Source: Microvirga zambiensis WSM3693 (GTDB taxonomy: Bacteria > Pseudomonadota > Alphaproteobacteria > Rhizobiales > Beijerinckiaceae). Taken from it: a DNA stretch of 64,000 nt. Shown in pieces: positions 1 to 64,000 of the stretch. A program made the translations under genes and the position numbers. The DNA is taken from the NCBI RefSeq assembly GCF_016735695.1, contig NZ_JAERQD010000013.1, positions 62,001 to 126,000 of the forward strand, read 5' to 3'. The stretch's first letter is position 1. Each line of letters begins with the position of its first letter. Under the pieces are notes generated by a model, which was not told the DNA's origin, searched no databases, and saw only the letters and a list, made by a program, of their open reading frames with translations.

Positions 1-357
1 GAAAACAAACCGAAGAAACCGATTCCAACGCCTGAAGCGCGGCCCGACCTGTATGACCACTACGACGGTAGTGGCCGCCTCTTGTTCAGCAAAACCGGCG
101 TCAAGGGTCCGGACTACATCCAGAAGCTGATCGACGAACGTCAGGGTGCGCGGCACCTGACGGACGGCTCGAAATATATCTTCATCGAGAATGAAGGAGC
201 TTTGTTCAAAGGGCCGTCGACGGCTTGGCCGAGAGAGATTTGGGACGGCACTAAGTTCACGCCGTACACCGGTGATGTTCCGAAGGGTATCGAGTGGGGC
301 AACAAGATCGATCAGGCCGAGGCCGAGCGTCTAATGGGTGTCAATAAGGACACCTAG
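1..357 (+). CDS. Hypothetical protein, 3' part only
   Basis: The reading frame is open from the first base to a TAG at 355-357, so the start lies outside the window. The visible 118 residues begin with a Lys/Pro-rich stretch (ENKPKKPIPTPEARPD), followed by a charged region with several Gly and aromatic residues (WPREIWDGTKFTPYTG). I see no signal peptide, membrane segment or known motif in this part and do not recognise the family. It could be the C-terminal domain of a larger protein. It is followed by 179 bases without a gene and then by the convergent beta-helix gene. Confidence 0.55.
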   Translation, partial: ENKPKKPIPTPEARPDLYDHYDGSGRLLFSKTGVKGPDYIQKLIDERQGARHLTDGSKYIFIENEGALFKGPSTAWPREIWDGTKFTPYTGDVPKGIEWGNKIDQAEAERLMGVNKDT

Positions 358-536
358 TCAGCGATGCCGGTGGTTTCCAAATCCAGTCCAACTGGTCCTC
401 AGACATCGAGACTTTTTAGTTCAGCTTAGTGCATATTTCGCCTCATCACGGCGGCGGCAGGTCCCTTGCGCGACCTGCCGTCGCTCTTGCTTGGGTCTCG
501 GGATCCTCAAAGCGCGAATACCGATAAACCCGCTGC

Positions 537-1811
537 TCAGATCACGAGGAAGTCCGCAGCGGTGAGAGAAGCCTTGTTCTGAATCACGGCGAATTTCACC
601 GGGGCACCCGAGCCTGATCCATCGGCATCGTAGGACAGAACGCCCGTGGTCTTGTTGTAGACGATGTAGTCGTTCTTATCTTTGGCAGCTTCGCCGATCG
701 TGAAGAACCTGGAAGACAGGGCGCCGGTACTGGCGAGCTTCGTGAAGATGCTGTTGTCCAGGGCGATCGTGTCGGTCGCCACATCGAAGCCGGAAATCGA
801 TTTGACGGTCCCGCCGATTGCCGTGTTGAAGGTGAACACATCCTCCGACGACGGGATCGGGCTACCGCTTGGCGTTGGACTGGGTGACGAAGCCGGGACG
901 GAATCCGGGCTGCTGTAGATGGTGTTCGGCGAGACCGTCGAGTTGACCAGGCCGGTGTTGGCGCCGTAGCTGCTGTATGACAGATTGCCGACGCCGGCGA
1001 GCACGTTGTTGGTGATCACGAGGCCGGAGGACGGCAGCATGCGGTCGCCGTTCTCATTCGCGATGATGATGCCGATGGCCGGTTTGCCGCTGCGGTAGAA
1101 ATCGGTGTCGTAGGAATGCGACACGGTGTTGTACTGCACCACCGCATTCTGCGCGTTGTCGAGGTAGATGCCGATGCTGTAGCTGTCGTAAACCTTGTTG
1201 CCCGTGATCTTGGCGCCCTTGGTGAACATGGCACCGACGCCTTCGCCCCAATTGTCGTAGACGTTGTTGTTGCTGATCGTGCTGTTGTCGGACTTGTCGA
1301 GGCTGATGCCCTGGGCCCAGCCGCCGGACCAGGTCTTGCTCTGGTTCTCCTTGACGTTGCGCCAGACCTCGTTGCCGTCGATCACGTTGTTGTAGGAATT
1401 GCCGACGTTGCCGCCCGCCCAGATGCCGGCGCGGAAGCTGTCGTGGACGTTGTTGTTGAGCACCTTGGTGTCGTGCGTCTCCCACAGGCTGATGCCGGTG
1501 CGCTTGGCGTTGGCGACTTCGAAGCCCTGGAAGGTGATGTAGTCGCCGGTGATGGTGACGAGATCGGTGCCGGAGGACGTCTGGCTGCCGTCGATGATCA
1601 CCCTGGCGCCGTCGGCGGCCTTGACGGTGATCGGCGCCGAGGCGGTGCCGTTCTTGGTGATGTTGACGGTGCCGTTATAGGTGCCGGCGCCGACGAGCAC
1701 GGTATCGCCGGCCTGCGCCAGTTGAGCTGCCTTGTTGATGGACTTGACCGGGCTGCCGGAGGCGCCGGAATTGGAGTCGTTGCCCGTGGTCGAGACATAA
1801 ATGGTTGCCAT
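537..1811 (-). CDS. Parallel beta-helix (PbH1) protein with a type I secretion-like tail
   Basis: A 424-residue protein. Residues 1-50 (start MATIYVSTTGNDSNSG) match the DUF1565/pectate-lyase-like opening of right-handed beta-helix proteins. Residues about 90-280 contain repeated Asn-rich rungs of the NNxVxDN and GNxVxxN kind, typical of PbH1 repeats. A Pro/Ser linker (SSPSPTPSGSPIPSS, near residue 310) leads to a C-terminal domain of about 100 residues with D-x-x-T-I-A-L-D and SYDADGSGSG. That arrangement is common at the end of alphaproteobacterial RTX-like exoproteins. There is no N-terminal signal peptide, which fits C-terminal type I secretion. It is probably an extracellular polysaccharide-binding or -cleaving protein. 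No catalytic residues were identified and the substrate is unknown. Confidence 0.8.
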   Translation of the reverse strand: MATIYVSTTGNDSNSGASGSPVKSINKAAQLAQAGDTVLVGAGTYNGTVNITKNGTASAPITVKAADGARVIIDGSQTSSGTDLVTITGDYITFQGFEVANAKRTGISLWETHDTKVLNNNVHDSFRAGIWAGGNVGNSYNNVIDGNEVWRNVKENQSKTWSGGWAQGISLDKSDNSTISNNNVYDNWGEGVGAMFTKGAKITGNKVYDSYSIGIYLDNAQNAVVQYNTVSHSYDTDFYRSGKPAIGIIIANENGDRMLPSSGLVITNNVLAGVGNLSYSSYGANTGLVNSTVSPNTIYSSPDSVPASSPSPTPSGSPIPSSEDVFTFNTAIGGTVKSISGFDVATDTIALDNSIFTKLASTGALSSRFFTIGEAAKDKNDYIVYNKTTGVLSYDADGSGSGAPVKFAVIQNKASLTAADFLVI

Positions 1812-2432
1812 GGTCTCTCTCGCTTTAAGATTTCAGGGATTTCTCAATCGAAGCGTGGAACGTGCCGGCTACGCATGTCTCCTGATGAGAAGACCATCGG
1901 CGCAGGCGTGACGCTCTGCACCCAGCCTTAGTATCGAGGCGGGTGATGCAGCGAAGCGCAATAGGAGGCTGATGAAGGGGGGACGTATTAGGAAGGAATA
2001 TGTATTGCGATGCGCAAGAATTTGCGCCGCTTTCACTCTAATACAGGGGCAAAAATTCGATCAAAGCATGCAGTGTGCCCTCCTCAACGTCAGGGGGTTG
2101 CGGGGAGTACTTTGAACAACTGCATGAGGGTTTTGGTTTCTGAATAGGGCCAAAGCATGACCAAGCAGATTTTTTAGCGATGCCGCGGTAACTCCAAGGG
2201 GCACCTCCTCCGGTCATGGGTCGCAGCGGCGGCAGATCCGAGCACGGAGCCGGTCATGGGACATCCGATCGACTGAAGGCTTGGGACCCTGCGAGCGCGG
2301 CCGGTAGGGTGGCTTGCACAGGGTGACATGCCATGCGCGCGAAAGAGGTAATCGCGGACCTATTTGACCCCTGTAGGGTTGAGCGAAGGCCTGGGAACTC
2401 CAACCGTTCGCCAACAACAGGGAGGGAGCGTC
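1812..2432. other. Gene-free stretch of 621 bases between divergent genes
   Basis: This region separates the beta-helix gene from the small gene at 2433 and should hold both promoters. The part around 1990-2180 is clearly richer in A and T than its surroundings. I see no convincing coding frame, tRNA, repeat or terminator in it, and no promoter clear enough to mark. Confidence 0.5.
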
Positions 2433-2816
2433 GTGGCCGAGGCACGGATCGGTGTGCGGGTCGCTGAGGATCGACAATCCGTGACTGTCGAGCTTGGCCC
2501 TGTCGGAGGGCTCTCGGAGCCCATCACCCTGGATGTCGAGCAACTGACGAAGATCATCAGGCTGCTCGGGCAGGCGCGGGCTCGGATGGTCGAAGGGAGC
2601 GAGAAGCAGGTGCTCGATGGAAAAACCGTCGACACGGTCAACGACCCGCCATGGCATATCCAGGTCGCGCAGTTCGACGGCTCGCTTCTTGCTTTCGATC
2701 ATCCGTCGTATGGGCCGCTGGCCTTTGCGCTGCATAGAACCGATATCGCCAGCATGGTGCAGGTGCTGACGAAACATCTCCAACTCCCAGCGGATCAGCC
2801 GGAAAAGCCAAGCTAG
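2433..2816 (+). CDS. Conserved-type hypothetical protein
   Basis: A 127-residue acidic, soluble protein. The GTG at 2433 is chosen as start because a GGGAGG-like ribosome site lies six bases upstream; a longer frame from 2364 has no such site. The protein has no signal peptide, no membrane segment and no Cys. Residues 30-60 look helical (LDVEQLTKIIRLLGQARARM); the middle is likely beta (WHIQVAQFDGSLLAFDH). I do not recognise the family. The next gene is convergent, so it appears to be a single transcription unit. Confidence 0.6.
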   Translation: MAEARIGVRVAEDRQSVTVELGPVGGLSEPITLDVEQLTKIIRLLGQARARMVEGSEKQVLDGKTVDTVNDPPWHIQVAQFDGSLLAFDHPSYGPLAFALHRTDIASMVQVLTKHLQLPADQPEKPS

Positions 2817-2894
2817 GTCATGCGGGAGCCGTTCAGGTGCGTGTCGTCGGGCGCTTGCAGGTCCTCATCAGCATCCGTATCGAGACAGGACCTG

Positions 2895-3881
2895 CTATCC
2901 GTTGAAAGGCGCATTCCTCAGTCGTGTCCCGATGCCCTTCAGTTCGGCCTGTTGCAGGACATATCCTGCGACGACGCAGTCTTCGAAGCTGCGGCCATCG
3001 GAGAGGAAAACGGATCGACCGGATCCGGACGGAGTTGGCTGCGAAGCAACGAGATCCTCGAGGCTCGTCAGTCGCTCAAGCGCATCGCCCAGGATTCTTC
3101 CATGCGCCTGCCAATGCCGCCGGAAGCGTTCCGGAAGGTCGGAGACGATTCTCGCGGCATTGGCAACGAGCCTCGGGTCGATCTCGGTCGCTCCCGGCAG
3201 AAAATGCCCGACGCTCGCGATCACGGCATCCGGCTTGGATGCTTCTCCGATAAGAGGTGCATTGGCCAGCGAAGCCACCACAATCGCATCCGCGGTTGCC
3301 TCGATCTCGTCGCAGGTGGAGCTGGCAATCGGCCGCCCCAGCTCGAGGGATGCCCTGCCGGCAAGACTGCGCGCACGGTCGGCGTTGCCCGATGCCGATG
3401 CGACGGACAGATGCAAATCCGGCAATATTGCCGAGATGATCTGGGCATGGGCCCAGCCTTGAATGCCGGTGCCGATGATGCCTAGGGATTTCGCCGAGTC
3501 AGGCAGCAATCGGCGCAATGCAATCGCGGTTGCTGCGGCTGTGCGCAGCGCCGTGGTGCGCCTCGCGTCCATGACGGCTCGCATGATTCCCGTCTTGGCA
3601 TCCATGACGACGATCACGGCATCGATCATCGGAACACCGTGTTCGGGATTGCGCTCTACGCCCGACAGGACCTTGACCGTCGCCAGCGATCTCTCTCGGC
3701 TATAGGCCGGGAAGACGGTGTAGTTCGCGGCATGCTCCTTCGCATCCAGGCGCGTGACGGGCGCCTCGACGAGTGTGCCGGCCGCGACCTCGGCCAGACC
3801 CGCCTCGACGAGATCGACAACCTTGATGGCTGCCGCGGAGTCGAGAATGGACGCCACAGCCTGATCGTCGATCCAGATCAT
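2895..3881 (-). CDS. Ornithine cyclodeaminase/mu-crystallin family protein
   Basis: The protein has 328 residues, the usual length for this family of NAD(P)-dependent enzymes. Members include ornithine cyclodeaminase, alanine dehydrogenase, ketimine reductases and EutC of ectoine utilisation. The N-terminal dimerisation part is followed by a substrate-domain motif (ATVKVLSGVERNPEHG) and an intact Rossmann motif GIIGTGIQGWAHA near residue 135. The RRTTALRTAAATA segment near residue 107 corresponds to the conserved R-T-x-A family motif. It is downstream of the cupin gene at 4030 on the same strand with a 148-base gap, so the two are probably co-transcribed from the divergent control region at 4396-4811. 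The exact substrate cannot be assigned. Confidence 0.85.
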   Translation of the reverse strand: MIWIDDQAVASILDSAAAIKVVDLVEAGLAEVAAGTLVEAPVTRLDAKEHAANYTVFPAYSRERSLATVKVLSGVERNPEHGVPMIDAVIVVMDAKTGIMRAVMDARRTTALRTAAATAIALRRLLPDSAKSLGIIGTGIQGWAHAQIISAILPDLHLSVASASGNADRARSLAGRASLELGRPIASSTCDEIEATADAIVVASLANAPLIGEASKPDAVIASVGHFLPGATEIDPRLVANAARIVSDLPERFRRHWQAHGRILGDALERLTSLEDLVASQPTPSGSGRSVFLSDGRSFEDCVVAGYVLQQAELKGIGTRLRNAPFNG

Positions 3882-4029
3882 TGTATCTCCCGATGGAATG
3901 GCCGCTCGCCGGCAGGATCTCGCTGCGAGCGAGGTTCATGCGATAGAAGCCGCGATGGAATTCCGACCGGGCGACGCTCATGAATCGCCCGGATCGATTG
4001 CTCTTTGAGGCTTGCGCGGAAGCGCTGCG

Positions 4030-4395
4030 CTACATGTCGCCATCTTCCTTGCTCGGATTGGCGCAGACGGCCACAACCAGGCCGGCATCGCCGATGATAT
4101 GCCGATAGCGATAGCGGGTGGGGAGATACATCGCATCGCCCGGCTTGAAGAAATGCTCCTCTCCGGTTTCTTCGACGATCTGTCGCGAATGACCGTGCAG
4201 GCAGTAGAGCACGACCTCGTGCACGCCGTCGCCTTCCACCATGACCTCGAAGTTCGGCATGTAGGTGGTGATGTGGAAGGACATCGAGGAACCCTGCTTC
4301 TTGTTCGTGATCAGGCGATGGGTAAATTCCTGACCGGGATGCACCCAGGTCTTGAACGTCGTTTCCTGTCGAGCCCACACGATCTTATCGCCCAT
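4030..4395 (-). CDS. Ectoine-synthase-like cupin protein
   Basis: A 121-residue single-domain cupin. The ATG at 4395 is chosen because GGAGAAGG lies five bases upstream; an ATG four codons earlier would overlap that site. The order of motifs follows ectoine synthase (EctC): a Trp/His segment (TWVHPGQEFTHRL), a SFHITTYMP strand, EVVLYCLHGHSRQI, a FKPGDAMYLPTRYRYRH metal-site-like segment and a closing VVAVCANP. EctC itself has closely similar elements (MGFSFHITT, VYCIEGEGEI, VCVFNP). No ectA or ectB is nearby, so ectoine biosynthesis is unlikely. A related cyclisation, hydration or sensing role in the island is an inference. Confidence 0.7.
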   Translation of the reverse strand: MGDKIVWARQETTFKTWVHPGQEFTHRLITNKKQGSSMSFHITTYMPNFEVMVEGDGVHEVVLYCLHGHSRQIVEETGEEHFFKPGDAMYLPTRYRYRHIIGDAGLVVAVCANPSKEDGDM

Positions 4396-4592
4396 TGCCT
4401 TCTCCATTGATGATCTTGGCCCCCGGATATCTGCTGGATCCAGGTTATGCAGTCGGATCGGTCGGCTCTCCGATGTGAGGCAACGTGACGATGAGCCTCT
4501 GCATGGCGCCCGCGAGCTCATGGCCGCATTCCAATGGATTGCGTGAGCCCCGTTCGCGATGCTTGGAAAGGGGAGAGATCTGCCGTCTCAAC

Positions 4593-4613
4593 TGATGTAT
4601 GAGTAGTATATCA
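4593..4613 (-). promoter_or_regulatory. Island operator/promoter element, copy A
   Basis: On the minus strand the element reads TGATAT, then ACTACTCAT, then ACATCA, an imperfect inverted repeat with a nine-base centre. Its first 12 bases are identical to copy B. TATACT inside it could be a -10 box for the cupin gene, with TTGCGC 15 bases further upstream. It lies about 200 bases before that start codon. Confidence 0.5.
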
Positions 4614-4774
4614 CGGAATGAATTCGCGCAAGGTTTTTGCTGGAATATTCTCGGCGCCGCTCGGCTCGGCGGGCGCAGCGGCGCGAAAAAGCCCAGGAAG
4701 TACAAGCCTTAGGCAGGCGAGCTCACTTTTTGAGCGCGAACGCCGCAAATGCGGGCTTTCTAATAAAATTTCTC

Positions 4775-4795
4775 TGATATACTACTGAGATATCA
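4775..4795 (+). promoter_or_regulatory. Island operator/promoter element, copy B (best palindrome)
   Basis: TGATAT-ACTACTGAG-ATATCA is a perfect 6-base inverted repeat around nine bases. It ends one base before the ribosome site of the binding-protein gene that starts at 4812, and contains TATACT, a possible -10 box. A repressor bound here would cover both promoter and leader. It is the clearest copy of the element shared across the island. Confidence 0.6.
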
Positions 4796-4811
4796 TAAGG
4801 AGGGCTCGAAG

Positions 4812-5624
4812 ATGATCAAGGCTATCCTCGCTGCCGGAGCAGCGCTCGCTGCGCTGGCGCCATTCTCGGCAGGTGCACAGGACTTCAAGGCGAAACTCCT
4901 CAAGCCCGACACGATCGTGGTCGGCACGACGGGATCCGCCCCTCCCACCTCCATGATCGACGCGTCCGGCAAGCTCGCCGGCTACGATATCGCCGTCATG
5001 GAGAAGATTGCGGCGGACTTAGGCGTGAAGGTCGAGTTCGTGCAGCTCGACTGGGCCGGTCTCCTGCCGGGCCTCGCAGCCGGCCGCTTCGATGTCGTCG
5101 CCTCCGGCGTCACCCGGAGCGCGGAGCGCATCGCTTCCAAAGACTTCATCATGCTCTCGCCCTACATCGTCAACGGCGTGGCCGTCACGAAGCTGACGAG
5201 CAATGCGAAGATCGCCAGCTGGGACGATGTGTGCGGCAAGAAGATGGGCGTCATCCGCGGCTCCAACGAGCCGAAGCTCATTCAGCAGGCCGTGCCGGCC
5301 GGATGCGTTACGAATGTCGTCGAGTATCCTGGCTGGACCGAGCTGGCGCTCGACCTCAAGAACGGCCGCATCGACTGGATCGGCATGGATTATCTCGGGC
5401 CCTCCTATGCGGCGAGCAAGGACCGGAACATCACGGTGCTGCCCGAGGTGCGCATGCCGAAGACCCAGAGCATCGCCGTCTCCGCGGCCGATCCCGATCT
5501 GGCGAAGGCCATGGACGCTCTTATCGCCCGCTATCGCGAGGACGGGACCCTGAACGCGCTGGTCGAGAAATGGTTCGGCCAGAAGGTCGACTTCGCGAAG
5601 ATGCCTCCCGATCCGAAGTCCTGA
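4812..5624 (+). CDS. Polar-amino-acid-type ABC transporter substrate-binding protein (family 3), system 1
   Basis: A 270-residue periplasmic protein. Residues 1-22 form a signal peptide ending ALAPFSAGAQ. The mature part follows the SBP family 3 pattern: VVGTTGSAPPTSMIDASGKL, GYDIAVMEKIAADLGVKVEF, WAGLLPGLAAGRFDVVASGVT, and a C-terminal ARYREDGTLNALVEKWFG. Two Cys (in DVCGKK and AGCVTN) may form a disulfide. An AAGGAGGG ribosome site precedes the ATG and copy B of the operator overlaps the leader. It heads a unit with an AroM-like gene, an ATPase and two permeases. The ligand is probably an amino acid or a small cationic or cyclic derivative. Confidence 0.9.
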   Translation: MIKAILAAGAALAALAPFSAGAQDFKAKLLKPDTIVVGTTGSAPPTSMIDASGKLAGYDIAVMEKIAADLGVKVEFVQLDWAGLLPGLAAGRFDVVASGVTRSAERIASKDFIMLSPYIVNGVAVTKLTSNAKIASWDDVCGKKMGVIRGSNEPKLIQQAVPAGCVTNVVEYPGWTELALDLKNGRIDWIGMDYLGPSYAASKDRNITVLPEVRMPKTQSIAVSAADPDLAKAMDALIARYREDGTLNALVEKWFGQKVDFAKMPPDPKS

Positions 5625-5647
5625 TCGCCGTCCGACATTCAATGGCG

Positions 5648-5671
5648 GGCCGCCTTCAGGTTCAGGCGGCC
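5648..5671 (+). other. Intercistronic hairpin after the binding-protein gene
   Basis: GGCCGCCT (5648-5655) pairs with AGGCGGCC (5664-5671) around an 8-base loop. No T-run follows, so it is more likely an mRNA 3'-end stabiliser or partial attenuator than a full terminator. It sits between the binding-protein gene and the AroM-like gene. Confidence 0.5.
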
Positions 5672-5708
5672 TGCCTCGCTGTCAATCAAGAACGAAGAGT
5701 AGCATCCA

Positions 5709-6488
5709 ATGAAGAAGAAAGTGGGCATCATCACCACCGGGCAAAGCCCTCGCAATGAGTACCGGTCCTTTCATCGCAACGCGCTCGCGGCCTTGGGTCT
5801 CGAGGTCGATGTCTTCGAGCGCGCCTGCCTCGATGGGCTGAGCCGCGAAGAGATCCGCGCCCATGAGATCAAGCCGGAGGACGGCCTCGGGATTGGCTGC
5901 TATGTCCACAACGATACCCCGGCCGACCGCCGCATGGGCAGCGGCTGGGAGGAGATCTTCGTCGATCAGGCCTGGTACATCGAACGGGCTCAGGCCGCCA
6001 TCTCGGCCCATGAAGCCGACGGCATGGACATCATCCTCATGTGCTGCGCGGAGATGTATCCGCCGAACTCGTTCCGCTGCAGCGTGCCGCTTCTGTTGCC
6101 TTACCAGCTGATGTTCGATGTCGTTCGTCGCCAGGCGGAGGCCAAGGGCCGTTTCAAGCTCGCGCTGCTGCTCCCGACCGCCTGGCATATCGGCCAGGAT
6201 CGCGCCACCTGGGAATCCCAACCCTGGATGAAGGATGTCGAAGCATCGTTCGGCATCGGTATCGCTGACGGTCAGGCCGTCGAGCAGCTCAAGGCAGGCG
6301 CCCCATACGATCTTGCGCTCATCTGGGGATATGGCGACGGCCTCGCGCCTCATGACCCGGACGATCTGCTCGAAAGTATTTCCAAGGGACTTCAATGCCC
6401 GGTCATCACGCCGAATGTGCTGAACGTGTTCAATGCGCGCACCTTGCTGTCGCCAGCCTGGCCCGAGCGTATTCACGTGGAGCGCTGA
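5709..6488 (+). CDS. AroM-like protein, copy 1
   Basis: A 259-residue cytoplasmic protein. The opening KKVGIITTGQSPRNEY and the later GLSREEIRAHE resemble the AroM family (E. coli AroM has a similar opening and SREEV). That family is of unknown function and is related to the Asp/Glu-racemase fold. A Cys-containing strand (IILMCCAEMYPPNS, near residue 113) and GYGDGLAPHDP near residue 215 are shared with copy 2 at 14571, and the Cys could be catalytic. The gene is between the binding protein and the ATPase of transporter 1, three bases before the ATPase gene. A racemase- or decarboxylase-like step on the imported compound is an inference. Confidence 0.65.
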   Translation: MKKKVGIITTGQSPRNEYRSFHRNALAALGLEVDVFERACLDGLSREEIRAHEIKPEDGLGIGCYVHNDTPADRRMGSGWEEIFVDQAWYIERAQAAISAHEADGMDIILMCCAEMYPPNSFRCSVPLLLPYQLMFDVVRRQAEAKGRFKLALLLPTAWHIGQDRATWESQPWMKDVEASFGIGIADGQAVEQLKAGAPYDLALIWGYGDGLAPHDPDDLLESISKGLQCPVITPNVLNVFNARTLLSPAWPERIHVER

Positions 6489-6491
6489 TCC

Positions 6492-7277
6492 ATGACCATC
6501 GCGGCAGCAGAGAAGTCGCCGATTCTTGAAGTCCACGGAGTCGTCAAGCGCCTTGGCGGTGTCGATATTCTGAAGGGCATCAACTTCACTGTTGCCGAAG
6601 GAAGCGTCGTTGCGATCATCGGGGCATCGGGGTCGGGCAAAAGCACATTGCTGCGCTGCCTCAACATGCTGATCGTTCCCGATGACGGCGAGATCGTCTG
6701 GAAGGGACAGCGGGTCGGCTGGGTGCAGAAAGGAAGCACCTGGGTCAGGCAAAAGGAAAAGGAGCTTCTGGGATACCGGACTCAGGTCGGCATGGTGTTC
6801 CAGAGCTTCAACCTGTTCCCGCAGATGACGGCGCTGGAGAACATCATCGAAGCACCGATGACGGTTTTGGGGCGCAAGCGGAGCGAGATCGAGGAGGAGG
6901 CGCACGCCCTTCTTCGGAAGGTTCGCCTGTCTCACCGTGTCAAGGCCTATCCGCATCAGATGTCGGGCGGCGAGCAGCAGCGGGTGGCGATCGCGCGGGC
7001 TCTGGCCATGAAGCCGAAGGCCATGCTGTTCGACGAGGTCACCTCGGCTCTCGATCCGGAGCTGAAAGGGGAGGTTCTGACGGTGATGCGCGAGCTTGCC
7101 GCCGAGGGCATGACGATGATCCTCGTCAGCCACGAGATGGGTTTCGTCCGTCATGTGGCGGACGAGGTCCTGTTCATGCACCAGGGCATCGTGAAGGAGC
7201 GCGGCAATCCGTCGGATGTGCTCGTCAATCCGGCCAGCGCCGAGCTGCAGGCGTTCCTGCAACGCGTGACGGACTAG
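6492..7277 (+). CDS. Polar-amino-acid ABC transporter ATP-binding protein, system 1
   Basis: A 261-residue ABC ATPase with all motifs present: Walker [10 protein letters not shown] near residue 47, signature [15 protein letters not shown] near 157, Walker B AMLFDEVTSALDP near 177 and the switch His in LVSHEMGF. In Walker B the usual DEPTS is DEVTS, a Pro-to-Val change seen in some amino-acid transporter ATPases. A charged insertion after the Walker A region (about residues 75-95) is typical of the HisP/GlnQ type. It starts three bases after the AroM-like gene and is followed four bases later by the first permease, so translation is probably coupled. Confidence 0.93.
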   Translation: MTIAAAEKSPILEVHGVVKRLGGVDILKGINFTVAEGSVVAIIGASGSGKSTLLRCLNMLIVPDDGEIVWKGQRVGWVQKGSTWVRQKEKELLGYRTQVGMVFQSFNLFPQMTALENIIEAPMTVLGRKRSEIEEEAHALLRKVRLSHRVKAYPHQMSGGEQQRVAIARALAMKPKAMLFDEVTSALDPELKGEVLTVMRELAAEGMTMILVSHEMGFVRHVADEVLFMHQGIVKERGNPSDVLVNPASAELQAFLQRVTD

Positions 7278-7281
7278 GCTC

Positions 7282-7944
7282 ATGGACGTTTTCATCGCGC
7301 AGTTCCCTCGCTTCCTCGATGCGACATGGCTGACGATCTGGATGTTCGTGCTTGTCACCACGGTGTCGACCCTGATCGGCGCAACGTTGGCCGTGCTGGC
7401 CGAATGGGCCGGAAAGCCGGTATCCTTGCCGCTCAGCGTCTATAGCTGGGTGTTCAGAGGCCTGCCGGAACTCATCGTTCTGCTGGGGTGCTATCTGGCT
7501 CTTCCGGCCATCGGTCTCGATCTGGGTTCCGTCGGCTCGGCGATCCTCGGCTTCACGCTGGTCGGCATCGCGTTCCAGCTCGAGATCTTCCGCGCCGGGC
7601 TGAATGCGGTGGACAAGCGCATTCTGGAGGCCACGCGGGCGCTCGGAATGAGCTGGTGGCTCACCATGCGCCGTGTCGTGCTGCCCCAGGTGATCCGGAT
7701 CGCCATGCCGGCCTGGGCGACGTTCCTCGCCGGCAACGTCAAGATCTTTGCCGTCGCGTCCGCCGTCGCCGTGACGGAGGTCATGGCCGTGACCCGGCAG
7801 GCCATCGCGGTCTCTGATCAGCCGTTCTTTCTCATCATGGTCGCGGCGAGCATCTATGCGGCCATCGCCAGCATTCTGATGGTTCTCGAGGCCGTTCTCT
7901 CACGCCGCTTCTCGACCCGTTACGGACTTGGCTTGCGTCGCTAG
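7282..7944 (+). CDS. Polar-amino-acid ABC transporter permease, system 1a
   Basis: A 220-residue inner-membrane protein of the HisM/GlnP type with about five hydrophobic segments. The amino-acid-permease motif appears as FRAGLNAVDKRILEATRALGMSWWLTMRRVVLPQ (residues about 110-145), which includes the EAA coupling loop that contacts the ATPase. Unlike the other permeases here, the FRGLPELI motif lacks the more usual FRGTP. A palindromic repeat (7941-8036) begins within its last codon and separates it from the second permease. Confidence 0.9.
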   Translation: MDVFIAQFPRFLDATWLTIWMFVLVTTVSTLIGATLAVLAEWAGKPVSLPLSVYSWVFRGLPELIVLLGCYLALPAIGLDLGSVGSAILGFTLVGIAFQLEIFRAGLNAVDKRILEATRALGMSWWLTMRRVVLPQVIRIAMPAWATFLAGNVKIFAVASAVAVTEVMAVTRQAIAVSDQPFFLIMVAASIYAAIASILMVLEAVLSRRFSTRYGLGLRR

Positions 7945-8036
7945 AGCATTTTTCGGCGAAGTGGATCCGGTTCGCCGTAAAAAATGCGGCAAGCCAAAGA
8001 AGAGAGATGATTCCATGCAAGTGGAAACAGCTCTAG
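7941..8036. repeat. Palindromic intergenic repeat element
   Basis: A 96-base element bounded by CTAGAGC (7941-7947) and GCTCTAG (8030-8036). Inside it, GCATTTTTCGGCGAA (7946-7960) pairs almost perfectly with TTCGCCG-TA-AAAAATGC (7971-7987) around GTGGATCCGG. The second part (GATGATTCCATGCAAG...) resembles the usual right half of this family. From general knowledge, mosaic repeats opening AGAGCATTTTTCGGCGAAG are frequent between genes in Hyphomicrobiales. Here it lies inside a transporter operon, between two permease genes, so the transcript must carry its hairpins. Confidence 0.75.
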
Positions 8037-8051
8037 GACAGGGAGGTCGCT

Positions 8052-8702
8052 TTGGATTGGACTGTCGTTACAAGCAACGCGCCGCTCTTCGTTTCCGCGA
8101 CGCTCAACACGGTCGCCATAGCGGCGGCGACCATCGTCCTGTCGGTGGTCATCGCATTTCCGCTCGCCATCATGCGGGATTCGCGCTTCGGATTTCTGCG
8201 ATGGGTCTCCGCCGGCTACAGCTGGACCACGCGGGCGATGCCGACACTGTCGCTCCTGTTCCTGGCCTATTACGGCCTGCCGCAGTTCGGGATCTATCTC
8301 GATCCGGTGGTTGCGGCCATCACGGGGCTCACGGTGATCGCAGCCGGCTACAACATGGAATACATCCGGGTCGGCCTGCAGGCTGTTCCTGCCGGGCAAT
8401 ACGAGGCCTGCCGTGCACTCGGCATCCCGTTGTCGATCGCGCTGCGCCGTTTGATCGTGCCGCAGGCCATGCGCACGATCCTGCCGCCGCTCACGTCGAA
8501 CCTGACGCTCCTCCTGAAGGGAAGCGCTCTTGCGAGCCTCGTCGCGGTGACGGAGCTTTCCGGGCAGGCCATGGCACTCATCTCCTACACCTACAAGCCG
8601 ATCGAGATCCTGATCGCCGTCGCGCTGATCTATCTGTGCCTGAACGGCGTGCTCGTAGGAGTCCAACGGCTCGTCGAGCAGCGATACCGGCTACAGGACT
8701 AG
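8052..8702 (+). CDS. Polar-amino-acid ABC transporter permease, system 1b
   Basis: A 216-residue HisM/GlnP-type permease with about five membrane segments. The start is a TTG at 8052, chosen because GGGAGGT is four bases upstream and no in-frame ATG fits. The FRGTP-equivalent is TTRAMPTLSLLFLAYYGLPQ, and the EAA loop is YEACRALGIPLSIALRRLIVPQ (about residues 117-138). It presumably forms a heterodimer with the permease at 7282. A gap of 166 bases with its own promoter-like element follows before the next binding-protein gene. Confidence 0.9.
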   Translation: MDWTVVTSNAPLFVSATLNTVAIAAATIVLSVVIAFPLAIMRDSRFGFLRWVSAGYSWTTRAMPTLSLLFLAYYGLPQFGIYLDPVVAAITGLTVIAAGYNMEYIRVGLQAVPAGQYEACRALGIPLSIALRRLIVPQAMRTILPPLTSNLTLLLKGSALASLVAVTELSGQAMALISYTYKPIEILIAVALIYLCLNGVLVGVQRLVEQRYRLQD

Positions 8703-8762
8703 ACGTTCCACGAACGATATCCCAACGCACATTGTAACCGCCTTGTTGCGCAATGTCCGTGC

Positions 8763-8783
8763 TGATATCTTACGAGAATACTA
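8763..8783 (+). promoter_or_regulatory. Island operator/promoter element, copy C
   Basis: TGATAT-CTTACGAGA-ATACTA. A good promoter overlaps it: TTGTTG at 8743-8748, a 17-base spacer and TATCTT at 8766-8771. It is about 85 bases before the start of the binding-protein gene at 8869, so the second transporter can be transcribed on its own. Confidence 0.55.
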
Positions 8784-8868
8784 GTTCTGATCGAGAGGTA
8801 CCGGGTTCTACGGCGACGGCAAGTGAGACGATGTTTCGTTGGTAGAAGGCAACAACAGGGGAGCACAC

Positions 8869-9735
8869 ATGAAAAAGATTGCTGCAGTGGCGGTCGGGAT
8901 GATGCTGACGGTTCTCGCGACCGCCGGAGTACAGGCACAAAGCACGCTGAAGGTCCCCAGTGGTGCTCTTCTCACCGACGGCACATTGGCCCTTGCCGCC
9001 GATTTCGCAGCGGCTCCCAATCAGTTCATCAAGACGGATGGCGAGAAGGATGGCCTGAACGTCGACATGTGCGGCGAGGTTGCGAAACGCCTCAATGTGA
9101 AGCTCGAATGGACGAACCTTTCCTTTCCCGGCCTCGTACCGGGCCTGCAAGCCCAACGTTTCGATGGTCTCTGCACGGCGATCTTCATCAATCCCGACCG
9201 CCTCAAGATCATGAACATGGTCCCTTATGTGCAGTGGGGCGAGGGGCTGATGGTTCCGAAGAGTTCATCCCTTGGATCGAGCTGTTCCTTCAAGGCGGCG
9301 GACAAGGCGAGCTATGCCGGCTGCTTCGATGATCTGGCGGGCAAGGCCGTCTCCGTGGCGGCTGCCGGAACCACCAACAAGAACCTTCAGACCGAAAGCG
9401 ACCGCATGAAGGCGGCGGGCAAGGCTCCGATTGAAATTCGGGCATTCGACACGAATGCGGATGCGATCCAAGCCGTCGTATCGGGGCAGACCGCCGCAGC
9501 ATACCTGAACGATCCGCAAGCCGCCTTCTTCATCAACCGGACGAACGACAACTTCAAGCTCGCCTTTACCGGCTATGCCTCGAACCAGCTTGCGCTCACG
9601 ACGATGAAGCCGAACACGGCGCTGGCCGATGCCTTCGTCGCTGCGCTGGAGCAGATGAAAGCCGACGGGTCCTACGACGCCATTCTCAAGAAGTGGGGCG
9701 TCGCGTCCGTTCCGTCCTTCGCCTACGCAAAGTAA
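8869..9735 (+). CDS. ABC transporter substrate-binding protein (family 3), system 2
   Basis: A 288-residue periplasmic protein. The ATG at 8869 follows a GGGGAG site and gives a clean signal peptide (MKKIAAVAVGMMLTVLATAG...VQAQ). Family-3 features are GLNVDMCGEVAKRLNVKLEW and FPGLVPGLQAQRFDGLCTAIF, and the C-terminal MKADGSYDAILKKWG. The mature protein has four Cys (in DMCGE, GLCTA, SSCSF and GCFDD), which suggests two disulfides; most relatives have none or two. It heads the unit with a permease (9797), a reductase (10543) and a permease-ATPase fusion (11677). Confidence 0.9.
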   Translation: MKKIAAVAVGMMLTVLATAGVQAQSTLKVPSGALLTDGTLALAADFAAAPNQFIKTDGEKDGLNVDMCGEVAKRLNVKLEWTNLSFPGLVPGLQAQRFDGLCTAIFINPDRLKIMNMVPYVQWGEGLMVPKSSSLGSSCSFKAADKASYAGCFDDLAGKAVSVAAAGTTNKNLQTESDRMKAAGKAPIEIRAFDTNADAIQAVVSGQTAAAYLNDPQAAFFINRTNDNFKLAFTGYASNQLALTTMKPNTALADAFVAALEQMKADGSYDAILKKWGVASVPSFAYAK

Positions 9736-9757
9736 CGCAACCGCCATAGGAACCGAC

Positions 9758-9782
9758 AGCCGAAGCTCGCCGGGCTTCGGCT
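9758..9782 (+). other. Intercistronic hairpin after the second binding-protein gene
   Basis: AGCCGAAGC (9758-9766) pairs with GCTTCGGCT (9774-9782) around a 7-base loop. There is no T-run. Its place, just after the binding-protein stop and before the permease, fits a structure that keeps the binding-protein mRNA more abundant. Confidence 0.5.
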
Positions 9783-9796
9783 GATCCGAGCAAGCG

Positions 9797-10546
9797 ATGA
9801 CCTGGGACTTCGATACGTTTTTCACATATCTCTTCGATTCCCGCATGGCTTGGGCCGCGCTGGTCACCTTCTGCGTCGCAGCGGTGGCGCAGCTTCTCGC
9901 GACGGTCGTCGGATTCGTGCTCGCTCTCGGGTTGCGCTCCCGCAGCAACCTTCTGCGCGCACCTGCCGTGGCGTATGTCTGGTTCTTTCGCGGCACGCCT
10001 CCTCTGATCCAGCTGCTTCTTATCTATTTCGGGCTGCCGCAGCTCGGCATACGCGTGACGGTGCTGGAGGCGGGCATCTCGAGCTTGAGCCTCTACGGCG
10101 CGGCCTACATGGCCGAGATCATCCGCGGTGCGCTCGCATCCCTCGATCCCGGCCAGGAGGAGGCCGCCCGAAGCATCGGCCTGTCGCGGTTCGAAACCAT
10201 GCGCAGCATTCTCGCGCCGCAGGCTGCACGTCTGGTCCTGCCGGCGTTTGGAAACGAATTCACCAGCATGATGCGCACGACGTCGCTTCTGTCGGTCATA
10301 TCGTTCCAGGAATTGTTGCGGGTTACCACGCTCGCCATCAGCGAAACATTCCGGCCCTTCGAGCTCTACTCGGTCGCGGCCGTCTATTACCTTCTGATGG
10401 CCACCCTATGGATGGTCGTTCAGGATTGGCTCGAGCGAAAGTTCGGCGTTGGCATGGCGAGCGCGCCGGTTCGCCGACCGATCTGGAGCGACATCAAGCG
10501 CCTCATTCGATTTCCTCGCCCGTTCTCAAGAAAGATCACCACATGA
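9797..10546 (+). CDS. Polar-amino-acid ABC transporter permease, system 2a
   Basis: A 249-residue HisM-type permease. It contains FFRGTPPLIQLLLIYFGLPQ (about residue 65) and the coupling loop LDPGQEEAARSIGLSRFETMRSILAPQAARLVLP. The C-terminal tail after the last membrane segment is longer than usual and basic (about 30 residues). Its stop overlaps the start of the reductase gene by four bases (ATGA at 10543). Its partner permease is the N-terminal half of the fusion at 11677. Confidence 0.9.
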   Translation: MTWDFDTFFTYLFDSRMAWAALVTFCVAAVAQLLATVVGFVLALGLRSRSNLLRAPAVAYVWFFRGTPPLIQLLLIYFGLPQLGIRVTVLEAGISSLSLYGAAYMAEIIRGALASLDPGQEEAARSIGLSRFETMRSILAPQAARLVLPAFGNEFTSMMRTTSLLSVISFQELLRVTTLAISETFRPFELYSVAAVYYLLMATLWMVVQDWLERKFGVGMASAPVRRPIWSDIKRLIRFPRPFSRKITT

Positions 10547-11667
10547 CGCATTCACCGGCGGAACCAACTCGGGTCATCCTCTTTGGTCTGGGGGCTCTTG
10601 GCGGCCTCGTCATCGATTGCCTCAAGACGGGCTATCCGTTGATCCGCATCGTCGGTGCGGTCGATCATGCTCCCAATCGGGCCGGGCGCCGAATGGGCGA
10701 CATCTATGACGGACTTGGAGAGGCGTCCGATGTCGTCGTCGCCGCAACGCTGCGGGAGTGTCTGGATGGGCTCGATGCGCCGGCGCATCTTCTCTACCAT
10801 ATGACGGAATCGACGCCGTCCCATATCGAAAGTCAGCTGATCGAAGCCCTCGAGGCAGGGCTTCATGTCATCTCGGCTTCCGAGGCGATGTTTCATCCCG
10901 CCCTCCGGTACCCGGACTTCTCCCTACGCCTCGATGCGGCGGCGCGTGCGAGAGATGTGTCCATCACGGGCGTCGGAATCAATCCGGGCTTCAGCTTCGA
11001 CAGCCTTCCCCTGCTGCTGGGGCGGGTGACGTCGGGCGTGAAGCGGGTCACCATCTCGCGGACCATCGACGTGACGGGAACAGGGCCCGGCGATATCGAT
11101 CATGTCGGATACGGCCTGTGGCCAAAGGAATTCGACGAGAAGATCGCGTCGGGCCGCATCGTCGGCCATATGGGGATGCCCGAGTCGATTGCGGCCATTG
11201 CCGAGCGGCTGAACATCGACGTCGACCGGGTCGAGGAACGCTGGACGACAACCACGGCGGACTTCCCCGTGGATTCCGGCGATGCAACCCTCGGCGTGCT
11301 GGAGCCCGGCCGCGTCATCGGCATCAGCCAGGAGGGCATGGGCGTGAGGGGAGATGAAACCGTCATCTCCATGAGCCTCGTCATGTTCTATCAGCCGGAG
11401 CTGCATGGCCTGGAAGTGGCCGATGTCATCGACATCGAAGGCGCCCACCATGTCAAGGCGAGCCTCAAGCCTGCCGCCTTGTCCCTGTTCGGCGCGGCCA
11501 ACACCATCGTCAATGCGACCCATGACCTGCTCGATGCCGCGCCCGGACTGGTGAATATTCTCGATTTCTCTATCGCCGGCGTTCGTCGCGGAGGTTTCCA
11601 CTATGCGGTTGATCCGAAGCATCCGCCCCGTCCCGGGCAGGTGCGTCTCGTCCCCGTTCCCCACTAG
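10543..11667 (+). CDS. Dehydrogenase related to 2,4-diaminopentanoate dehydrogenase
   Basis: A 374-residue protein. The N-terminal Rossmann motif VILFGLGALGGLVIDCL (residue 9 on) resembles dihydrodipicolinate-reductase-like enzymes. GVGINPGFSFDSLPLLLGRVTSGVKRVTISRTIDVTG (about residues 142-178) matches the conserved region of 2,4-diaminopentanoate dehydrogenase, an NAD(P)-dependent amine dehydrogenase of ornithine breakdown. The partner aminomutases of that pathway are absent, so the substrate here is probably a different amine or imine. The gene is translationally coupled to the permease before it and nine bases from the fusion gene after it, so it is an enzyme embedded in a transporter operon. 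Confidence 0.7.
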   Translation: MTHSPAEPTRVILFGLGALGGLVIDCLKTGYPLIRIVGAVDHAPNRAGRRMGDIYDGLGEASDVVVAATLRECLDGLDAPAHLLYHMTESTPSHIESQLIEALEAGLHVISASEAMFHPALRYPDFSLRLDAAARARDVSITGVGINPGFSFDSLPLLLGRVTSGVKRVTISRTIDVTGTGPGDIDHVGYGLWPKEFDEKIASGRIVGHMGMPESIAAIAERLNIDVDRVEERWTTTTADFPVDSGDATLGVLEPGRVIGISQEGMGVRGDETVISMSLVMFYQPELHGLEVADVIDIEGAHHVKASLKPAALSLFGAANTIVNATHDLLDAAPGLVNILDFSIAGVRRGGFHYAVDPKHPPRPGQVRLVPVPH

Positions 11668-11676
11668 GGATGTTCC

Positions 11677-13188
11677 ATGTCGGCCTGGAACCAGCAGCTT
11701 TTCCTCGACATCCTCGTCTCGCCGCTGATCATCAAGGCAGCGTGGACGACGATCTGGGTGGGAACTGTCGCGCAGCTCATCGGTACCGCGATCGGCACCG
11801 TCGTCGGGCCGGCCATGCTGTCCCAATATCGCCTCGTTCGCGGAGCCACCTGGTTCTACCTCTGGCTCTTTCGCGGAACGCCGCTGCTGGCGCAGATCCT
11901 GTTCTTCTACGCAGTGCTGCCTCTGTGGGGCCTGCGCCTCTCGGTGCTCGCCACAGGCCTTCTTGCTCTCGGTGTGAACGAGGGCGCCCGGATGGCCGAG
12001 ATCGTCCGCGGCGGTCTTCTCTCGGTCCCCAAGGAGCAAAGCGAGGCAGGCCGTTCCCTCGGGCTGAGGCCGCATCTCGTTTTCATCCTCATCGTGCTGC
12101 CGCAGGCCGCGCGGGCCATTCTGGCGCCGCTTGCGAACAATTACAGCTACATGATCAAGGCAACGTCCCTGTTGTCCGTGATCTCCGTCGCGGAGCTGCT
12201 GCGAACCTCTCAACAGCTCGCCCAGTCGACGGTCCGCCCTCTCGAGATCTATTCGGCGGCAGCCATCTGGTACATGGGCATGGTCACGATCATCATGATC
12301 ACTCAATCGATGATCGAGCGCCGTCTGTCGCGCAGCAGTCGGTCGGAAACAAGAAGAAGCGCAATCGTTGCCGCCCGAGACGTTGAAGAAATCGGCATCA
12401 AAGCCGAGCCCCTCGCGGGGGAGGCAGAGATCGTTCTTGAAGCGCGTTCCATCACGAAGCGGCTGGGCTCCGTCATTGCGGTTCACAATGTCGATCTGGC
12501 GATCGCGAAAGGGGAAGTGGTTGTCGTCGTCGGCCCTTCCGGCTCTGGCAAGTCGACGCTGCTCCGCTGCCTCAACTATCTCGATATTCCAGATGCGGGC
12601 GTCGTGCGCCTGGAGGGAAGCCTCTTCGGCCGTGCAAGCGAGCGGGATCCGTCGAAGCTCGTTCCCGACTCCGTGCTGCGCCGGCAGCGTGCCCGCATGG
12701 GGATGGTCTTTCAGCGGTTCAACCTGTTCGCGAACCTCAATGCCCTGCGAAACGTCGCCGTCGGCCCGGAACGTGTTCTCGGCGCGCGACGTGGCGATTC
12801 GGAGACAAAGGCAAAGCTGCTCCTGCAGCGCTTCGGCCTTGCCGACAAATTCGGCAGCTATCCGAGCCAGCTCTCCGGCGGACAGAAACAGCGCGTGGCG
12901 ATCGCCCGGGCCATCGCCATGGAGCCGACCGTCCTCCTGTTCGACGAGCCGACGTCCTCCCTGGACCCTGAGGTCGTTCACGAGGTTCTCGACACGATGC
13001 GCGAGCTTGCCAGGGACGGTGCGACGATGATCGTCGTCACGCACGAGATCGGCTTTGCGCGTGCCGTCGCCGACCGGATCGTGGTCATGGACCACGGCAG
13101 CATCATCGAGCAAGGCGCAGTCGCCGACGTGCTGGAGCGCCCGCGGCATCCGAGAACGCAGCAATTCATCGCATCGCTGGCCGCATAG
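11677..13188 (+). CDS. Permease-ATPase fusion, polar-amino-acid ABC transporter, system 2b
   Basis: A 503-residue fusion. Residues 1-225 are a HisM-type permease ([25 protein letters not shown] loop [25 protein letters not shown]). After a linker of about 25 residues comes a complete ABC ATPase: Walker [10 protein letters not shown] near residue 288, signature [15 protein letters not shown] near 400, Walker [14 protein letters not shown] near 421 and the switch His in VVTHEIGF. The two are separate genes in most systems. It would pair with the permease at 9797 and give the complex one fused and one single permease. The frame is continuous with no sign of frameshift. Confidence 0.92.
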
Positions 13189-13292
13189 GGAATTTGCTCA
13201 AGGGATCGAGCGCACCGTAACCGGAAACCGGGCATTGATCGAAACTTGTGCAGCGTGAGCCGCATCATTATGCATCCGCGGTTTGACGATTC

Positions 13293-13313
13293 TAGGATAT
13301 CGGTAATATATCA
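13293..13313 (-). promoter_or_regulatory. Island operator/promoter element, copy D
   Basis: On the minus strand it reads TGATAT-ATTACCGAT-ATCCTA. On the plus strand it lies between a TTGACG (13283-13288) and TATATC (13307-13312), a possible promoter with an 18-base spacer for the oxidase gene at 13338. Its orientation is opposite to the gene, which argues for an operator rather than a simple -10 box. Confidence 0.5.
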
Positions 13314-13337
13314 GAAGAATAGCCAGGATCATTCGCC

Positions 13338-14555
13338 GTGCCTCTCCGGATCATTCAGGAACCCGACCAGCTGCGAAGCCGCCCGGATGTCGTTGTGATC
13401 GGCTCAGGGATCGTCGGCTTGGCAACCGCCTTCTTCGCCTCCCGCGAGGGCCTGCGCGTTCTGATTATCGAGGCAATGCGCTCACCGACCTCATTGACCT
13501 CCCGCCGCTCGGGAGAAGGCGTCAGAGCTCAGTGGGAATTGCCGCACAACATTGCGATCGCTCAGGAATCGATCGCGCTCTACAAGCATTTCGGGGAGCT
13601 TGTAGGCGACCCCGCGAACGATGCAGGTTACAGGCCGATCGGCTATCTCTATGCCAGCCGTGAGCCCCACGCCGCCGCAGCCCTCAAGGCGCGTGTCGAG
13701 CGGCAGGCGAAGGTTGGCTTGGAAGGGATCGAGTATCTCGAAGGCGCTGCACTCCATGACAAGGCGCCGCTGCTCGCACCCGATGTCATCGGCGCTTCCT
13801 TCCGCCGCGGCGACGGCGTGATTTCCATCGACCGGATCATCGCCGGCTACAAGAGCACCATGGACGCCGATCTCGTTCTCGACACGATCGTCCACGCGAT
13901 CAAGCCCGATGCCGGCGGCGTGATCATCGAAAGCTCAAGGGGATCGATCTCTGCCGGTGCCGTCGTCGTCGCTGCGGGCGCCAAAAGCATTGGTCTTTTC
14001 AATGGCTTTGCCTATGCGCCCGTGATGAAGACAGCGAAGTCGTCGATCATGCGGGTCAAGGCGGAAGGCATTCCGGCTGATCACCCGACGACCATCGACG
14101 TCGATATCGGTTCTTTCTGGCGGCCGGATGAGGGCGGTGCGCGCATCACCGCATCCTTCAGCGGGACGCTCTTTGTCGAAGACGGAGTCGATGATCCTGC
14201 GCCCGAGCCCGGCTATCTGAACCATGCGATGGCGACGGTGATGCCGATGACGCCGCGCTGGAAGCATTGGTCCGAGAACCTGCTCGACAGTCACCTGCGC
14301 ACGGGCACGTTCGCCGTATCCGAGGATGGTGCTCCCGTTATCGGGCCGCTTCCCGATGCCCCGAACGTCTATGTCAACGGCGGATATGGCGGCCACGGCG
14401 TGATGATGAGCCCAGGTGGCGGGCGCCGTCTTTCCAAGATGCTGGCCGATGGCAGGCACGATCCGGCCGATCTGTTTTCCGTCGAGCGCTTCCATGACGG
14501 GCGAAAGCTCGTCCCCGAGGCGATGACGATTCATCTGACCGATCATCCCAATTGA
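13338..14555 (+). CDS. FAD-dependent amine/amino-acid oxidase (DAO family), copy 1
   Basis: A 405-residue flavoprotein with the dinucleotide-binding motif VVVIGSGIVGLATAFFASREG at residues 18-38 and the family's C-terminal signature PNVYVNGGYGGHGVMMSPGGG (about residue 345). That layout is shared with sarcosine oxidase, D-amino-acid dehydrogenase and related enzymes that oxidise a secondary or primary amine to an imine. The start is a GTG at 13338 with AGGA about ten bases upstream. It leads the unit AroM-like 2, creatininase-like and NAD-binding protein. Substrate unknown. Confidence 0.85.
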   Translation: MPLRIIQEPDQLRSRPDVVVIGSGIVGLATAFFASREGLRVLIIEAMRSPTSLTSRRSGEGVRAQWELPHNIAIAQESIALYKHFGELVGDPANDAGYRPIGYLYASREPHAAAALKARVERQAKVGLEGIEYLEGAALHDKAPLLAPDVIGASFRRGDGVISIDRIIAGYKSTMDADLVLDTIVHAIKPDAGGVIIESSRGSISAGAVVVAAGAKSIGLFNGFAYAPVMKTAKSSIMRVKAEGIPADHPTTIDVDIGSFWRPDEGGARITASFSGTLFVEDGVDDPAPEPGYLNHAMATVMPMTPRWKHWSENLLDSHLRTGTFAVSEDGAPVIGPLPDAPNVYVNGGYGGHGVMMSPGGGRRLSKMLADGRHDPADLFSVERFHDGRKLVPEAMTIHLTDHPN

Positions 14556-14570
14556 ACCAGGGGCAATTCA

Positions 14571-15371
14571 ATGGCGAAAACCACCAGACTGGGTGTCGTC
14601 ACCACCGGGCACGGCCCGCGGGACGAATACATTCATTATCATGAGCGGATTCTGCGCTCGCTGGGTGCCGACGTCGAGGTCGTCATCCGCCACATCTACG
14701 ATGGCCTGTCCCTTGACGATCTCCTGCCTCATCAGGTCGGCAAGGAGACGCCCAATCTCGGCGCGCATGTGCATGTTCCCGGTGCCGTCGGCAATCATAT
14801 GGGCGATGGCTGGGAACATCGTTTCTTCTCGCTCGATTTCGCCATCGGACGGGTGCAGTCGGTGATCGACCGGCTCGAGAAGGAAGACAAGGTCGACATG
14901 GTTCTGCTCGCCTGCGCCGCCGAGTTTCCTGAAGGATCGATCAGCGCGGGAACCCTCCTGATTCATCCTCGCGAGCTGATGTTCTCGGTGGTCGAGAACA
15001 TCGCGCATGGCTCACGCCGCAAGGTCAGGATCGGCGCCTTGGTGGATGCCGAGCACGCCGACCATGACTACGAGGACTGGGCGAAGCGGCCCTATTTCGA
15101 CAAGATCGAGCTGGTCATGTCGCCGGTCACGACATCGGCGCTGGCGGCCGCGCAGGAACTGGGCCGCAGGAACGTCGAGTTCGCATTCTTCTTCGGCTAC
15201 GGCATCGGCCTTGCGCCCTTCGATCCGGTCAACGAAGTCCCGGCATTGGAGGCGGCCATCGGAGCGCCTCTGATCCTGCCCCACCGTGTCACGGGCCTTT
15301 TCCTGCGCAACATCATCGGCCCGACGCTCAACGATCATGCCTATCTGCCGGACGGTTGGGGTTTGAAATGA
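14571..15371 (+). CDS. AroM-like protein, copy 2
   Basis: A 266-residue protein that shares its motifs with the gene at 5709: RLGVVTTGHGPRDEY at the start, YDGLSLDDLLPHQ, a Cys strand MVLLACAAEFPEGS near residue 110, and FFGYGIGLAPFDP near residue 203. Only one Cys of the copy 1 pair is kept, which marks it as the likely functional one. The two proteins are clearly diverged paralogues, so they probably act on different compounds or at different steps. The gene starts 15 bases after the oxidase gene and its stop overlaps the creatininase-like start (ATGA). Confidence 0.65.
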   Translation: MAKTTRLGVVTTGHGPRDEYIHYHERILRSLGADVEVVIRHIYDGLSLDDLLPHQVGKETPNLGAHVHVPGAVGNHMGDGWEHRFFSLDFAIGRVQSVIDRLEKEDKVDMVLLACAAEFPEGSISAGTLLIHPRELMFSVVENIAHGSRRKVRIGALVDAEHADHDYEDWAKRPYFDKIELVMSPVTTSALAAAQELGRRNVEFAFFFGYGIGLAPFDPVNEVPALEAAIGAPLILPHRVTGLFLRNIIGPTLNDHAYLPDGWGLK

Positions 15372-16243
15372 GCACGCCTGCGAGATTTCCGCGGACATTG
15401 CTCTGGCAGCGCCTGACCAGCGATGAACTCGCCGAGGCGCGCGATTCCGGTGCGATGGTCGTCGTTCCGGTCGGCGCCATCGAGCAGCACGGCATCCACC
15501 TTCCTGTGGAAACGGATGCGCGGCTCAGCACCGTCGTCAGTCAGCTTGCGGCCAAGCGTGTCTCCGCGCTTCCGGTTCTGGTCGCGCCATCCCTGCCGTT
15601 CGGCTTTTCGCCGCATCACGTGAGCCATGCGGGAACCATCAGCCTGCGGCTCGACACATATCTCGCCGTGTTGGGCGATATCGCCGTGTCGCTGACCAAT
15701 TCGGGCTTCCGCCGCGTGCTCTTCGTGAACGGGCACGGCGGCAACAACGCTCCGCTCCGCGCCAAGGTCGGCGAACTGGTCACCGATGGTCTGCCTGTCG
15801 GGACGGTAGATTACTGGGTTCCAGGCGAGAGTGCATGGATTGCGCGGCTTGCAGGCAGGCTGAAGCGGGGTGGTCACGCCTGCGAGCAGGAGACCGCCTT
15901 GATGCTGGCGATCGAGGCGCAGGATTCGGAGGCCGTCGAGCGGATCATCGCCAGCGCCAGAGACCTCCCGCCGCGGGTCATCCAGCCATGGATCGCGCCC
16001 GGCCACGAGAGCGATCCGATCACGGAAGCGGGCGCAGCCTGGCCGCCGATCTTCCAGGCCGACGATTGCGGCTATTACGGCGATCCCGCAGCCGCAACGC
16101 GGGACAACGGCCTCGTCCTGCTCGACATCATCGTGGAGCGCCTCGCCAACTTCTTCACCGCGTTTGCGGCAACGCCGCTGCGGCTCGGTGTATCGCGCGA
16201 TGCGGCCGCGCCATCGATTTCCGCACCGCTGATCGGAGCCTGA
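15368..16243 (+). CDS. Creatininase-family amidohydrolase
   Basis: A 291-residue protein of the creatininase family, which are metal-dependent hydrolases that open cyclic amides or cleave formamides. Metal-site motifs are intact: VPVGAIEQHGIHLPVETD (residues 34-51, Glu and His/Asp ligands), VNGHGGNN near residue 120 and GHACEQETA near residue 172. Its ATG overlaps the previous stop. In this operon a cyclic or amide-bearing intermediate is a reasonable substrate, but family members also include mycofactocin and riboflavin-pathway enzymes, so the reaction is not fixed. Confidence 0.85.
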   Translation: MSTPARFPRTLLWQRLTSDELAEARDSGAMVVVPVGAIEQHGIHLPVETDARLSTVVSQLAAKRVSALPVLVAPSLPFGFSPHHVSHAGTISLRLDTYLAVLGDIAVSLTNSGFRRVLFVNGHGGNNAPLRAKVGELVTDGLPVGTVDYWVPGESAWIARLAGRLKRGGHACEQETALMLAIEAQDSEAVERIIASARDLPPRVIQPWIAPGHESDPITEAGAAWPPIFQADDCGYYGDPAAATRDNGLVLLDIIVERLANFFTAFAATPLRLGVSRDAAAPSISAPLIGA

Positions 16244-16246
16244 CAT

Positions 16247-17368
16247 ATGAGACCATTCGATGTTCTTGTGACGGGCGCAGGCGCTGTCGGCGGTCATGCC
16301 GTCGAGTTCCTGGTCCGCAGGCCCGAGGTTCGCCGGATCGCCGTTGTGGATGTGAGAGCGGATGTCGCCGCCGGTGTCGCATGGCGGGCCCGCCTCGGTG
16401 CATTGCAGGAGGGCAGGGAGGTCACGGTTCAAGGCTTTGGCCTCGACCTTTCCGATGCGGATGCGACGCGGGCCTTGCTCGAGAGATTGCAGCCGCGCGT
16501 CGTGTTCCACACGGCGACGCTGCTCACCGTTCCGGAAATGGCCCGCGGCCTGACGCCTGACGTATTCGCCCGCGTGAGGGCGGACGGCATGGGCGGGTTC
16601 CTGTGCGGCCATCTCCTGCTGGCTGTGACGCTGCAGAAAGAGTTGGCGCGGCTGTCGCCGCGACCGCCGATGATCACGGCGCCGTTCCCGGATTTCACCA
16701 ACCAGGTGCTGGCGAAGCTGGGACCCGCGCCGATCACGGGCATCGGCAATGTCGACAACATGGCCTGTGAACTCCAGGCCATCGTGTCCGAGAAGCTTGA
16801 TGTCGCCGCCAGGGACGTCACGCCGATGATCGTGGCGCATCACAGCGTCGGCGAGTGGTTCCAGCGCTCGGGATCGGCCGGCGAAGCACCCTGGTTCGCG
16901 CGCGTCTATGTCGACGGCAAGGATGTCAGCGAGAAGTTCGATCTGGCAGCGCTCATGGCGGAAAGCGCCGCGCGCATCAGGCCCGTTCCGCAGGAGCAGA
17001 GGACGGCCGCATCGGGCGTCAAGGCCGTTCTGGCGGTCCTGCGCGATAACGGCTGCTATCTCCATTCCGCCGGCCCTCTGGGGCGGGCCGGGGGCTGGCC
17101 GGCGCGGCTCTGGGCCGACCGGCTGGAATTGGTGGATGTGCCCGGTCTCGATCTCCAGCGCGCGTTCGACATCAACATGGCGGGACAGCGGGCCGGCGGA
17201 ATCGAAACGATCGAAGCCGACGGTACGCTGGTCGCGACGGAGCGTTGCCGGACGATGATGGAGGAACTCTTCGGCGTGGATGTGGGGAGAGTCGCCCCCG
17301 ATCGCATTGCCTCGACGGCACGGGCGCTTCGGCAGGCCCTGTCGTCGCGGATCGCCTCGGGGACATGA
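16247..17368 (+). CDS. NAD(P)-binding Rossmann protein, saccharopine-dehydrogenase-like
   Basis: A 373-residue protein with VLVTGAGAVGGHAVEFLV at residues 6-23 and an acidic residue after the second strand (VVDVRADV), pointing to NAD(H). The middle contains TATLLTVPEMARGL and GIGNVDNMACELQAIVSEKL, which I do not recognise from a named enzyme. It follows the creatininase-like gene by three bases and closes this unit. It may reduce or oxidise the ring-opened product, which is inference from position only. Confidence 0.6.
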   Translation: MRPFDVLVTGAGAVGGHAVEFLVRRPEVRRIAVVDVRADVAAGVAWRARLGALQEGREVTVQGFGLDLSDADATRALLERLQPRVVFHTATLLTVPEMARGLTPDVFARVRADGMGGFLCGHLLLAVTLQKELARLSPRPPMITAPFPDFTNQVLAKLGPAPITGIGNVDNMACELQAIVSEKLDVAARDVTPMIVAHHSVGEWFQRSGSAGEAPWFARVYVDGKDVSEKFDLAALMAESAARIRPVPQEQRTAASGVKAVLAVLRDNGCYLHSAGPLGRAGGWPARLWADRLELVDVPGLDLQRAFDINMAGQRAGGIETIEADGTLVATERCRTMMEELFGVDVGRVAPDRIASTARALRQALSSRIASGT

Positions 17369-17615
17369 CGGGGGCAAGCTGCTTGGCCTGTTGTGCGTCG
17401 ACAGCAGCTTCCTTCCTGGAGAGGATAGGCGGGATTTGTTTCGCTATCATCGGGGCTTAAGGCATGTCGCATTAGCTCCAGAGGCGGTCGGATCCACCCT
17501 TGGAATATAGTTTGTGTTACTAAGTTAGATATATTAGAGGTGATCCTTTCTTCGGCTTTGCCGCAAGATTGTAACAGAGATCTCGAGAACAAGACCCGCA
17601 TTGAGGGGTGATGAC

Positions 17616-18362
17616 ATGGAAACGCCGACGAGGGCGAGCCTGCGCAAAATGAGCATTCCGGCGAAAGCGGCCGCAAAGGCGAAGAGCGTGCGCGGAAAGG
17701 CATCCTCCCTGACGGAGAAGGTCTACCAACTCCTACGCGCGCAGATCCTGTCCGGCGAGTTGGAGCCGGGGCGCGAACTGTCGGAGGCCGAACTGGCTGA
17801 ACAGTTCGGCGTCAGCAAGACCCCCGTGCGCGAGGCTCTCGCCACCCTCCGGTCGGAAGGTTTCGTGAGGACGTTCCCCCGGCGCGGTTATCAGGTCGTG
17901 CCGATCACGTTCGGCGATGTGGCCGAGCTGTTCGAGGTGCGCGCGATGCTGGAGGCCGGCGCTGCGGAGCTCGCCTGCGCCCGCATCACCGATGAGGAAC
18001 TGGACCAGCTCGATCGTCTCGCGGACGTGGCATACGACCGCTATGAGCAGCCGAGTCTCAAGCGTTTCATCCAGGCCAACCGCGACTTCCACGTCGCCAT
18101 CGCCCGCGCATCGGGCAACGAGCGCCTCTATCAGCTTTCCGTTCGCCAGATCGATGAACTCGAGCGCATCTTCTATCTTGGTGCGCGTCTGCGCGACATC
18201 AGCGGCGAGACCAAGGACGATCACCACGAGATCGTCAGGGTGCTGAGGTCGCGCGATCCCGTTGCCGCGCGGGCGATCATGATCCGCCACAACGACATGA
18301 CCCGCCAGAACCTGTTCCAGGTGCTCGCAGCATCCCGCAAGGCCAGCCAGATCAGCCTCTGA
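17616..18362 (+). CDS. GntR-family regulator with FCD domain, likely island regulator
   Basis: A 248-residue protein. The ATG at 17616 has GAGGGG at a good distance. A basic N-terminal tail (about residues 1-30) precedes a winged helix with EKVYQLLRAQILSGELEPG, LSEAELAEQFGVSKTPVREALATL and VRTFPRRGYQVVPI. Residues 105-235 form an FCD ligand domain with the metal-site residues seen in R-x-x-x-E (FEVRAMLEAGAA), DFHVAIARASGN and KDDHHEIVRVLRSRD. It is central to the island and is the best candidate to bind the shared TGATAT-type elements. Whether it acts as a repressor is inferred. Confidence 0.88.
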   Translation: METPTRASLRKMSIPAKAAAKAKSVRGKASSLTEKVYQLLRAQILSGELEPGRELSEAELAEQFGVSKTPVREALATLRSEGFVRTFPRRGYQVVPITFGDVAELFEVRAMLEAGAAELACARITDEELDQLDRLADVAYDRYEQPSLKRFIQANRDFHVAIARASGNERLYQLSVRQIDELERIFYLGARLRDISGETKDDHHEIVRVLRSRDPVAARAIMIRHNDMTRQNLFQVLAASRKASQISL

Positions 18363-18415
18363 TCGCACATTGCGCGGGCCGCCTGCGCAATCATTGCAGT
18401 CTCATCGATCTCCAA

Positions 18416-18455
18416 CCCCGCGAAGGCTCGATCTTCCGCGGGGTTTTTGTTTTTG
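18416..18455 (+). terminator. Intrinsic terminator of the GntR gene
   Basis: CCCCGCG (18416-18422) pairs with CGCGGGG (18437-18443), with an inner AAG/CTT pairing, and is followed by TTTTTGTTTTTG. This is the strongest rho-independent terminator in the island. Confidence 0.85.
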
Positions 18456-18628
18456 GGGGCGACGAAAAGTCGGCCGGACATCGCCACGTATAGAGAGGCC
18501 TGCAGAAGCCCGGGCTCAAGACAACAATCCCACGCTTCGAGTGCCTCATCGTATAGCAATTGCACGGTCAAAGTTCGCCGATTGTGCACGTTCTACGCGA
18601 TAAATGCGCTTGTAGTTCCTGTGCGTCG

Positions 18629-18660
18629 TGATATTTCTGAATTATCTTACAGACGATCTT
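18629..18660 (+). promoter_or_regulatory. Probable promoter with island element, copy F (weaker)
   Basis: TGATATTTC (18629-18637) is followed by AATTAT-CTTACAGAC-GATCTT (18640-18660), which keeps the CTTAC core of copies C and G. TTGTAG (18610-18615) and TATTTC (18632-18637), 16 bases apart, form a possible promoter for the gene at 18709. The outer half-sites match the consensus poorly. Confidence 0.35.
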
Positions 18661-18708
18661 AGCTCCGTTCTCGGGGCAGCTCGTTAGAGGGCTCGAGGGT
18701 TACAAAAT

Positions 18709-19830
18709 ATGGCGATTGCTCAGGTCAGCATGGACGTCCGCGCCTGCTTCTCACCCGACTACAAAACGGCGCGAAGCCGCTTTCTCGACAAGGCGACTTC
18801 CGCCGGCGGCGTGATCCGGTCTTACGACAATCCGAACAAGGGGCCCTCCGGCGAGGATCTCGCAACCGATGTTGCCTGGTTCGGCCCGCGCGACGCGCGA
18901 AATGTTCTGGTGCTGGTGTCGTCGACGCATGGCGTTGAAGGATTCTGCGGGTCCGGAGCGCAGCTCGACTGGCTTGCGACGAACGGACCTGAAACCCTTC
19001 CTTCAGGGCTTGCGGTGATGATCGTTCATGCCATCAATCCGCATGGCTTCGCCTGGCTCCGGCGCACCACGGAAGAAGGCGTCGATCTCAACCGCAATTG
19101 CATCTCGTTCGACGGTTCGTTGCCCGCCAATGAAGGCTATGACGAACTCGCTTCGGCCTTCGTGCCAAAGGCGCTCGACGAGACGACGCTTGCAGAGGCA
19201 AAGGCACGGCGCGAAGCCTATCGCGAAAAGCACGGACGCGTCGCATTCGAGCAGGCGCGCAGCTCTGGGCAATACACGCATCCCGAGGGGATTTTCTTCG
19301 GCGGAACAGGGCCTACCTGGTCGCTGAAGACGCTTGAACAAATCTGCGCCGATTACGACCTGTCATCGCGCAAGGGCGTTGCCGTCATCGATTATCACAC
19401 TGGGCTTGGCTCCCACGGCTACGGCGAGCCGATCTGCGGCCATCGCCCGGGAGAATCGGGTCAGGCGCGCTGCCGTGCCTGGTATGGCCATTCTCTGGGC
19501 GAGCCTCTGCTCGGCAAGTCGTCATCGCTTCCGATCGCCGGGCTGACGCAATATGCATGGGCCCGCTGCGTTGGCGGTGACAAGCTCACCTTCATCGCTC
19601 TTGAATTCGGAACCTACGACGCGGAGATCGGCGCCGACGCGCTTCGCGACGATCACTGGCTGCATGCTTACGGAACGGTCGACTGGACCAGCGAGGAGAC
19701 GCAGCGCATCAAGACCAATCTCCGCCGCTTCTACCATCCTGGCACTCAAGATTGGTGTGAGCTCGTTCTCTTCAGAAGCCGCCAAGTCATCTCACAGGCC
19801 GTCACGGGCCTTTGCTCAACGTCGTCATAA
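18709..19830 (+). CDS. M14-type zinc hydrolase (DUF2817 family)
   Basis: A 373-residue protein without a signal peptide. It has the zinc-carboxypeptidase ligand pattern: H-x-x-E in SSTHGVEGFCGS (about residue 74), a further His in VIDYHTGLGSHG (about residue 227) and a Glu in FIALEFGTYD (about residue 300). DUF2817 proteins belong to the M14 carboxypeptidase/deacylase clan, which includes succinylglutamate desuccinylase and aspartoacylase. Upstream of a racemase and a hydantoinase-like gene, it could remove the acyl or carbamoyl part left after ring opening. That role is an inference. Confidence 0.75.
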   Translation: MAIAQVSMDVRACFSPDYKTARSRFLDKATSAGGVIRSYDNPNKGPSGEDLATDVAWFGPRDARNVLVLVSSTHGVEGFCGSGAQLDWLATNGPETLPSGLAVMIVHAINPHGFAWLRRTTEEGVDLNRNCISFDGSLPANEGYDELASAFVPKALDETTLAEAKARREAYREKHGRVAFEQARSSGQYTHPEGIFFGGTGPTWSLKTLEQICADYDLSSRKGVAVIDYHTGLGSHGYGEPICGHRPGESGQARCRAWYGHSLGEPLLGKSSSLPIAGLTQYAWARCVGGDKLTFIALEFGTYDAEIGADALRDDHWLHAYGTVDWTSEETQRIKTNLRRFYHPGTQDWCELVLFRSRQVISQAVTGLCSTSS

Positions 19831-19840
19831 AAGGCCCGCC

Positions 19841-20503
19841 ATGAAACGCATTCTCGTTCTCAACCCCAACAGCTCGGCTAACATCACGGAATCCATGGAC
19901 AGGGCGCTCGACGTGCTGCGCCTGCCCGGAAATCCTGAGATCGTGACCGCAACCTTGAGCGAAGGCCCTCCTGGAATCGAGACGCAGGCGCATGTGGAGG
20001 GTGTCGTGATCCCCACAGCACGTTACTTCGCCGAGAACCCGGCCGATGCCTATGTGATCGGATGCTTCTCCGATCCGGGTCTTCATCTCGCGCGTGAAAC
20101 GGTGAAGAAGCCGGTTCTCGGCATCGCCGAATCCGCGTTTCTTACGGCGCTCGGCCTCGGCCACCGCTTCGGCATCGTCGCGATCAAAAAAGGCTCGATC
20201 GGTCGGCATATGCGCAATGTACGTCAGCTTGGCCTGGAATCGCGCCTTGCAGGCGACCGCCCGCTGGATATCGGCGTGACCGATGTGCTCGGCGACAATG
20301 CCGTGATCGAGCGCATCGTCGAGGTCGGCACGCAGTTGCGCGATATCGATGGAGCCGATGTGCTCATCCTGGGCTGCGCCAGCATGGGCGGCTTCCGGGC
20401 GGAGATCGAAGACAGGCTCGGCCTGCCTGTCGTCGATCCGACGCAGGCCGCCGTCATGCGTGCCATCTCTCTCGTAACACTCGGCTATGCGAGGGCCGCC
20501 TGA
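19841..20503 (+). CDS. Asp/Glu/hydantoin racemase family protein
   Basis: A 220-residue protein starting MKRILVLNPNSSANITESMD, the typical opening of hydantoin racemases (HyuE-like). Both catalytic Cys are in place: VIGCFSDPGLHLAR near residue 75 and LILGCASMGG near residue 177. The ATG at 19841 is chosen over longer frames since the family motif begins at once. Its stop overlaps the next start by one base (TGATG at 20501-20505), so racemase and amidohydrolase are made together. This pairing is characteristic of hydantoin-type pathways. Confidence 0.85.
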   Translation: MKRILVLNPNSSANITESMDRALDVLRLPGNPEIVTATLSEGPPGIETQAHVEGVVIPTARYFAENPADAYVIGCFSDPGLHLARETVKKPVLGIAESAFLTALGLGHRFGIVAIKKGSIGRHMRNVRQLGLESRLAGDRPLDIGVTDVLGDNAVIERIVEVGTQLRDIDGADVLILGCASMGGFRAEIEDRLGLPVVDPTQAAVMRAISLVTLGYARAA

Positions 20504-21879
20504 TGAACGACACACCACGCTACGATCTCGTCGTTCGCGGCACTCTCGTTCTGCCGACGGAGACGCTGCCAAATGGCTGGATCGCCGTCTCCGGCGGAAC
20601 GATCATGGCAATCGGGTCAGGACCAAATCCTTCGGCGGATACGGTGCATGACGCCGGCAGCGCCTACGTGCTCCCCGGCTTCATCGATGGGCAGACACAC
20701 GCGACAAGCTACAAAGGCTTGGCGGGTTTCGAGGCAACAAGCCGTTCGGCCATCGCAGGTGGCATCACCACCATGGTCGACATGCCTTACGACAACCCGG
20801 ATCCGCTCAACACCATGGAGCGGCTCCAGCTCAAGATCGATTCCGTCGAAAACCTGTCCTATTGCGATGTCGCGCTCTACGCCACAATCGCGCCGGGGCA
20901 GGGCACGGCGGAAATGGCGGATCTCGCCAAGGCCGGCGTTGCAGCCTTCAAGATCTCCAGCTTCGAGAGCCATCCTGTTCGCTTCCCGAGACTGCCGGCG
21001 AGCGATACCCTGGCGATCCTCGAAGCCTCGGTCGAAACCGGACTTCCCGTCGGCCTGCACAACGAGGACCAGGAGATCGTGCGCGCCTCCATCGCTGCCC
21101 TGAAGGCGGATGGCAAGATCACGCCGGAATGGCATGAGCCCAGCCGTCCGCTCTCCGCCGAGATGACAGCCACGGCAGCCTTCCTGGAACTGGGGGCCGC
21201 CACAGGCGCTCATGTTCATATCGTCCATATTTCGGCGCCGCGCGGCTATGATCTCGTGTCCCGCTATCGTGCCGAGGGCGTCAACGCCACGGCCGAGATG
21301 TGCGTGCACTATCTGCACTTCGATGCCGCGCGCGATATTGAACGCCTCGGCGCGCGCATGAAGGTCAGCCCTCCCATCCGCGCCGGCATGATCGAGGGTC
21401 TGTGGGCTGCCCTCGAAAAGGGACAGATCGACTTCATCTCGTCCGATCATTCGAGCTGGCCGATCGACAACAAGTTCACGCCTTCGATCTTCGATGCCGG
21501 CGCCGGCATTCCGGGTCTCGAGACGATGGCGCCGTCTCTCTATACCGATCTCATCGGTCGCGTCGCCGATCCGGTCCGGACGGTTGCCGATTATCTCTCG
21601 ACGAAGCCTGCCGCGTTCTTCGGATTGAGCGCGCGAAAAGGCGCGCTGAAGATCGGGGCGGATGCCGACTTCGCCATTCTCGAAACCGGAGACTATCCCT
21701 TCGATGCCTCTCAAACCCGTGACGGCTTGAACTGGAGTCCCTATGACGGGGAAACCTTCAAGGTCCGGATCGCCGCGACGTTCCTGCGCGGCAAGCCGGT
21801 CTGGGATGGCACGGAGATTACAGGCAAAAGCGGATACGGCCAGTATCTCCCGCGCCCGCAATCGTCCAAGGCGGCGTGA
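20503..21879 (+). CDS. Hydantoinase/allantoinase-like cyclic amidohydrolase with altered metal site
   Basis: A 458-residue cyclic amidohydrolase. Family motifs: PGFIDGQTH (D62-G63-Q64-T65-H66), GGITTMVDMPYDNPDP near residue 86, the bridging Lys K150 in AAFKISSFE, GLHNED near 185, HVHIVHISAP near 237 and FISSDHSSW near 325. The first metal ligand of the usual HxH is Gln here (codon CAG), while the second His and the other ligands are kept. The enzyme may therefore use one metal or a different ring substrate. It overlaps the racemase gene and is overlapped by the following oxidase gene, so the three form one coupled set. Confidence 0.85.
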   Translation: MNDTPRYDLVVRGTLVLPTETLPNGWIAVSGGTIMAIGSGPNPSADTVHDAGSAYVLPGFIDGQTHATSYKGLAGFEATSRSAIAGGITTMVDMPYDNPDPLNTMERLQLKIDSVENLSYCDVALYATIAPGQGTAEMADLAKAGVAAFKISSFESHPVRFPRLPASDTLAILEASVETGLPVGLHNEDQEIVRASIAALKADGKITPEWHEPSRPLSAEMTATAAFLELGAATGAHVHIVHISAPRGYDLVSRYRAEGVNATAEMCVHYLHFDAARDIERLGARMKVSPPIRAGMIEGLWAALEKGQIDFISSDHSSWPIDNKFTPSIFDAGAGIPGLETMAPSLYTDLIGRVADPVRTVADYLSTKPAAFFGLSARKGALKIGADADFAILETGDYPFDASQTRDGLNWSPYDGETFKVRIAATFLRGKPVWDGTEITGKSGYGQYLPRPQSSKAA

Positions 21880-23180
21880 GCATGGCGACGGAAACCTTCG
21901 CACAATCCCTCTGGTCGTCGCTGTCGAGGCCGCTTGAGGGATATGAGGAGCTGACGGAGAGCATCGAAGCCGACGTGCTCATCGTCGGTGCAGGTTTCCT
22001 CGGGCTGTCGACGGCGCTGCACCTTGCTGAAGCCGGCACCCGCGTGGCCCTGGTGGAGGCCGACGAAGCAGGGTTTGGCGCCTCGGGGCGCAATACCGGC
22101 TTCGTCGTGCCGAGCCTCAAGACGGCCTTCGGGCCGGCGGATGTGGCGCGGCATCTCGGCCAGGATAAGGGCGAGCGTCTCATCTCATTGGTCGGTCAAT
22201 CCGGCAACATCGTCTTCGACCTGATCCGCCGCCTCGGCATCGAATGCAGTGCGGAGCAGGTCGGATGGATGCAGCCCGCTCATACCGCATCGATCGCCAA
22301 AGTCCTGGAGAAGCGCCAGGCCGATTGGCGCGAACGCGGACGTTCCGTGGAAATCCTCTCGGCGGAGGAAACCGGGCGCCGTATCGGTTACAAGGGCTAT
22401 CATTCTGCGCTGCTCGACCCGACCGGCGGTCAGATCAATCCGTTGGCCTATGCTCGCGGGTTGGCCGATGCATGCAGGAAGGCCGGGGTCGCGCTCTATT
22501 TTCGATCCCGTGTAACGGAATTGTCGAAAGCGGGAGCGAAATGGCTTGCCCGCACTCCCAACGGCTCGGTGGCTGCCGAGCGCGTATTGCTGACGACCAA
22601 TGCGCTGATCGGGAAACTGCAGCCGGAGCTGTTTGCCAGCATCATACCCGTGCGTGTCCATCAGATAGCGACCCAGCAATTCGACGAGACGATTCAGGGC
22701 ACGTTTCTCATTGGGCGATCGCCGGTAGCCGACACGCGGCGGCATACCTTCGCCGTTCGCTGGTCGCCAGATGGGCGTCTGGTCACCGGCGGGCTCGTGA
22801 TGCCGGGACCGGCGCCGCTCGAGCGGGCATCGCGCTTCTTTGCGAAACGCCTGGAGCGCTTCTTCCCGGCGTTGGCGCCGATCAAGGCGGAGTACGTCTG
22901 GAACGGCGTCATCGCGGCGACGACGGATTCGCTGCCGCGCTTTCTCTCTCTTTCACCGGGTCTCGACGCGGCAATCGGATGCAATGGCCGGGGTGTCGCC
23001 CTGACGACGTCGCTCGGACGAGACATCGCCGGACTCTACAACGGCAGGCTGGACGCTTCGGATTTCCCGCTCGCGCATGAGCCACCGCGTGGTGTTCCCG
23101 TGCGTGCCCTGGCGGAGCACGGGCCGTCTCTGTGGCTGCCCTGGAGTACGTTCCGCGATTGGCAGGACGCCAGGCGATAA
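21876..23180 (+). CDS. FAD-dependent oxidoreductase (DAO family), copy 2
   Basis: A 434-residue flavoprotein. DVLIVGAGFLGLSTALHLAEAG near residue 33 binds FAD, ASGRNTGFVVP near residue 70 is the second DAO motif, and AAIGCNGRGVALTTSLGRDIAG near residue 367 closes the fold. This set resembles gamma-glutamylputrescine oxidase (PuuB) and related amine oxidases. The GTG at 21876 overlaps the previous TGA; an ATG at 21882 is an equally possible start. It should take the amino acid or amine released by the upstream hydrolases. Confidence 0.83.
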   Translation: MSMATETFAQSLWSSLSRPLEGYEELTESIEADVLIVGAGFLGLSTALHLAEAGTRVALVEADEAGFGASGRNTGFVVPSLKTAFGPADVARHLGQDKGERLISLVGQSGNIVFDLIRRLGIECSAEQVGWMQPAHTASIAKVLEKRQADWRERGRSVEILSAEETGRRIGYKGYHSALLDPTGGQINPLAYARGLADACRKAGVALYFRSRVTELSKAGAKWLARTPNGSVAAERVLLTTNALIGKLQPELFASIIPVRVHQIATQQFDETIQGTFLIGRSPVADTRRHTFAVRWSPDGRLVTGGLVMPGPAPLERASRFFAKRLERFFPALAPIKAEYVWNGVIAATTDSLPRFLSLSPGLDAAIGCNGRGVALTTSLGRDIAGLYNGRLDASDFPLAHEPPRGVPVRALAEHGPSLWLPWSTFRDWQDARR

Positions 23181-23207
23181 CCGGGTCCCTTCGACCGCGC
23201 CAAGGGC

Positions 23208-23239
23208 GGCCAGCTCCTGCATGTCAGGAGCTGGCCTTT
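23208..23239 (+). terminator. Terminator between convergent genes
   Basis: GGCCAGCTCCTG (23208-23219) pairs perfectly with CAGGAGCTGGCC (23225-23236) around a 5-base loop and is followed by TTTC. It lies between the oxidase gene and the leftward DapA-family gene and could end transcription from the left. Confidence 0.75.
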
Positions 23240-23242
23240 CAC

Positions 23243-24196
23243 TTATCTGATCTGGGCAAGTCGCCGCTCGAGGCGCGTCATCAGGACGGTCAGTTCGGCC
23301 TGGTCGATGGCATCGAGTTTGGGGCCGGGAGCGCGAACATGCGCGGAGGCGATGGCACCGCGACGTTTCAAGATTTCCTTCCTTACGGCGAGGCCGAGTC
23401 CGGGCTGCGTTTCGTGGCGGATCAGCGGAAGATAGGCGTCGAAAATGTCCTCTGCGCCGTCCTTGTCGCCAGCCTCGTGCCGCTTGCAGACGTCAACGAG
23501 CATTTCGGGATATGCGAAACCCGTCATGGCGCCGTCTGCCCCGCGGGTGAGTTCCTGCGGCAGGAAGAGGCCGCCATTGCCGACCAGGATGCTCAGGCGT
23601 CGCGAACCGCGCTCACTCTGGTTCCTGCGCAGACGGGATAGCTTCGACAGGCCGGGCCAGTCCTCATGCTTCAGCATGACAACCTGCGGCAGTTCCGTAG
23701 CGATCTGCTCGATCGTCGCCACCGACAGATAGACGTTCAGGGAGAGGGGAAAGTCTTGCAGGACGACGGGAACGTCCGGACCGAGAGCCTGACAAACGCT
23801 GCGGAAATACCCGATGATCTGCTCTTCGGTCTTCAGGCTCGGCATGGGCGCCACCATCACACCGGCAGCGCCGGCCTCCATGGCGTCGTGGGCGAGATGA
23901 ACGAGGTTCGAAAGGCCGGCGCTGCTGACGCCGACAACCACGGGAACACGGCCTGAGACGCGCTGCAGAACCGTGGTCAGGAAGCGATGGCTTTCCTCGG
24001 ACGAGAGCTTCGGTGCCTCGCCCATCATGCCGAGCAGCGTCAATCCGCTCGCACCGCGTTCCAGGTAGAAGTCCGTGAGCCGTTCCGCGCTGGCGAGATC
24101 CAGTTCGCCGCTGTCGGAGAACGGAGTGGCTGAGATGACGAAGACACCTTTGGCTGTCTCGTCGAGCCTGGTCGGTGCTCCTGTTACGCTCATCAT
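23243..24196 (-). CDS. Dihydrodipicolinate-synthase/N-acetylneuraminate-lyase family protein
   Basis: A 317-residue DapA-family protein, a class I aldolase-type lyase or dehydratase. The Schiff-base Lys is in VVMLKHEDWPGL near residue 173, the GMMGEAPKLS loop near residue 55 replaces the usual GTTGE, and GNGGLFLPQELTRGADGAMTGF near residue 210 is the family's glycine-rich region. AAAGGA lies before two adjacent ATG codons (24196 and 24193), and either may be used. It is the only gene of the central island on the minus strand and shares its control region with the gene at 24491. It may cleave a 2-oxo acid made by the oxidases (inference). Confidence 0.85.
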   Translation of the reverse strand: MMSVTGAPTRLDETAKGVFVISATPFSDSGELDLASAERLTDFYLERGASGLTLLGMMGEAPKLSSEESHRFLTTVLQRVSGRVPVVVGVSSAGLSNLVHLAHDAMEAGAAGVMVAPMPSLKTEEQIIGYFRSVCQALGPDVPVVLQDFPLSLNVYLSVATIEQIATELPQVVMLKHEDWPGLSKLSRLRRNQSERGSRRLSILVGNGGLFLPQELTRGADGAMTGFAYPEMLVDVCKRHEAGDKDGAEDIFDAYLPLIRHETQPGLGLAVRKEILKRRGAIASAHVRAPGPKLDAIDQAELTVLMTRLERRLAQIR

Positions 24197-24230
24197 GTGG
24201 TCCTTTCGCGAAATGATTTCAGTCGCGTAA

Positions 24231-24251
24231 TGCCATGCTGCAGATATATCA
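24231..24251 (-). promoter_or_regulatory. Possible half-operator for the DapA-family gene
   Basis: On the minus strand it begins TGATATATC, like the left half of the island element, but the right half does not match. It is within a very AT-rich stretch (24241-24275) just upstream of the leftward gene, so chance is possible. Confidence 0.25.
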
Positions 24252-24411
24252 ATAAATATTTCAATCATACAAAATCGATCCGCTCAGGCGCTGGCATGCT
24301 CTTTGCAGAGAGACGGGAACGCATGAGAGCCGCGGGCAAAGAAAGGGCTCAATTTTTGAGCAATGTGCTGCGGGCGGAGACGCGAACTTGTGCAGTCCGG
24401 TCCTTGCTCCC

Positions 24412-24432
24412 TGGAACGCTTGTAAGATATCA
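24412..24432 (-). promoter_or_regulatory. Island operator/promoter element, copy G
   Basis: On the minus strand it reads TGATAT-CTTACAAGC-GTTCCA; its first 12 bases equal those of copy C. On the plus strand it overlaps the -35 box of a very good promoter: TTGTAA (24420-24425), 17 bases, TAAAAT (24443-24448). That promoter drives the gene at 24491 and probably the third transporter. Confidence 0.55.
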
Positions 24433-24490
24433 GTAAAACATCTAAAATGTACAAGAAGACGAAATTCTTCTTAAGGCAAGCCGGGGTGCA

Positions 24491-25378
24491 GTGGTGGGAA
24501 GCAGCGTCGATTTCGTCATCCATGGACCGCCCGGAAGCGCTCCCCCGGTGCTGGCCGAGGCCTTCCTCGCCGGCGTGCGCGAGGCAGGCGCAGACGACCG
24601 CCTCTGGAAGACCGTTCCGCGCGGCGACGATCCCGGCGTGGATGCCATGCAGCTCCTCGTCACACGTCCCGGCGACACCAACGTGCTGTCGACCTGCACG
24701 CCCGTCTTCCTCCAGGCGCCGCTCCTGCGCGGCATGGCGCTCACCCACCGCAATCTCACGCCGCTCGCCCGTCTCGTTGCGGATCGCTTCTTCCTCGTCG
24801 CGCGTGCCGATGCGCCATGGGCGACGGCGGAGGAGTTCATCCGTGACATCCCCAAGCGTACGACGCGCACCGGCGGATACTTCAAGGGCGGCATCAACCA
24901 CCTCCTCGCGCTCTCGATTGCGGAGGGAACCGGTGCGGATGTGGAGTTCATCGTCGTTCCCAGCGAGCCGGCCGTGTGGACGGCATTGATCGAGGGATCC
25001 ATCGACTGGGGCTGCGGCGTCGCCGCGGAAATTCTTCCGCATGTCGAGGCAGGAACTCTACGCGTCCTTGCTGCTCTCGCGCCGGAACGGCAATCGACAT
25101 TTCCTGACATCCCGACGCTCGCCGAGGTCGGCGTGCCCGTAACGTTCAATCTCTGGCGCGGACTGATGGGGCCGCCGGATCTTTCGCCTGAGGATCAAGC
25201 GCGTTGGCACCGCATCGTCGAAGCCGTCCGCACGACGAAGGCGTGGCAGGATTATCTCGTCCGCAACGGCCAGACCGACGGCTATCTCCCGGGCGACGGC
25301 TTCAAGGCCTTTCTGCAAACAGAATGGGATTGGTACGAGAAGCATCTCGGTATGGCCGGCCTGCTTCCCGCCAAGTGA
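24491..25378 (+). CDS. TctC/Bug-type binding protein without signal peptide
   Basis: A 295-residue protein of the tripartite tricarboxylate transporter (TctC/Bug) binding-protein family. Signs are GDTNVLSTCTPVFLQAPL near residue 62, PWATAEEFIRDIPKRTTRTGGYFKGG near residue 113, LIEGSIDWGCGVAAEILPHVEAGTLRVLA near residue 165 and TLAEVGVPVTFNLWRGLMGPP near residue 205. The GTG at 24491 begins directly with MVGSSVDFVIHGPPG. There is no signal peptide and the frame upstream reaches a stop at 24443 without offering one. No tctA or tctB is nearby. It may act in the cytoplasm as a sensor or have lost its export signal. Confidence 0.75.
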   Translation: MVGSSVDFVIHGPPGSAPPVLAEAFLAGVREAGADDRLWKTVPRGDDPGVDAMQLLVTRPGDTNVLSTCTPVFLQAPLLRGMALTHRNLTPLARLVADRFFLVARADAPWATAEEFIRDIPKRTTRTGGYFKGGINHLLALSIAEGTGADVEFIVVPSEPAVWTALIEGSIDWGCGVAAEILPHVEAGTLRVLAALAPERQSTFPDIPTLAEVGVPVTFNLWRGLMGPPDLSPEDQARWHRIVEAVRTTKAWQDYLVRNGQTDGYLPGDGFKAFLQTEWDWYEKHLGMAGLLPAK

Positions 25379-25425
25379 CATCGACAGCACGCAGCATGGA
25401 CGCTGCAGAAACAGGAGTTTGACCG

Positions 25426-26310
25426 ATGACGCGCAAGACGTTGATGAAAGTCGTTCTGGCGGCCGCCCTGGCATTGCCCTTCGCGGCAGCCTCAGCACAG
25501 GCTCAGGATATCACCGCTTTCCAGGAAGCGCTCGGCCAGCCCAAGCCGTTCTCGAACATCCCGAAGCCCTGGCCGCTCAAGAAGCTCGTGACGCCCGGGA
25601 AGCTGACGGTCGGCACCACCGGTTCATCTCCGCCGCGCACTTTCGTGGATCCTTCATCGGGCCAACTCACCGGCAGCTATGTGGAACTGTTCAAGAAGAT
25701 CGGTGCGGATCTCGGCCTCGAAGTCGAGTTCGTGCGCCTCGAATGGGCCGGCATTCTTCCCGGCCTCGCAGCCAACCGCTTCGACCTCGCCTGTGACGGC
25801 GCCTCCTGGACCGCCGAGCGTCTCGGCTCGAGCCAGTTCCTGATGACATCGCCGACGGCGGTGAACGCGACGGTTGCCATCACGCGCAAGGACACCGGCA
25901 TCAAGACGTTTGACGCTGCGAAGGGGAAGGCTCTCGGCGGTGTGCGCGGCGAGATCTATTTCGAAGGCGCCAAGAAAGCGCTGCCCACGGCAAAGCCGAC
26001 CGAGTTCCCGGGTCTCCCCGAGTCGCTCATCGGTCTTCAGAACGGGCAGGTCGATCTCGTCGCACTGAATCTGGCGAATGCACTGAACGTGCTTGCGAGT
26101 GCTCCGAACAAGGCCGATCTCGTGCTGGTCGGACCGGCGCTCGAAGTCTTCGCGCAGGGTCTGTGCGTGAATCCGAACCAGCCCGACCTCCTGGTGGCCG
26201 TCAATACGCTCCTCGGCAATTATCGCACCGATGGAACGCTGAAGAACCTCATCGGCAAGTACGCGACGTCCACCGCCGAGGTCGATCTTCTCGGCCGCAT
26301 CGGTTACTGA
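25426..26310 (+). CDS. ABC transporter substrate-binding protein (family 3), system 3
   Basis: A 294-residue periplasmic protein with a signal peptide ending ASAQAQ near residue 26. Family-3 motifs are LTVGTTGSSPPRTFVDPSSGQL, GSYVELFKKIGADLGLEVEFVRLEWAGILPGLAANRFDLACDG and YRTDGTLKNLIGKY. It is similar in pattern to the system 1 protein at 4812, including the unusual VGTTGS strand and WAGLLPGLA/WAGILPGLA loop. The two may bind related ligands. It precedes two permeases and an ATPase in tight order. Confidence 0.9.
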   Translation: MTRKTLMKVVLAAALALPFAAASAQAQDITAFQEALGQPKPFSNIPKPWPLKKLVTPGKLTVGTTGSSPPRTFVDPSSGQLTGSYVELFKKIGADLGLEVEFVRLEWAGILPGLAANRFDLACDGASWTAERLGSSQFLMTSPTAVNATVAITRKDTGIKTFDAAKGKALGGVRGEIYFEGAKKALPTAKPTEFPGLPESLIGLQNGQVDLVALNLANALNVLASAPNKADLVLVGPALEVFAQGLCVNPNQPDLLVAVNTLLGNYRTDGTLKNLIGKYATSTAEVDLLGRIGY

Positions 26311-26322
26311 CAGGCCGCCGCC

Positions 26323-26988
26323 GTGACGCTTGACTTCAGCATCCTTGGAACCGTCTGGCCTGCACTGCTCCGGGGAACGCTGGTCACCGTCGAGCTCACG
26401 GCGGCCGTTCTGGCCGTCGCCACTCCCGGGGGCATTCTGGTGGCGCTGCTTCGCGGCGCCCCCTCACGAACCCTTCGCACTATTCTCGCGACATTGAGCT
26501 GGATTTGCCGCGGGGTTCCGCCGCTCCTTCTTCTGTTCTTCGTCTTCTTCGGTCTTCCCGTCATCGGCATCAAGCTCCCGCCGCTGCCCTCCGCCGTGAT
26601 CGCCATGTCTCTGTATATGTCGTTCTATTTCGGCGAGGTCTTCCGCGCCGGCCTGAACAGCGTTCCGGCCGGTCAGTGGAAGGCGGCGGAAGCGCTGGGC
26701 CTCTCGCCGGCCCGCACGCTGATCCGAATCATCCTGCCGCAGACCATTCCTGCCGCACTGCCGCCCTACATCTCCCACGCAACGGAAATCCTGAAAGGCA
26801 CGGCGCTTGCCGCCGCCGTTTCGGTTCCTGAACTGACGAGCGCGGCAAAGCAGGTCTTCGTCGTGACCTTCCGGCCCTTCGAGATCCTGATCGCGGCTGC
26901 GGCCATCTACGCAATCCTCGATTCCCTGCTGCTCGTACTCCAGATCTATGGTGAACGATGGGCGGCGCGCCGCAGCGCAGCGAGGTAA
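26323..26988 (+). CDS. Polar-amino-acid ABC transporter permease, system 3a
   Basis: A 221-residue HisM-type permease. It has ICRGVPPLLLLFFVFFGLPVIG near residue 62 and the coupling loop VPAGQWKAAEALGLSPARTLIRIILPQTIP near residue 113. The start is a GTG at 26323, 13 bases after the binding-protein stop. It is followed three bases later by the partner permease at 26992. Confidence 0.9.
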   Translation: MTLDFSILGTVWPALLRGTLVTVELTAAVLAVATPGGILVALLRGAPSRTLRTILATLSWICRGVPPLLLLFFVFFGLPVIGIKLPPLPSAVIAMSLYMSFYFGEVFRAGLNSVPAGQWKAAEALGLSPARTLIRIILPQTIPAALPPYISHATEILKGTALAAAVSVPELTSAAKQVFVVTFRPFEILIAAAAIYAILDSLLLVLQIYGERWAARRSAAR

Positions 26989-26991
26989 GTC

Positions 26992-27681
26992 ATGAATTTT
27001 GCTCTCCTTGCCGAATACGGGCCCGCACTCGGGCAGGGCCTGCTCAACACGATTTTCCTGTCGGTGGTCACGCTGGCGATCGCAACCCCGATCGGCGCGG
27101 CCATCGCGCTCATCCGGGAAACGCGCATCCCGTGGATCGCAATCCCGGCCGCCATCTACGTGAACATCTTTCGGCTCCTGCCGGCGCTGCTGGTTCTCTT
27201 CTTCTCCTTCTATGCGCTGCCTCAGTTCGGCCTGCGGCTTTCTCCCATGACCGCCGCGGTCCTCGGCCTCTCGATCGTCGGCGCAGCCTATATGAGCGAG
27301 GACATTCGTGGCGGGTTGGCTGCCGTCGATCAGGGGCAGTACAGGGCTGCGAAGGCGCTCGGCCTGTCCTATCCGCATATCATCCGCCGCATCATTATCC
27401 CCCAGGCGATCCCGCTCATCATTCCGCCTTACGTGACGCGCGCCATCATCATGGTGAAGGCCACGTCGCTGGCGTCTCTCGTCGCGGTGGGCGATCTGAC
27501 CGGCGAGGCCGTGAGGGCGACATCCATCACCTATGAACCCTTCATGTTCCTGATCATGGCCGGTGCGCTCTACCTGCTCCTGAGCGGTGCCCTTGCCCTG
27601 TTCCAGATGTGGGCCGAGGAGCGCGTGGCGCGTGCGCGGCGGCCCAGGACGTCGCTTACTGTAAAGGCTGCCCAAGTATGA
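26992..27681 (+). CDS. Polar-amino-acid ABC transporter permease, system 3b
   Basis: A 229-residue HisM-type permease. It contains [23 protein letters not shown] near residue 56 and the coupling loop [30 protein letters not shown] near residue 110. The FRGTP motif is changed to FRLLP. Its TGA overlaps the ATG of the ATPase gene (ATGA at 27678), so the two are coupled. Confidence 0.9.
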
Positions 27682-28478
27682 AGATGCCCGCTCCGCGCAC
27701 CTCCCCGCAGGCTATGGTGGAGGTGGTGAACCTTCACAAGACATATGGTCCGCTGACGGCCCTCGATGGAGTGGATCTTGCCGTCGAGGCCGGTCAGGTC
27801 ATTGCGATCGTCGGCGCCTCGGGATCCGGCAAGAGCACGCTCCTGCGCTGCATCAACTTCCTCGATCCGCCCGATTCCGGCGATGTGTGGGTGGATGGCC
27901 ATCGCATGGGCTTCATTGAGGGCGGGAGCGGGATGCGCCGCGCGAGCGACCGGGAGATCCGCCGGCATCGCGCCGATATCGGAATGGTGTTTCAGCACTT
28001 CAACCTGTTTCCGCATTTCACGGTTCTGCAGAACATCATCGAAGCGCCCATGGCCGTGCGCGGCTTCTCGCGAGCCGACGCGGTGGCAACGGCGCGCGAA
28101 CTCCTCGCGAGCGTCGGCCTTGCCGGCAAGGAGGAGGCCTTTCCGACCGAACTCTCCGGCGGGCAGCAGCAGCGTGTTGCGATCGCCCGGGCGCTCGCCA
28201 TGAAACCGCGCGTCATGCTGTTCGACGAGCCGACATCGGCGCTTGATCCGGAACTGGTCGACGAGGTCTTACGTACCATGCGCAACCTCGCCGAGAAGGG
28301 CATGACCATGCTCGTCGTCACGCATGAGATGTCGTTCGCGGAGGACGTCGCGGACACCCTCGTTTATTTCGACAAGGGCAAGATCGTCGAAGCGGGCAAG
28401 CCTTCCGATGTCCTGCGCAATCCCTCGCAGCCGCGCACCCAAGCCTTCCTTCAACGCCTTCTGAGACGGACTCTATGA
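27678..28478 (+). CDS. Polar-amino-acid ABC transporter ATP-binding protein, system 3
   Basis: A 266-residue ABC ATPase with Walker [10 protein letters not shown] near residue 48, signature [15 protein letters not shown] near 161, Walker [14 protein letters not shown] near 181 and the switch His in VVTHEMSF. It has the same charged insertion after Walker A as the ATPase at 6492 (about residues 75-95). The ATG at 27678 overlaps the preceding stop, and its own stop overlaps the GMC oxidoreductase start, which places the transporter and three flavoenzymes on one message. Confidence 0.93.
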
Positions 28479-30727
28479 CCAAGGATATGCAGCGCGCCCT
28501 CGCACCGGCCGAACGGGCGGTGCTCGAGGCGCTCTTCGACACCATGTTTCCGGGCGGCGAGAACAATCCTGGCGCAGTGGAGATCGGCGCGGCGGATTAT
28601 CTTGATAAAGCTCTGGCGAACGTCTACGCGCATCATCTGATTGAATACCGGGACGTCCTGGCAGCGATAGACGCCGCCTCGCCGGATGGGTTTGTCCGCG
28701 CATCGGCAGAAACACGCCTGGATATCATCGCGCGGTTCGAGCGCGGCGAACTCGCCGGCCTGCCGGAGAACCGCGACCGGACGAGCTTCGATCTGATCTG
28801 GCGTCACCTGCGCGAAGGGCTTTTCAGCGATCCCGTGCATGGGGGCAACAGAGATTTCGCCGGTTGGCGCGCCGTCGGCTTTCCCGGAGCGCAATTCGGA
28901 TACAGGGCGGAGGAGCAGGCGCTCAATCACAAAGTCGAGCGTGCGCCGCAAAGCGTGATCGACCTGCCGGAGAGCGCGCGCCTGCTGGGCACTCCCGCCG
29001 TCCATGAAAGTGCGGGGGAAGGGGAGCCGGACGTTCTGATCGTCGGCGGCGGCGCGGTCGGCGGCTTTCTCGCGCACAAGCTGGTGCGCCAGGGATTGAA
29101 CGTCGTCATCCTCGAGGCAGGCCCCGCCCGCACGGGTCGCGAGCGATCGATGGACGAGATCCTCGCCACCGCGTTCCGCAATGAAGGCGGCGCGGTCAAG
29201 TTCAACGATGAAGTGCCGACGTGGCGGACCCGTCCCGGCGAGCGCGCACGCCGGGCCGTCATGTCGCAAGGGCTCGAGACCGCTCTCGGCGGGAACTCGA
29301 TCGCGTGGGGCGCTGTGGCGATGCGCTTCTATGAGGAGGATTTCCGTATCCGCAGCGCGACGATCGCCCGCTATGGCGAGGACCGGATCCCGGTTGGCTC
29401 GACCATGGCCGATTGGCCGATGTCATACGACAATCTCGCTCCCTATTATGACGAGGCGGAGGATCTTCTCGGGGTCTCGGGTCACGCGGGCAATCGTGCC
29501 GATCCGGCCCGCTCCCGTGGAAACCCGTTCGAGGCGCCGCGCTCCCGTCCCTATGCGATGCCCGCTTTGCACACCAGCGGTCTCGGGCAACTCTTCGCGG
29601 ATGCCGCCAAAGCCGAGGGCTATCATCCGTTTCCGCTGCCGGCCGCCATCAACACGACGCCATATCGCGGCCGTCATGCCTGCACCTATTGCAGCTTCTG
29701 CTCGCGTTTCGGCTGTCATGTGGATGCCAAGGCATCGGCACAGAACACCGTTCTTCCCGCGGCGCTCGAAACGGGCCGCTTGAAGATCGTCACGGGCGCG
29801 CGCGTGATGGACATCGTCACCGACGATTCCGGCCGTGCCGTCGGCGTTCGTTACCGGACATCGAACGGCGACATGAAGTTCCAGGGTGGCGGGACAGTCG
29901 TTGTGGCAACCTATGCCTTCGAGAACACGCGCCTGCTCCTCCTGTCGAAAGACAGGCGTCATGGCCGCGGGCTCGGCAACGAGACGGGGCAGGTGGGGCT
30001 GCATTACATGACCCGTCAGCAGCCCTCGGTCTATGCCTTCTTCGAAGGCCTGGCGCTCAACCGCTTCATCGGGCCGACCGCTCAGGCGATGGCGATCGCC
30101 GATCTGACCGGCGATCATTTCGATCACACGGACCTCGACTTCATTCGCGGCGGGCGCATCGCTGCCTTCAACCAGTATCTGCCCGTCGAGGCCTCCGGCA
30201 TCCTGCCACCGGATGTTCCTCGCTTTGGTAAAGCGTGGCGCGACTTCTTCCTGAAGAGCTACAACAGCACGTCGATGCTGTTCATCGATCCCGAAATTCT
30301 CCCCTACGAGAACAACCGGCTCGATCTCGATCCGGATGTCACCGACAGTCTCGGACGCCCTGTCGTCCGCATCACGTTCGATATCGGCGACAATGAGCGC
30401 AAGCTCATGCAGTTCCTGCAGGACCGTGCGGAGAGAATCGCGAAGCGGATGGGCGCCACGCGTACATGGCGCCGGCAATTCCTCACGGGGCCGATCAGCA
30501 CCCATGACGTGGGCGGAACCCGCATGGGGCATGACCCCGAGACATCCGTCGTGGACGGCTTCGGCCGTGTTCACGACACGCCCGGCCTCGTTGTGCTCGG
30601 CGGGTCGAATTTCGTCTCTCTGCCCGCGGTCAATCCGGCTCTGACCATCCTGGCCCTCGCCCTGCGGGCGGGCGACGGCGTTGTCAGTCAGGGTGCAGGC
30701 CAGCAGGTCGAGGCGGTGCCGGCATGA
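28475..30727 (+). CDS. Gluconate-dehydrogenase subunit-3 domain fused to a GMC oxidoreductase
   Basis: A 750-residue fusion. Residues 1-170 look like gluconate 2-dehydrogenase subunit 3 ([22 protein letters not shown], then [22 protein letters not shown] near residue 126). Residues 185-750 are a GMC flavoprotein: FAD motif [22 protein letters not shown] near 186, [19 protein letters not shown] near 408, and the C-terminal HDVGGTRMG and [15 protein letters not shown] with the active-site His and Asn. The two are normally separate, with subunit 3 carrying a Tat signal; here no signal is present and no cytochrome c subunit follows. This suggests a cytoplasmic dehydrogenase with another electron acceptor. 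Substrate unknown. Confidence 0.85.
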
Positions 30728-31872
30728 GTGCGGATGTCATCGTCGTCGGTGCCGGCATCATCGGATCCTCGATCGCCTATCATCTCGCGCGCGCCGGCGC
30801 GTCCACGCTGCTCGTCGACCGGAGCGCTCCCGCTGCCGCACCCGGCGCGACCTGGGCGAGCGCGGGAGGGTTGCGCTCGCAGGGGCGGTACGGCCCGGAG
30901 CGGCCGATATCGCTTGCCGCGAGCATCCGCTGGCAGACCTTGTCTCAGGAGCTCGATGCCAATCTGGAAGTTGCGCTCGGCGGGCATCTGCATGTCGCGG
31001 AGAGCGAGGCGGAATTTCCAATTATCGAGGAGCGCGTCGCGGCAGACCGCTCGGCCGGGATCGCCATCGAGAGCCTCAAGGCGGATGAGCTGCGCAAGAT
31101 CGTTCCCGGCATCGCGCCAAGCGCTCTGATGGGCGCGTATACCCCCGGCGACGGCCAGGCGCATCCCGGACGCACGGCGCGCGCCTTCGCTGCGGCCGCT
31201 GTGCGCCACGGTGCGAGGGCGATTTACGATAGTCACGCGCTCCCCCTGTGCGAGGGAGGCCGCGTCACCGGCATTCTGACGGCATCCGGCGAGAAGCTTT
31301 CGGGCGGCACGGTTGTGCTCGCGACAGGTGCGTGGAGTATCGCACTTCTAAAAGATCTCGGCATCGATCTGCCGATCCGCTGGCGCGGGCTGCAGATGCT
31401 TCTGTCGGAAATTGCGCCCGCGATGCTCGCACCGACTGTGACAGCTGTCGGCCGCAATCTCTCCCTCAAGCAATCGCCATCCGGTCAGCTGATGGTCGGC
31501 GGGCGCTGGTTCGCTCGTCCGCAGGCGCCGGAGCCGCATGCCGAACCGATCGATGCCCATGTGGCGCGGCAATGGAGTTCCGCTGTCGGGATCCTGCCGG
31601 CGATGGCGCATCTCAGGCTCGCACAGAGCTGGGCGGGCGCCGAAGCGCAATCGCTGGACGGGTCACCCTTCATCGGGCCGAGCGGTCTTCCGGGCCTCTA
31701 TCTCGCGACCGGGTTCTCGAACCACGGCTTTCAGATCTCTCCGGAAATCGGCCGTCTCGTCGCTTCCGATCTCCTCTCCGGTCCCGAGCCTCTGCTCAAG
31801 GCCTTTCGACCGGACCGGCCTTTGTCCGCAGAGCGCGCGGCCGCCTTCAAGGCCGAAACGATCCTGCTCTAG
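30724..31872 (+). CDS. FAD-dependent oxidoreductase (DAO family), copy 3
   Basis: A 382-residue flavoprotein with DVIVVGAGIIGSSIAYHLARAGA from residue 4 and the closing GLPGLYLATGFSNHGFQISPEIG near residue 321. The fold matches sarcosine-oxidase- and D-amino-acid-oxidase-like enzymes. Its ATG overlaps the previous stop (ATGA). With copies at 13338 and 21876 the island has three diverged members, consistent with successive oxidation of C-N bonds or with several substrates. Confidence 0.85.
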   Translation: MSADVIVVGAGIIGSSIAYHLARAGASTLLVDRSAPAAAPGATWASAGGLRSQGRYGPERPISLAASIRWQTLSQELDANLEVALGGHLHVAESEAEFPIIEERVAADRSAGIAIESLKADELRKIVPGIAPSALMGAYTPGDGQAHPGRTARAFAAAAVRHGARAIYDSHALPLCEGGRVTGILTASGEKLSGGTVVLATGAWSIALLKDLGIDLPIRWRGLQMLLSEIAPAMLAPTVTAVGRNLSLKQSPSGQLMVGGRWFARPQAPEPHAEPIDAHVARQWSSAVGILPAMAHLRLAQSWAGAEAQSLDGSPFIGPSGLPGLYLATGFSNHGFQISPEIGRLVASDLLSGPEPLLKAFRPDRPLSAERAAAFKAETILL

Positions 31873-31884
31873 AAAGTCCATCCG

Positions 31885-33834
31885 ATGACGACCTTCAAGC
31901 ACCTGTTCGAGCCGATCCGCCTCGGCCGCTCCGAAATCCGCAACCGCATCGTCCTGACCGGGCACGGCACCGGGATGGGGCGCGATTTCAAGCCGGACGA
32001 ACGGATGATCGCCTATTACGAGGAACGCGCGCGCGGCGAGGTCGGTCTCATCATGCTCGGCTCGCAGCAGGTGCATCCCACATCGCCGGGCATCACCGGT
32101 CTTCTCTGCAACTATGACGAGACGATCATTCCCGGCCTGTCCGCCGTCGCGAACGCGGTTCATAGACACGGTGGAAAAGTATTCGGTTATCTTTCCCATA
32201 TGGGGCTCGCCTCGAGCGCCCGTCCCGTGGCGCTGTGGTCCGCATCGAACACCTACGAGCAGAAATACGGCGAAGTCGCGCATCAGATGAGCCTCGAAGA
32301 GATCGAGATCATCGTGCAGTCATTCGCGGATGCAGCCGTTCGCTGCATCGAGGCGGGAATGGACGGCATCCAGGTTCATTGCGGGCACGGTCTTCTCCTG
32401 CAGCAGTTCCTCTCGCCGCTCACCAATCACCGCACCGATGCCTATGGCGGCTCGCTCGAGAACCGCACGCGGTTTCCCGAGGCGGTGCTCGCCGCCGTGC
32501 GCCGGCGCGTCGGGCCGGATGTGCCCCTCGGCATCCGCTGCTCGGGCGACGAGCTTGTGGAAGGCGGGCTCACAGGTATCGACATGGCGCAGATCGTCCC
32601 GCGCCTGGTGGCGGCAGGCGACCTCGACTACGTGGACGTCAGCGCCGGCACGGACGGCGATCTCGTCAGCAACATGCTGCACGAGCCGCCGATGGGACTC
32701 GAGCCGGCTCCCTTCGTATCGACGGCGCGCCTGATCAAGGACGCGATCGACGTGCCCGTCATCCATGGCACGCGCATCCACACGCCGGAGATCGCGGAGG
32801 AGCTCATCGCGCGGGGCGATGCCGACATGGCCGGCATGTGCCGCGCGCTCATCGCCGATCCATGGCTGCCCCAGAAGGCGCGGACGGGCCGGTTGAACGA
32901 GATCAACCCCTGCGTCGGCTGCGAGCAGGCCTGCTTCGGGCGTCTCTATCGGGGCCGTCATATCAGCTGCGTCGGCAATCCCGTGACCGGCCGCGAACGG
33001 GAGTACCGCGTCCTTGAACGCGCAGCCGAACCGAAGCGCGTTCTCGTGGTCGGCGGCGGCCCTGCCGGCATGGAGGCGGCCCGCGTTGCGGCGCTTCGCG
33101 GGCACAACGTCGTGCTCTCGGAAGCGTCGGGGCATCTCGGCGGGCGCCTCGATCTCGCCAAGCGTCCCAATGGTCGTGACGAATGGAATCGCCTGATCCG
33201 GCATAAGAGCGAAGCGCTCCAGCGCGCGGGCGTCGAGCTGCGCCTCGACGCAAGAGTCGATGCAGCAATGCTCGAGGCAGAGCGGCCCGATTTCGTGGTC
33301 CTGGCGACGGGTGGGCGTTTCGAGAAGCCGGCTCTGCCGGGGATCGAGACGGCGCCGCTCTGCTCCGTGGATGAGGCTGTGGCTCACCCGGAAACGATCG
33401 GCCAGCGCGTTCTGGTGATCGACCAGCTCGACCGGCAGCCTGCCATGGTGACGGCAATCATGCTGGCGGAGATGGGACGCGATGTCGAGATGGCCTCTCC
33501 TGCCTTCCATATCGGCCAGAAGCTCGAAATCCAGAACATCACCTATTTCTATCGGCGGGCGCTGCAGGCTGGCGTTCGGTTCACCGCCATTTCGGAGGCC
33601 CATGGCTTCGATGGCGGACGTGTGACGTTCATCAACCCGTTCACGCGTGAGCGCAGGATATCGGAACCCTATGACAGCATCGTCCTGGCAAGTCCGGGCA
33701 AGCCGAGCGACGATCTCGCGGAAGCGGTGCAGTATCTCGATATCGCCTACAGAATCATCGGCGATGCCTACGCCCCCAGGGATGTCGAGGCAGCCATCTT
33801 GGAAGGCTACGAAGCCGGTTTCCACATCCATTGA
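31885..33834 (+). CDS. Old-yellow-enzyme/2,4-dienoyl-CoA-reductase-type flavoprotein with Fe-S site
   Basis: A 649-residue protein of the FadH/trimethylamine-dehydrogenase type. Residues 1-330 are an FMN TIM barrel (FEPIRLGRSEIRNRIVLTGHGT; DGIQVHCGHGLLLQQFLSP; SLENRTRFPEAV). The [4Fe-4S] motif is C-x2-C-x3-C-x11-C in CVGCEQACFG...HISC near residue 343. A FAD/NAD(P) half follows (VLVVGGGPAGMEAARVAALRG near residue 386). Relatives include demethylases for trimethylamine and N-methylproline betaines, so N-demethylation is a plausible role here. It is the last gene of the rightward island. Confidence 0.88.
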   Translation: MTTFKHLFEPIRLGRSEIRNRIVLTGHGTGMGRDFKPDERMIAYYEERARGEVGLIMLGSQQVHPTSPGITGLLCNYDETIIPGLSAVANAVHRHGGKVFGYLSHMGLASSARPVALWSASNTYEQKYGEVAHQMSLEEIEIIVQSFADAAVRCIEAGMDGIQVHCGHGLLLQQFLSPLTNHRTDAYGGSLENRTRFPEAVLAAVRRRVGPDVPLGIRCSGDELVEGGLTGIDMAQIVPRLVAAGDLDYVDVSAGTDGDLVSNMLHEPPMGLEPAPFVSTARLIKDAIDVPVIHGTRIHTPEIAEELIARGDADMAGMCRALIADPWLPQKARTGRLNEINPCVGCEQACFGRLYRGRHISCVGNPVTGREREYRVLERAAEPKRVLVVGGGPAGMEAARVAALRGHNVVLSEASGHLGGRLDLAKRPNGRDEWNRLIRHKSEALQRAGVELRLDARVDAAMLEAERPDFVVLATGGRFEKPALPGIETAPLCSVDEAVAHPETIGQRVLVIDQLDRQPAMVTAIMLAEMGRDVEMASPAFHIGQKLEIQNITYFYRRALQAGVRFTAISEAHGFDGGRVTFINPFTRERRISEPYDSIVLASPGKPSDDLAEAVQYLDIAYRIIGDAYAPRDVEAAILEGYEAGFHIH

Positions 33835-33969
33835 CGGCCGAACCGGTGCGCCGCCTTAAAAATAATCCTTCTTTCGCAGCCTATCCCTGACCCGCCGATT
33901 GAACTAGGAAGCGGACATGGCGAACGCTTGCCGGCGGATCGCCGGGATCGATATGCGGGGTCGGTTGTC

Positions 33970-34875
33970 GTGACAGGATTGGAGCAGGACGAGGCGCGGC
34001 GCACGCGCAGCGGCGTCCTCTATGCATTGGCGGCGTTCTTCATGTGGGGCTTGGCCGTGCCGCTCCACTTCAAGCTTCTCACAGCCGTGCCGGCGCTGCA
34101 GATCCTCGCTCACCGCATCGTCTGGGCAAGCGTCTTCGCGCTCGGCCTGATCGCTGTCTTCCGGCAGGGAGGCAAGCTTGTCGAGGCCTTCGCATCGCGG
34201 CAGAGAATCTTGTTGCTGTCCGTCTCGGCCGCACTGATCGGAATGAATTGGCTCGTCTATATATGGGCGGTGAATTCAGGCCATCTCGTCCAGACGAGCC
34301 TCGGCTATTTCATCAATCCGCTCGTCAATGTGGTTCTCGGCGTGGTCTTTCTCCGCGAAAGGCTGAGCCTGATGCAGATCATGGCGTGCCTGCTCGCAGG
34401 AATCGGCGTGCTCATCCTTGCTGCCGCGACCGGCGCGATGCCATGGATCTCGCTGACTCTCGCCTGTAGCTTCGGCTGCTACGGGCTCGTCAGGAAGATC
34501 GTGCCGGTGACGCCGCTGATTGGCTTCTGCATCGAGTCGCTGCTGCTCACGCCTCTGGCTTTGGGATATCTGGTCACGACATTGGCGGATGGCGCATCGG
34601 TGGCGCTCAGGGGCGATGTGGGCCTCGATCTGCTCCTGGTTCTGACGGGCTTGAGCACGGCCGCGCCCCTGATCTGGTTCGCCGCAGCCGCCCAGCGCCT
34701 GAAGCTCTCGACCGTCGGCCTGCTGCAATATCTCGCGCCTTCGGGTCAGCTTGCGCTTGGCGTTCTCGTCTTCGGCGAGCCCTTCGATTGGCTCGATGCC
34801 GTCGCCTTCGGGCTGATCTGGGTCGCGCTTGCGATCTACACGTTCAGCGCCCTGCGAGCCGCTTCGAGCCGCTGA
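33970..34875 (+). CDS. rarD: EamA-family transporter of the RarD type
   Basis: A 301-residue membrane protein with about ten hydrophobic segments. The opening SGVLYALAAFFMWGLAVPLHFKLL and the segments IGMNWLVYIWAVNSGHLVQTSLGYFINPLVNVVLGVVFLRERL and LQYLAPSGQLALGVLVFGEPF are characteristic of RarD. The GTG at 33970 is chosen for its position next to the first motif; longer frames lack a ribosome site. RarD proteins are thought to export metabolites, but the substrate is not established. It is separated from the island by 135 bases and may be independent. Confidence 0.85.
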   Translation: MTGLEQDEARRTRSGVLYALAAFFMWGLAVPLHFKLLTAVPALQILAHRIVWASVFALGLIAVFRQGGKLVEAFASRQRILLLSVSAALIGMNWLVYIWAVNSGHLVQTSLGYFINPLVNVVLGVVFLRERLSLMQIMACLLAGIGVLILAAATGAMPWISLTLACSFGCYGLVRKIVPVTPLIGFCIESLLLTPLALGYLVTTLADGASVALRGDVGLDLLLVLTGLSTAAPLIWFAAAAQRLKLSTVGLLQYLAPSGQLALGVLVFGEPFDWLDAVAFGLIWVALAIYTFSALRAASSR

Positions 34876-34890
34876 AGAAGCGGTCGCGCA

Positions 34891-34928
34891 AAAGAAAAAA
34901 CGTCCCGGAAGACGCAACTTCCGGGACG
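34891..34928 (-). terminator. Terminator of the leftward sugar-transport operon
   Basis: CGTCCCGGAAG and CTTCCGGGACG (34901-34928) form an 11-bp stem with a 6-base loop. On the minus strand it is followed by TTTTTTCTTT. It ends the operon whose last gene stops at 34949. Confidence 0.85.
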
Positions 34929-34948
34929 CATTGTTGTGGGGGACCGGC

Positions 34949-35884
34949 TTATTTCAGCATGGAGCCGACATTGTCCTTCGTCACGCGGTCGATGCCGGCA
35001 TAGATGATGTCCTGCACCTTCTCGCCCTTTTTAAGCTGCAGCAGGATGTCCATGGCCTTCTCGCCCATCTCGTAGGGGCGCTGGCCGACGAGCGCATTGG
35101 CGTAGCCGTCGCGCAGGAGTTCGAGCTGCACCTTCAGGGTGTCTGCCACCACGAGCGAGAACTTGCCCTGGTCCATGGCGCTCTTGTTCTTGTTCACGAA
35201 GCTCTTGTAGGCCTCGGGCACGAACATCGGCCAGCCGCCGACCGGTACGATGGCGGCGAGATCGGGATTGGCGGTCTTCAGGTCCTGCATCTGCTGCACG
35301 GCAAGCGCGAGATCGTCGTTGCAATAGGTGGGGGAGCCGGACACTTCCTGCCATTTGGATCCTTTGAGCGCATCGCGCACGCCCTCGACGCGATCCTTCA
35401 GGTTGGCGGCGGCGGGACCGCCGGAGACCATGGCGTATTTGCCGCCCTCGGGCCGCAGCTTGAGGAGTTCCTCGCCGAGCGCGCGGCCCATGGCGCGATT
35501 GTCGGTGCCCACATGCGCCTGGCGTGCGGAGGCGGGGGCATCCGCATCGAAGGTGATGACCGGAATGCCGGCATCGCGCGCGGCTTTGATCACGCGCACG
35601 GCTGCAGCGGCATCCGAGACGGAGATGGCGATGCCGTCGACCTTCTGGCTGATCAGGTCCTGGATGATCTGCGCCTGGCTTGCCGGCTCATGCTCGACCG
35701 GGCCCTTGTAGATGCATTCGATGTTGCCGAGCTCCTTCGCCCGCTTGATGCAGCCGTCGCGGGAGAGGTCGAAATAGGGGTTGTTCATCGCCTTCGGCAC
35801 GATGGCGAATTTGAGGGTCTGGGCCGCTGCCGGTGCAGTGAGCGCCGCTGCGGCGACCGCGGCTAGGATCAGGCGTTTCATCAT
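34949..35884 (-). CDS. RbsB-type sugar ABC transporter substrate-binding protein
   Basis: A 311-residue periplasmic protein with signal peptide MMKRLILAAVAAAALTAPAA and the type I sugar-binding fold (FAIVPKAMNNPYFDLSRDGC, DLISQKVDGIAISVSDAAAA, GIPVITFDADAPAS, PDLAAIVPVGGWPMF). AGGAGG precedes the ATG pair at 35884/35881. It is the third gene of the operon that starts with the ATPase at 37765, an unusual order since the binding protein is usually first. The sugar is not clear; ribose/fructose-type ligands are typical of relatives. Confidence 0.88.
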   Translation of the reverse strand: MMKRLILAAVAAAALTAPAAAQTLKFAIVPKAMNNPYFDLSRDGCIKRAKELGNIECIYKGPVEHEPASQAQIIQDLISQKVDGIAISVSDAAAAVRVIKAARDAGIPVITFDADAPASARQAHVGTDNRAMGRALGEELLKLRPEGGKYAMVSGGPAAANLKDRVEGVRDALKGSKWQEVSGSPTYCNDDLALAVQQMQDLKTANPDLAAIVPVGGWPMFVPEAYKSFVNKNKSAMDQGKFSLVVADTLKVQLELLRDGYANALVGQRPYEMGEKAMDILLQLKKGEKVQDIIYAGIDRVTKDNVGSMLK

Positions 35885-35975
35885 GTCTTCCTCCTGGTTG
35901 ATTGCAGCCCCATGCCTGAGGTCTTCGGACCGGCATCTGTCGGCCGGCTTCTCCAAATCGGTTCTCGAGGCTAGG

Positions 35976-37025
35976 TCACGACGTCATCCGCAGCGTGCGC
36001 AGACGGTCGACGAGGACCGCGAGGATGATGATCCCGCCGACCAGCACGATCTGCCAATAGGCATTGATGCCGGCCAGCACGAGCCCGTTGCGGATGACCT
36101 CGATGAGAAGAGCGCCGATCACCGCGCCCGCGGGTCCGCCGATGCCGCCGTTGAGATTGGCGCCGCCGATGACGGCTGCGGCGATGATCGTCAACTCGTA
36201 GCCGGTGGCGAGATTGGCCGGAGCGGAACCCAGCCAGCCGACCATCAGGATGCCCGCAAAGCCGGCAGAGAGCGCGGAGAGCACGTATACGGCGATCTTC
36301 ACCCGCTCGACGGCGATGCCGGTCAGCGCCGCGGCCTTCTCGTTGCCGCCGAGCGCGAAGACGTGGCGCCCGAACGCGGTGTGATGGAGAACTACGCCCA
36401 TGATCGCGGCGAGCACGAGCAGATAGATGACGGCGACGGGAATGCCTGCGAGGTTGCCGTCGGTGATGTTGTAGAACATGTCGACATCGGGGCCGGTCGG
36501 CGCCTGTCCGCGCCCTTCTGTGACCGCATAGGCGAGGCCGCGCACGATGGAGAGCATGCCGAGCGTCGTCACGAAAGGCGACAAGCCTACGCGCGCGATT
36601 AAAAATCCGTTGGCGAGGCCGATCAGCAGGGCGACACCAAGGCCTGCGCCGAGCGAGACGATCATGCCGGCGAGTGGAATGCCGTCGAAGACGGTGCCGC
36701 TCAGAGCCTGCATGACGATGGCGCAGGTGATGGCGGAGAGCGCCATGGTCGAGCCGACCGACAGATCGATTCCGCCGGTGACGATCACGAGTGTGACGCC
36801 CAGCGTCACGATGCCGACGAAGGAGAAGTTCTTGGCGACGTTCGCCAAGTTGCCGGAGCTGAGAAAGGCCGAGCTCAGGAAGGACATCACGATCATGATC
36901 GCGATGAGGGCCGCTGCAACATAGGCTGTCTGGCTCGCGAAGAAGCCGCGGCGCCACCAGCGTGTGCGACCTACGTTCGAGAAGTCGTTCGTTTCGGTGC
37001 CGGCTGCAGGGGAGAACTCGCTCAT
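35976..37025 (-). CDS. RbsC-type sugar ABC transporter permease
   Basis: A 349-residue membrane protein of the RbsC/FrcC type with about ten hydrophobic segments. TLGVTLVIVTGGIDLSVGSTMAL near residue 78 and FALGGNEKAAALTGI near residue 220 are family hallmarks. The ATG at 37025 overlaps the ATPase stop (TGATG); a GTG one codon earlier is also possible. A roughly 35-residue polar N-terminal tail lies before the first membrane segment. Confidence 0.9.
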   Translation of the reverse strand: MSEFSPAAGTETNDFSNVGRTRWWRRGFFASQTAYVAAALIAIMIVMSFLSSAFLSSGNLANVAKNFSFVGIVTLGVTLVIVTGGIDLSVGSTMALSAITCAIVMQALSGTVFDGIPLAGMIVSLGAGLGVALLIGLANGFLIARVGLSPFVTTLGMLSIVRGLAYAVTEGRGQAPTGPDVDMFYNITDGNLAGIPVAVIYLLVLAAIMGVVLHHTAFGRHVFALGGNEKAAALTGIAVERVKIAVYVLSALSAGFAGILMVGWLGSAPANLATGYELTIIAAAVIGGANLNGGIGGPAGAVIGALLIEVIRNGLVLAGINAYWQIVLVGGIIILAVLVDRLRTLRMTS

Positions 37026-37765
37026 CACGCCGCTTCCTTGGCGCCCGTAATCAGCGCGGTGACTTCCTCGGGGCTCGATTGGTCGATCGGCTTGTCGGCG
37101 ACCTTGGTTCCCCGGCGCATCACGATCACCCGCTCGCAGACGGCGAAGACGTCCGGCATGCGGTGCGAGATCAGGATGACGGCGATGCCCGCATCCTTGA
37201 GGCGGCGGATGAGGTCGAGCACCTCGGCGACCTGCCGGACGGAGATCGCTGCGGTCGGCTCGTCCATGAGGATGAGCTTGGCCTTGGCAAGGCGCGTCCG
37301 GGCGATCGCCACCGCCTGCCGCTGCCCGCCCGACATGGCCCGGACCACATCATCCGGGCGCGTCTCGGATTTGAGCTCGCGAAAAAGTTCTGCGGTGCGC
37401 CGGTTCATAGCGGCATGATCGAGAAACGAGAAGGGGCCGACCTTGCGCCGCATCTCGCGTCCGAGAAACACGTTCGCTGCTGCCGTCAGATTGTCGGCGA
37501 GAGCCAGGTCCTGATAGACCACCTCGATGCCGACGGAGCGGGCATCGACCGGCTTGGTGAAGTGAACCTCCCGGTCCTCGAACAGGATCCGGCCGTGCGA
37601 CGGCGGGAAATTGCCCGCAATGATCTTCACCAGGGTCGACTTGCCGGCGCCGTTGTCGCCCATGAGGCCGACGACCTCGCCGGGCTTGATCGTGAGATTG
37701 ACGTGGGACAAGGCGCGGATGGCGCCGAATTCCTTCCCGACATCCTGCAGGACGAGGAGCGACAC
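37025..37765 (-). CDS. Single-domain sugar ABC transporter ATP-binding protein (FrcA-like)
   Basis: A 246-residue ABC ATPase with Walker A GDNGAGKST near residue 37, signature MSGGQRQAVAIARTR near 144, Walker B LILMDEPTAA near 164 and switch His in LISHRMPD. Most RbsA-type sugar ATPases have two cassettes in about 500 residues; this one has a single cassette, as in the fructose importer ATPase FrcA. The start is a GTG at 37765 after GGGAGGGAAG. It is the first gene of the leftward operon, divergent from the GntR gene at 37976. Confidence 0.9.
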   Translation of the reverse strand: MSLLVLQDVGKEFGAIRALSHVNLTIKPGEVVGLMGDNGAGKSTLVKIIAGNFPPSHGRILFEDREVHFTKPVDARSVGIEVVYQDLALADNLTAAANVFLGREMRRKVGPFSFLDHAAMNRRTAELFRELKSETRPDDVVRAMSGGQRQAVAIARTRLAKAKLILMDEPTAAISVRQVAEVLDLIRRLKDAGIAVILISHRMPDVFAVCERVIVMRRGTKVADKPIDQSSPEEVTALITGAKEAA

Positions 37766-37827
37766 GTTTCTTCCCTCCCGGTTGTTTCGAATGACCCCGT
37801 TCTGCGCGAGGCTCCAGCGATGCTGAA

Positions 37828-37844
37828 ATTGGTCAGGCCAATTC
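37828..37844. promoter_or_regulatory. Palindromic operator 1 of the sugar/GntR divergent region
   Basis: AATTGGTCAGGCCAATT is a perfect inverted repeat (AATTGG/CCAATT) around TCAGG. TTGGTC-type palindromes are typical binding sites of GntR/FCD regulators. Its core is repeated at 37937-37950. Confidence 0.65.
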
Positions 37845-37870
37845 AGTCGTCAATAGGAATAAGGCCCGAA

Positions 37871-37884
37871 TGACCGATCGGTCA
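37871..37884. promoter_or_regulatory. Palindromic operator-like site 2
   Basis: TGACCGATCGGTCA is a perfect 14-base palindrome midway between the two TGGTCAGGCCAATT sites. It shares the GGTCA element with them. Confidence 0.5.
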
Positions 37885-37936
37885 AGGCGCGGAATTGGCC
37901 CGCATCCATCATTGCAAGGTCCGGGATGGACGCCTA

Positions 37937-37950
37937 TGGTCAGGCCAATT
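37937..37950. promoter_or_regulatory. Operator 3, repeat of operator 1 core
   Basis: TGGTCAGGCCAATT repeats the 14 bases found at 37830-37843, 107 bases apart, and lies 26 bases before the GntR start. This suggests autoregulation and possible looping between the two sites. Confidence 0.6.
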
Positions 37951-37975
37951 CCTGATCAGGCTGGATCGCCGTCCC

Positions 37976-38665
37976 ATGTCACAGGTCAAGTCGATGGAGC
38001 CCAGGCGTCTCTACCAGCATCTGGCCGACCGGATCCGCGATCTGATCCACGATGGAACCTTTCCAGCGGGCCACCGCCTTCCTGCCGAGCGGGATCTCGC
38101 CCAGCAGCTCGGCGTCTCGCGCCCCTCTTTACGGGAAGCGCTGATTGCGCTCGAGATCGACGGGAGCGTCGAGATCCGCTCCGGCTCCGGGATCTATGTC
38201 CTGCTGCCGCAGGAGCGGCCGGACCGCCTGACCCGGTCGATGGGAGAGAGCCCCTCCGAGCTGATGGATGCGCGGGCGGCCATCGAGGGAACGGTGGTGA
38301 TTCTGGCCTGCGCGCGGATGACAGGCGAGGGCCTCGATACCCTTCAGGAGACGATTGTGGCGATGCGGGCCGATATCGCGAAGGGACGCGATCCGGTCGA
38401 GCAGGATCGCCTGTTCCACCTGACCCTCGCGGGTCTTTCCGGCAATTCGGTGCTCCTGCGCATCGTCCGCGACCTCTTCGACGAGCGCCACAGTCCGATT
38501 TCCAGCCATCTCAGCATCCGGTTCGACAGCCGGGAGACTTGGCGCGCGGCGCTCGCGGAACACGAGGCAATCTTCGCCGCGCTGGAAGCCTCGGATCCTC
38601 TTATGGCGCAGGCGGCGATGCGGATGCATCTCGACGCATCGAAGAAGCGATGGGTCGGGGGGTGA
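37976..38665 (+). CDS. GntR-family regulator with FCD domain, likely regulator of the adjacent sugar operon
   Basis: A 229-residue protein. The winged helix covers about residues 8-75 (LYQHLADRIRDLIHDGTFPAG; LPAERDLAQQLGVSRPSLREALIALEIDG), and the FCD domain follows (ELMDARAAIEGTVVILACARM; EQDRLFHLTLAGLSGN; EHEAIFAALEASD). ATG 37976 is taken as start; ATG 37994 is also possible as neither has a strong ribosome site. The last 13 codons are part of a duplicated sequence that recurs at 40309. Three palindromic sites lie between it and the divergent transporter operon. Confidence 0.85.
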   Translation: MSQVKSMEPRRLYQHLADRIRDLIHDGTFPAGHRLPAERDLAQQLGVSRPSLREALIALEIDGSVEIRSGSGIYVLLPQERPDRLTRSMGESPSELMDARAAIEGTVVILACARMTGEGLDTLQETIVAMRADIAKGRDPVEQDRLFHLTLAGLSGNSVLLRIVRDLFDERHSPISSHLSIRFDSRETWRAALAEHEAIFAALEASDPLMAQAAMRMHLDASKKRWVGG

Positions 38666-38697
38666 TCTTTTGAGGAGGTGTCAAAGAAAGAGCGCCC
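38617..38697 (+). repeat. Direct repeat, copy 1 (3' end of the GntR gene)
   Basis: Bases 38617-38655 are identical to 40309-40347 (39 of 39). A degenerate stretch follows, and then CAAAGAAAGAGCGCCC (38682-38697) is again identical to 40374-40389. The repeat covers the codons for MHLDASKKRW, the stop codon and the bases after it, ending within the stop codon of the LytTR gene. Confidence 0.85.
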
Positions 38698-39545
38698 TAA
38701 AGCGGGACCTCGTCCGCCTGCGAAGAGTCGATCCTGCGGGCACACGCGAACCTCGCTCTTGCCATCCCTGAGAAGGTTCTGCCGACTGGAACCACAATAC
38801 CGTTGGTCAGGCCGAGGCAGAGCTTCTGCCCATCCCTCTGCATGTGCGCGACGGCTCGTTCCGCGACCCACCAGCGGCGATGAACCTGCGCACCCAGGCG
38901 CGGGTCGAGCAACGCCACCGCATCCGCCATCCGCATCAGGATCAGGGCGCTTCCCGCGCTCGTATGAACGCGAAGATAATGATCTTCGGTCTCGAGCGCG
39001 ATTACCTCGCTGCCGAGGCCGGGCGGCAGCCGGACCAGCAGGGGAGAGGGGAGAACTGGGGTTGCCGCCTCTCCACTGCGCTCCGGCAAGGGCAGCTGAC
39101 GGTCCGGTGCCGCGCCGTTGTCGACGGTGGGCGTCGTGATGGTTATCACGTAAACGATCAGGAGCTGAACCGTCGCGACGGCGGCAAAAAGTGCCGGCAG
39201 CTGCTGTGGCGTGAAGAAGCGCCCCGGCTGAACGAGAGAAATAGCCCAGGTTACGACGAACGTCATCGGCAGCGCAGATACCAAGGCGACGGCGCCGATG
39301 CGGCGCGCGCGCGATCGAAGGCGCGTCGAGGGCAGGACCGCATCCACAGCAGCAGCAGTCATGACTCCCGCCACGGTGAGCCCCAGCCAATAGATGTAGC
39401 GCGTTAGGATGGGAAGGGCTGGGTAGGAGCCGAAGGGCCCGGCAAAGCCGAGCAGCAGACCGACCAATATCGCGGCGAGCAAGAGCCGCAATTTTCCGGA
39501 GAAAAGTCGTTGGCGCTGCGTCAACTGCAATGTTCCTACATTCAC
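38697..39545 (-). CDS. Membrane protein with LytTR DNA-binding domain
   Basis: A 282-residue protein. Residues 20-140 contain about four membrane segments (LLLAAILVGLLLGFAG; YIYWLGLTVAGVMTAA; IGAVALVSALPMTFVVTWA; LFAAVATVQLLIVYVI). Residues 180-275 are a LytTR domain (EVIALETEDHYLRVHTSAGSALILMRMADAVALL; QVHRRWWVA; LTNGIVVPVGRTF). Such one-component membrane regulators usually control a neighbour. The start is a GTG at 39545 with a weak ribosome site, so the exact start is uncertain. It is divergent from the small secreted protein gene at 39659, the likely target. Confidence 0.82.
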   Translation of the reverse strand: MNVGTLQLTQRQRLFSGKLRLLLAAILVGLLLGFAGPFGSYPALPILTRYIYWLGLTVAGVMTAAAVDAVLPSTRLRSRARRIGAVALVSALPMTFVVTWAISLVQPGRFFTPQQLPALFAAVATVQLLIVYVITITTPTVDNGAAPDRQLPLPERSGEAATPVLPSPLLVRLPPGLGSEVIALETEDHYLRVHTSAGSALILMRMADAVALLDPRLGAQVHRRWWVAERAVAHMQRDGQKLCLGLTNGIVVPVGRTFSGMARARFACARRIDSSQADEVPL

Positions 39546-39658
39546 GAAAAACCCGAGGCTATTGGCGAAAGCCCGGCTTGTCGAGGCGGCCGAGCTTGGT
39601 GATGACGATCACTACCGGGCGACCAGCGCCCAAACCCATCCGAACATGGAGAATGAAG

Positions 39659-40117
39659 ATGAAGCGTTTGATGACGCTAGCCTTGCTTGCCGCCTTCGCC
39701 GCTCCCACCATGGCTGCCGCACAGCCCGCATTCACCATTGACGTGAATTGCGGCACGGATGCCGCTCCGGTCGGCGCCGAGGCCCCGAACCTCCACGGTA
39801 GTTGGGACTTCCTGATGGTTGTGAGCGGAGCGCCGAGCTTCGGCCTCCTTTCGATCGGCTTGGTGGACGGCGGCTATGGCGGTTCGGTGACGCCGGTAAA
39901 CACCGCGCCTGTCGTCGTCCGCAAGATCACGCTGACCGGCAACGCCATCCATATGGTCGTTGCCTCCCGCGAAGGCGACGTCCTGTTCGACGGCAAGCTT
40001 TCGGCGAAAGCGGATCGGATGTGCGGGACTGTGACCTATCATGGCGGGCAGTTCCTCCCGATGCTGGCGCAGCGGAGACCGTCGACTTATCAACCCCAGG
40101 CCCAACGGGCGCAGTAA
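39659..40117 (+). CDS. Small secreted protein of unknown function
   Basis: A 152-residue protein with a signal peptide (MKRLMTLALLAAFAAPTMAAAQ). The mature part looks all-beta: LHGSWDFLMVVSGAPSFGLLSIGLVDGGYGGSVTPV, then VVRKITLTGNAIHMVVASREGDVLFDGKLSAKADRMCGTVTYHGG. The repeated G-x-L/G-T pattern resembles small lipocalin-like beta-barrels appended to secreted hydrolases. Two Cys (C31 and one in RMCGT) may pair. ATG 39659 is preferred to 39653 since the GGAGA site then has proper spacing. It is divergent from the LytTR gene. Confidence 0.7.
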   Translation: MKRLMTLALLAAFAAPTMAAAQPAFTIDVNCGTDAAPVGAEAPNLHGSWDFLMVVSGAPSFGLLSIGLVDGGYGGSVTPVNTAPVVVRKITLTGNAIHMVVASREGDVLFDGKLSAKADRMCGTVTYHGGQFLPMLAQRRPSTYQPQAQRAQ

Positions 40118-40589
40118 GGCCGAACGGGCGGCGCGAGCGGAAGTCGGGCGCCGCCGCCCATGATCCTCGGCACAAGATCGATAAGCTCTCTGGCGAGGAA
40201 GCCGACGCGGTCAACGCTGACGGAAAGTCGCCGCCCGCCTCGCCGTGCAGATGAACGCCCCATAATGTCACCGTCGGCGGATCGGCACCGCGGGCAGAGG
40301 CCGCCGATGATGCGGATGCATCTCGACGCATCGAAGAAGCGATGGGTTGGCGGATAATCTTGCGGTGAGGGGGCAAAGAAAGAGCGCCCCATCCGTTGGC
40401 GCTCTAGGTGGGCCGCCGTCGCGACCGTCGAGGGAGGACCGTGCCAGTCAGGCACCTCATGAGCCTGCTCCCGAAACGTAAACGCTCCGTTACGGAAGCC
40501 AGGCGAATTTCAGCTTTCAGATCATTCTCCGGTCATCGCGGATTTCACATCCGTCCGGGCCGCCACGTGCATGCGCCGGCCCCTGCATC
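40118..40589. other. Gene-poor stretch of 472 bases with a GntR gene remnant
   Basis: The only recognisable item is the second copy of the repeat (40309-40389), which still encodes MRMHLDASKKRWVGG followed by a stop but has no upstream GntR coding sequence. The rest shows no frame I can support. Confidence 0.5.
40309..40389 (+). repeat. Direct repeat, copy 2 (orphan GntR 3' end)
   Basis: It is identical to copy 1 over 39 bases and again over 16 bases at its end. Here the tail codons are not attached to a GntR gene, so this is a decayed duplicate or one end of an inserted segment. The two copies bracket the LytTR and secreted-protein genes. Confidence 0.8.
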
Positions 40590-40670
40590 TCAATGCAGAA
40601 CGAGCAGCCAGCTCACCAGGGCGACGGGAGCGATGATGCCGAGGACGAAGGAAATAGCACCGTGTGTCAC
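40590..40670 (-). CDS. Very small membrane protein (26 residues)
   Basis: GTG at 40670, stop at 40590-40592. The peptide is THGAISFVLGIIAPVALVSW followed by LLVLH, one hydrophobic segment of about 20 residues with short ends. A full AGGAGG ribosome site lies five bases before the GTG, the best in the neighbourhood, which is the main support for a real gene. I know no named relative. It is separate from the genes on either side and may be a regulatory or stress-related membrane peptide. Confidence 0.6.
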   Translation of the reverse strand: MTHGAISFVLGIIAPVALVSWLLVLH

Positions 40671-40752
40671 GATAACCTCCTGTTAACGTCCAAGAGAATA
40701 CTCTCGGACGTTTGAGGAGACAGTGCGCTGCAGCACGTAAGGGAAGGTCGAA

Positions 40753-40992
40753 TCAGGGCGATTTGCGGCCGGGTTCTTCCGTATCCAGCGGCGCGTTGGT
40801 CTTCACCTCGGCAAGGCCGCCGTTCTTCTCCCGCCGCTTCCGGCCCAGCCACCTGTAGAGCATCCAGCCGAGCCCCGAGCTGAGGGCTGCGATGACCACG
40901 AGCCCGGAACTCGGATATTCGCGGAAATTGACCTTTCCCGTCGTCTCCAGGTCTTCCAGTTCCTCGTCCGGCTGTTCGTCTGTGTCGGGCAT
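40753..40992 (-). CDS. Small single-span membrane protein
   Basis: A 79-residue protein. An acidic N-terminus (MPDTDEQPDEELEDLETTG) is followed by SGLVVIAALSSGLGWMLYRWL (about residues 30-50) and a basic then polar tail (GRKRREKNGG). The charge pattern predicts the N-terminus outside and the tail in the cytoplasm. I do not recognise the family. It is 75 bases downstream of the hemerythrin-phasin gene on the same strand and could be co-transcribed. Confidence 0.6.
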   Translation of the reverse strand: MPDTDEQPDEELEDLETTGKVNFREYPSSGLVVIAALSSGLGWMLYRWLGRKRREKNGGLAEVKTNAPLDTEEPGRKSP

Positions 40993-41067
40993 CAACTCTG
41001 CCTTGGTGGGGGACACGTCCGGATATAGGCCCCCCACCGTTTCTGTCCATCGAGCGCCAGGCGCCGC

Positions 41068-41877
41068 TCAGGCGAAGTCGCGGGAATGCGGCGTCATCTT
41101 CACCGCCCGGAGCGCGGCTTTCCAGGTGGTCATCTCGGTCAGCTGAACGGCGAGGTCTGCGAGGCGAGCGCCGTTGCTGAGGGTCAGTTCGAGATTGTCC
41201 TGCAGGAGCGAGATCTGAGCATTCGCGAAATCCTGCGGCGATCGGCACTGGGCGAGGCGGGTCCAGCCCTCGAGATTGGTCTGCAGGCGCTTCTGCGACA
41301 TGCGCAGGCATTCCCGGGAAATGTCATGAACGCCGACGGTCATCGCCTGGGCGCTTTCCGTCCCCGTATGCATGATATCGACCACGCCGTCAGGAACGGT
41401 CTGGAGATCATGCCCCTCCGCGTCCAGCTCCGGCTCCCGCACGTCGCTGAAGCTTGCCATCTCGTCCTCGACCTTGTCCGCGACGGCCTGAGCCTCTTCC
41501 GCGCTGAGAACCTGGAGGATTGCCGGAAGAAGTTCCTTCCTGTCGTCACGGATGTGCTTCTGGAAGGCCTGCCTCAGCGCGGCGATCTTGCCGAGAAACT
41601 CGCCGCCGCTCTTCGGGATCGATGCCAGCTCCTCGAGAAGCGCGGCTGTCTCCCGGTTGTCGCTGACGGCGGCCTCCAGCAGGTCCTGCATGTCATGCTT
41701 CCGGAGGATCGGGAAAAGATGCTGTTCCTGCAGATTGGCTAGAAGGTCCAGTTCGTCCTTCAGCTCCAAGAGCAGGCGCTCGCGGGTCTTGGCGGCGCCA
41801 TCGGATGTTGCAAGGAGCTTGTCGAACAGGTCGTTGGCTCTGTCGGGCGGTGTCTGGCCGAAATGTCTGGCGGGCAT
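41068..41877 (-). CDS. Hemerythrin-like domain joined to a phasin-like domain
   Basis: A 269-residue helical protein. Residues 10-150 fit a hemerythrin HHE-type bundle: EQHLFPILRKHDMQDLLEAAVSDNRETAALLEELA and FQKHIRDDRKELLPAI keep the H-x-x-x-E-type iron-site residues. Residues 165-255 resemble a phasin (QAMTVGVHDISRECLRMSQKRLQTNLEGWTRLAQCRSPQDFANAQISLLQDNLELTLSNGARLADLA). The ATG at 41877 has AGGAA upstream. The combination would place a di-iron oxygen- or redox-sensing bundle on a granule-associating helix pair. The phasin assignment is from pattern only. Confidence 0.72.
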   Translation of the reverse strand: MPARHFGQTPPDRANDLFDKLLATSDGAAKTRERLLLELKDELDLLANLQEQHLFPILRKHDMQDLLEAAVSDNRETAALLEELASIPKSGGEFLGKIAALRQAFQKHIRDDRKELLPAILQVLSAEEAQAVADKVEDEMASFSDVREPELDAEGHDLQTVPDGVVDIMHTGTESAQAMTVGVHDISRECLRMSQKRLQTNLEGWTRLAQCRSPQDFANAQISLLQDNLELTLSNGARLADLAVQLTEMTTWKAALRAVKMTPHSRDFA

Positions 41878-41984
41878 GGTCGTTCCTCGTAAGGGCGGCG
41901 GATGACGCAGGTTAAGGGCACGGGCAGGCGAGTGTGCAGTGCAGCAACAAACCTTGGCCTGAATGCGGCGCACCATCGGGCAAA

Positions 41985-42015
41985 CGAAAGCCGCGGGTCT
42001 TGCGATCCCGCGGCT
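41985..42015 (-). terminator. Terminator of the sugar-acid dehydratase operon
   Basis: AGCCGCGGG and CCCGCGGCT (41989-42015) form a 9-bp stem; on the minus strand TTTCGTTTG follows. It lies just after the stop of the gene at 42039. Confidence 0.75.
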
Positions 42016-42038
42016 AAACGACTCCGATGGGTTCCGGC

Positions 42039-42977
42039 TTATCGGCCCCAGCGCAGCACCAGCGGATCGACCCGGCGGGCGACCTCGATCAGGCCTTTGC
42101 GGGTCTCCGGATGCAGCGGCATCAGCGGATGACGGACGGCTTCGGAACGAATGACGCCGCCTTCCTTCATGAGCACCTTGGCGGCGAGAAGCCCGCATTG
42201 GCGGTTCTCGTAGTTGATCAGCGGAAGCCAGCGCTCATAGGCGGAAGCTGCCTTTTCCTTGTCGCCGGCAAAATAGGGATCGATGATCTGGCGGATGCCG
42301 TCCGGATAGGCGCCGCCCGTCATGGCGCCGGTGGCGCCGGCGTCGAGATCGGCCATGAGGGTGATCGCCTCCTCGCCGTCCCAGGGGCCTTCGATGGAAG
42401 CGCCTCCAAGCGCGATAAGGTCGCGCAGCTTTCCGGCCGTGCCGGCGATCTCGATCTTGAAGTAGGAGACGTTGGCGATCTCCTTCGCCATGCGCGCGAG
42501 GAAGGGCGCCGAGAGGGACGTGCCGGCCATCGGCGCATCCTGGATCATGATCGGGATGGTGATGGCATCGGAGACCCTGCGGAAGAACTCGTGGATCCCG
42601 GCTTCGGAAACCCGCAGGGTCGCGCCGAAGAAGGGCGGCATGATCATGACCATCGCAGCACCTGCGGCTTCCGCGCGCCGGCTGCGCTCGGCGCAGATCT
42701 CGGTCGAGAAATGGCTGGTCGTGACGATGACCGGAACCCTGCCCGCGACGTGATCGAGCACGGTCGTCATCACGGCCTCGCGCTCGCCGTCGGTCAGCAC
42801 GAACTGCTCGGAAAAGTTCGCCAGGATGCAGATGCCGTCCGAGCCCGCATCGATCATGAAGTCGATGGCGCGCTTCTGGCCTTCGAGGTCGAGCTTTCCG
42901 TTGTCATCGAAAATGGTGGGGGCGACCGGAAACACGCCGCGATAGGGGCGCGTGGCACTCTTGCCGGACGAGGACAT
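42039..42977 (-). CDS. DapA-family protein, probable 2-keto-3-deoxy-sugar-acid dehydratase
   Basis: A 312-residue protein. The Schiff-base Lys lies in VSYFKIEIAGTAGK near residue 173, and CILANFSEQFVLTDGERE near residue 50 replaces the usual GTTGE loop. This is the pattern of the L-2-keto-3-deoxyarabonate dehydratase (L-KDA dehydratase) branch of the family. That enzyme gives 2-oxoglutarate semialdehyde from the product of an L-arabonate dehydratase, which is exactly the kind of gene directly upstream (43011). GGGAGA precedes the ATG. An aldolase acting on the same 2-keto-3-deoxy acid remains possible. Confidence 0.78.
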   Translation of the reverse strand: MSSSGKSATRPYRGVFPVAPTIFDDNGKLDLEGQKRAIDFMIDAGSDGICILANFSEQFVLTDGEREAVMTTVLDHVAGRVPVIVTTSHFSTEICAERSRRAEAAGAAMVMIMPPFFGATLRVSEAGIHEFFRRVSDAITIPIMIQDAPMAGTSLSAPFLARMAKEIANVSYFKIEIAGTAGKLRDLIALGGASIEGPWDGEEAITLMADLDAGATGAMTGGAYPDGIRQIIDPYFAGDKEKAASAYERWLPLINYENRQCGLLAAKVLMKEGGVIRSEAVRHPLMPLHPETRKGLIEVARRVDPLVLRWGR

Positions 42978-43010
42978 GATTTCTCCCTTCGATATCTTTG
43001 AGTTTAGCAG

Positions 43011-44744
43011 TCAGTGATTGTCGCGCGGAACGGGCGAGCCGGTGCGGCCGACGAGAAAGTCCAGATCGACACCTTTGTCGGCCTGCATGACATGGTCGAT
43101 ATAGAGCTTGGCATAGCCGCGCGTCGCATGCGGCTCCGGCGGGATCCAGGCTTCGCGCCGGCGCTCCATCTCCTTGGCCTCCACGTGAAGGTGCAGGCTG
43201 CGGGCCGCCACGTCGAGGGTGATGAGGTCGCCGTTCTGCACCAGCGCCAGCGGCCCGCCGGCGGCGGCTTCCGGCGCCACGTGCAGCACCACGGTGCCGT
43301 AGGCGGTTCCGGACATACGTGCGTCCGAGATGCGGATCATGTCGCGGATCCCCTTCTTGAGCAGTTTCTGCGGCAGGGGCATGTTGCCCACTTCCGCCAT
43401 GCCGGGATAGCCCTTGGGGCCGCAATTCTTGAGCACCATGATGCAGGTCTCGTCGATGTCGAGATCCTCGTCGTCGATGCTGTGATGCAGATCCTCGATG
43501 GTCTCGAACACGACCGCGCGGCCGGTATGCTGCATCAGTTCAGGCGACGCCGCCGACGGCTTGATCACCGCGCCGTTCGGCGCGAGGTTTCCTTTGAGGA
43601 TCGCGATGCCGGCCTCCGGCTTGAACGGTTCCTCGAAGGTGGTGATCACGTCGCGGTTCCAGCACGGCGCGTCCTTGACGTTGTCCCAGATGGATTTGCC
43701 GTTGATGGTCAGCGCATCCTTGTGGAGCAGGCCGCGCTCGCCCAGCGTGCGCAGCACCACGGGCAGGCCGCCGGCATAGTAGAAGTCCTCCATGAGGAAA
43801 CGGCCGGAGGGCATGAGGTCGACGAGGCAATGGATGTCGCGCCCGAGCCTGTCGAAATCGTCGAGGGTCAGGTCGATTCCGCAGCGCCCGGCGATGGCGA
43901 GAAGATGCACGACCGCGTTGGTCGAGCCGCCGATGGCGGCGAGCGTCCGGATCGCGTTCTCGAAGGCCTGACGGGTCATGACTTTCGAGAGCACGAGATC
44001 CTCGTGCACCATGTCGACGATGCGCCGTCCGGCCATGCGGGCGAGATGGTTGCGACGCGCATCGCTCGCCGGGATCGCGGCGTTCTCCGGCAGACCGACG
44101 CCCAGCGCCTCGACCATGGAGGCCATGGTCGAGCCGGTGCCCATGGTCATGCAATGGCCGGCCGAACGGTTCATGCCGCCTTCCGCCTCGTGGAACTCCT
44201 GCAGGGTCACCTCGCCGGCGCGAAGCTGCTCGCTCATGGAGATGATGTTGGTGCCCGACCCGATGTACTTGCCGCGGTAGACGCCGCGCAGCTGCGGTCC
44301 GCCCGACACGCCGACGGTCGGCAGGTCGGCGGAGGCTGCGCCCATGAGCAGGGCAGGGGTGGTCTTGTCGCAGCCCATGAGAAGCACGACGCCGTCGAGC
44401 GGATGGGCGCGGATCGCCTCCTCCACGTCCATGGCGGCGAGGTTGCGGAACAGCATGGCGGTCGGGCGCATCGTCACCTCGCCGAGGGAGGAGACGGGGA
44501 ATTCCAGCGGAAAGCCGCCGGCATCGAGCACGCCGTATTTCACATGCTCGGCGATGGTGCGGAAATGGGCGTTGCAGGGCGTCAGCTCGGACCAGGTGTT
44601 GCAGATGCCGATGACGGGCCGGCCCTCGAACTGGTCCTGGGGGAAGCCGCTGTTTTTCAGGAAGGACCGGTAATAGAAGCCCATTTTGTCCTGGCGCCCG
44701 AACCAGGCTTGGCTGCGTAGCTGGTGCTTCTTCTCATCGCTCAT
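43011..44744 (-). CDS. IlvD/Edd-family sugar-acid dehydratase, L-arabonate dehydratase type
   Basis: A 577-residue enzyme closely matching the pattern of the Rhizobium L-arabonate dehydratase. [2Fe-2S] Cys are in NTWSELTPCNAHF (C57), MGCDKTTPALLMG (about 125) and GHCMTMGTGSTMA (about 198). CDK also gives the Mg-site Lys, and ISDARMSGTAYGTVVLH (about 478) carries the catalytic Ser. The ATG at 44744 follows AGGGAC; a longer frame to 44816 adds residues not found in relatives. The enzyme dehydrates a C5 or C6 aldonic acid to the 2-keto-3-deoxy acid. It is divergent from the galactofuranose-type transporter. Confidence 0.85.
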   Translation of the reverse strand: MSDEKKHQLRSQAWFGRQDKMGFYYRSFLKNSGFPQDQFEGRPVIGICNTWSELTPCNAHFRTIAEHVKYGVLDAGGFPLEFPVSSLGEVTMRPTAMLFRNLAAMDVEEAIRAHPLDGVVLLMGCDKTTPALLMGAASADLPTVGVSGGPQLRGVYRGKYIGSGTNIISMSEQLRAGEVTLQEFHEAEGGMNRSAGHCMTMGTGSTMASMVEALGVGLPENAAIPASDARRNHLARMAGRRIVDMVHEDLVLSKVMTRQAFENAIRTLAAIGGSTNAVVHLLAIAGRCGIDLTLDDFDRLGRDIHCLVDLMPSGRFLMEDFYYAGGLPVVLRTLGERGLLHKDALTINGKSIWDNVKDAPCWNRDVITTFEEPFKPEAGIAILKGNLAPNGAVIKPSAASPELMQHTGRAVVFETIEDLHHSIDDEDLDIDETCIMVLKNCGPKGYPGMAEVGNMPLPQKLLKKGIRDMIRISDARMSGTAYGTVVLHVAPEAAAGGPLALVQNGDLITLDVAARSLHLHVEAKEMERRREAWIPPEPHATRGYAKLYIDHVMQADKGVDLDFLVGRTGSPVPRDNH

Positions 44745-44820
44745 CGTCTTGTCCCTGAAACTTTGTAGCGCATCCGCGAGCCGTTGATTCACGACTTTGG
44801 TTGAATAGGCGCTCAATTTG

Positions 44821-44843
44821 ATTCATATAATAGTACTAATAGG
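44821..44843. promoter_or_regulatory. Operator/promoter element in front of ytfQ
   Basis: On the minus strand it contains ATTAGTACTATTATATGAAT; 17 of 21 bases match the element before chvE (50236-50258). On the plus strand TATAAT (44826-44831) with TTGAAT (44801-44806) 19 bases upstream could be the ytfQ promoter. It also lies in front of the divergent dehydratase gene. Confidence 0.5.
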
Positions 44844-44897
44844 CAGCTGATAAGGCTGCTAAAGTCGAAGAGCAACGACAAATTTAGGGAGAATCTC

Positions 44898-45860
44898 ATG
44901 AAGGCCCGTCATCTCCTGACGACGATCGGCATGGCTGCACTGATGCTGTCCTCCGGCGCCGCATACGCTCAGAACAAAATGACCATCGGATTCTCGCAGG
45001 TCGGATCTGAATCCGGCTGGCGGGCTGCCGAGACGAAGGTCTCGAAGAGCGAGGCCGAGAAGCGCGGCGTCGATTTGAAGATCTCCGACGCGCAGCAGAA
45101 GCAGGAAAACCAGATCCGCGCCGTCCGCTCCTTCATCGCGCAGGGCGTCGACGCCATCTTCATCGCCCCGGTCGTGTCGACGGGCTGGGATGCGGTGCTG
45201 AAGGAAGCGAAGGACGCCAAGATCCCGGTCGTGCTGCTCGACCGCTCGATCGATACCAAGGACGAGTCGCTCTACCTCACCGCCGTGACCTCCGACACCG
45301 TCTATGAAGGCAAGGTCGCCGGCGAGTGGCTGGCCAAGGAGACCGGCGGCAAGTGTAACGTGGTCGAGTTGCAGGGCACCGTCGGCTCGAGCCCGGCGAT
45401 CAACCGCAAGAAGGGCTTCGATCAGGTCGTTGCCGCCAATCCCGGCATGAAGATCGTCCGCACCCAGTCCGGCGACTTTACCCGCACCAAGGGTAAGGAA
45501 GTGATGGAAAGCTTCATCAAGGCCGAAGGCGGCGGCAAGAACATCTGCGCCGTCTATGCGCATAACGACGACATGGCGATCGGCGCCATCCAGGCGATCA
45601 AGGAAGCCGGCCTGAAGCCCGGCAAGGACATCAAGATCGTCTCCATCGACGGCGTTCCGGATATCTTCAAGGCCATGTCCGATGGCGAGGCCAACGTCAC
45701 GGTCGAGCTGACGCCGAACATGGCGGGCCCGGCGCTCGATGCGCTCGTGGCCTTCAAGAAGGACGGCACGATGCCGAAGAAGTGGATCCAGACGGAATCG
45801 AAGGTCTTCACGCCCGAGACCGCGAAGGCCGAATACGACAAGCGCAAGGATCTCTATTAG
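44898..45860 (+). CDS. ytfQ: Galactofuranose-type ABC transporter substrate-binding protein
   Basis: A 320-residue periplasmic protein with a signal peptide ending GAAYAQ. Beyond the signal it follows E. coli YtfQ closely: TIGFSQVGSESGWRAAETKV, QQKQENQIRAVRSFIAQGVD, IDGVPDIFKAMSDGEANVTV and ELTPNMAGPALDAL are nearly the same. YtfQ binds galactofuranose and, more weakly, galactose; some bacterial relatives take arabinose. TAGGGAGA is the ribosome site. The neighbouring arabonate-type dehydratase makes an L-arabinose- or galactose-like substrate plausible. Confidence 0.92.
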   Translation: MKARHLLTTIGMAALMLSSGAAYAQNKMTIGFSQVGSESGWRAAETKVSKSEAEKRGVDLKISDAQQKQENQIRAVRSFIAQGVDAIFIAPVVSTGWDAVLKEAKDAKIPVVLLDRSIDTKDESLYLTAVTSDTVYEGKVAGEWLAKETGGKCNVVELQGTVGSSPAINRKKGFDQVVAANPGMKIVRTQSGDFTRTKGKEVMESFIKAEGGGKNICAVYAHNDDMAIGAIQAIKEAGLKPGKDIKIVSIDGVPDIFKAMSDGEANVTVELTPNMAGPALDALVAFKKDGTMPKKWIQTESKVFTPETAKAEYDKRKDLY

Positions 45861-45877
45861 GATCGTCAGGCTTCGGG

Positions 45878-45903
45878 GCAGCAGGCGGGCGACCGCCTGC
45901 TGC
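45878..45903 (+). other. Intercistronic hairpin after ytfQ
   Basis: GCAGCAGGCGG (45878-45888) pairs perfectly with CCGCCTGCTGC (45893-45903) around GCGA. No T-run follows. It is likely to protect the ytfQ message and hold expression of the following ATPase lower. Confidence 0.65.
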
Positions 45904-45929
45904 TTCGCGTATGGGCCGGTGAGGACGTG

Positions 45930-47438
45930 ATGCCAGCAGCGACGGAACAGCCCCAGCTTCTCGAGATCAGGGGCCTGACGAAGGGATTTCCCGGGGTCCA
46001 AGCCCTCGACCATGTGGACTTCACCCTGCATGCCGGCGAAATCCACGGTCTTCTCGGGGAGAACGGCGCCGGCAAGTCGACGCTGATCAAGGTGCTCACC
46101 GGCGTGTTCAAGCGCGACGCCGGCACCATTCGCCTCGACGGGCAGGACATCAATGCGCGCGATCCCGCCGACGCGCTGTCTCTGGGAATCGGCACCGTCT
46201 ATCAGGAGGTGAATCTGCTGCCGAACTTGTCGGTGGCGGAAAACCTCTTCATCGGCCGCCAGCCGCACCGCTTCGGCCTCGTGCGCACCGGCGAGATGCG
46301 CCGCCTTTCCGAGGAGCTTTTGACAGGTTATGGCCTCGATATCGACGTCGCCAATCCGTTGAGCACCTATTCGGTGGCCGTTCAGCAGATCGTCGCCATT
46401 GCCCGTGCCGTCGATCTCTCGGCCAAAGTGCTGGTCCTCGACGAACCCACCGCAAGTCTCGATGCCCATGAGGTCGAGACCCTTTTCAAGATCCTGAGGG
46501 ATCTCAAGAGCCGCGGCATCGGCATCGTGTTCGTCACGCATTTCCTCGATCAGGTCTACGCGGTCTGCGACCGTATCACGGTCCTGCGCAACGGACGGCT
46601 CGTCGGATCGCGCCCGATTTCACAGCTGCCGCGGATCGAGCTCGTGTCGATGATGCTGGGGCGCGAACTCGCGGCGGAAGCGCTCCACCGCAACCAGCGC
46701 AAAGCCGTCACCGGCGAACCGCTCGTCGCGTTCAAGGATTACGGCAAGCGCCGCCTGCTGGAGCCCTTCGATCTTGCCGTGCGTGCGGGCGAGGTCGTGG
46801 GCCTTGCCGGTCTTCTCGGCTCCGGACGTACCGAGACGGCGAAGCTCGTCTTCGGCATCGAGCGCGCCGACAGCGGGCAGGCCTTCGTCGACGGCAAGCC
46901 CGTGCGCATCGCAACCCCGCGCGATGCAGCGCGCCTACGGTTCGGCTTCACGCCAGAGGACCGCAAGACGGAAGGCATCGTCGCGGAATTGTCGGTGCGT
47001 GAGAACATCATCCTGGCACTCCAGGCGCAGCGTGGATGGCTGCGCCTGCTGCCCCGTCGCAGGCAGGAAGAGATCGCCGACCGTTTCATCAAGCTTCTCG
47101 ACATTCGCACGCCGGATGCGGAAAAGCCCATCGGTCTTCTCTCCGGCGGCAATCAGCAGAAGGCGCTACTCGCCCGCTGGCTCGCCACCGAGCCGCGCTT
47201 CCTGATCCTCGACGAGCCGACTCGCGGCATCGATGTCGGTGCCCATGCCGAGATCATCCGCCTGATCGAGCGCCTGTGCGAGGAGGGTCTTGCCCTTCTC
47301 GTCATCTCGTCCGAGCTTGAGGAGATTGCCTCCTACAGCGATAGGGTGGTGGTGCTGCGCGACCGGCGGCATGTGCGCGAATTGTCCGGATCCGAGGTGA
47401 GCGCCGATACCATCATGACAACCATTGCGGGCCATTGA
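45930..47438 (+). CDS. ytfR: Galactofuranose-type ABC transporter ATP-binding protein
   Basis: A 502-residue protein with two ABC cassettes, as in RbsA/XylG/YtfR. First cassette: Walker [10 protein letters not shown] near residue 46 and Walker [13 protein letters not shown]. Second cassette: degenerate Walker A GLLGSGRTE near residue 295, signature [16 protein letters not shown] near 402 and [15 protein letters not shown] near 422. ATG 45930 has GAGG five bases upstream; a GTG one codon earlier is too close to it. It sits 69 bases after ytfQ with the hairpin between. Confidence 0.92.
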   Translation: MPAATEQPQLLEIRGLTKGFPGVQALDHVDFTLHAGEIHGLLGENGAGKSTLIKVLTGVFKRDAGTIRLDGQDINARDPADALSLGIGTVYQEVNLLPNLSVAENLFIGRQPHRFGLVRTGEMRRLSEELLTGYGLDIDVANPLSTYSVAVQQIVAIARAVDLSAKVLVLDEPTASLDAHEVETLFKILRDLKSRGIGIVFVTHFLDQVYAVCDRITVLRNGRLVGSRPISQLPRIELVSMMLGRELAAEALHRNQRKAVTGEPLVAFKDYGKRRLLEPFDLAVRAGEVVGLAGLLGSGRTETAKLVFGIERADSGQAFVDGKPVRIATPRDAARLRFGFTPEDRKTEGIVAELSVRENIILALQAQRGWLRLLPRRRQEEIADRFIKLLDIRTPDAEKPIGLLSGGNQQKALLARWLATEPRFLILDEPTRGIDVGAHAEIIRLIERLCEEGLALLVISSELEEIASYSDRVVVLRDRRHVRELSGSEVSADTIMTTIAGH

Positions 47439-48443
47439 ATGAGCGGCATGATTCAGGCCAGTGCTCCTCGCACCCTTCCCAAGGGGCTTCCGCAGGTTGC
47501 GGCGCTTCTGATCGTCTTCCTCGTCAACTGGCTCGTCTTCCGCGACTTCTTTGCCCTGCGCCTGCAGGACGGGCGCCTCTTCGGCAGCCTCATCGACGTG
47601 CTCAACCGTGGCGCACCGGTGGCGATCCTGGCCTTGGGGATGACCCTCGTCATCGCGACCCGCGGCATCGATCTCTCCGTCGGCGCCGTCATGGCGATTG
47701 CAGGTGCGATGGCGGCGACATTGACGGCGCAGGGCTATCCGCTGCCGGTTGCGCTGGCCGCCGCCGCCGGCATTGGTCTCGCCTGCGGCCTGTGGAACGG
47801 CTTCCTCGTCGCCGTCCTCGAAATCCAGCCCTTCGTGGCAACGCTGATCTTGATGGTGGCGGGACGCGGCTTCGCGCAGTTGATCACGGAGGGCCAGATC
47901 ATCACCTTCGTGAGCGAGGGCTTCGCCGCCATCGGCGGCGGCTCCTTCCTCTTTCTGCCGATGCCGGTGGTGATCGCCATCGTGATGCTGATCATCACCC
48001 ACTTCATCGTGCGGTACACGGCTCTTGGTCTCTTCATCGAATCCATCGGCGCCAATGTCCGCTCCAGCGCCTATGCCGGCATCGGCACCAAGGTCGTGAC
48101 CATCGCCGTCTATATGTGGTGCGGCCTCTGCGCGGCGATTGCCGGTTTGATCGTGACGGCCGACATTCGCGGCGCCGATGCCAACAATGCCGGTCTCTGG
48201 CTCGAGCTCGATGCGATCCTCGCCGTGGTGATCGGCGGCACGTCGCTCTTCGGCGGACGCTTCAGCCTCGGCCTCTCCGTTGTCGGCGCGCTCATCATCC
48301 AGGCGATGAACACGGGCATCCTGCTGAGCGGCTATCCGCCTGAATACAACCTCATCGTGAAAGCCATCGTGGTGCTTGCCGTGCTGCTTGCCCAGTCGCC
48401 CGTGCTGTCGGCCGTCCGTTCGGTCTGGAGGGCGAAAGCATGA
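47439..48443 (+). CDS. ytfT: Galactofuranose-type ABC transporter permease
   Basis: A 334-residue RbsC-type permease with about nine hydrophobic segments. LALGMTLVIATRGIDLSVGAVMAIAG near residue 65 is the family hallmark, and FIESIGANVRSSAYAGI near residue 197 is the cytoplasmic loop. It begins immediately after the ytfR stop and its TGA overlaps the yjfF start (ATGA at 48440). Confidence 0.9.
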   Translation: MSGMIQASAPRTLPKGLPQVAALLIVFLVNWLVFRDFFALRLQDGRLFGSLIDVLNRGAPVAILALGMTLVIATRGIDLSVGAVMAIAGAMAATLTAQGYPLPVALAAAAGIGLACGLWNGFLVAVLEIQPFVATLILMVAGRGFAQLITEGQIITFVSEGFAAIGGGSFLFLPMPVVIAIVMLIITHFIVRYTALGLFIESIGANVRSSAYAGIGTKVVTIAVYMWCGLCAAIAGLIVTADIRGADANNAGLWLELDAILAVVIGGTSLFGGRFSLGLSVVGALIIQAMNTGILLSGYPPEYNLIVKAIVVLAVLLAQSPVLSAVRSVWRAKA

Positions 48444-49405
48444 TCAGGCGCCATCTTCCGGTCCTCATCACGCTCGCCGTCTTCATCGTCGGCTACCTGA
48501 TCTGCCTTGCGCAGTTTCCGAGCTTCGCCTCGACCCGGGTGATCGGCAATCTTCTCACGGACAATGCGTTCCTCGGCATCGTCGCGGTCGGCATGACTTT
48601 CGTGATCCTCTCCGGCGGCATCGATCTTTCCGTCGGCTCGGTCATCGCCTTCACCGGCGTGTTCCTCGCCGTCACGATCGAGAAATACGGGCTCAACCCT
48701 TACCTCGCCTTCGTGCTCATCCTCGGGATTGCGGCCCTGTTCGGATCCGGCATGGGATTCCTGATCCACACCTTCCAGATCCCGGCCTTCATCGTCACGC
48801 TGGCGGGCATGTTCCTGGCGCGCGGCCTGTGCTTCGTGCTCACCACGGATTCGATTCCGATCAACGCTCCCGCTTATGGACAGATCACCGATATCGCCTT
48901 TCGGCTGCCGGGCGGCGGCAGGCTGACCTTCATCGCCATGGTCATGCTGATCACCTTCGCGATCGGCATCGTGCTGGCGCATTTCACGCGCTTCGGCGCC
49001 AATGTCTATGCGCTCGGGGGCAACAGAACGTCGGCCGAACTCATGGGCGTTCCGGTACGGAAGACGACGATCCGGATCTACATGCTCTCGAGCTTCCTTG
49101 CCGCCCTGGCCGGAATCGTCTTTTCCTTCTACACCTCCGCGGGCTATTCCCTGGCCGCGACCGGCGTCGAGCTCGACACCATCGCGGCCGTCGTCATCGG
49201 CGGCACGCTGCTCACGGGTGGATACGGGACGATCATCGGCACGCTGGTCGGCGTGCTCATCCAGGGGCTGATCCAGACCTACATCACCTTCGAGGGAACC
49301 CTGAGTTCCTGGTGGACAAAGATCGCCATCGGTGCACTGCTGTTCGCGTTCATCGTGCTGCAGCGCGGGCTGTCGGCGGCGTCGCTTCGAACACGATCGG
49401 CTTAA
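48440..49405 (+). CDS. yjfF: Galactofuranose-type ABC transporter second permease
   Basis: A 321-residue RbsC-type permease. It contains VGMTFVILSGGIDLSVGSVIAFTG near residue 50 and VYALGGNRTSAELMGVPVRKTTIRIYMLS near residue 190. Two different permease subunits are typical of the YtfQRT-YjfF system, so this completes the transporter. The GntR gene follows after 11 bases on the same strand. Confidence 0.9.
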   Translation: MIRRHLPVLITLAVFIVGYLICLAQFPSFASTRVIGNLLTDNAFLGIVAVGMTFVILSGGIDLSVGSVIAFTGVFLAVTIEKYGLNPYLAFVLILGIAALFGSGMGFLIHTFQIPAFIVTLAGMFLARGLCFVLTTDSIPINAPAYGQITDIAFRLPGGGRLTFIAMVMLITFAIGIVLAHFTRFGANVYALGGNRTSAELMGVPVRKTTIRIYMLSSFLAALAGIVFSFYTSAGYSLAATGVELDTIAAVVIGGTLLTGGYGTIIGTLVGVLIQGLIQTYITFEGTLSSWWTKIAIGALLFAFIVLQRGLSAASLRTRSA

Positions 49406-49416
49406 AGAGAAGGAAC

Positions 49417-50193
49417 ATGGTGTTGATGCACGGTACCCACAGGCCTTCGAGAGCGCGATCGGCTCATGATCTCGTCGCCCATGGGATCGGCCAGAATATC
49501 ATGGAGGGCCGCTTCCCCATCGGCAGCATCCTGCCGGGCGACGCGGAGCTGATGGAGCTGTTCGGCGTATCCCGAACGGCCCTGCGCGAAGCGCTGAAGA
49601 CGCTGGCCGCGAAGGGCTTGATCGAGTCGAAGACCAAGGTCGGCACCAAGGTCATGGATCGCAACAACTGGAACATGTTCGATGCCGATATTCTCGATTG
49701 GCATCTGCAGGTCGGCGTCGATGCCCGCTTCCTCGGATGGCTTTTCGAGATCCGGCAGATGCTGGAGCCGCTCGCCTGCGCCACCGCTGCGGTCAGGCGT
49801 ACGCCGGAGCAGCTCGACGCGATGCACCGCGGGCTTCGGGCGATGTACGAATGCGAGACCAGCCGGCAGGGCTTCACCAAGGCCGACCTGATCTTCCATC
49901 AGGCCATTCTCGAGGCGTCCGGCAATCCCTTCCTGCAATCGATCGGGTCGGTCATCGGGGCGGCGCTCGCCACCTCCTTCACCATCAGCTCTCCCGTCTC
50001 CAGCGACGAGCGCTTCAAGGAGGTCATGCAGCAGCACCAGGCGGTTTTCGATGCCATCGAGCAGCGCGATCCCTCTGCCGCGAGCGACGCCATGTCGGAC
50101 CTGATCCTGCAGGCTGCGGAACGGGTCCGGATCAAGCATGCGGAGAGCGCCCTGGCGAGCGTCCAGATCCACACGTTCTCTGGCGTCGATTAG
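49417..50193 (+). CDS. GntR-family regulator with FCD domain, sugar-transport region
   Basis: A 258-residue protein. The winged helix has HDLVAHGIGQNIMEGRFPIGSILPGDAELMELFGVSRTALREALKTLAAKGLIESKTKVGTKV (about residues 18-80). The FCD part includes FEIRQMLEPLACATAA, DLIFHQAILEASGN and QHQAVFDAIEQRDP. AGAGAAGGA precedes the ATG. The pattern WNMFDADILDWHLQ after the wing is seen in sugar-acid regulators such as the DgoR branch. It lies in the yjfF message and before chvE, and similar elements occur before ytfQ and chvE. Confidence 0.87.
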   Translation: MVLMHGTHRPSRARSAHDLVAHGIGQNIMEGRFPIGSILPGDAELMELFGVSRTALREALKTLAAKGLIESKTKVGTKVMDRNNWNMFDADILDWHLQVGVDARFLGWLFEIRQMLEPLACATAAVRRTPEQLDAMHRGLRAMYECETSRQGFTKADLIFHQAILEASGNPFLQSIGSVIGAALATSFTISSPVSSDERFKEVMQQHQAVFDAIEQRDPSAASDAMSDLILQAAERVRIKHAESALASVQIHTFSGVD

Positions 50194-50235
50194 CGGGTGA
50201 TCGGCCTGTTCCAGCAACGCCGGGTCTCTTGTTCC

Positions 50236-50258
50236 AAATTAGTATTATAGTATGATTT
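50236..50258. promoter_or_regulatory. Operator/promoter element in front of chvE
   Basis: It contains AATTAGTATTATAGTATGAT; 17 of 21 bases match the minus-strand reading of the ytfQ element. TTGTTC (50229-50234) and TATGAT (50251-50256), 16 bases apart, may be the promoter. The shared element suggests the GntR protein at 49417 controls both transporters. Confidence 0.5.
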
Positions 50259-50467
50259 ATCGCCGCTCGGGATGGGTCTACCACTTCGACGGTCTTTAGG
50301 AGGGCAGGGCTTTCCCAACGGCAAGCTCTGCCTTTGTAGTAGAATCGAGGGCGGCAGCCGGCCTGTGTCCTCTGCCCCAAGCCGATCTGAGTCCTGGAAC
50401 GAACAATACCGAATATGCGCTGGGCAAAATGTCAGCGGCCCGGGCATGGACGAGAGGGAGAACGACC

Positions 50468-51532
50468 TTGAAGACACTTACTACCGCATTGGCGGCCGTG
50501 GCTCTTGGAGCCTTCGGTCTGCTCGGCGCCGCCCAGGCGCAGACTAAGGGCACGGTCGGCGTGGCCATGCCGACGAAGTCGTCCGCGCGCTGGATCGACG
50601 ACGGCAACAACATGGTCAAGGTGCTCAAAGAGAAGGGCTACAACGTCGATCTGCAATATGCGGAAGACGATATCCCGAACCAGCTGGCCCAGATCGAGAA
50701 CATGATCACCAAGGGCTCCAAGGTGCTCGTGATCGCCGCCATCGACGGCACGACCCTGTCCGACGCGCTGCAGCAGGCGGCCGACAAGGGCATCAAGGTC
50801 ATTGCCTATGATCGCCTGATCCGCAATTCCAAGAACGTCGACTACTACGCGACCTTCGATAACTTCCAGGTCGGCGTGCTCCAGGGCGGCTACATCGAGA
50901 AGGCGCTCGGCCTGAAGGAAGGCAAGGGCCCGTTCAACATCGAGCTGTTCGGCGGTTCGCCGGACGACAACAACGCGTTCTTCTTCTACAACGGCGCCAT
51001 GTCCGTTCTCGACCCTTATATCAAGAGCGGCAAGCTCAAGGTCGCGAGCGGCCAGACCGGAATGGACAAGGTCTCGACCCTGCGCTGGGACGGCGCCGTT
51101 GCCCAGGCCCGCATGGATAATCTGCTCTCGGCCTTCTACACCGACAAGCGCGTCGATGCGGTTCTCTCTCCTTACGACGGCCTGAGCATCGGCATCATCT
51201 CCTCGCTCAAGGGCGTGGGCTACGGCACGCCGAAGCAGCCGATGCCGGTGATCACCGGCCAGGATGCCGAGGTGCCCTCGATCAAGTCGATCCTCGCCAA
51301 GGAACAGACCTCGACGGTGTTCAAGGACACCCGCGAGCTCGCCAAGGTCGCGGCCAACATGGTCGACGCCGTGCTCTCGGGCAAGACGCCTGAGGTCAAC
51401 GACACCAAGACCTACGAGAACGGCGTGAAGACGGTTCCGTCCTACCTGCTGAAGCCGGTGAGCGTCGATGCTTCGAACTGGAAAGAAGTTCTGGTCAGCA
51501 GCGGCTATTACAAGGAAGACCAGTTCAAGTAA
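50468..51532 (+). CDS. chvE: Multiple-monosaccharide-binding protein
   Basis: A 354-residue periplasmic protein of the ChvE type. The start is a TTG at 50468, with AGGGAG seven bases upstream; it gives the signal peptide (M)[23 protein letters not shown]. The mature part has [63 protein letters not shown] and [30 protein letters not shown], all typical of ChvE. ChvE binds galactose, arabinose, glucose and other sugars, serves GguAB, and in Agrobacterium also signals to VirA. Confidence 0.92.
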
Positions 51533-51551
51533 TTGGTTTTCGTGAGGATTT

Positions 51552-51577
51552 GGACCCTGCGCGCCCGCGCAGGGTCC
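51552..51577 (+). other. Intercistronic hairpin after chvE
   Basis: GGACCCTGCGC (51552-51562) pairs with GCGCAGGGTCC (51567-51577) around GCCC. It resembles the hairpin after ytfQ and lacks a T-run, so it probably stabilises the chvE message. Confidence 0.65.
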
Positions 51578-51616
51578 ATGCTCGTTTCTGGAAGACGCGT
51601 TGCCTGAGGTTCTGCG

Positions 51617-53146
51617 ATGAATGCGATCCTTGAGATGCGGGGGATCACCAAGACGTTTCCTGGCGTGAAGGCGCTGGACAACGTCAACATCACCGTCAGG
51701 GCGGGCGAGATCCACGCCCTGGTCGGCGAGAACGGTGCCGGCAAGTCGACGCTGATGAAGGTTCTGAGCGGCGTCTATCCGCACGGATCCTATTCCGGCG
51801 AAATTCATTACGAGGGCGAGGAGCGCCGCTTCTCGGGGATCGCCGACAGCGAGAAGCTCGGCATCATCATCATCCACCAGGAGCTTGCCCTGGTGCCGCT
51901 TCTGTCGATTGCGGAAAACATCTTTCTCGGCAACGAGCAGGCCAGGTACGGCGTCATCGACTGGTCCGTGGCCTTCGCACGAACGAAAGAGCTGTTGAAA
52001 CTCGTCGGCCTGAAAGAATCGCCGGAGGAGCTGATCACCAATCTCGGCGTCGGCAAGCAGCAGCTCGTGGAGATCGCCAAGGCACTTTCGAAGAAGGTGA
52101 AGCTCCTCATCCTCGACGAGCCGACCGCGAGCCTGAACGAGAAGGACAGCGATGCGCTCCTGAACCTGCTGCTTCAGTTCAAGGCGCAGGGCATCTCCTC
52201 GATCCTGATCTCGCACAAGCTCAACGAGATCTCGAAGGTCGCCGATTCCATCACCGTCCTGCGCGACGGCGGCACCGTCGAGACGCTCGATTGCCAGACG
52301 CAAGAGGTGAGCGAGGATCGCATCATCCGCGGCATGGTCGGCCGCACCATGGAAGACCGCTATCCGAAGCGCGAGCCGAAGATCGGCGAGACGATCTTTC
52401 AGGTCGAGAACTGGTCCGCCCATCACCCGCTCCACAATCACGTGCAGGTGGTCAAGAACGTCAATCTCAGCATCCGGCGCGGCGAGATCGTCGGCATCGC
52501 CGGGCTGATGGGGGCAGGGCGGACGGAGTTCGCCATGAGCCTGTTCGGCCGCAGCTATGGCCAGAACATCTCCGGCCGGGCGACCCTGCACGGCAAGGAG
52601 ATCGACGTCAGCACGGTGGAGAGGGCGGTCTCCAACGGGATCGCCTATGCCACCGAGGACCGCAAGACATACGGTCTGGTACTGGCCGAGGACATCCGCA
52701 AGAACGTGACGCTCGCCAATCTCGATGGCGTCTCCAAGAACCTCGTCATCGACGACATCCAGGAACTCGCGGTCGCCAACGACTATCGGGCCAAGATGCG
52801 GATCCGCAGCCCCAGCGTGTTCCAGGAGACGGTGAACCTCTCAGGCGGCAACCAGCAGAAGGTGGTCCTGAGCAAATGGCTCTTCTCGGACCCGGAAATC
52901 CTGATTCTGGACGAGCCGACCCGCGGCATCGATGTGGGCGCGAAATACGAAATCTATACGATCATCAACCGGCTGGCCGATGCCGGCAAGGGCGTCCTCA
53001 TGATATCCTCCGAGATGCCGGAACTGCTCGGCATGTGCGACCGGATCTATGTCATGAACGAGGGCTCCCTGATCGCCGAGCTCGACATTGCCGAGGCATC
53101 CCAGGAAAAGATCATGCACGCCATCGTAAAGTCGGGGAGACGCTGA
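51617..53146 (+). CDS. gguA: Multiple-monosaccharide ABC transporter ATP-binding protein
   Basis: A 509-residue two-cassette ATPase. First cassette: GENGAGKST near residue 38, [17 protein letters not shown] near 165. Second cassette: GLMGAGRTE near residue 297, [40 protein letters not shown] near 408-445. The wording around VVYP-type loops and the insertion [26 protein letters not shown] fit GguA/MmsA. It is 84 bases after chvE and two bases from gguB (one base between stop and ATG). Confidence 0.92.
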
Positions 53147-53147
53147 G

Positions 53148-54347
53148 ATGGACACGAGAACCGCCGAAGAGCTCCATGCTCCCCAGCAGAAAGCGTCGTG
53201 GACGGAATTCATCAAAGCCCATTTCCGCGATTACGGCATGCTGTTGTCGCTCCTGGTCATCATGCTGTTCTTCCAGGTGGTGACCGACGGCACTCTCCTG
53301 CGGCCGCTCAACCTCACCAACCTGGTGCTGCAGAACAGCTACATCGTCATCATGGCGCTCGGCATGCTGCTCGTGATCGTCGCCGGGCATATCGACCTGT
53401 CGGTCGGCTCCATCGTCGGTTTCGTCGGCGGCCTGGCGGCGATAATGATGGTGCGCTGGGGGATCGATCCCGTCACCACCACCATCGCCTGCCTCATCGT
53501 CGGCGGCATGATCGGCGCCGCGCAGGGCTACTGGGTCGCCTATTTCAAGGTGCCGTCCTTCATCGTCACGCTCGCCGGCATGCTGGTCTTCAAGGGCCTG
53601 ACCCTGGCGCTTCTCGGCGGCATGTCGGTCGGTCCCTTCCCGGTGGTGTTCCAGCGTCTCAGCTCGGGCTTCATCCCGGACGTCTTCGGCGGCGAGGGCT
53701 TCAATTACACCGCGCTGTTCCTCGGCGTCGCGAGTGTTGCCGCCATCATCTATTTCAGCTTCCGCAGCCGCGCCAACCAGCTCAAGCATGCGGTGGAAAC
53801 GGCGCCGTTCGGCCTGTTCCTGTTCAAGAACGGCCTGCTTGCCCTGCTCGTGGTCGCCTTCTGTTACCAGATGGCGACCTATCGCGGGCTGCCGAACGTG
53901 CTCGTCATCATGGCGGTGCTGATCGCGCTCTATGCCTTCGTGACCAACCGGACGACGATCGGCAGGCGCATCTATGCGCTCGGCGGCAACGAGAAGGCGG
54001 CCAAGCTGTCGGGCATCAAGACCGACCGCCTGACCTTCCTCACCTTCGTGAACATGGGCGTGCTCGCGGGACTCGCCGGCCTGATCTTCGCCGCGCGCCT
54101 CAACACGGCGACGCCGAAGGCCGGCCTCGGCTTCGAACTCGACGTGATCGCGGCGGTGTTCATCGGCGGTGCCTCGGCGACAGGCGGCGTCGGCAAGGTG
54201 ACGGGTGCCGTCATCGGCGCGTTCGTCATGGGCGTCATGAACAACGGCATGTCGATCCTCGGCATCGGCATCGACTACCAGCAGGTGATCAAGGGCCTCG
54301 TGCTGCTCGCGGCCGTATCCCTCGACGTCTACAATCGGAAGAAGTGA
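53148..54347 (+). CDS. gguB: Multiple-monosaccharide ABC transporter permease
   Basis: A 399-residue permease, longer than RbsC-type ones as expected for GguB/MmsB. LGMLLVIVAGHIDLSVGSIVGFVGG near residue 69 is the hallmark, with His replacing Gly in the GGIDLSVG motif, as in this subfamily. The central insertion (about residues 170-250, FSFRSRANQLKHAVETAPFGLFLFKNGLL) separates two sets of membrane segments, and YALGGNEKAAKLSGI is near 280. It ends the operon at a strong terminator. Confidence 0.92.
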   Translation: MDTRTAEELHAPQQKASWTEFIKAHFRDYGMLLSLLVIMLFFQVVTDGTLLRPLNLTNLVLQNSYIVIMALGMLLVIVAGHIDLSVGSIVGFVGGLAAIMMVRWGIDPVTTTIACLIVGGMIGAAQGYWVAYFKVPSFIVTLAGMLVFKGLTLALLGGMSVGPFPVVFQRLSSGFIPDVFGGEGFNYTALFLGVASVAAIIYFSFRSRANQLKHAVETAPFGLFLFKNGLLALLVVAFCYQMATYRGLPNVLVIMAVLIALYAFVTNRTTIGRRIYALGGNEKAAKLSGIKTDRLTFLTFVNMGVLAGLAGLIFAARLNTATPKAGLGFELDVIAAVFIGGASATGGVGKVTGAVIGAFVMGVMNNGMSILGIGIDYQQVIKGLVLLAAVSLDVYNRKK

Positions 54348-54370
54348 ATTCTCATTCCGCCCTCAGCGAA

Positions 54371-54400
54371 ACGGCGAGCTTCGGCTCGCCGTTTTCTTTT
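54371..54400 (+). terminator. Terminator of chvE-gguA-gguB
   Basis: ACGGCGAGC (54371-54379) pairs with GCTCGCCGT (54384-54392) around TTCG and is followed by TTTCTTTT. It may also serve the leftward gene at 54428. Confidence 0.85.
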
Positions 54401-54427
54401 GAGCTCTGGCAAGCAAGCTGTGCAGTT

Positions 54428-54736
54428 TCAGCGGGAGGCCGTCATTCCGGCAGCGCCTGGGACCGGGCTCCTGGTGAGCGTCATCCGTTCGCCGTTGCGT
54501 TCGCAGGACACCGTCACGAAGCCGTCCGAGGCTGCAAGCCTGACGGTGACGTTGTCGTTCGTGCTGACAAGCTTGACGGGCTCCTCGTCCATATCCTGCG
54601 CCGCCTCGTCGATGATCGAGAGGCATTCGCTAAAGGGCATGGAGGCAACGCGCGTGTTTTCGGACTGGGCCTGGGCGGCGGAGCCGAGGCCAAGAAACAG
54701 AATGCCGAAGAGCATTGCAGTCGAAGTGGAGCGCAT
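54428..54736 (-). CDS. Small periplasmic protein of unknown function
   Basis: A 102-residue protein. ATG 54736 has GGGAGAA upstream and gives a signal peptide (MRSTSTAMLFGILFLGLGSAAQA). The mature part is short and polar with two Cys (SECLSI and VSCERN) that could pair, and ends GERMTLTRSPVPGAAG. I do not recognise the family. It appears to be a single-gene unit, convergent with the gguB operon. Confidence 0.6.
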   Translation of the reverse strand: MRSTSTAMLFGILFLGLGSAAQAQSENTRVASMPFSECLSIIDEAAQDMDEEPVKLVSTNDNVTVRLAASDGFVTVSCERNGERMTLTRSPVPGAAGMTASR

Positions 54737-55096
54737 TGACCGATTCTCCCAACGCCCGGAGAACACCACGCCCGAGGCCTTGCCGATGTGCCGTATCGCA
54801 CAGGGAAGCAACGTGCCTCGGCCAGGGGGCGTTCCCCGTTACAGATGTCGCAGGGGGCGGGAAGCCCTGCCGGCGATCATTCACAGGAGCGGTTAGAGAA
54901 GTCTGAAGACGCGTCGTCCGAACGGCCACGGTTCGGTCCAAAAAGCGCCCAGCTTGAGCGCCACTCACTCATCCTTAATCGTCGTTTATCGCTCGCCGTC
55001 GAGACTATGTTCCTGGCGGCCGGGGATGATAGGAATCGGGCTCTTCCATTCATGCGTTCACAAATGATTCATCGCAGGATTGTCAGGGATGGTCCT

Positions 55097-55324
55097 ATGA
55101 CCACAGGCGGACCCGACCCTCTGAAGGATGCGCGTGTTCTGCAGGCGCGGGTCAAGGCCTTGCAGGCTCTGCTCGAGCTGCAGCGCTGGCAGGTCGAGGT
55201 GCTCAGCAAGAGGCTCTATTCCTCCGAGCCGGGCGGGATCGCCGCGCGCCGTCTGCTCGATCTCAAGCGACGCGAGATGCAGACGCACCATCTCGAACCG
55301 CCGGTCGGTTCGAACGATCCCTGA
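55097..55324 (+). CDS. Small helical hypothetical protein
   Basis: A 75-residue protein; ATG 55097 follows AGGGA. The core (LKDARVLQARVKALQALLELQRWQVEVLSKRL) is a long amphipathic helix suited to a coiled coil, followed by a basic region (ARRLLDLKRREMQ). No known family. Longer upstream frames look non-coding and are not used. Confidence 0.5.
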   Translation: MTTGGPDPLKDARVLQARVKALQALLELQRWQVEVLSKRLYSSEPGGIAARRLLDLKRREMQTHHLEPPVGSNDP

Positions 55325-55330
55325 TCATGC

Positions 55331-55358
55331 AAAAGGCCCGGTGCTGCCACCGGGCCTT
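55331..55358 (-). terminator. Terminator between convergent genes
   Basis: GGCCCGGTG (55335-55343) pairs with CACCGGGCC (55348-55356) around CTGC. On the minus strand it is followed by TTTT, so it mainly ends the outer-membrane protein gene; it may be bidirectional. Confidence 0.75.
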
Positions 55359-55381
55359 CGTCTGTTCGAACCTGTCGGCGA

Positions 55382-56089
55382 TCAGTTGAACTTGTAGTTC
55401 ACGCCGGCGCGCAGAACGCCGAACTCCGCATCGCGATCCACGTTGACGCGGCCGCCGAGGTTGTAGTTGTCCTTCGTGTCGAGATCGACATAGAGGCCTT
55501 CGACCTTGGCGGTGAAGTTGTTGGTGATGGCGTATTCCACGCCGCCGCCGAGGGTCCAGCCCCAGTTGACTTCATCGCCGCTGTGATAGCCGAGCACCGG
55601 ATCGTAGCCGCGGTTGCCGCCGATATCGCCATAGGCGAAGCCGCCGGTGCCGTAGACGAGGGCGCGGTCGAAGGCGACGCCGGCGCGGGCACGGATCGTG
55701 CCGAAGAAGCCGCCGGACTCACCCGGGTAGTATGTGGTACCGTAGGAAGCGCCCTTGTTGCCGACGGCGGCATACTGAAGGTCCGTCTCGGCGCCGGCGA
55801 CGAACATGCCGAACTGGTAATTGTAGCCGGCCTGGGCGCCGCCGACGAAGCCGCCGCCGCGGCGGCCGCGGACCGTGCCGAAGGCCGGATCGTAGAAGCG
55901 GCTGTCGCCGACGTTCCAGCCGTAGCCGGCATTCAGACCGGCATAGAAACCGGTCCAGGTGAAGACCGGAACCGCATTGTAGGCCGGAGCAGGAGCATAG
56001 CGGCCCGGGAGGTCGGCCGCGTGGACCGTCGAGGCCGCGATGGCGAGAGCCGCAGAGGCAGCGAGAAGTCCAAGAGCAGAGGTACGCAT
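55382..56089 (-). CDS. Outer-membrane beta-barrel protein (Omp25/Omp31-like porin family)
   Basis: A 235-residue protein with a signal peptide ending STVHAAD. The mature start DLPGRYAPAPAYNAVPVFTWTGFYAGLNAGYGWN is the standard opening of alphaproteobacterial Omp25/Omp31-type barrels. Alternating strands follow (GFVGGAQAGYNYQFGMFVAGAETDLQYA, RARAGVAFDRALVYGTGGFAYG, GWTLGGGVEYAITNNFTAKVEGLYVDLD), and the final residues VLRAGVNYKFN end in an aromatic-x motif for barrel assembly. It is an eight-strand barrel by length. Confidence 0.9.
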   Translation of the reverse strand: MRTSALGLLAASAALAIAASTVHAADLPGRYAPAPAYNAVPVFTWTGFYAGLNAGYGWNVGDSRFYDPAFGTVRGRRGGGFVGGAQAGYNYQFGMFVAGAETDLQYAAVGNKGASYGTTYYPGESGGFFGTIRARAGVAFDRALVYGTGGFAYGDIGGNRGYDPVLGYHSGDEVNWGWTLGGGVEYAITNNFTAKVEGLYVDLDTKDNYNLGGRVNVDRDAEFGVLRAGVNYKFN

Positions 56090-56399
56090 TACTGTATTCC
56101 GTGCTTAGCAAAAAAGATCGGATAGGCATTTATTGCCTGTCACGGGTCTAATAAGGGGTCGCGAGAGAATGTTGCAATATGCTCGCCCGCCGGCATTGGA
56201 AACATGATTGATGCTTTATGAACGTTGACACTTCATCAACCATGCCGTGGGGGCCGCTCTTGAGACGGCATGGCGATTGTGCGCAGATCGCCGCGTGAAG
56301 TTCGGCCGCGAGGCCTCAAAGCAAGAGACAAAACTTGGCCTCGTCTCGGTAACGAGGCGGGGCCTTTTTCTGCTCTCGCAAGCTTCTGAGGTTCAGCAA
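56090..56399. other. Gene-free stretch of 310 bases
   Basis: The left part is the leader of the outer-membrane protein gene. On the minus strand TTGCAA (56172-56177) and TATTAG (56148-56153), 18 bases apart, form a likely promoter for it. The right part carries the hairpin at 56329-56369. No coding frame is convincing. Confidence 0.5.
56329..56369. terminator. Bidirectional terminator-like hairpin
   Basis: GCCTCGT (56338-56344) pairs with ACGAGGC (56352-56358). TTTTT follows on the plus strand and AAGTTTTG on the minus strand. It most simply ends the leftward NUDIX gene; no rightward gene lies upstream of it. Confidence 0.65.
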
Positions 56400-56822
56400 T
56401 CAGTTCGAAGCCAGCGCCTGCGCGCGCCGGGCAATCACGTCCACATCCGCGCTCATGGCGATGCTTTCGGGATCGAGCTCTGCGATCGCAAACCAGCGCG
56501 CGTCGAGTGCGTCGTCGGCGGCGACGGGATCGCCCGATATCCAGCGGCACAGCACGGCGATCAGGATGTAATGCTGGCGTGTCGCCCCTGTCGGATCCTG
56601 CACGAGGATATCGAGCGTGGTGATGACGTCCTGCGCTTCCGCCGCGACGCCCGTCTCTTCGAGAAGCTCGCGCAACGCCGCGGCTTTCACCGTCTCCCCG
56701 AACTCGATCTTGCCGCCGGGAAAGCCCCAGAGACCCGCATCGGGCGGGTTGGCGCGCCGCACGAGCAGGGTGTGACCCTCATGGACGACAACGGCGATGA
56801 CGGCGGGGATGGGTGACGACAT
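56400..56822 (-). CDS. NUDIX hydrolase
   Basis: A 140-residue protein with a full NUDIX box: GGKIEFGETVKAAALRELLEETGV (G-x5-E-x7-REUxEExGU) at about residues 34-57. Such enzymes cleave nucleoside diphosphate derivatives. The preceding WGFPGG and following TTLDILVQD fit MutT/ADP-ribose-type members. The start codon at 56822 lies one base after the T-run of the upstream phasin gene's terminator, and no ribosome site is visible, so its translation start is odd. Confidence 0.82.
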   Translation of the reverse strand: MSSPIPAVIAVVVHEGHTLLVRRANPPDAGLWGFPGGKIEFGETVKAAALRELLEETGVAAEAQDVITTLDILVQDPTGATRQHYILIAVLCRWISGDPVAADDALDARWFAIAELDPESIAMSADVDVIARRAQALASN

Positions 56823-56823
56823 G

Positions 56824-56851
56824 AAAAAGGCCCGGTCGGAACGACCGAGCC
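56824..56851 (-). terminator. Terminator of the phasin genes, abutting the NUDIX start
   Basis: On the minus strand GGCTCGGTCG and CGACCGGGCC form a 10-bp stem (one G-T pair) with a 3-base loop, followed by TTTTT and, one base later, the NUDIX ATG. Confidence 0.8.
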
Positions 56852-56884
56852 TTAATGCATGCCGGTTTCGCTGAACAGCGTGGA

Positions 56885-57376
56885 TCAGCGTCCCTGCCGG
56901 TGAAGAGCCGTTTGCAGCGGCTCGAGGCTGCGGGTGAACCACAGCGCCGTGGTCTCGGCGATGTCTTTCCACTGGGCCGAGGCCGCCTCGTAGGCCTGCT
57001 TCGTCGCGTGGCTCTGCGCCTTGAACGCTTCGGGGAGCGGGGAGGGGCTGATGGCCGAACGCCACAGGTCGAGCGCGACGTTGCGCTGGGTATTCACGGC
57101 GTCGATGATCTTGCCGTTGACCTCGAGCGCGCCCTTGGCGGAGACGGCCACCGCCTCGCTCATGGCCTGGCGGAGGACGTCACTCTGCTTCTTGGCGGAC
57201 GAGAGCAGGGAGCTTGCCTCGATCTGCTTGGCAGCGATTGCGGGCAGTGCCGCCGGCTTCGCTTCCACGACTGCCTCAATCGTCTCGGCTGCCGATGCGG
57301 CTGCCATCTCGACGAGATCGGCCTTCTGCGCGCTCTTGGCTGTACTCTTGGCTCTCGGCTTCTTCACTTCCGCCAT
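56885..57376 (-). CDS. Phasin family protein, copy 2
   Basis: A 163-residue helical protein. A Lys/Ala-rich N-terminus (MAEVKKPRAKSTAKSAQKAD) is followed by the phasin-like helices IEASSLLSSAKKQSDVLRQAMSEAVAVSAKGALEVNGKIIDAVNTQRNVALDLWRSAI. Phasins coat polyhydroxyalkanoate granules. It lies 33 bases after the phasin gene at 57410 on the same strand, so the two are co-transcribed, and a strong terminator follows. Confidence 0.8.
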   Translation of the reverse strand: MAEVKKPRAKSTAKSAQKADLVEMAAASAAETIEAVVEAKPAALPAIAAKQIEASSLLSSAKKQSDVLRQAMSEAVAVSAKGALEVNGKIIDAVNTQRNVALDLWRSAISPSPLPEAFKAQSHATKQAYEAASAQWKDIAETTALWFTRSLEPLQTALHRQGR

Positions 57377-57409
57377 CGTGACGTCCTCGCAAGTTTCAGG
57401 GAGAAGAGA

Positions 57410-57790
57410 CTATTTCTTGGAGCCCGGCTGCTTCATGGCCGACTGGGCCATCGAGCCGAATTCCTTCATCTGGGCCTCCATCGCTTCGAACTGGGTGCGA
57501 ACGAATTCGGCCTGAATCTGCATCGCCTCCTGCACGTCCTTCGCGCGCACCATCCTCTGGGCGAGGTCGAAGGCCGCAGAGAGGTTCTGCTCCGTATAGG
57601 AGAAGGTCTTGCGGGCAGCATCCTTGGCGCTGGCCTGGACGGTGTTCGCGGAGCCTTCGACCGTCTCGGCCGTCTTCTGGGCTGCGCTCATGAAGCCGTC
57701 GATGGCCTTGCGGGCCTGCTCGACGCTCTTCTCGGCGAAGTCGCGCATTTCGGGCGGAATTTCGTAGTTTTGAGTCGGGTTCGTCGCCAT
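57410..57790 (-). CDS. Phasin family protein, copy 1
   Basis: A 126-residue protein with a clear phasin_2-type pattern: PPEMRDFAEKSVEQARKAIDGFMSAAQKTAETVEGSANTVQASAKDAARKTFSYTEQNLSAAFDLAQRMVRAKDVQEAMQIQAEFVRTQFEAMEAQMKEFG. ATG 57790 has AGGAG upstream. It is the first gene of the phasin pair and should be a granule-surface protein. Confidence 0.87.
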   Translation of the reverse strand: MATNPTQNYEIPPEMRDFAEKSVEQARKAIDGFMSAAQKTAETVEGSANTVQASAKDAARKTFSYTEQNLSAAFDLAQRMVRAKDVQEAMQIQAEFVRTQFEAMEAQMKEFGSMAQSAMKQPGSKK

Positions 57791-57990
57791 GGGCTGCTCC
57801 TCGTTGTCAGGCATTTGTGCACTGCAATATCACATTGTGCATTGCAAAATCAACTGTCTTATGCCTTCGCCTATTAAGGTTACCTCAAAGTAAAAGGATT
57901 CAAGTGCGCCGCCTTGCATGCTTGGCCGCGGATATTAGTCTAGAAGCTCAAGTGGACATGACTCCGGGATACAGGCAGCAAGGACCGTTA

Positions 57991-60705
57991 ATGACGGGCG
58001 GTGTTCCCCATCCTTTCGAAGCACTGATCACGCGACTGGCCGCGGAGGCGGAATGGCGCTTCCTGTCCGATTCCGACGCCGTGGTGCTGGTCTGGGACGG
58101 GAGCGGAGACAAGATTCTCTGGACATCGCCGTCGGCCGCCGGGCTGCGGGAGGCCTTTGCCGACGAAACGGGCCGTGTGCGCCAGGATTTCCGGGCCCGC
58201 GAGCGTATCCGGGCGCTGGCAGGCGGAACGGCTCCCCGGCAGGGTCTGCGGCAGGAACGGTTGCGGCTTGACCCTACGCGCCCCTGGCTGCCGGTAGCCT
58301 GCGTCTGCCGCCTGGCATCCCTGGACGATGGCGGCACGGTTCTGGTGGTCGGCCTGCCGAGGGCAGGATCCCGCCCTCCGACATCGCAGCAGGCGGGGGA
58401 GGCCGTGAGCCTCGACGAGCCCAAGCGTGAAGCCGCCGGGCCCACGCCCCTAAAGAATAAGCCACAGGGCCCGATCCGCTTCATCTGGCACGCGGACCCT
58501 CAGACCCGGTTCACGGATGTCTCGCCGGATCTCGCCAAGGCGGTCGGCGCGACGTCCGGCAACATCGTCGGCCTGACCTGGGACGAGGTCTCCCATTCGC
58601 GGGCGCAGGATCCGGATGGCGCCGTGGCAGCCCTGTTCGCCGACCGCGCGACCGGAAGCGGACGAACGGTTCTCTGGAACATCGATCAATCGCAGATGCA
58701 GGTGCCCGTGGACTGGGCCGGAACGCCGGTCTTCGGCGCGAACCGAGAACTCGTCGGTTTCCGTGGCTTCGGCCTCCTGCGCATGAATGCGCTTCGGGAG
58801 CGGGTGCTTCCGGAACCGCTTTCGAACGAGCCCGAGCCTTCGGACGAACCGGCACATCCCACCGCACACCTCATCGCGCAGAGCCTCGTCAACGACGATA
58901 CGCTGCCGTTCCGTCCACCGGAGGAAATGCAGCCGGCACGGGATGATGACACCGAGGCTCCGGACCCGGAGGACACCTGGTTCAGCGATCTGCGCAACCA
59001 GGTTGCCGAAGCGCTGTCCAACACGGCCCCGCCCGAGCCGACCCCTGACGAATCGCCCGCGCCGGCAAAGCTTCCGCCGGCTCAATCGCCATCGACGCTG
59101 TCCAACGCGGAGCGAAGCGCCTTCCGTGAGATCGCGCGCGCCCTCGGCGCCCGCCTCGCGGAGGACACGCCCTCCCGCGACAGTGATCCGGGCGGCACCT
59201 CCGCCGCCGTTGGAATGCCGCCGGACGAGGCAGAAGTCCCGGTTCCCCCAGCGCCTGCCGGCGACAACCGGATTCTCGACCGGCTGCCGATCGGGGTGCT
59301 GGTCCATCGCGGCGAGCAGGTCCTGTTCGCCAACCGCTTTCTTCTCGACCTCACCGGCTATGCCGATATCGGCCGGATCGAGGCCGAGGGCGGTCTTGTG
59401 CACCTCTTTCGCGGCTCTCCCGCACTCCAGGGCGGAAGCGACGACGATTCGTCCCTCGCGCTCACGACCCAGTCCGGCGAGACCATTTCGGTCGCCGTGC
59501 GCTCCTCGCCAGCCGAATGGGACGGCGCGGCAGCGGAGCTGATGGTGATCCGAAAAGCCTCCCGGGCGGAAATCCCGCCGCCGCCACGGGACAGTCGCGT
59601 TCAAGAGCTCGAGGCCATTCTCGATACGGCGACCGATGGCGTCATCGTGCTTAACGAGAGAGGGCGGATCCTCTCCCTCAACCGGTCGGCAGAGGCGCTG
59701 TTCGGCTATGACGAGCGGGCCGTTGCCGGCGATGCGATCACCGTGCTCCTGGCGCCGGAGAGCCATATGGTGGCTCTCGACTATCTCGAAACCTTGCGCT
59801 CGCCCGGCGTCGCAAGCCTGCTCAACGACGGCCGCGAGGTTTTGGGACGCGAGCGCCAGGGCGGATCGATTCCCCTGTTCATGACCATGGGACGCCTGGG
59901 CGACGGGCCGGATCGCCGCTATTGCGCAGTCCTGCGCGACATCACCGTCTTCAAGCGGGCTGAGGGCGAGCTGATCGGCGCCAAGCATGCGGCGGAAGAG
60001 GCGAGTGCCCAGAAATCCGATCTTCTGGCCAAGATCAGCCATGAGATCCGCACCCCCCTGAACGCCATCCTCGGTTTCGCCGAGGTCATGCTCGAGGAGA
60101 GGTTCGGAGCGATCGGCAACGACCGTTACAAGGAATATCTCAAGGATATTCACGCCTCCGGCTCGCACGTGATCAGCCTCGTGAACGATCTTCTCGATCT
60201 CGCGAAGATCGAAGCCGGACGGCTCGAGCTCTCCTTCACCGGTGTGGGCCTCAACGAACTCGTCTCGTCCTGCGTGACGCTGCTTCAGCCGCAGGCGGCC
60301 CGTGACCGGATCGTCATGCGCATGAGCTTTGCGTCCAAGCTGCCGCCGGTCGTCGCCGACGAACGCTCCATGCGCCAGATCGTGCTCAATCTGGTCTCGA
60401 ACGCGATCAAGTTTACCGATGCCGGCGGGCAGGTGATCGTGTCCACCGCCATGACGGATCGCGGAGAGGTGGCCTTCCGGGTGCGCGATACGGGCATCGG
60501 CATGACGCCGGAGGAGGTCGAGGCCGCCCTTGAGCCGTTCCGCCAGCTCGCCACCTCGCGCAAGCGCGGAGGCACGGGCCTGGGACTGCCTCTCACCAAG
60601 GCCCTCGTCGAGGCGAACCGCGGCGCGCTGCAGATATCGAGCCAGCCGAGCGAAGGTACCCTGGTGGAAGTGATCTTCCCGCCGACACGGGTTCTGGCGG
60701 AATAG
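57991..60705 (+). CDS. PAS-domain sensor histidine kinase of the PleC/DivJ/PdhS type
   Basis: A 904-residue protein with no clear membrane segment. The N-terminal 450 residues hold a PAS-like part (FIWHADPQTRFTDVSPDLAKAVGA near 165) and a long Pro/Glu/Asp-rich linker. PAS domains lie near 430-525 and 537-650 (ILDTATDGVIVLNERGRILSLNRSAEALFGY). The H-box KISHEIRTPLNAILGFAEVML has the phospho-His at about residue 684, followed by GAIGNDRYKEYLKDIHASGSHV, characteristic of this kinase group. The ATPase part has RQIVLNLVSNAIKF (N box), DTGIGM and GGTGLGLPL. ATG 57991 follows AAGGA. A cell-cycle or polarity role is inferred from the family. Confidence 0.87.
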   Translation: MTGGVPHPFEALITRLAAEAEWRFLSDSDAVVLVWDGSGDKILWTSPSAAGLREAFADETGRVRQDFRARERIRALAGGTAPRQGLRQERLRLDPTRPWLPVACVCRLASLDDGGTVLVVGLPRAGSRPPTSQQAGEAVSLDEPKREAAGPTPLKNKPQGPIRFIWHADPQTRFTDVSPDLAKAVGATSGNIVGLTWDEVSHSRAQDPDGAVAALFADRATGSGRTVLWNIDQSQMQVPVDWAGTPVFGANRELVGFRGFGLLRMNALRERVLPEPLSNEPEPSDEPAHPTAHLIAQSLVNDDTLPFRPPEEMQPARDDDTEAPDPEDTWFSDLRNQVAEALSNTAPPEPTPDESPAPAKLPPAQSPSTLSNAERSAFREIARALGARLAEDTPSRDSDPGGTSAAVGMPPDEAEVPVPPAPAGDNRILDRLPIGVLVHRGEQVLFANRFLLDLTGYADIGRIEAEGGLVHLFRGSPALQGGSDDDSSLALTTQSGETISVAVRSSPAEWDGAAAELMVIRKASRAEIPPPPRDSRVQELEAILDTATDGVIVLNERGRILSLNRSAEALFGYDERAVAGDAITVLLAPESHMVALDYLETLRSPGVASLLNDGREVLGRERQGGSIPLFMTMGRLGDGPDRRYCAVLRDITVFKRAEGELIGAKHAAEEASAQKSDLLAKISHEIRTPLNAILGFAEVMLEERFGAIGNDRYKEYLKDIHASGSHVISLVNDLLDLAKIEAGRLELSFTGVGLNELVSSCVTLLQPQAARDRIVMRMSFASKLPPVVADERSMRQIVLNLVSNAIKFTDAGGQVIVSTAMTDRGEVAFRVRDTGIGMTPEEVEAALEPFRQLATSRKRGGTGLGLPLTKALVEANRGALQISSQPSEGTLVEVIFPPTRVLAE

Positions 60706-61169
60706 TGACGGACTTCACCCTGCGCCGTGCCGCCTTCGCGGATATGCCGTCGGTCGCGCGGCTTCACCGTCACGTGCGTGAAATCTGTCTCCCTTATCTT
60801 CCGGATCTGCACACGCCGGAGGAGGATCTGGCCTTCTTTCAACGGCATGTCTTCGCCTCTTGCACGATCTGGCTGGGTGAGGCCGAAGGGCAGACCATCG
60901 GCTTCGCGGCCTCCCGTTCGGGTTGGCTCGACCACCTCTACGTCGATCCCGCATGGCATGGTCGCGGTGTGGGGCAGACGCTCCTCACTGCTGGGAAGGA
61001 GGGGCAATCGGAACTCGATCTCTGGACGTTCCAGCGCAACGCCCAGGCTCGCCGATTCTATGAGCGCCAAGGTTTTGTGCTCATTGCCCTGACGGACGGT
61101 GCCGGCAATGAGGAACGGGAGCCGGATGCCCATTATCGCTGGATGGCAGGTCAGTCGCTGGAGGCGTGA
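60705..61169 (+). CDS. GNAT-family N-acetyltransferase
   Basis: A 154-residue protein. TLRRAAFADMPSVARLHRHV opens the fold and DHLYVDPAWHGRGVGQTLLTAG near residue 76 is the acetyl-CoA-binding motif A, followed by NAQARRFYERQGFVLIALTDG. The GTG at 60705 overlaps the kinase stop by one base, so it is probably translated by coupling. The acceptor substrate is unknown. Confidence 0.88.
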   Translation: MTDFTLRRAAFADMPSVARLHRHVREICLPYLPDLHTPEEDLAFFQRHVFASCTIWLGEAEGQTIGFAASRSGWLDHLYVDPAWHGRGVGQTLLTAGKEGQSELDLWTFQRNAQARRFYERQGFVLIALTDGAGNEEREPDAHYRWMAGQSLEA

Positions 61170-61286
61170 AGGTCGCCTCCGCATCATATGCGATAGATCG
61201 ACGTCATCGGCAGATTTGCGCCTATATAGGAGCAGGGTTACTCCGGCCCGCTCTGAATTCGATGCCCTGCGAGACGAAGGATCGCC

Positions 61287-64000
61287 ATGTCCACCTATCG
61301 CCTCGATAAGCTCTTCGCCCCGCGCTCGGTCGCCGTGGTCGGCGTGAGTCCGCGTCCGAACTCCCTCGGCCTGACCTTCCTGCGCAATCTCATCGCCGGC
61401 GGCTACGAGGGCGAGATCTTTTCCGTCAATCCGCACCATGTCGAGATCGAGGGAAGGCCGTGCTTTGCCTCGCTCTCCGCGCTTCCCGAGGTGCCCGACC
61501 TCATCATCGTCGCGGTGCCGCCGGCTAGAGTGCTCGGCGTCATCGAGGAGGCCTGCGAGGTCGGCGTGAGCGCCGCAATCGTCGCGACGGCGGGGATGGG
61601 CTACGGAGCAAACTCGCTCGGCGATGAGGTCAGGCTTGCGGCCCGTGCCCATGGCTTGCGCATCGTCGGTCCCAACTGCATCGGCGTGCTCGCGCCGCGT
61701 GTGAAGATGAACGCGAGCTTTGCGGCTCATAGCGCGAAGCCGGGCGATCTTGCACTCGTGTCGCAATCCGGTGCGCTTGCGGCGGGACTGGTGGAATGGG
61801 CGGCGCAGCGGCAGGTGGGGTTTTCCGCCATCGTGTCGCTCGGCGACAAGGTCGACGTGGATTTCAGCGATTGCCTGGATTTCTTCGCCGCCGATGCCAG
61901 CACCCGGGCGATCCTTCTCTACATCGAATCCATCGACAACGCGCAGAAGTTCATGTCGGCGGCCCGCGCCGCCGCCCGCGTGAAGCCGGTGGTGGTCATC
62001 AAGGCCGGGCGCCATGCCCAAGGGGCGAAGGCTGCGGCCACCCACACGGGCGCGCTGGCAGGCTCGGATGCGGTCTATGACGCCGCCTTCCGCCGTGCCG
62101 GCCTGCTGCGCGTGCTCGATCTCGACCAGCTTTTCTCCGCCGCGGAGACGCTCGGACGGCAGAAGCCGTTTCCTGGCAGTCGACTGGCCGTTCTGACCAA
62201 TGGAGGTGGTATCGGGGTCCTCGCCGTCGACCGGTTGATCGATCTCGGCGGCACGCTTAGCCCCCTGTCGGAGAAGACGCGCGCTGCCCTCGACGCCTTC
62301 CTGCCGCCGACCTGGTCCCATGCGAACCCGATCGACATCGTCGGCGACGCCGATCCCGCCCGCTATGCCGGCGCCCTCGAGGCGCTGCTCGCGGATCCCG
62401 ACAACGACGCCGTCCTCATCCTCAACGTGCCGACCGCCATCGCCAGCGCCTCGGATGTCGCCGCCGCTGTTGTCGAGGTGGTCAAGAAGGACCGGGCGAA
62501 GGGCTATCGCCAGAAGCCCGTCTTCGCAGCCTGGATCGGCGAGGATCCGGACTCGGCCCGAATCTTCGAGGAGGCGCGAATCCCGCATTACGCGACCGAG
62601 GCCGACGCGGTCCGAGGCTTCATCCAGCTCGTGCGCTACCGCGAGGCGCAGGAACAGCTGATGGAGACGCCGGACAACCTGCCTCACGACTTCGTGCCCG
62701 ACACCGAGGCGGCCCGGGCCGTGGTCGAGCATGTGCTCACGCAGAACCGCCGCTGGCTCGATCCGCTCGAGGTCAACGCGCTCCTCAGGGCCTACGACAT
62801 CCCCACCGCTCCGGTGATCCTCGCGACGACGCCGGAGGAGGCGGCCGAGGCGGCGCGGCCGATCATCGCCGAGGGCGGCACGGTGGCCGTGAAGGTGCTC
62901 TCGCCCGACATCGTGCACAAATCCGACATCGGCGGCGTGAAGCTCGATTTGACGACGGAGCAGGCGGTGCGGAAGGCGGCGACCGAGATCTTCGAGCGCG
63001 CTGCCCGCCTGAAGCCGCAGGCCCATGTGACCGGCGTCACCGTCCAGCCGATGGTGCGCCGGGCGAAGGCGCGCGAACTGATCGTCGGCCTCGCGGACGA
63101 TCCCTCGTTCGGTCCCGTCGTGCTGTTCGGGCGCGGCGGCACGGCGGTGGAGGTGATCAACGACAAGGCGCTCGCTTTGCCGCCCCTCGATCTCAAGCTC
63201 GCCGACGATCTGATCGCCCGTACCCGCGTGTCCCGGCGCCTGAAGGCCTATCGCGACGTTCCCGCAGCCGACGAGGGCGCGATCGCCCTGACGCTGGTGA
63301 AGCTAGCCCAGATGGCGGCCGACCTGCCCGAGATCCGCGAGCTCGACATCAACCCGCTGCTTGCGGACCATACCGGCGTGATCGCCGTGGATGCCCGCGT
63401 GGCGGTTGCGCCGGAAACCCGGAAGGGCAGCGGCCATCCGCGCTTTGCGGTCAGGCCCTATCCCAAGGAATGGGAGCGCACGATCGCGCTGCGCAATGGG
63501 CGAACCGCCTTCGTGCGGCCTGTGCGCCCGGAGGACGAGGATGAGTTCCGCCGCTTCTTCGAGAAGATCACGCCGGAGGATCTGCGCCTGCGCTTCTTCG
63601 CGCCGGTGCGCGACTTCAGCCACGCCTTCCTCGCCCGCCTGACGCAGCTCGATTACGCCCGCGCCATCGCCTTCGTCGCTTTCGACGCGCAGAGCGGCGA
63701 GATGATGGGGGCGGTCCGTCTCCACGCGGATGCCAACCACGAGACGGGAGAATACGGCATCCTGCTCCGCTCTGACCTGAAAGGGCTCGGCCTCGGCTGG
63801 GAGCTGATGCGGCTGATGATCGAATGGGCCAAGGTCGAGGGCCTGCGCGAGATCGACGGGCAGGTGCTGCGCGAGAATTCCACCATGCTCGACATGTGCC
63901 GCAGCCTCGGCTTCTCGATCAGGATCGACCCGGACGATCCGGAGCTGCGCCTCGTGACCCTGCCGATCGCCGCCATCGCGGAGCCGGAGAAGCTGGCGCC
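61287..64000 (+). CDS. NDP-forming acyl-CoA synthetase fused to GNAT acetyltransferase (Pat-like), 3' end outside the window
   Basis: The frame starts at ATG 61287 (CGAAGG upstream) and is open to the window end, giving at least 904 residues. Residues 1-450 hold the CoA-binding and ligase domains (SVAVVGVSPRPNSLGLTF; GPNCIGVLAP; SQSGALAAGLVEWA; THTGALAGSDAVYDAAFRRAG with a His at the position used by ADP-forming synthetases). Residues 480-710 are the ATP-grasp domain (GGTVAVKVLSPDIVHKSDIGGVKLDL; GRGGTAVEV; LDINPLLA). From about residue 735 a GNAT domain follows (RPVRPEDEDEFRRFFEKI; GLGLGWELMRLMIEWA). Relatives such as PatZ/Pat acetylate lysines of acetyl-CoA synthetase. Confidence 0.9.
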   Translation, partial: MSTYRLDKLFAPRSVAVVGVSPRPNSLGLTFLRNLIAGGYEGEIFSVNPHHVEIEGRPCFASLSALPEVPDLIIVAVPPARVLGVIEEACEVGVSAAIVATAGMGYGANSLGDEVRLAARAHGLRIVGPNCIGVLAPRVKMNASFAAHSAKPGDLALVSQSGALAAGLVEWAAQRQVGFSAIVSLGDKVDVDFSDCLDFFAADASTRAILLYIESIDNAQKFMSAARAAARVKPVVVIKAGRHAQGAKAAATHTGALAGSDAVYDAAFRRAGLLRVLDLDQLFSAAETLGRQKPFPGSRLAVLTNGGGIGVLAVDRLIDLGGTLSPLSEKTRAALDAFLPPTWSHANPIDIVGDADPARYAGALEALLADPDNDAVLILNVPTAIASASDVAAAVVEVVKKDRAKGYRQKPVFAAWIGEDPDSARIFEEARIPHYATEADAVRGFIQLVRYREAQEQLMETPDNLPHDFVPDTEAARAVVEHVLTQNRRWLDPLEVNALLRAYDIPTAPVILATTPEEAAEAARPIIAEGGTVAVKVLSPDIVHKSDIGGVKLDLTTEQAVRKAATEIFERAARLKPQAHVTGVTVQPMVRRAKARELIVGLADDPSFGPVVLFGRGGTAVEVINDKALALPPLDLKLADDLIARTRVSRRLKAYRDVPAADEGAIALTLVKLAQMAADLPEIRELDINPLLADHTGVIAVDARVAVAPETRKGSGHPRFAVRPYPKEWERTIALRNGRTAFVRPVRPEDEDEFRRFFEKITPEDLRLRFFAPVRDFSHAFLARLTQLDYARAIAFVAFDAQSGEMMGAVRLHADANHETGEYGILLRSDLKGLGLGWELMRLMIEWAKVEGLREIDGQVLRENSTMLDMCRSLGFSIRIDPDDPELRLVTLPIAAIAEPEKLA

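Follow-up and report, generated by a model that had tools for sequence, protein, structure and literature searches.

The question raised by this locus is whether a short AT-rich element, repeated upstream of several transcription units over about 20 kb, defines a single regulon and, if so, which protein reads it. The window analysed here is a stretch of 64,000 nucleotides from Microvirga zambiensis WSM3693, and the island carrying the elements most likely takes up and degrades a nitrogenous compound via a hydantoinase-like amidohydrolase, a racemase and FAD oxidases, our confidence as to the substrate being low; literature searches on the substrate of this pathway returned no usable description. 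The amidohydrolase reaches a score of 491 against the ErtD model of the ergothioneine pathway, whose cutoff is 600, and was thus not assigned to it. Judging from sequence comparisons, the elements are very probably operators, distributed over seven units, of the GntR/FCD regulator that the island itself encodes (17616..18362, + strand).

The first-pass annotation had described five elements of the form TGATAT-N9-(ATATCA-like), starting at 4593, 4775, 8763, 13293 and 24412, and a weaker one at 18640-18660. All five coordinates are correct, and an exact TGATAT-N9-ATATCA is present at 4775-4795 only, the other four sites being imperfect: one mismatch is found at 4593 and two at 8763, while 13293 and 24412 are good in a single arm. 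The strict form, which fits one site only, was dropped as a motif. The five sites have in common, on either strand, an exact 11-bp arm, TGATATNYTAC. The 7.36-Mb genome contains 8 copies of it, versus 1 of a reversed-pattern control; five are located in the island, two next to the gene for the closest paralogue of the 17616 protein, on contig C198, and one elsewhere. This count is partly circular, the pattern having been derived from the window sites themselves, and a matrix was therefore trained de novo on seven other genomes, with the window excluded.

Motif discovery, unseeded and performed on 39 upstream regions of the same genes in these genomes, returned the window element as a 22-bp dyad, TGATATATtAcnAgnaATATcA, with a log-likelihood of 201.2 (33 unique regions, some of those from genomes G381 and G272 being near-identical) versus 84.1-95.8 in 6 shuffles. 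The full dyad TGATATAYTAC.GTARTATATCA was written by hand from this motif and from the held-out sites described below. A few matrix matches fall inside coding sequence (L021:3138, L023:3324, L033:5073 and L032:18436, where L numbers designate loci). Restricted to 22 bp, the matrix makes only 24242 prominent in the window (31.0 bits) and gives at most 12.8 bits to the sites first described; as it underscores the 21-bp sites of the window, it was set aside, and a 21-bp spacing was allowed alongside the 22-bp one, a choice made after the window sites had scored low at 22 bp. With both spacings, seven window dyads score at least 16 bits, versus 0.27 expected from 60 Markov-2 simulations run with both spacings (best simulated score 20.0), and they stand above all other matches, the next of which reaches 14.4 bits. 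Their density, 7 sites in about 20 kb, is well above the real-DNA background of 1.1 per 20 kb (81 sites of at least 16 bits in 1450 kb) measured in 80 distant loci, which come from relatives at most 45% identical in their best segment, most of them 30-36%, and among which near genomes may be absent. A sequence-only covariance model run on the whole genome, with 2 matches at E up to 10, lacked the power needed to list sites genome-wide. The element is real and well above chance. All six sites first described were recovered as dyads, three of them in a new register: a better dyad lies 11 bp rightward at both 13293 and 24412, and the weak sixth site does exist, at 18629-18649 instead of 18640-18660. 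The best dyad of the window, at 24242-24263, was absent from the initial list.

The seven strong dyads, given here without strand, each lie upstream of a different unit. O1 (4593..4613, 21 bp, 23.6 bits) is located in the divergent region upstream of a cupin/ectoine-synthase-like gene (4030..4521, - strand, below the Pfam cutoff), its centre being 196 bp from the start judged likely, near 4407. This gene is conserved in the cluster; it is preceded by a counterpart of O1 at 249 bp in L030 and, if the start is read as we propose, also by counterparts in L020 and L022; the ornithine cyclodeaminase/mu-crystallin family gene downstream of it (2895..3881, - strand) was not seen in the clusters of relatives. 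The centre of O2 (4775..4795, 21 bp, 27.8 bits) precedes the SBP3a start by 27 bp, and the unit that follows (4812..8737, + strand) encodes SBP3a, an AroM-like protein, an ABC ATPase, a permease and a product without Pfam match (7928-8737); the gene order is conserved in L025 and L026, where counterparts precede SBP3a by 22 and 25 bp. O2 also adjoins the SBP3a ribosome-binding site. O3 (8763..8783, 21 bp, 21.7 bits) precedes the second solute-binding protein gene, SBP3b, followed in its unit (8839..13188, + strand) by genes for a permease, a DAP_DH_C-domain dehydrogenase (10549-11667) and a permease/ATPase, and has counterparts 33 bp upstream in L034 and 25 bp upstream in Martelella (L177:5840). 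The centre of O4 (13304..13324, 21 bp, 22.2 bits) precedes the FAD oxidase gene DAO1 by 24 bp, and its counterparts in L025 and L026 do so by 31 and 33 bp; the succession of product names in the DAO1 unit (13338..17368, + strand; DAO1, AroM-like, creatininase-family and saccharopine-dehydrogenase/epimerase-like genes) is identical in Martelella L177.

In the second half of the island, the centre of O6 (18629..18649, 21 bp; 19.7 bits, just below the best simulated score of 20.0) precedes the DUF2817 gene by 70 bp, a distance shared by its counterparts in L020 and L022, and O6 is followed by a unit (18709..23180, + strand) comprising genes for DUF2817, an Asp/Glu/hydantoin racemase, the hydantoinase-like amidohydrolase and DAO2. 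O7 (24242..24263, 22 bp), the best of the window with 30.5 bits in the 21/22-bp scan, is centred 56 bp upstream of the likely start (24196) of a DHDPS-family gene (23243..24196, - strand), with counterparts in L020, L022, L024 and L027. O8 (24423..24443, 21 bp, 22.1 bits) is centred 58 bp upstream of a TctC-like gene and has counterparts in L024, L027 and L032; its unit (24491..30727, + strand; TctC-like receptor, SBP3c ABC transporter, GMC oxidoreductase) is conserved in L024 and L027. Each of the seven strong sites therefore has a counterpart upstream of an orthologous gene elsewhere, these counterpart loci having also trained the matrix, which the window did not. Looping between the paired sites O1-O2 and O7-O8, which are 181-182 bp apart, was considered and rejected, because relatives do not preserve this distance, which is 113 bp in L142.

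The proposed binder carries a GntR winged-helix domain (PF00392, 2.8e-21, 75.4 bits versus a cutoff of 27) and an FCD effector domain (PF07729, 5.7e-27, 95.0 bits versus 24.3) when scanned from a start at 17601, and its structure model (pLDDT 84) matches the FCD structures 7u5q, 7xp1 and 6za3. It belongs to the FadR (FCD) subfamily of the GntR family, and the scanned proteins between 2.9 and 30.7 kb show no DNA-binding domain other than GntR. Its recognition helix, SKTPVREAL, has a lysine (Lys68) at the position of the guanine-contacting arginine of the family (Arg45 of FadR and Atu1419), as in 15/15 aligned clade members and 9/9 readable held-out ones (24/24), versus Arg in all 24 distant homologues that were aligned (24 of the 80 control relatives). 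Among 20 distinct other homologues aligned from the same genome, Lys does not occur at this position and Arg occurs in 13, so that the recognition-helix Arg is not universal; typical of the FadR subfamily without being obligatory, it is absent in the clade. The FCD residues N155, H159, H203 and H225, candidate metal/carboxylate ligands, are invariant in 15 clade members. The clade occurs in Hyphomicrobiales and on three plasmids of two other orders.

Comparative evidence links the sites to this regulator. In 10 held-out plasmid loci, 23 sites were found versus 2.53 expected, and in six of these loci a site precedes the regulator by 68-125 bp, no site of at least 16 bits being found near GntR in the other four (L178, which is frame-broken, L183, L184 and L186); only 11 of the 23 sites are followed, within 350 bp, by a start that was mapped from window genes. 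The same operator is present both at the regulator promoter and at neighbouring transport/catabolic units in the 8/8 order-level loci, which belong to the training set, and in 6/10 held-out loci. The sites upstream of GntR in these loci give positional support to O5 (17527..17548, + strand), a possible weak operator centred 78 bp upstream of the regulator gene, which scored 12.9 bits in one scan but 11.7 bits, within noise, in the 21/22-bp scan; the putative autoregulatory site of the window itself is thus weak. When the 24 homologues of the same genome (E 1e-8) are considered, strong sites adjoin only two, both with SKTPVREAL, and the loci of the other 22 contain 1 site in 78.7 kb (two loci overlapping). 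The DHDPS promoter carries a site in 5/5 loci having both the regulator and a promoter of its own, and lacks one in 22/23 loci whose genomes yielded no clade member, the exception being L153 (17.9 bits). Exact cores lie at the GntR locus in 9/17 cases in 12 genomes with a homologue, although the core is missing in four of them and a fifth (G020) has its only core elsewhere; 11 genomes without homologue, which we chose, contain 17, versus 19 for the reversed control. Finally, AroM copies 84-88% identical were found in two other genomes only, both with a 17616 orthologue. The single-regulon claim is thereby supported, the dyad recurring upstream of orthologous genes and in held-out loci, and the co-occurrence with the clade supports the 17616 protein, named from the outset, as the candidate binder. 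What the computations show is that the sites exist, are not random, are conserved at orthologous promoters and co-occur with this clade; from this we infer that the 17616 protein would bind them.

Two other readings concern the nature of the sites and the identity of their binder. The extended -10 promoter box has the consensus TGnTATnnT, which the core TGATATNYT matches, and a set of similar promoters could in principle produce the repeated element; six of the seven strong sites are less than 100 bp from start codons, and three of the six sigma-70-like matches in the region (4.1 expected in all) touch or adjoin O2, O3 and O8. However, cores chosen by one arm still possess the second one (mean 4.25/6 versus 1.82 at random; at least 4/6 in 11/16 cores versus 4.1% at random), the 16 exact cores from clade loci including 5 from the window and some from two nearly identical loci (L008 and L009). 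Moreover, no -35 enrichment accompanies these cores (2.44 versus 2.25), the core is rare genome-wide and clustered at GntR loci, and the exact arm at DAO1 points away from the gene. The earlier argument for an operator instead of a -10 box is therefore supported, and a mere promoter box appears very unlikely. It is also very unlikely, if slightly less so, that the sites belong to another regulator to which the 17616 protein is unrelated. The C198 paralogue, 53% identical, with the same SKTPVREAL helix and the same motif at its own locus, could cross-bind, and a second FCD protein is encoded at 37895-38665; yet the latter (L133) has an Arg at the key position and is not accompanied by any strong site, and in order-level relatives the promoter of the 17616 orthologue carries the motif, these loci having been found through that gene. 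Searches anchored on AroM, whose copies occur only alongside a 17616 orthologue, and on DHDPS, which has sites where the regulator is present, agree with this.

If the 17616 protein is the binder, a dimer (or a dimer of dimers) would bind the AT-rich 21-22 bp dyad with its TGATATNYTAC-like arms upstream of the cupin/OCD, SBP3a, SBP3b, DAO1, DUF2817, DHDPS and TctC units, and probably also, weakly, at its own promoter. It would mainly repress, because all but one of the seven strong sites precede a start codon by 24-96 bp, where they would cover the promoter or the early transcribed region, and an acidic pathway metabolite in the FCD domain might release it from DNA, effector release via an FCD-bound metabolite being usual for this GntR family. 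The 17616 protein is thus probably a metabolite-released repressor, the sign being read from site position alone. That it would mainly activate, or act with both signs according to site position, seems unlikely to us: site-to-start distances do range from 24 to 196 bp, with O1 far upstream of the cupin gene, but the positions at six of the seven units suit occlusion, and the nearest structural relatives include the characterised repressor Atu1419.

The regulator/operator arrangement is of an ordinary kind. Our literature searches found no published description of a TGATATNYTAC-type operator, and none of the publications they listed as containing the core strings is, judged by title, a bacterial regulon paper. 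An uncharacterised catabolic island thus gains a defined regulon boundary, eight candidate sites and a single candidate regulator, and an unstudied pathway gains a testable on/off control; a regulator clade is linked to an operator that departs from the published family consensus, and the shared operator lets regulon members be found in other genomes. More tentatively, and with rather more doubt than confidence, the clade could read its long AT-rich dyad via the Lys-bearing helix instead of an Arg-G contact, and the island and C198 regulons could share their operator closely enough to cross-talk, coupling two catabolic pathways that each include a hydantoinase-like amidohydrolase and a racemase. 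The Lys-for-Arg change offers a way to test directly how GntR proteins change specificity.

Among known systems, the GntR/FCD repressor Atu1419 (VanR) of Agrobacterium fabrum acts on its own and neighbouring catabolic genes via promoter palindromes, and a tetramer can loop two of these that are separated by 190 bp (PMC7797058). Its structure (6za3) has a domain architecture like that of the 17616 protein, with 28-29% identity in the fold match. Its operator is a 10-bp ATGTATACAT read by Arg45, whereas the element described here is a 21-22 bp dyad of other sequence, and the aligned residue is Lys. FadR, LldR, GlcC and UxuR likewise combine a GntR winged helix and FCD with local catabolic regulons and palindromic operators, and their subfamily consensus is TKGT-N2/3-ACMA (PMC4494728). 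This consensus is found in 0/49 listed sites, and GT-N2/3-AC in 3/49. NanR (TGGTATAW direct repeats) and BioR (TTATMKATAA) are described as exceptions (PMC4494728): both belong to the FadR subfamily with operators outside the consensus, neither of which equals TGATATNYTAC, so that the misfit lowers the resemblance, not the subfamily membership. The same operator and SKTPVREAL helix are shared by plasmid loci of Rhizobium, Allorhizobium and Neorhizobium and by the C198 regulon of the same genome, which also has linked amidohydrolase and racemase genes. C198 differs in having a PatB-type C-S lyase, a 3-mercaptopyruvate sulfurtransferase-like gene and a dipeptide/glutathione-type ABC transporter, and its substrate therefore likely contains sulfur.

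The five elements placed by the first-pass annotation at 4593-4613, 4775-4795, 8763-8783, 13293-13313 and 24412-24432 are all present, and each contains exactly one 11-bp arm TGATATNYTAC, on either strand, which includes the proposed C/T-T-A-C centre. The form TGATAT-N9-ATATCA is perfect in both halves at 4775-4795 and not at the other four. Three sites are unmoved and two shift by 11 bp, to 13304-13324 and 24423-24443; the weak element suspected near 18640-18660 is found as a dyad of two arms, at 18629-18649. A genome scan supports the concentration of the element in the island, the catabolic gene cluster of the window. The exact arm, a stricter form contained in 14 of the 49 listed sites, occurs 8 times in the 7,364,131 bases of the genome, against 1 occurrence of the reversed pattern, with five copies in the island, two on contig C198 (38030, 40766), flanking the nearest paralogue (53% identical) of the GntR/FCD protein encoded in the window, and one on contig C184. 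Since the arm was itself drawn from these sites, the count is partly circular. The C184 core (position 55106; L002:8117), within the 5' end of a 179-aa ORF adjoining a LysR-type regulator gene, has no dyad of at least 16 bits and is probably background.

Clusters with an orthologue of the GntR/FCD regulator (17616-18362, plus strand) were gathered within the order, where 8 of 397 genomes matched at E 1e-62 or better, namely its own and seven others, one carrying two copies. Orthologous genes mapped in their flanks recur in shuffled order. Unseeded expectation-maximisation on 39 upstream regions of the seven other genomes, the window being excluded, yields as top motif TGATATATtAcnAgnaATATcA. 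Its log-likelihood is 201.2 (33 non-overlapping regions) against 84.1-95.8 for six dinucleotide shuffles, the real value being raised somewhat by partly near-identical regions of G381 and G272, an effect that the shuffles leave uncorrected. When the spacing is fixed at 22 bp, a previously overlooked site, 24242-24263, is the top window match at 31.0 bits (the highest value in 60 simulations being 19.9); the sites initially listed, whose spacing is 21 bp, score at most 12.8 bits. Allowing both spacings, a freedom chosen after the 22-bp result and granted equally to the simulations, recovers the six others. Seven window sites then reach at least 16 bits (starts 24242, 4775, 4593, 13304, 24423, 8763 and 18629) against 0.27 expected, six of them above the best simulated value of 20.0 bits; background is higher in real DNA than simulated, with 81 sites in the 1450 kb of 80 distant loci (1.1 per 20 kb). 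Ahead of the GntR gene, 17527-17548 is a weak candidate site proposed from its position.

The order-level loci, which trained the matrix as the window did not, carry counterparts of these sites. Sites lie 22 and 25 bp upstream of the solute-binding protein gene SBP3a (L025, L026; 27 in the window), 31 and 33 bp upstream of the FAD oxidase gene DAO1 (24 in the window) and 70 bp upstream of the DUF2817 gene in L020, L022 and the window alike. They also precede SBP3b (33 bp in L034; 96 in the window), DHDPS (53-99 bp in four loci; 56), TctC (31-77 bp in three loci; 58) and the cupin gene (249 bp in L030, and just upstream in L020 and L022, given the start codon as judged here); the window starts of cupin, SBP3b and DHDPS were likewise chosen in this analysis. 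The regulator gene itself has a site 32-202 bp upstream in 8/8 order-level loci, which belong to the training set. Not every matrix match is an operator, because some fall within coding sequence (L021:3138, L023:3324, L033:5073, L032:18436). The longest DHDPS ORF reads, in its 24197-24268 part, through the 24242-24263 site, its likely start being 24196, and automatic annotation could thus hide this operator. The divergent intergenic regions 4593-4795 and 24242-24443 each hold two putative operators, whose centre-to-centre distances, 182 and 180.5 bp, are not kept in relatives. In a same-genus paralogue group (L006, L008, L009, L010), three arms stand in a row upstream of GntR, two direct and 12 bp apart, then one inverted, forming two overlapping dyads; a step at 18629-18660 in the window resembles this row.

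A tblastn search with the regulator matched 17 plasmid records, of which the best 15 were considered and 10 fetched, omitting H2 and H7 (apparent duplicates of H1 and H6), H10 (from genome G020, already used), H14 and H15. These ten held-out loci contain 23 sites at the 16-bit threshold against 2.53 expected; 11 lie at most 350 bp upstream of starts mapped from window genes, and a site precedes GntR by 68-125 bp in 6/10 loci. No such site is found near GntR in L178, L183, L184 and L186; L183 has none at all, and those of L184 and L186 lie away from GntR. In L178 (Neorhizobium galegae pNgVX), the annotation splits the regulator gene in two (13950-14659), and one site stands just upstream of a racemase gene. 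Four sites tested for symmetry are self-complementary at 18, 20, 14 and 16 of 22 positions.

The core TGATATNYTAC resembles an extended -10 promoter box, and three of six sigma-70-like matches touch or adjoin the sites at 4775-4795, 8763-8783 and 24423-24443. This is also what an operator lying over a promoter would give, and the six matches of the scan are close to the 4.1 expected by chance. At 16 non-redundant exact cores of the clade loci, 5 of them from the window itself, the second arm matches ATATCA at a mean of 4.25 of 6 positions, against 1.82 at random, whereas matches to a -35 hexamer stay near the random level (2.44 vs 2.25); control loci held only one core. It is thus very unlikely that the element is a promoter box, and the operator reading, favoured from the outset, is retained.

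The GntR/FCD protein, proposed early on as the binder, is still the best candidate, as strong sites stand beside homologues with its SKTPVREAL recognition helix and DHDPS sites track its presence. Among 24 own-genome homologues at E 1e-8, strong sites lie near both SKTPVREAL ones; across the loci of the other 22, which span 78.7 kb and include the overlapping pair L135/L136, a single site occurs. The 20 distinct alignable proteins among these 22 have Lys at the SKTPVREAL Lys position in 0/20 cases and Arg in 13/20. Arg occupies the Lys68-equivalent position in 24/24 aligned distant homologues (of 80), as well as in FadR and Atu1419, according to PMC7797058 and PMC4494728. With DHDPS as anchor instead, 131/397 genomes matched and 30 loci were examined. 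Loci that combine the regulator with a separately promoted DHDPS gene carry a site in 5/5 cases (18.9-32.4 bits); two loci from regulator-bearing genomes, with DHDPS inside an operon, have no DHDPS site. In genomes without the regulator, the site is missing in 22/23 loci. The exception, L153 (17.9 bits), has operator-like dyads of 17.9 and 16.9 bits at its DHDPS promoter, in an assembly 87% complete with no regulator match at E 1e-30. Rechecking regulator absence found no match exceeding 35% identity at E 1e-30 in five of the 23 genomes and none at E 1e-38 in the other 18, the latter run without a positive control, the same query matching in other searches. Exact cores lie at the GntR locus in 9/17 cases across 12 homologue-bearing genomes (reversed control, 10), and number 17 against 19 reversed in 11 hand-chosen genomes without a homologue. 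The window encodes a second GntR/FCD regulator (37895-38665, plus strand), 33% identical to the first and with a recognition-helix Arg; no strong operator copy is found nearby.

The island combines amino-acid-type and TctC-type uptake genes with a hydantoinase-like amidohydrolase, whose best match among named models is ErtD (491 bits, cutoff 600), an Asp/Glu/hydantoin racemase, two FAD oxidases, a DHDPS-family enzyme, two AroM-like proteins and a creatininase-family protein. Its substrate is likely nitrogenous, possibly of hydantoin type. On C198 (31000-48000; L001), the sites at L001 positions 7019, 9756 and 10771 point to a second regulon that shares the operator, comprising the GntR paralogue, ErtD-like amidohydrolases, a racemase, a PatB-type C-S lyase, a 3-mercaptopyruvate sulfurtransferase-like gene and a dipeptide/glutathione-type transporter. 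Cross-talk between it and the island is possible.

Local GntR/FCD regulons are of an ordinary kind. The confident structure model of the regulator (pLDDT 84, pTM 0.77) matches FCD structures, among them the complex of Atu1419 with DNA, a protein described in PMC7797058 as acting through palindromes in promoters to repress both its own gene and neighbouring ones. By analogy, we infer repression with a pathway metabolite as ligand: the protein would bind the dyads, block transcription when bound and be released by the metabolite. The operator has no published description in the open-licence papers searched. It differs from the subfamily form TKGT-N2/3-ACMA reported in PMC4494728, a form found in 0/49 listed sites, the looser GT-N2/3-AC being found in 3/49; according to the same paper, NanR and BioR are known exceptions to this form.
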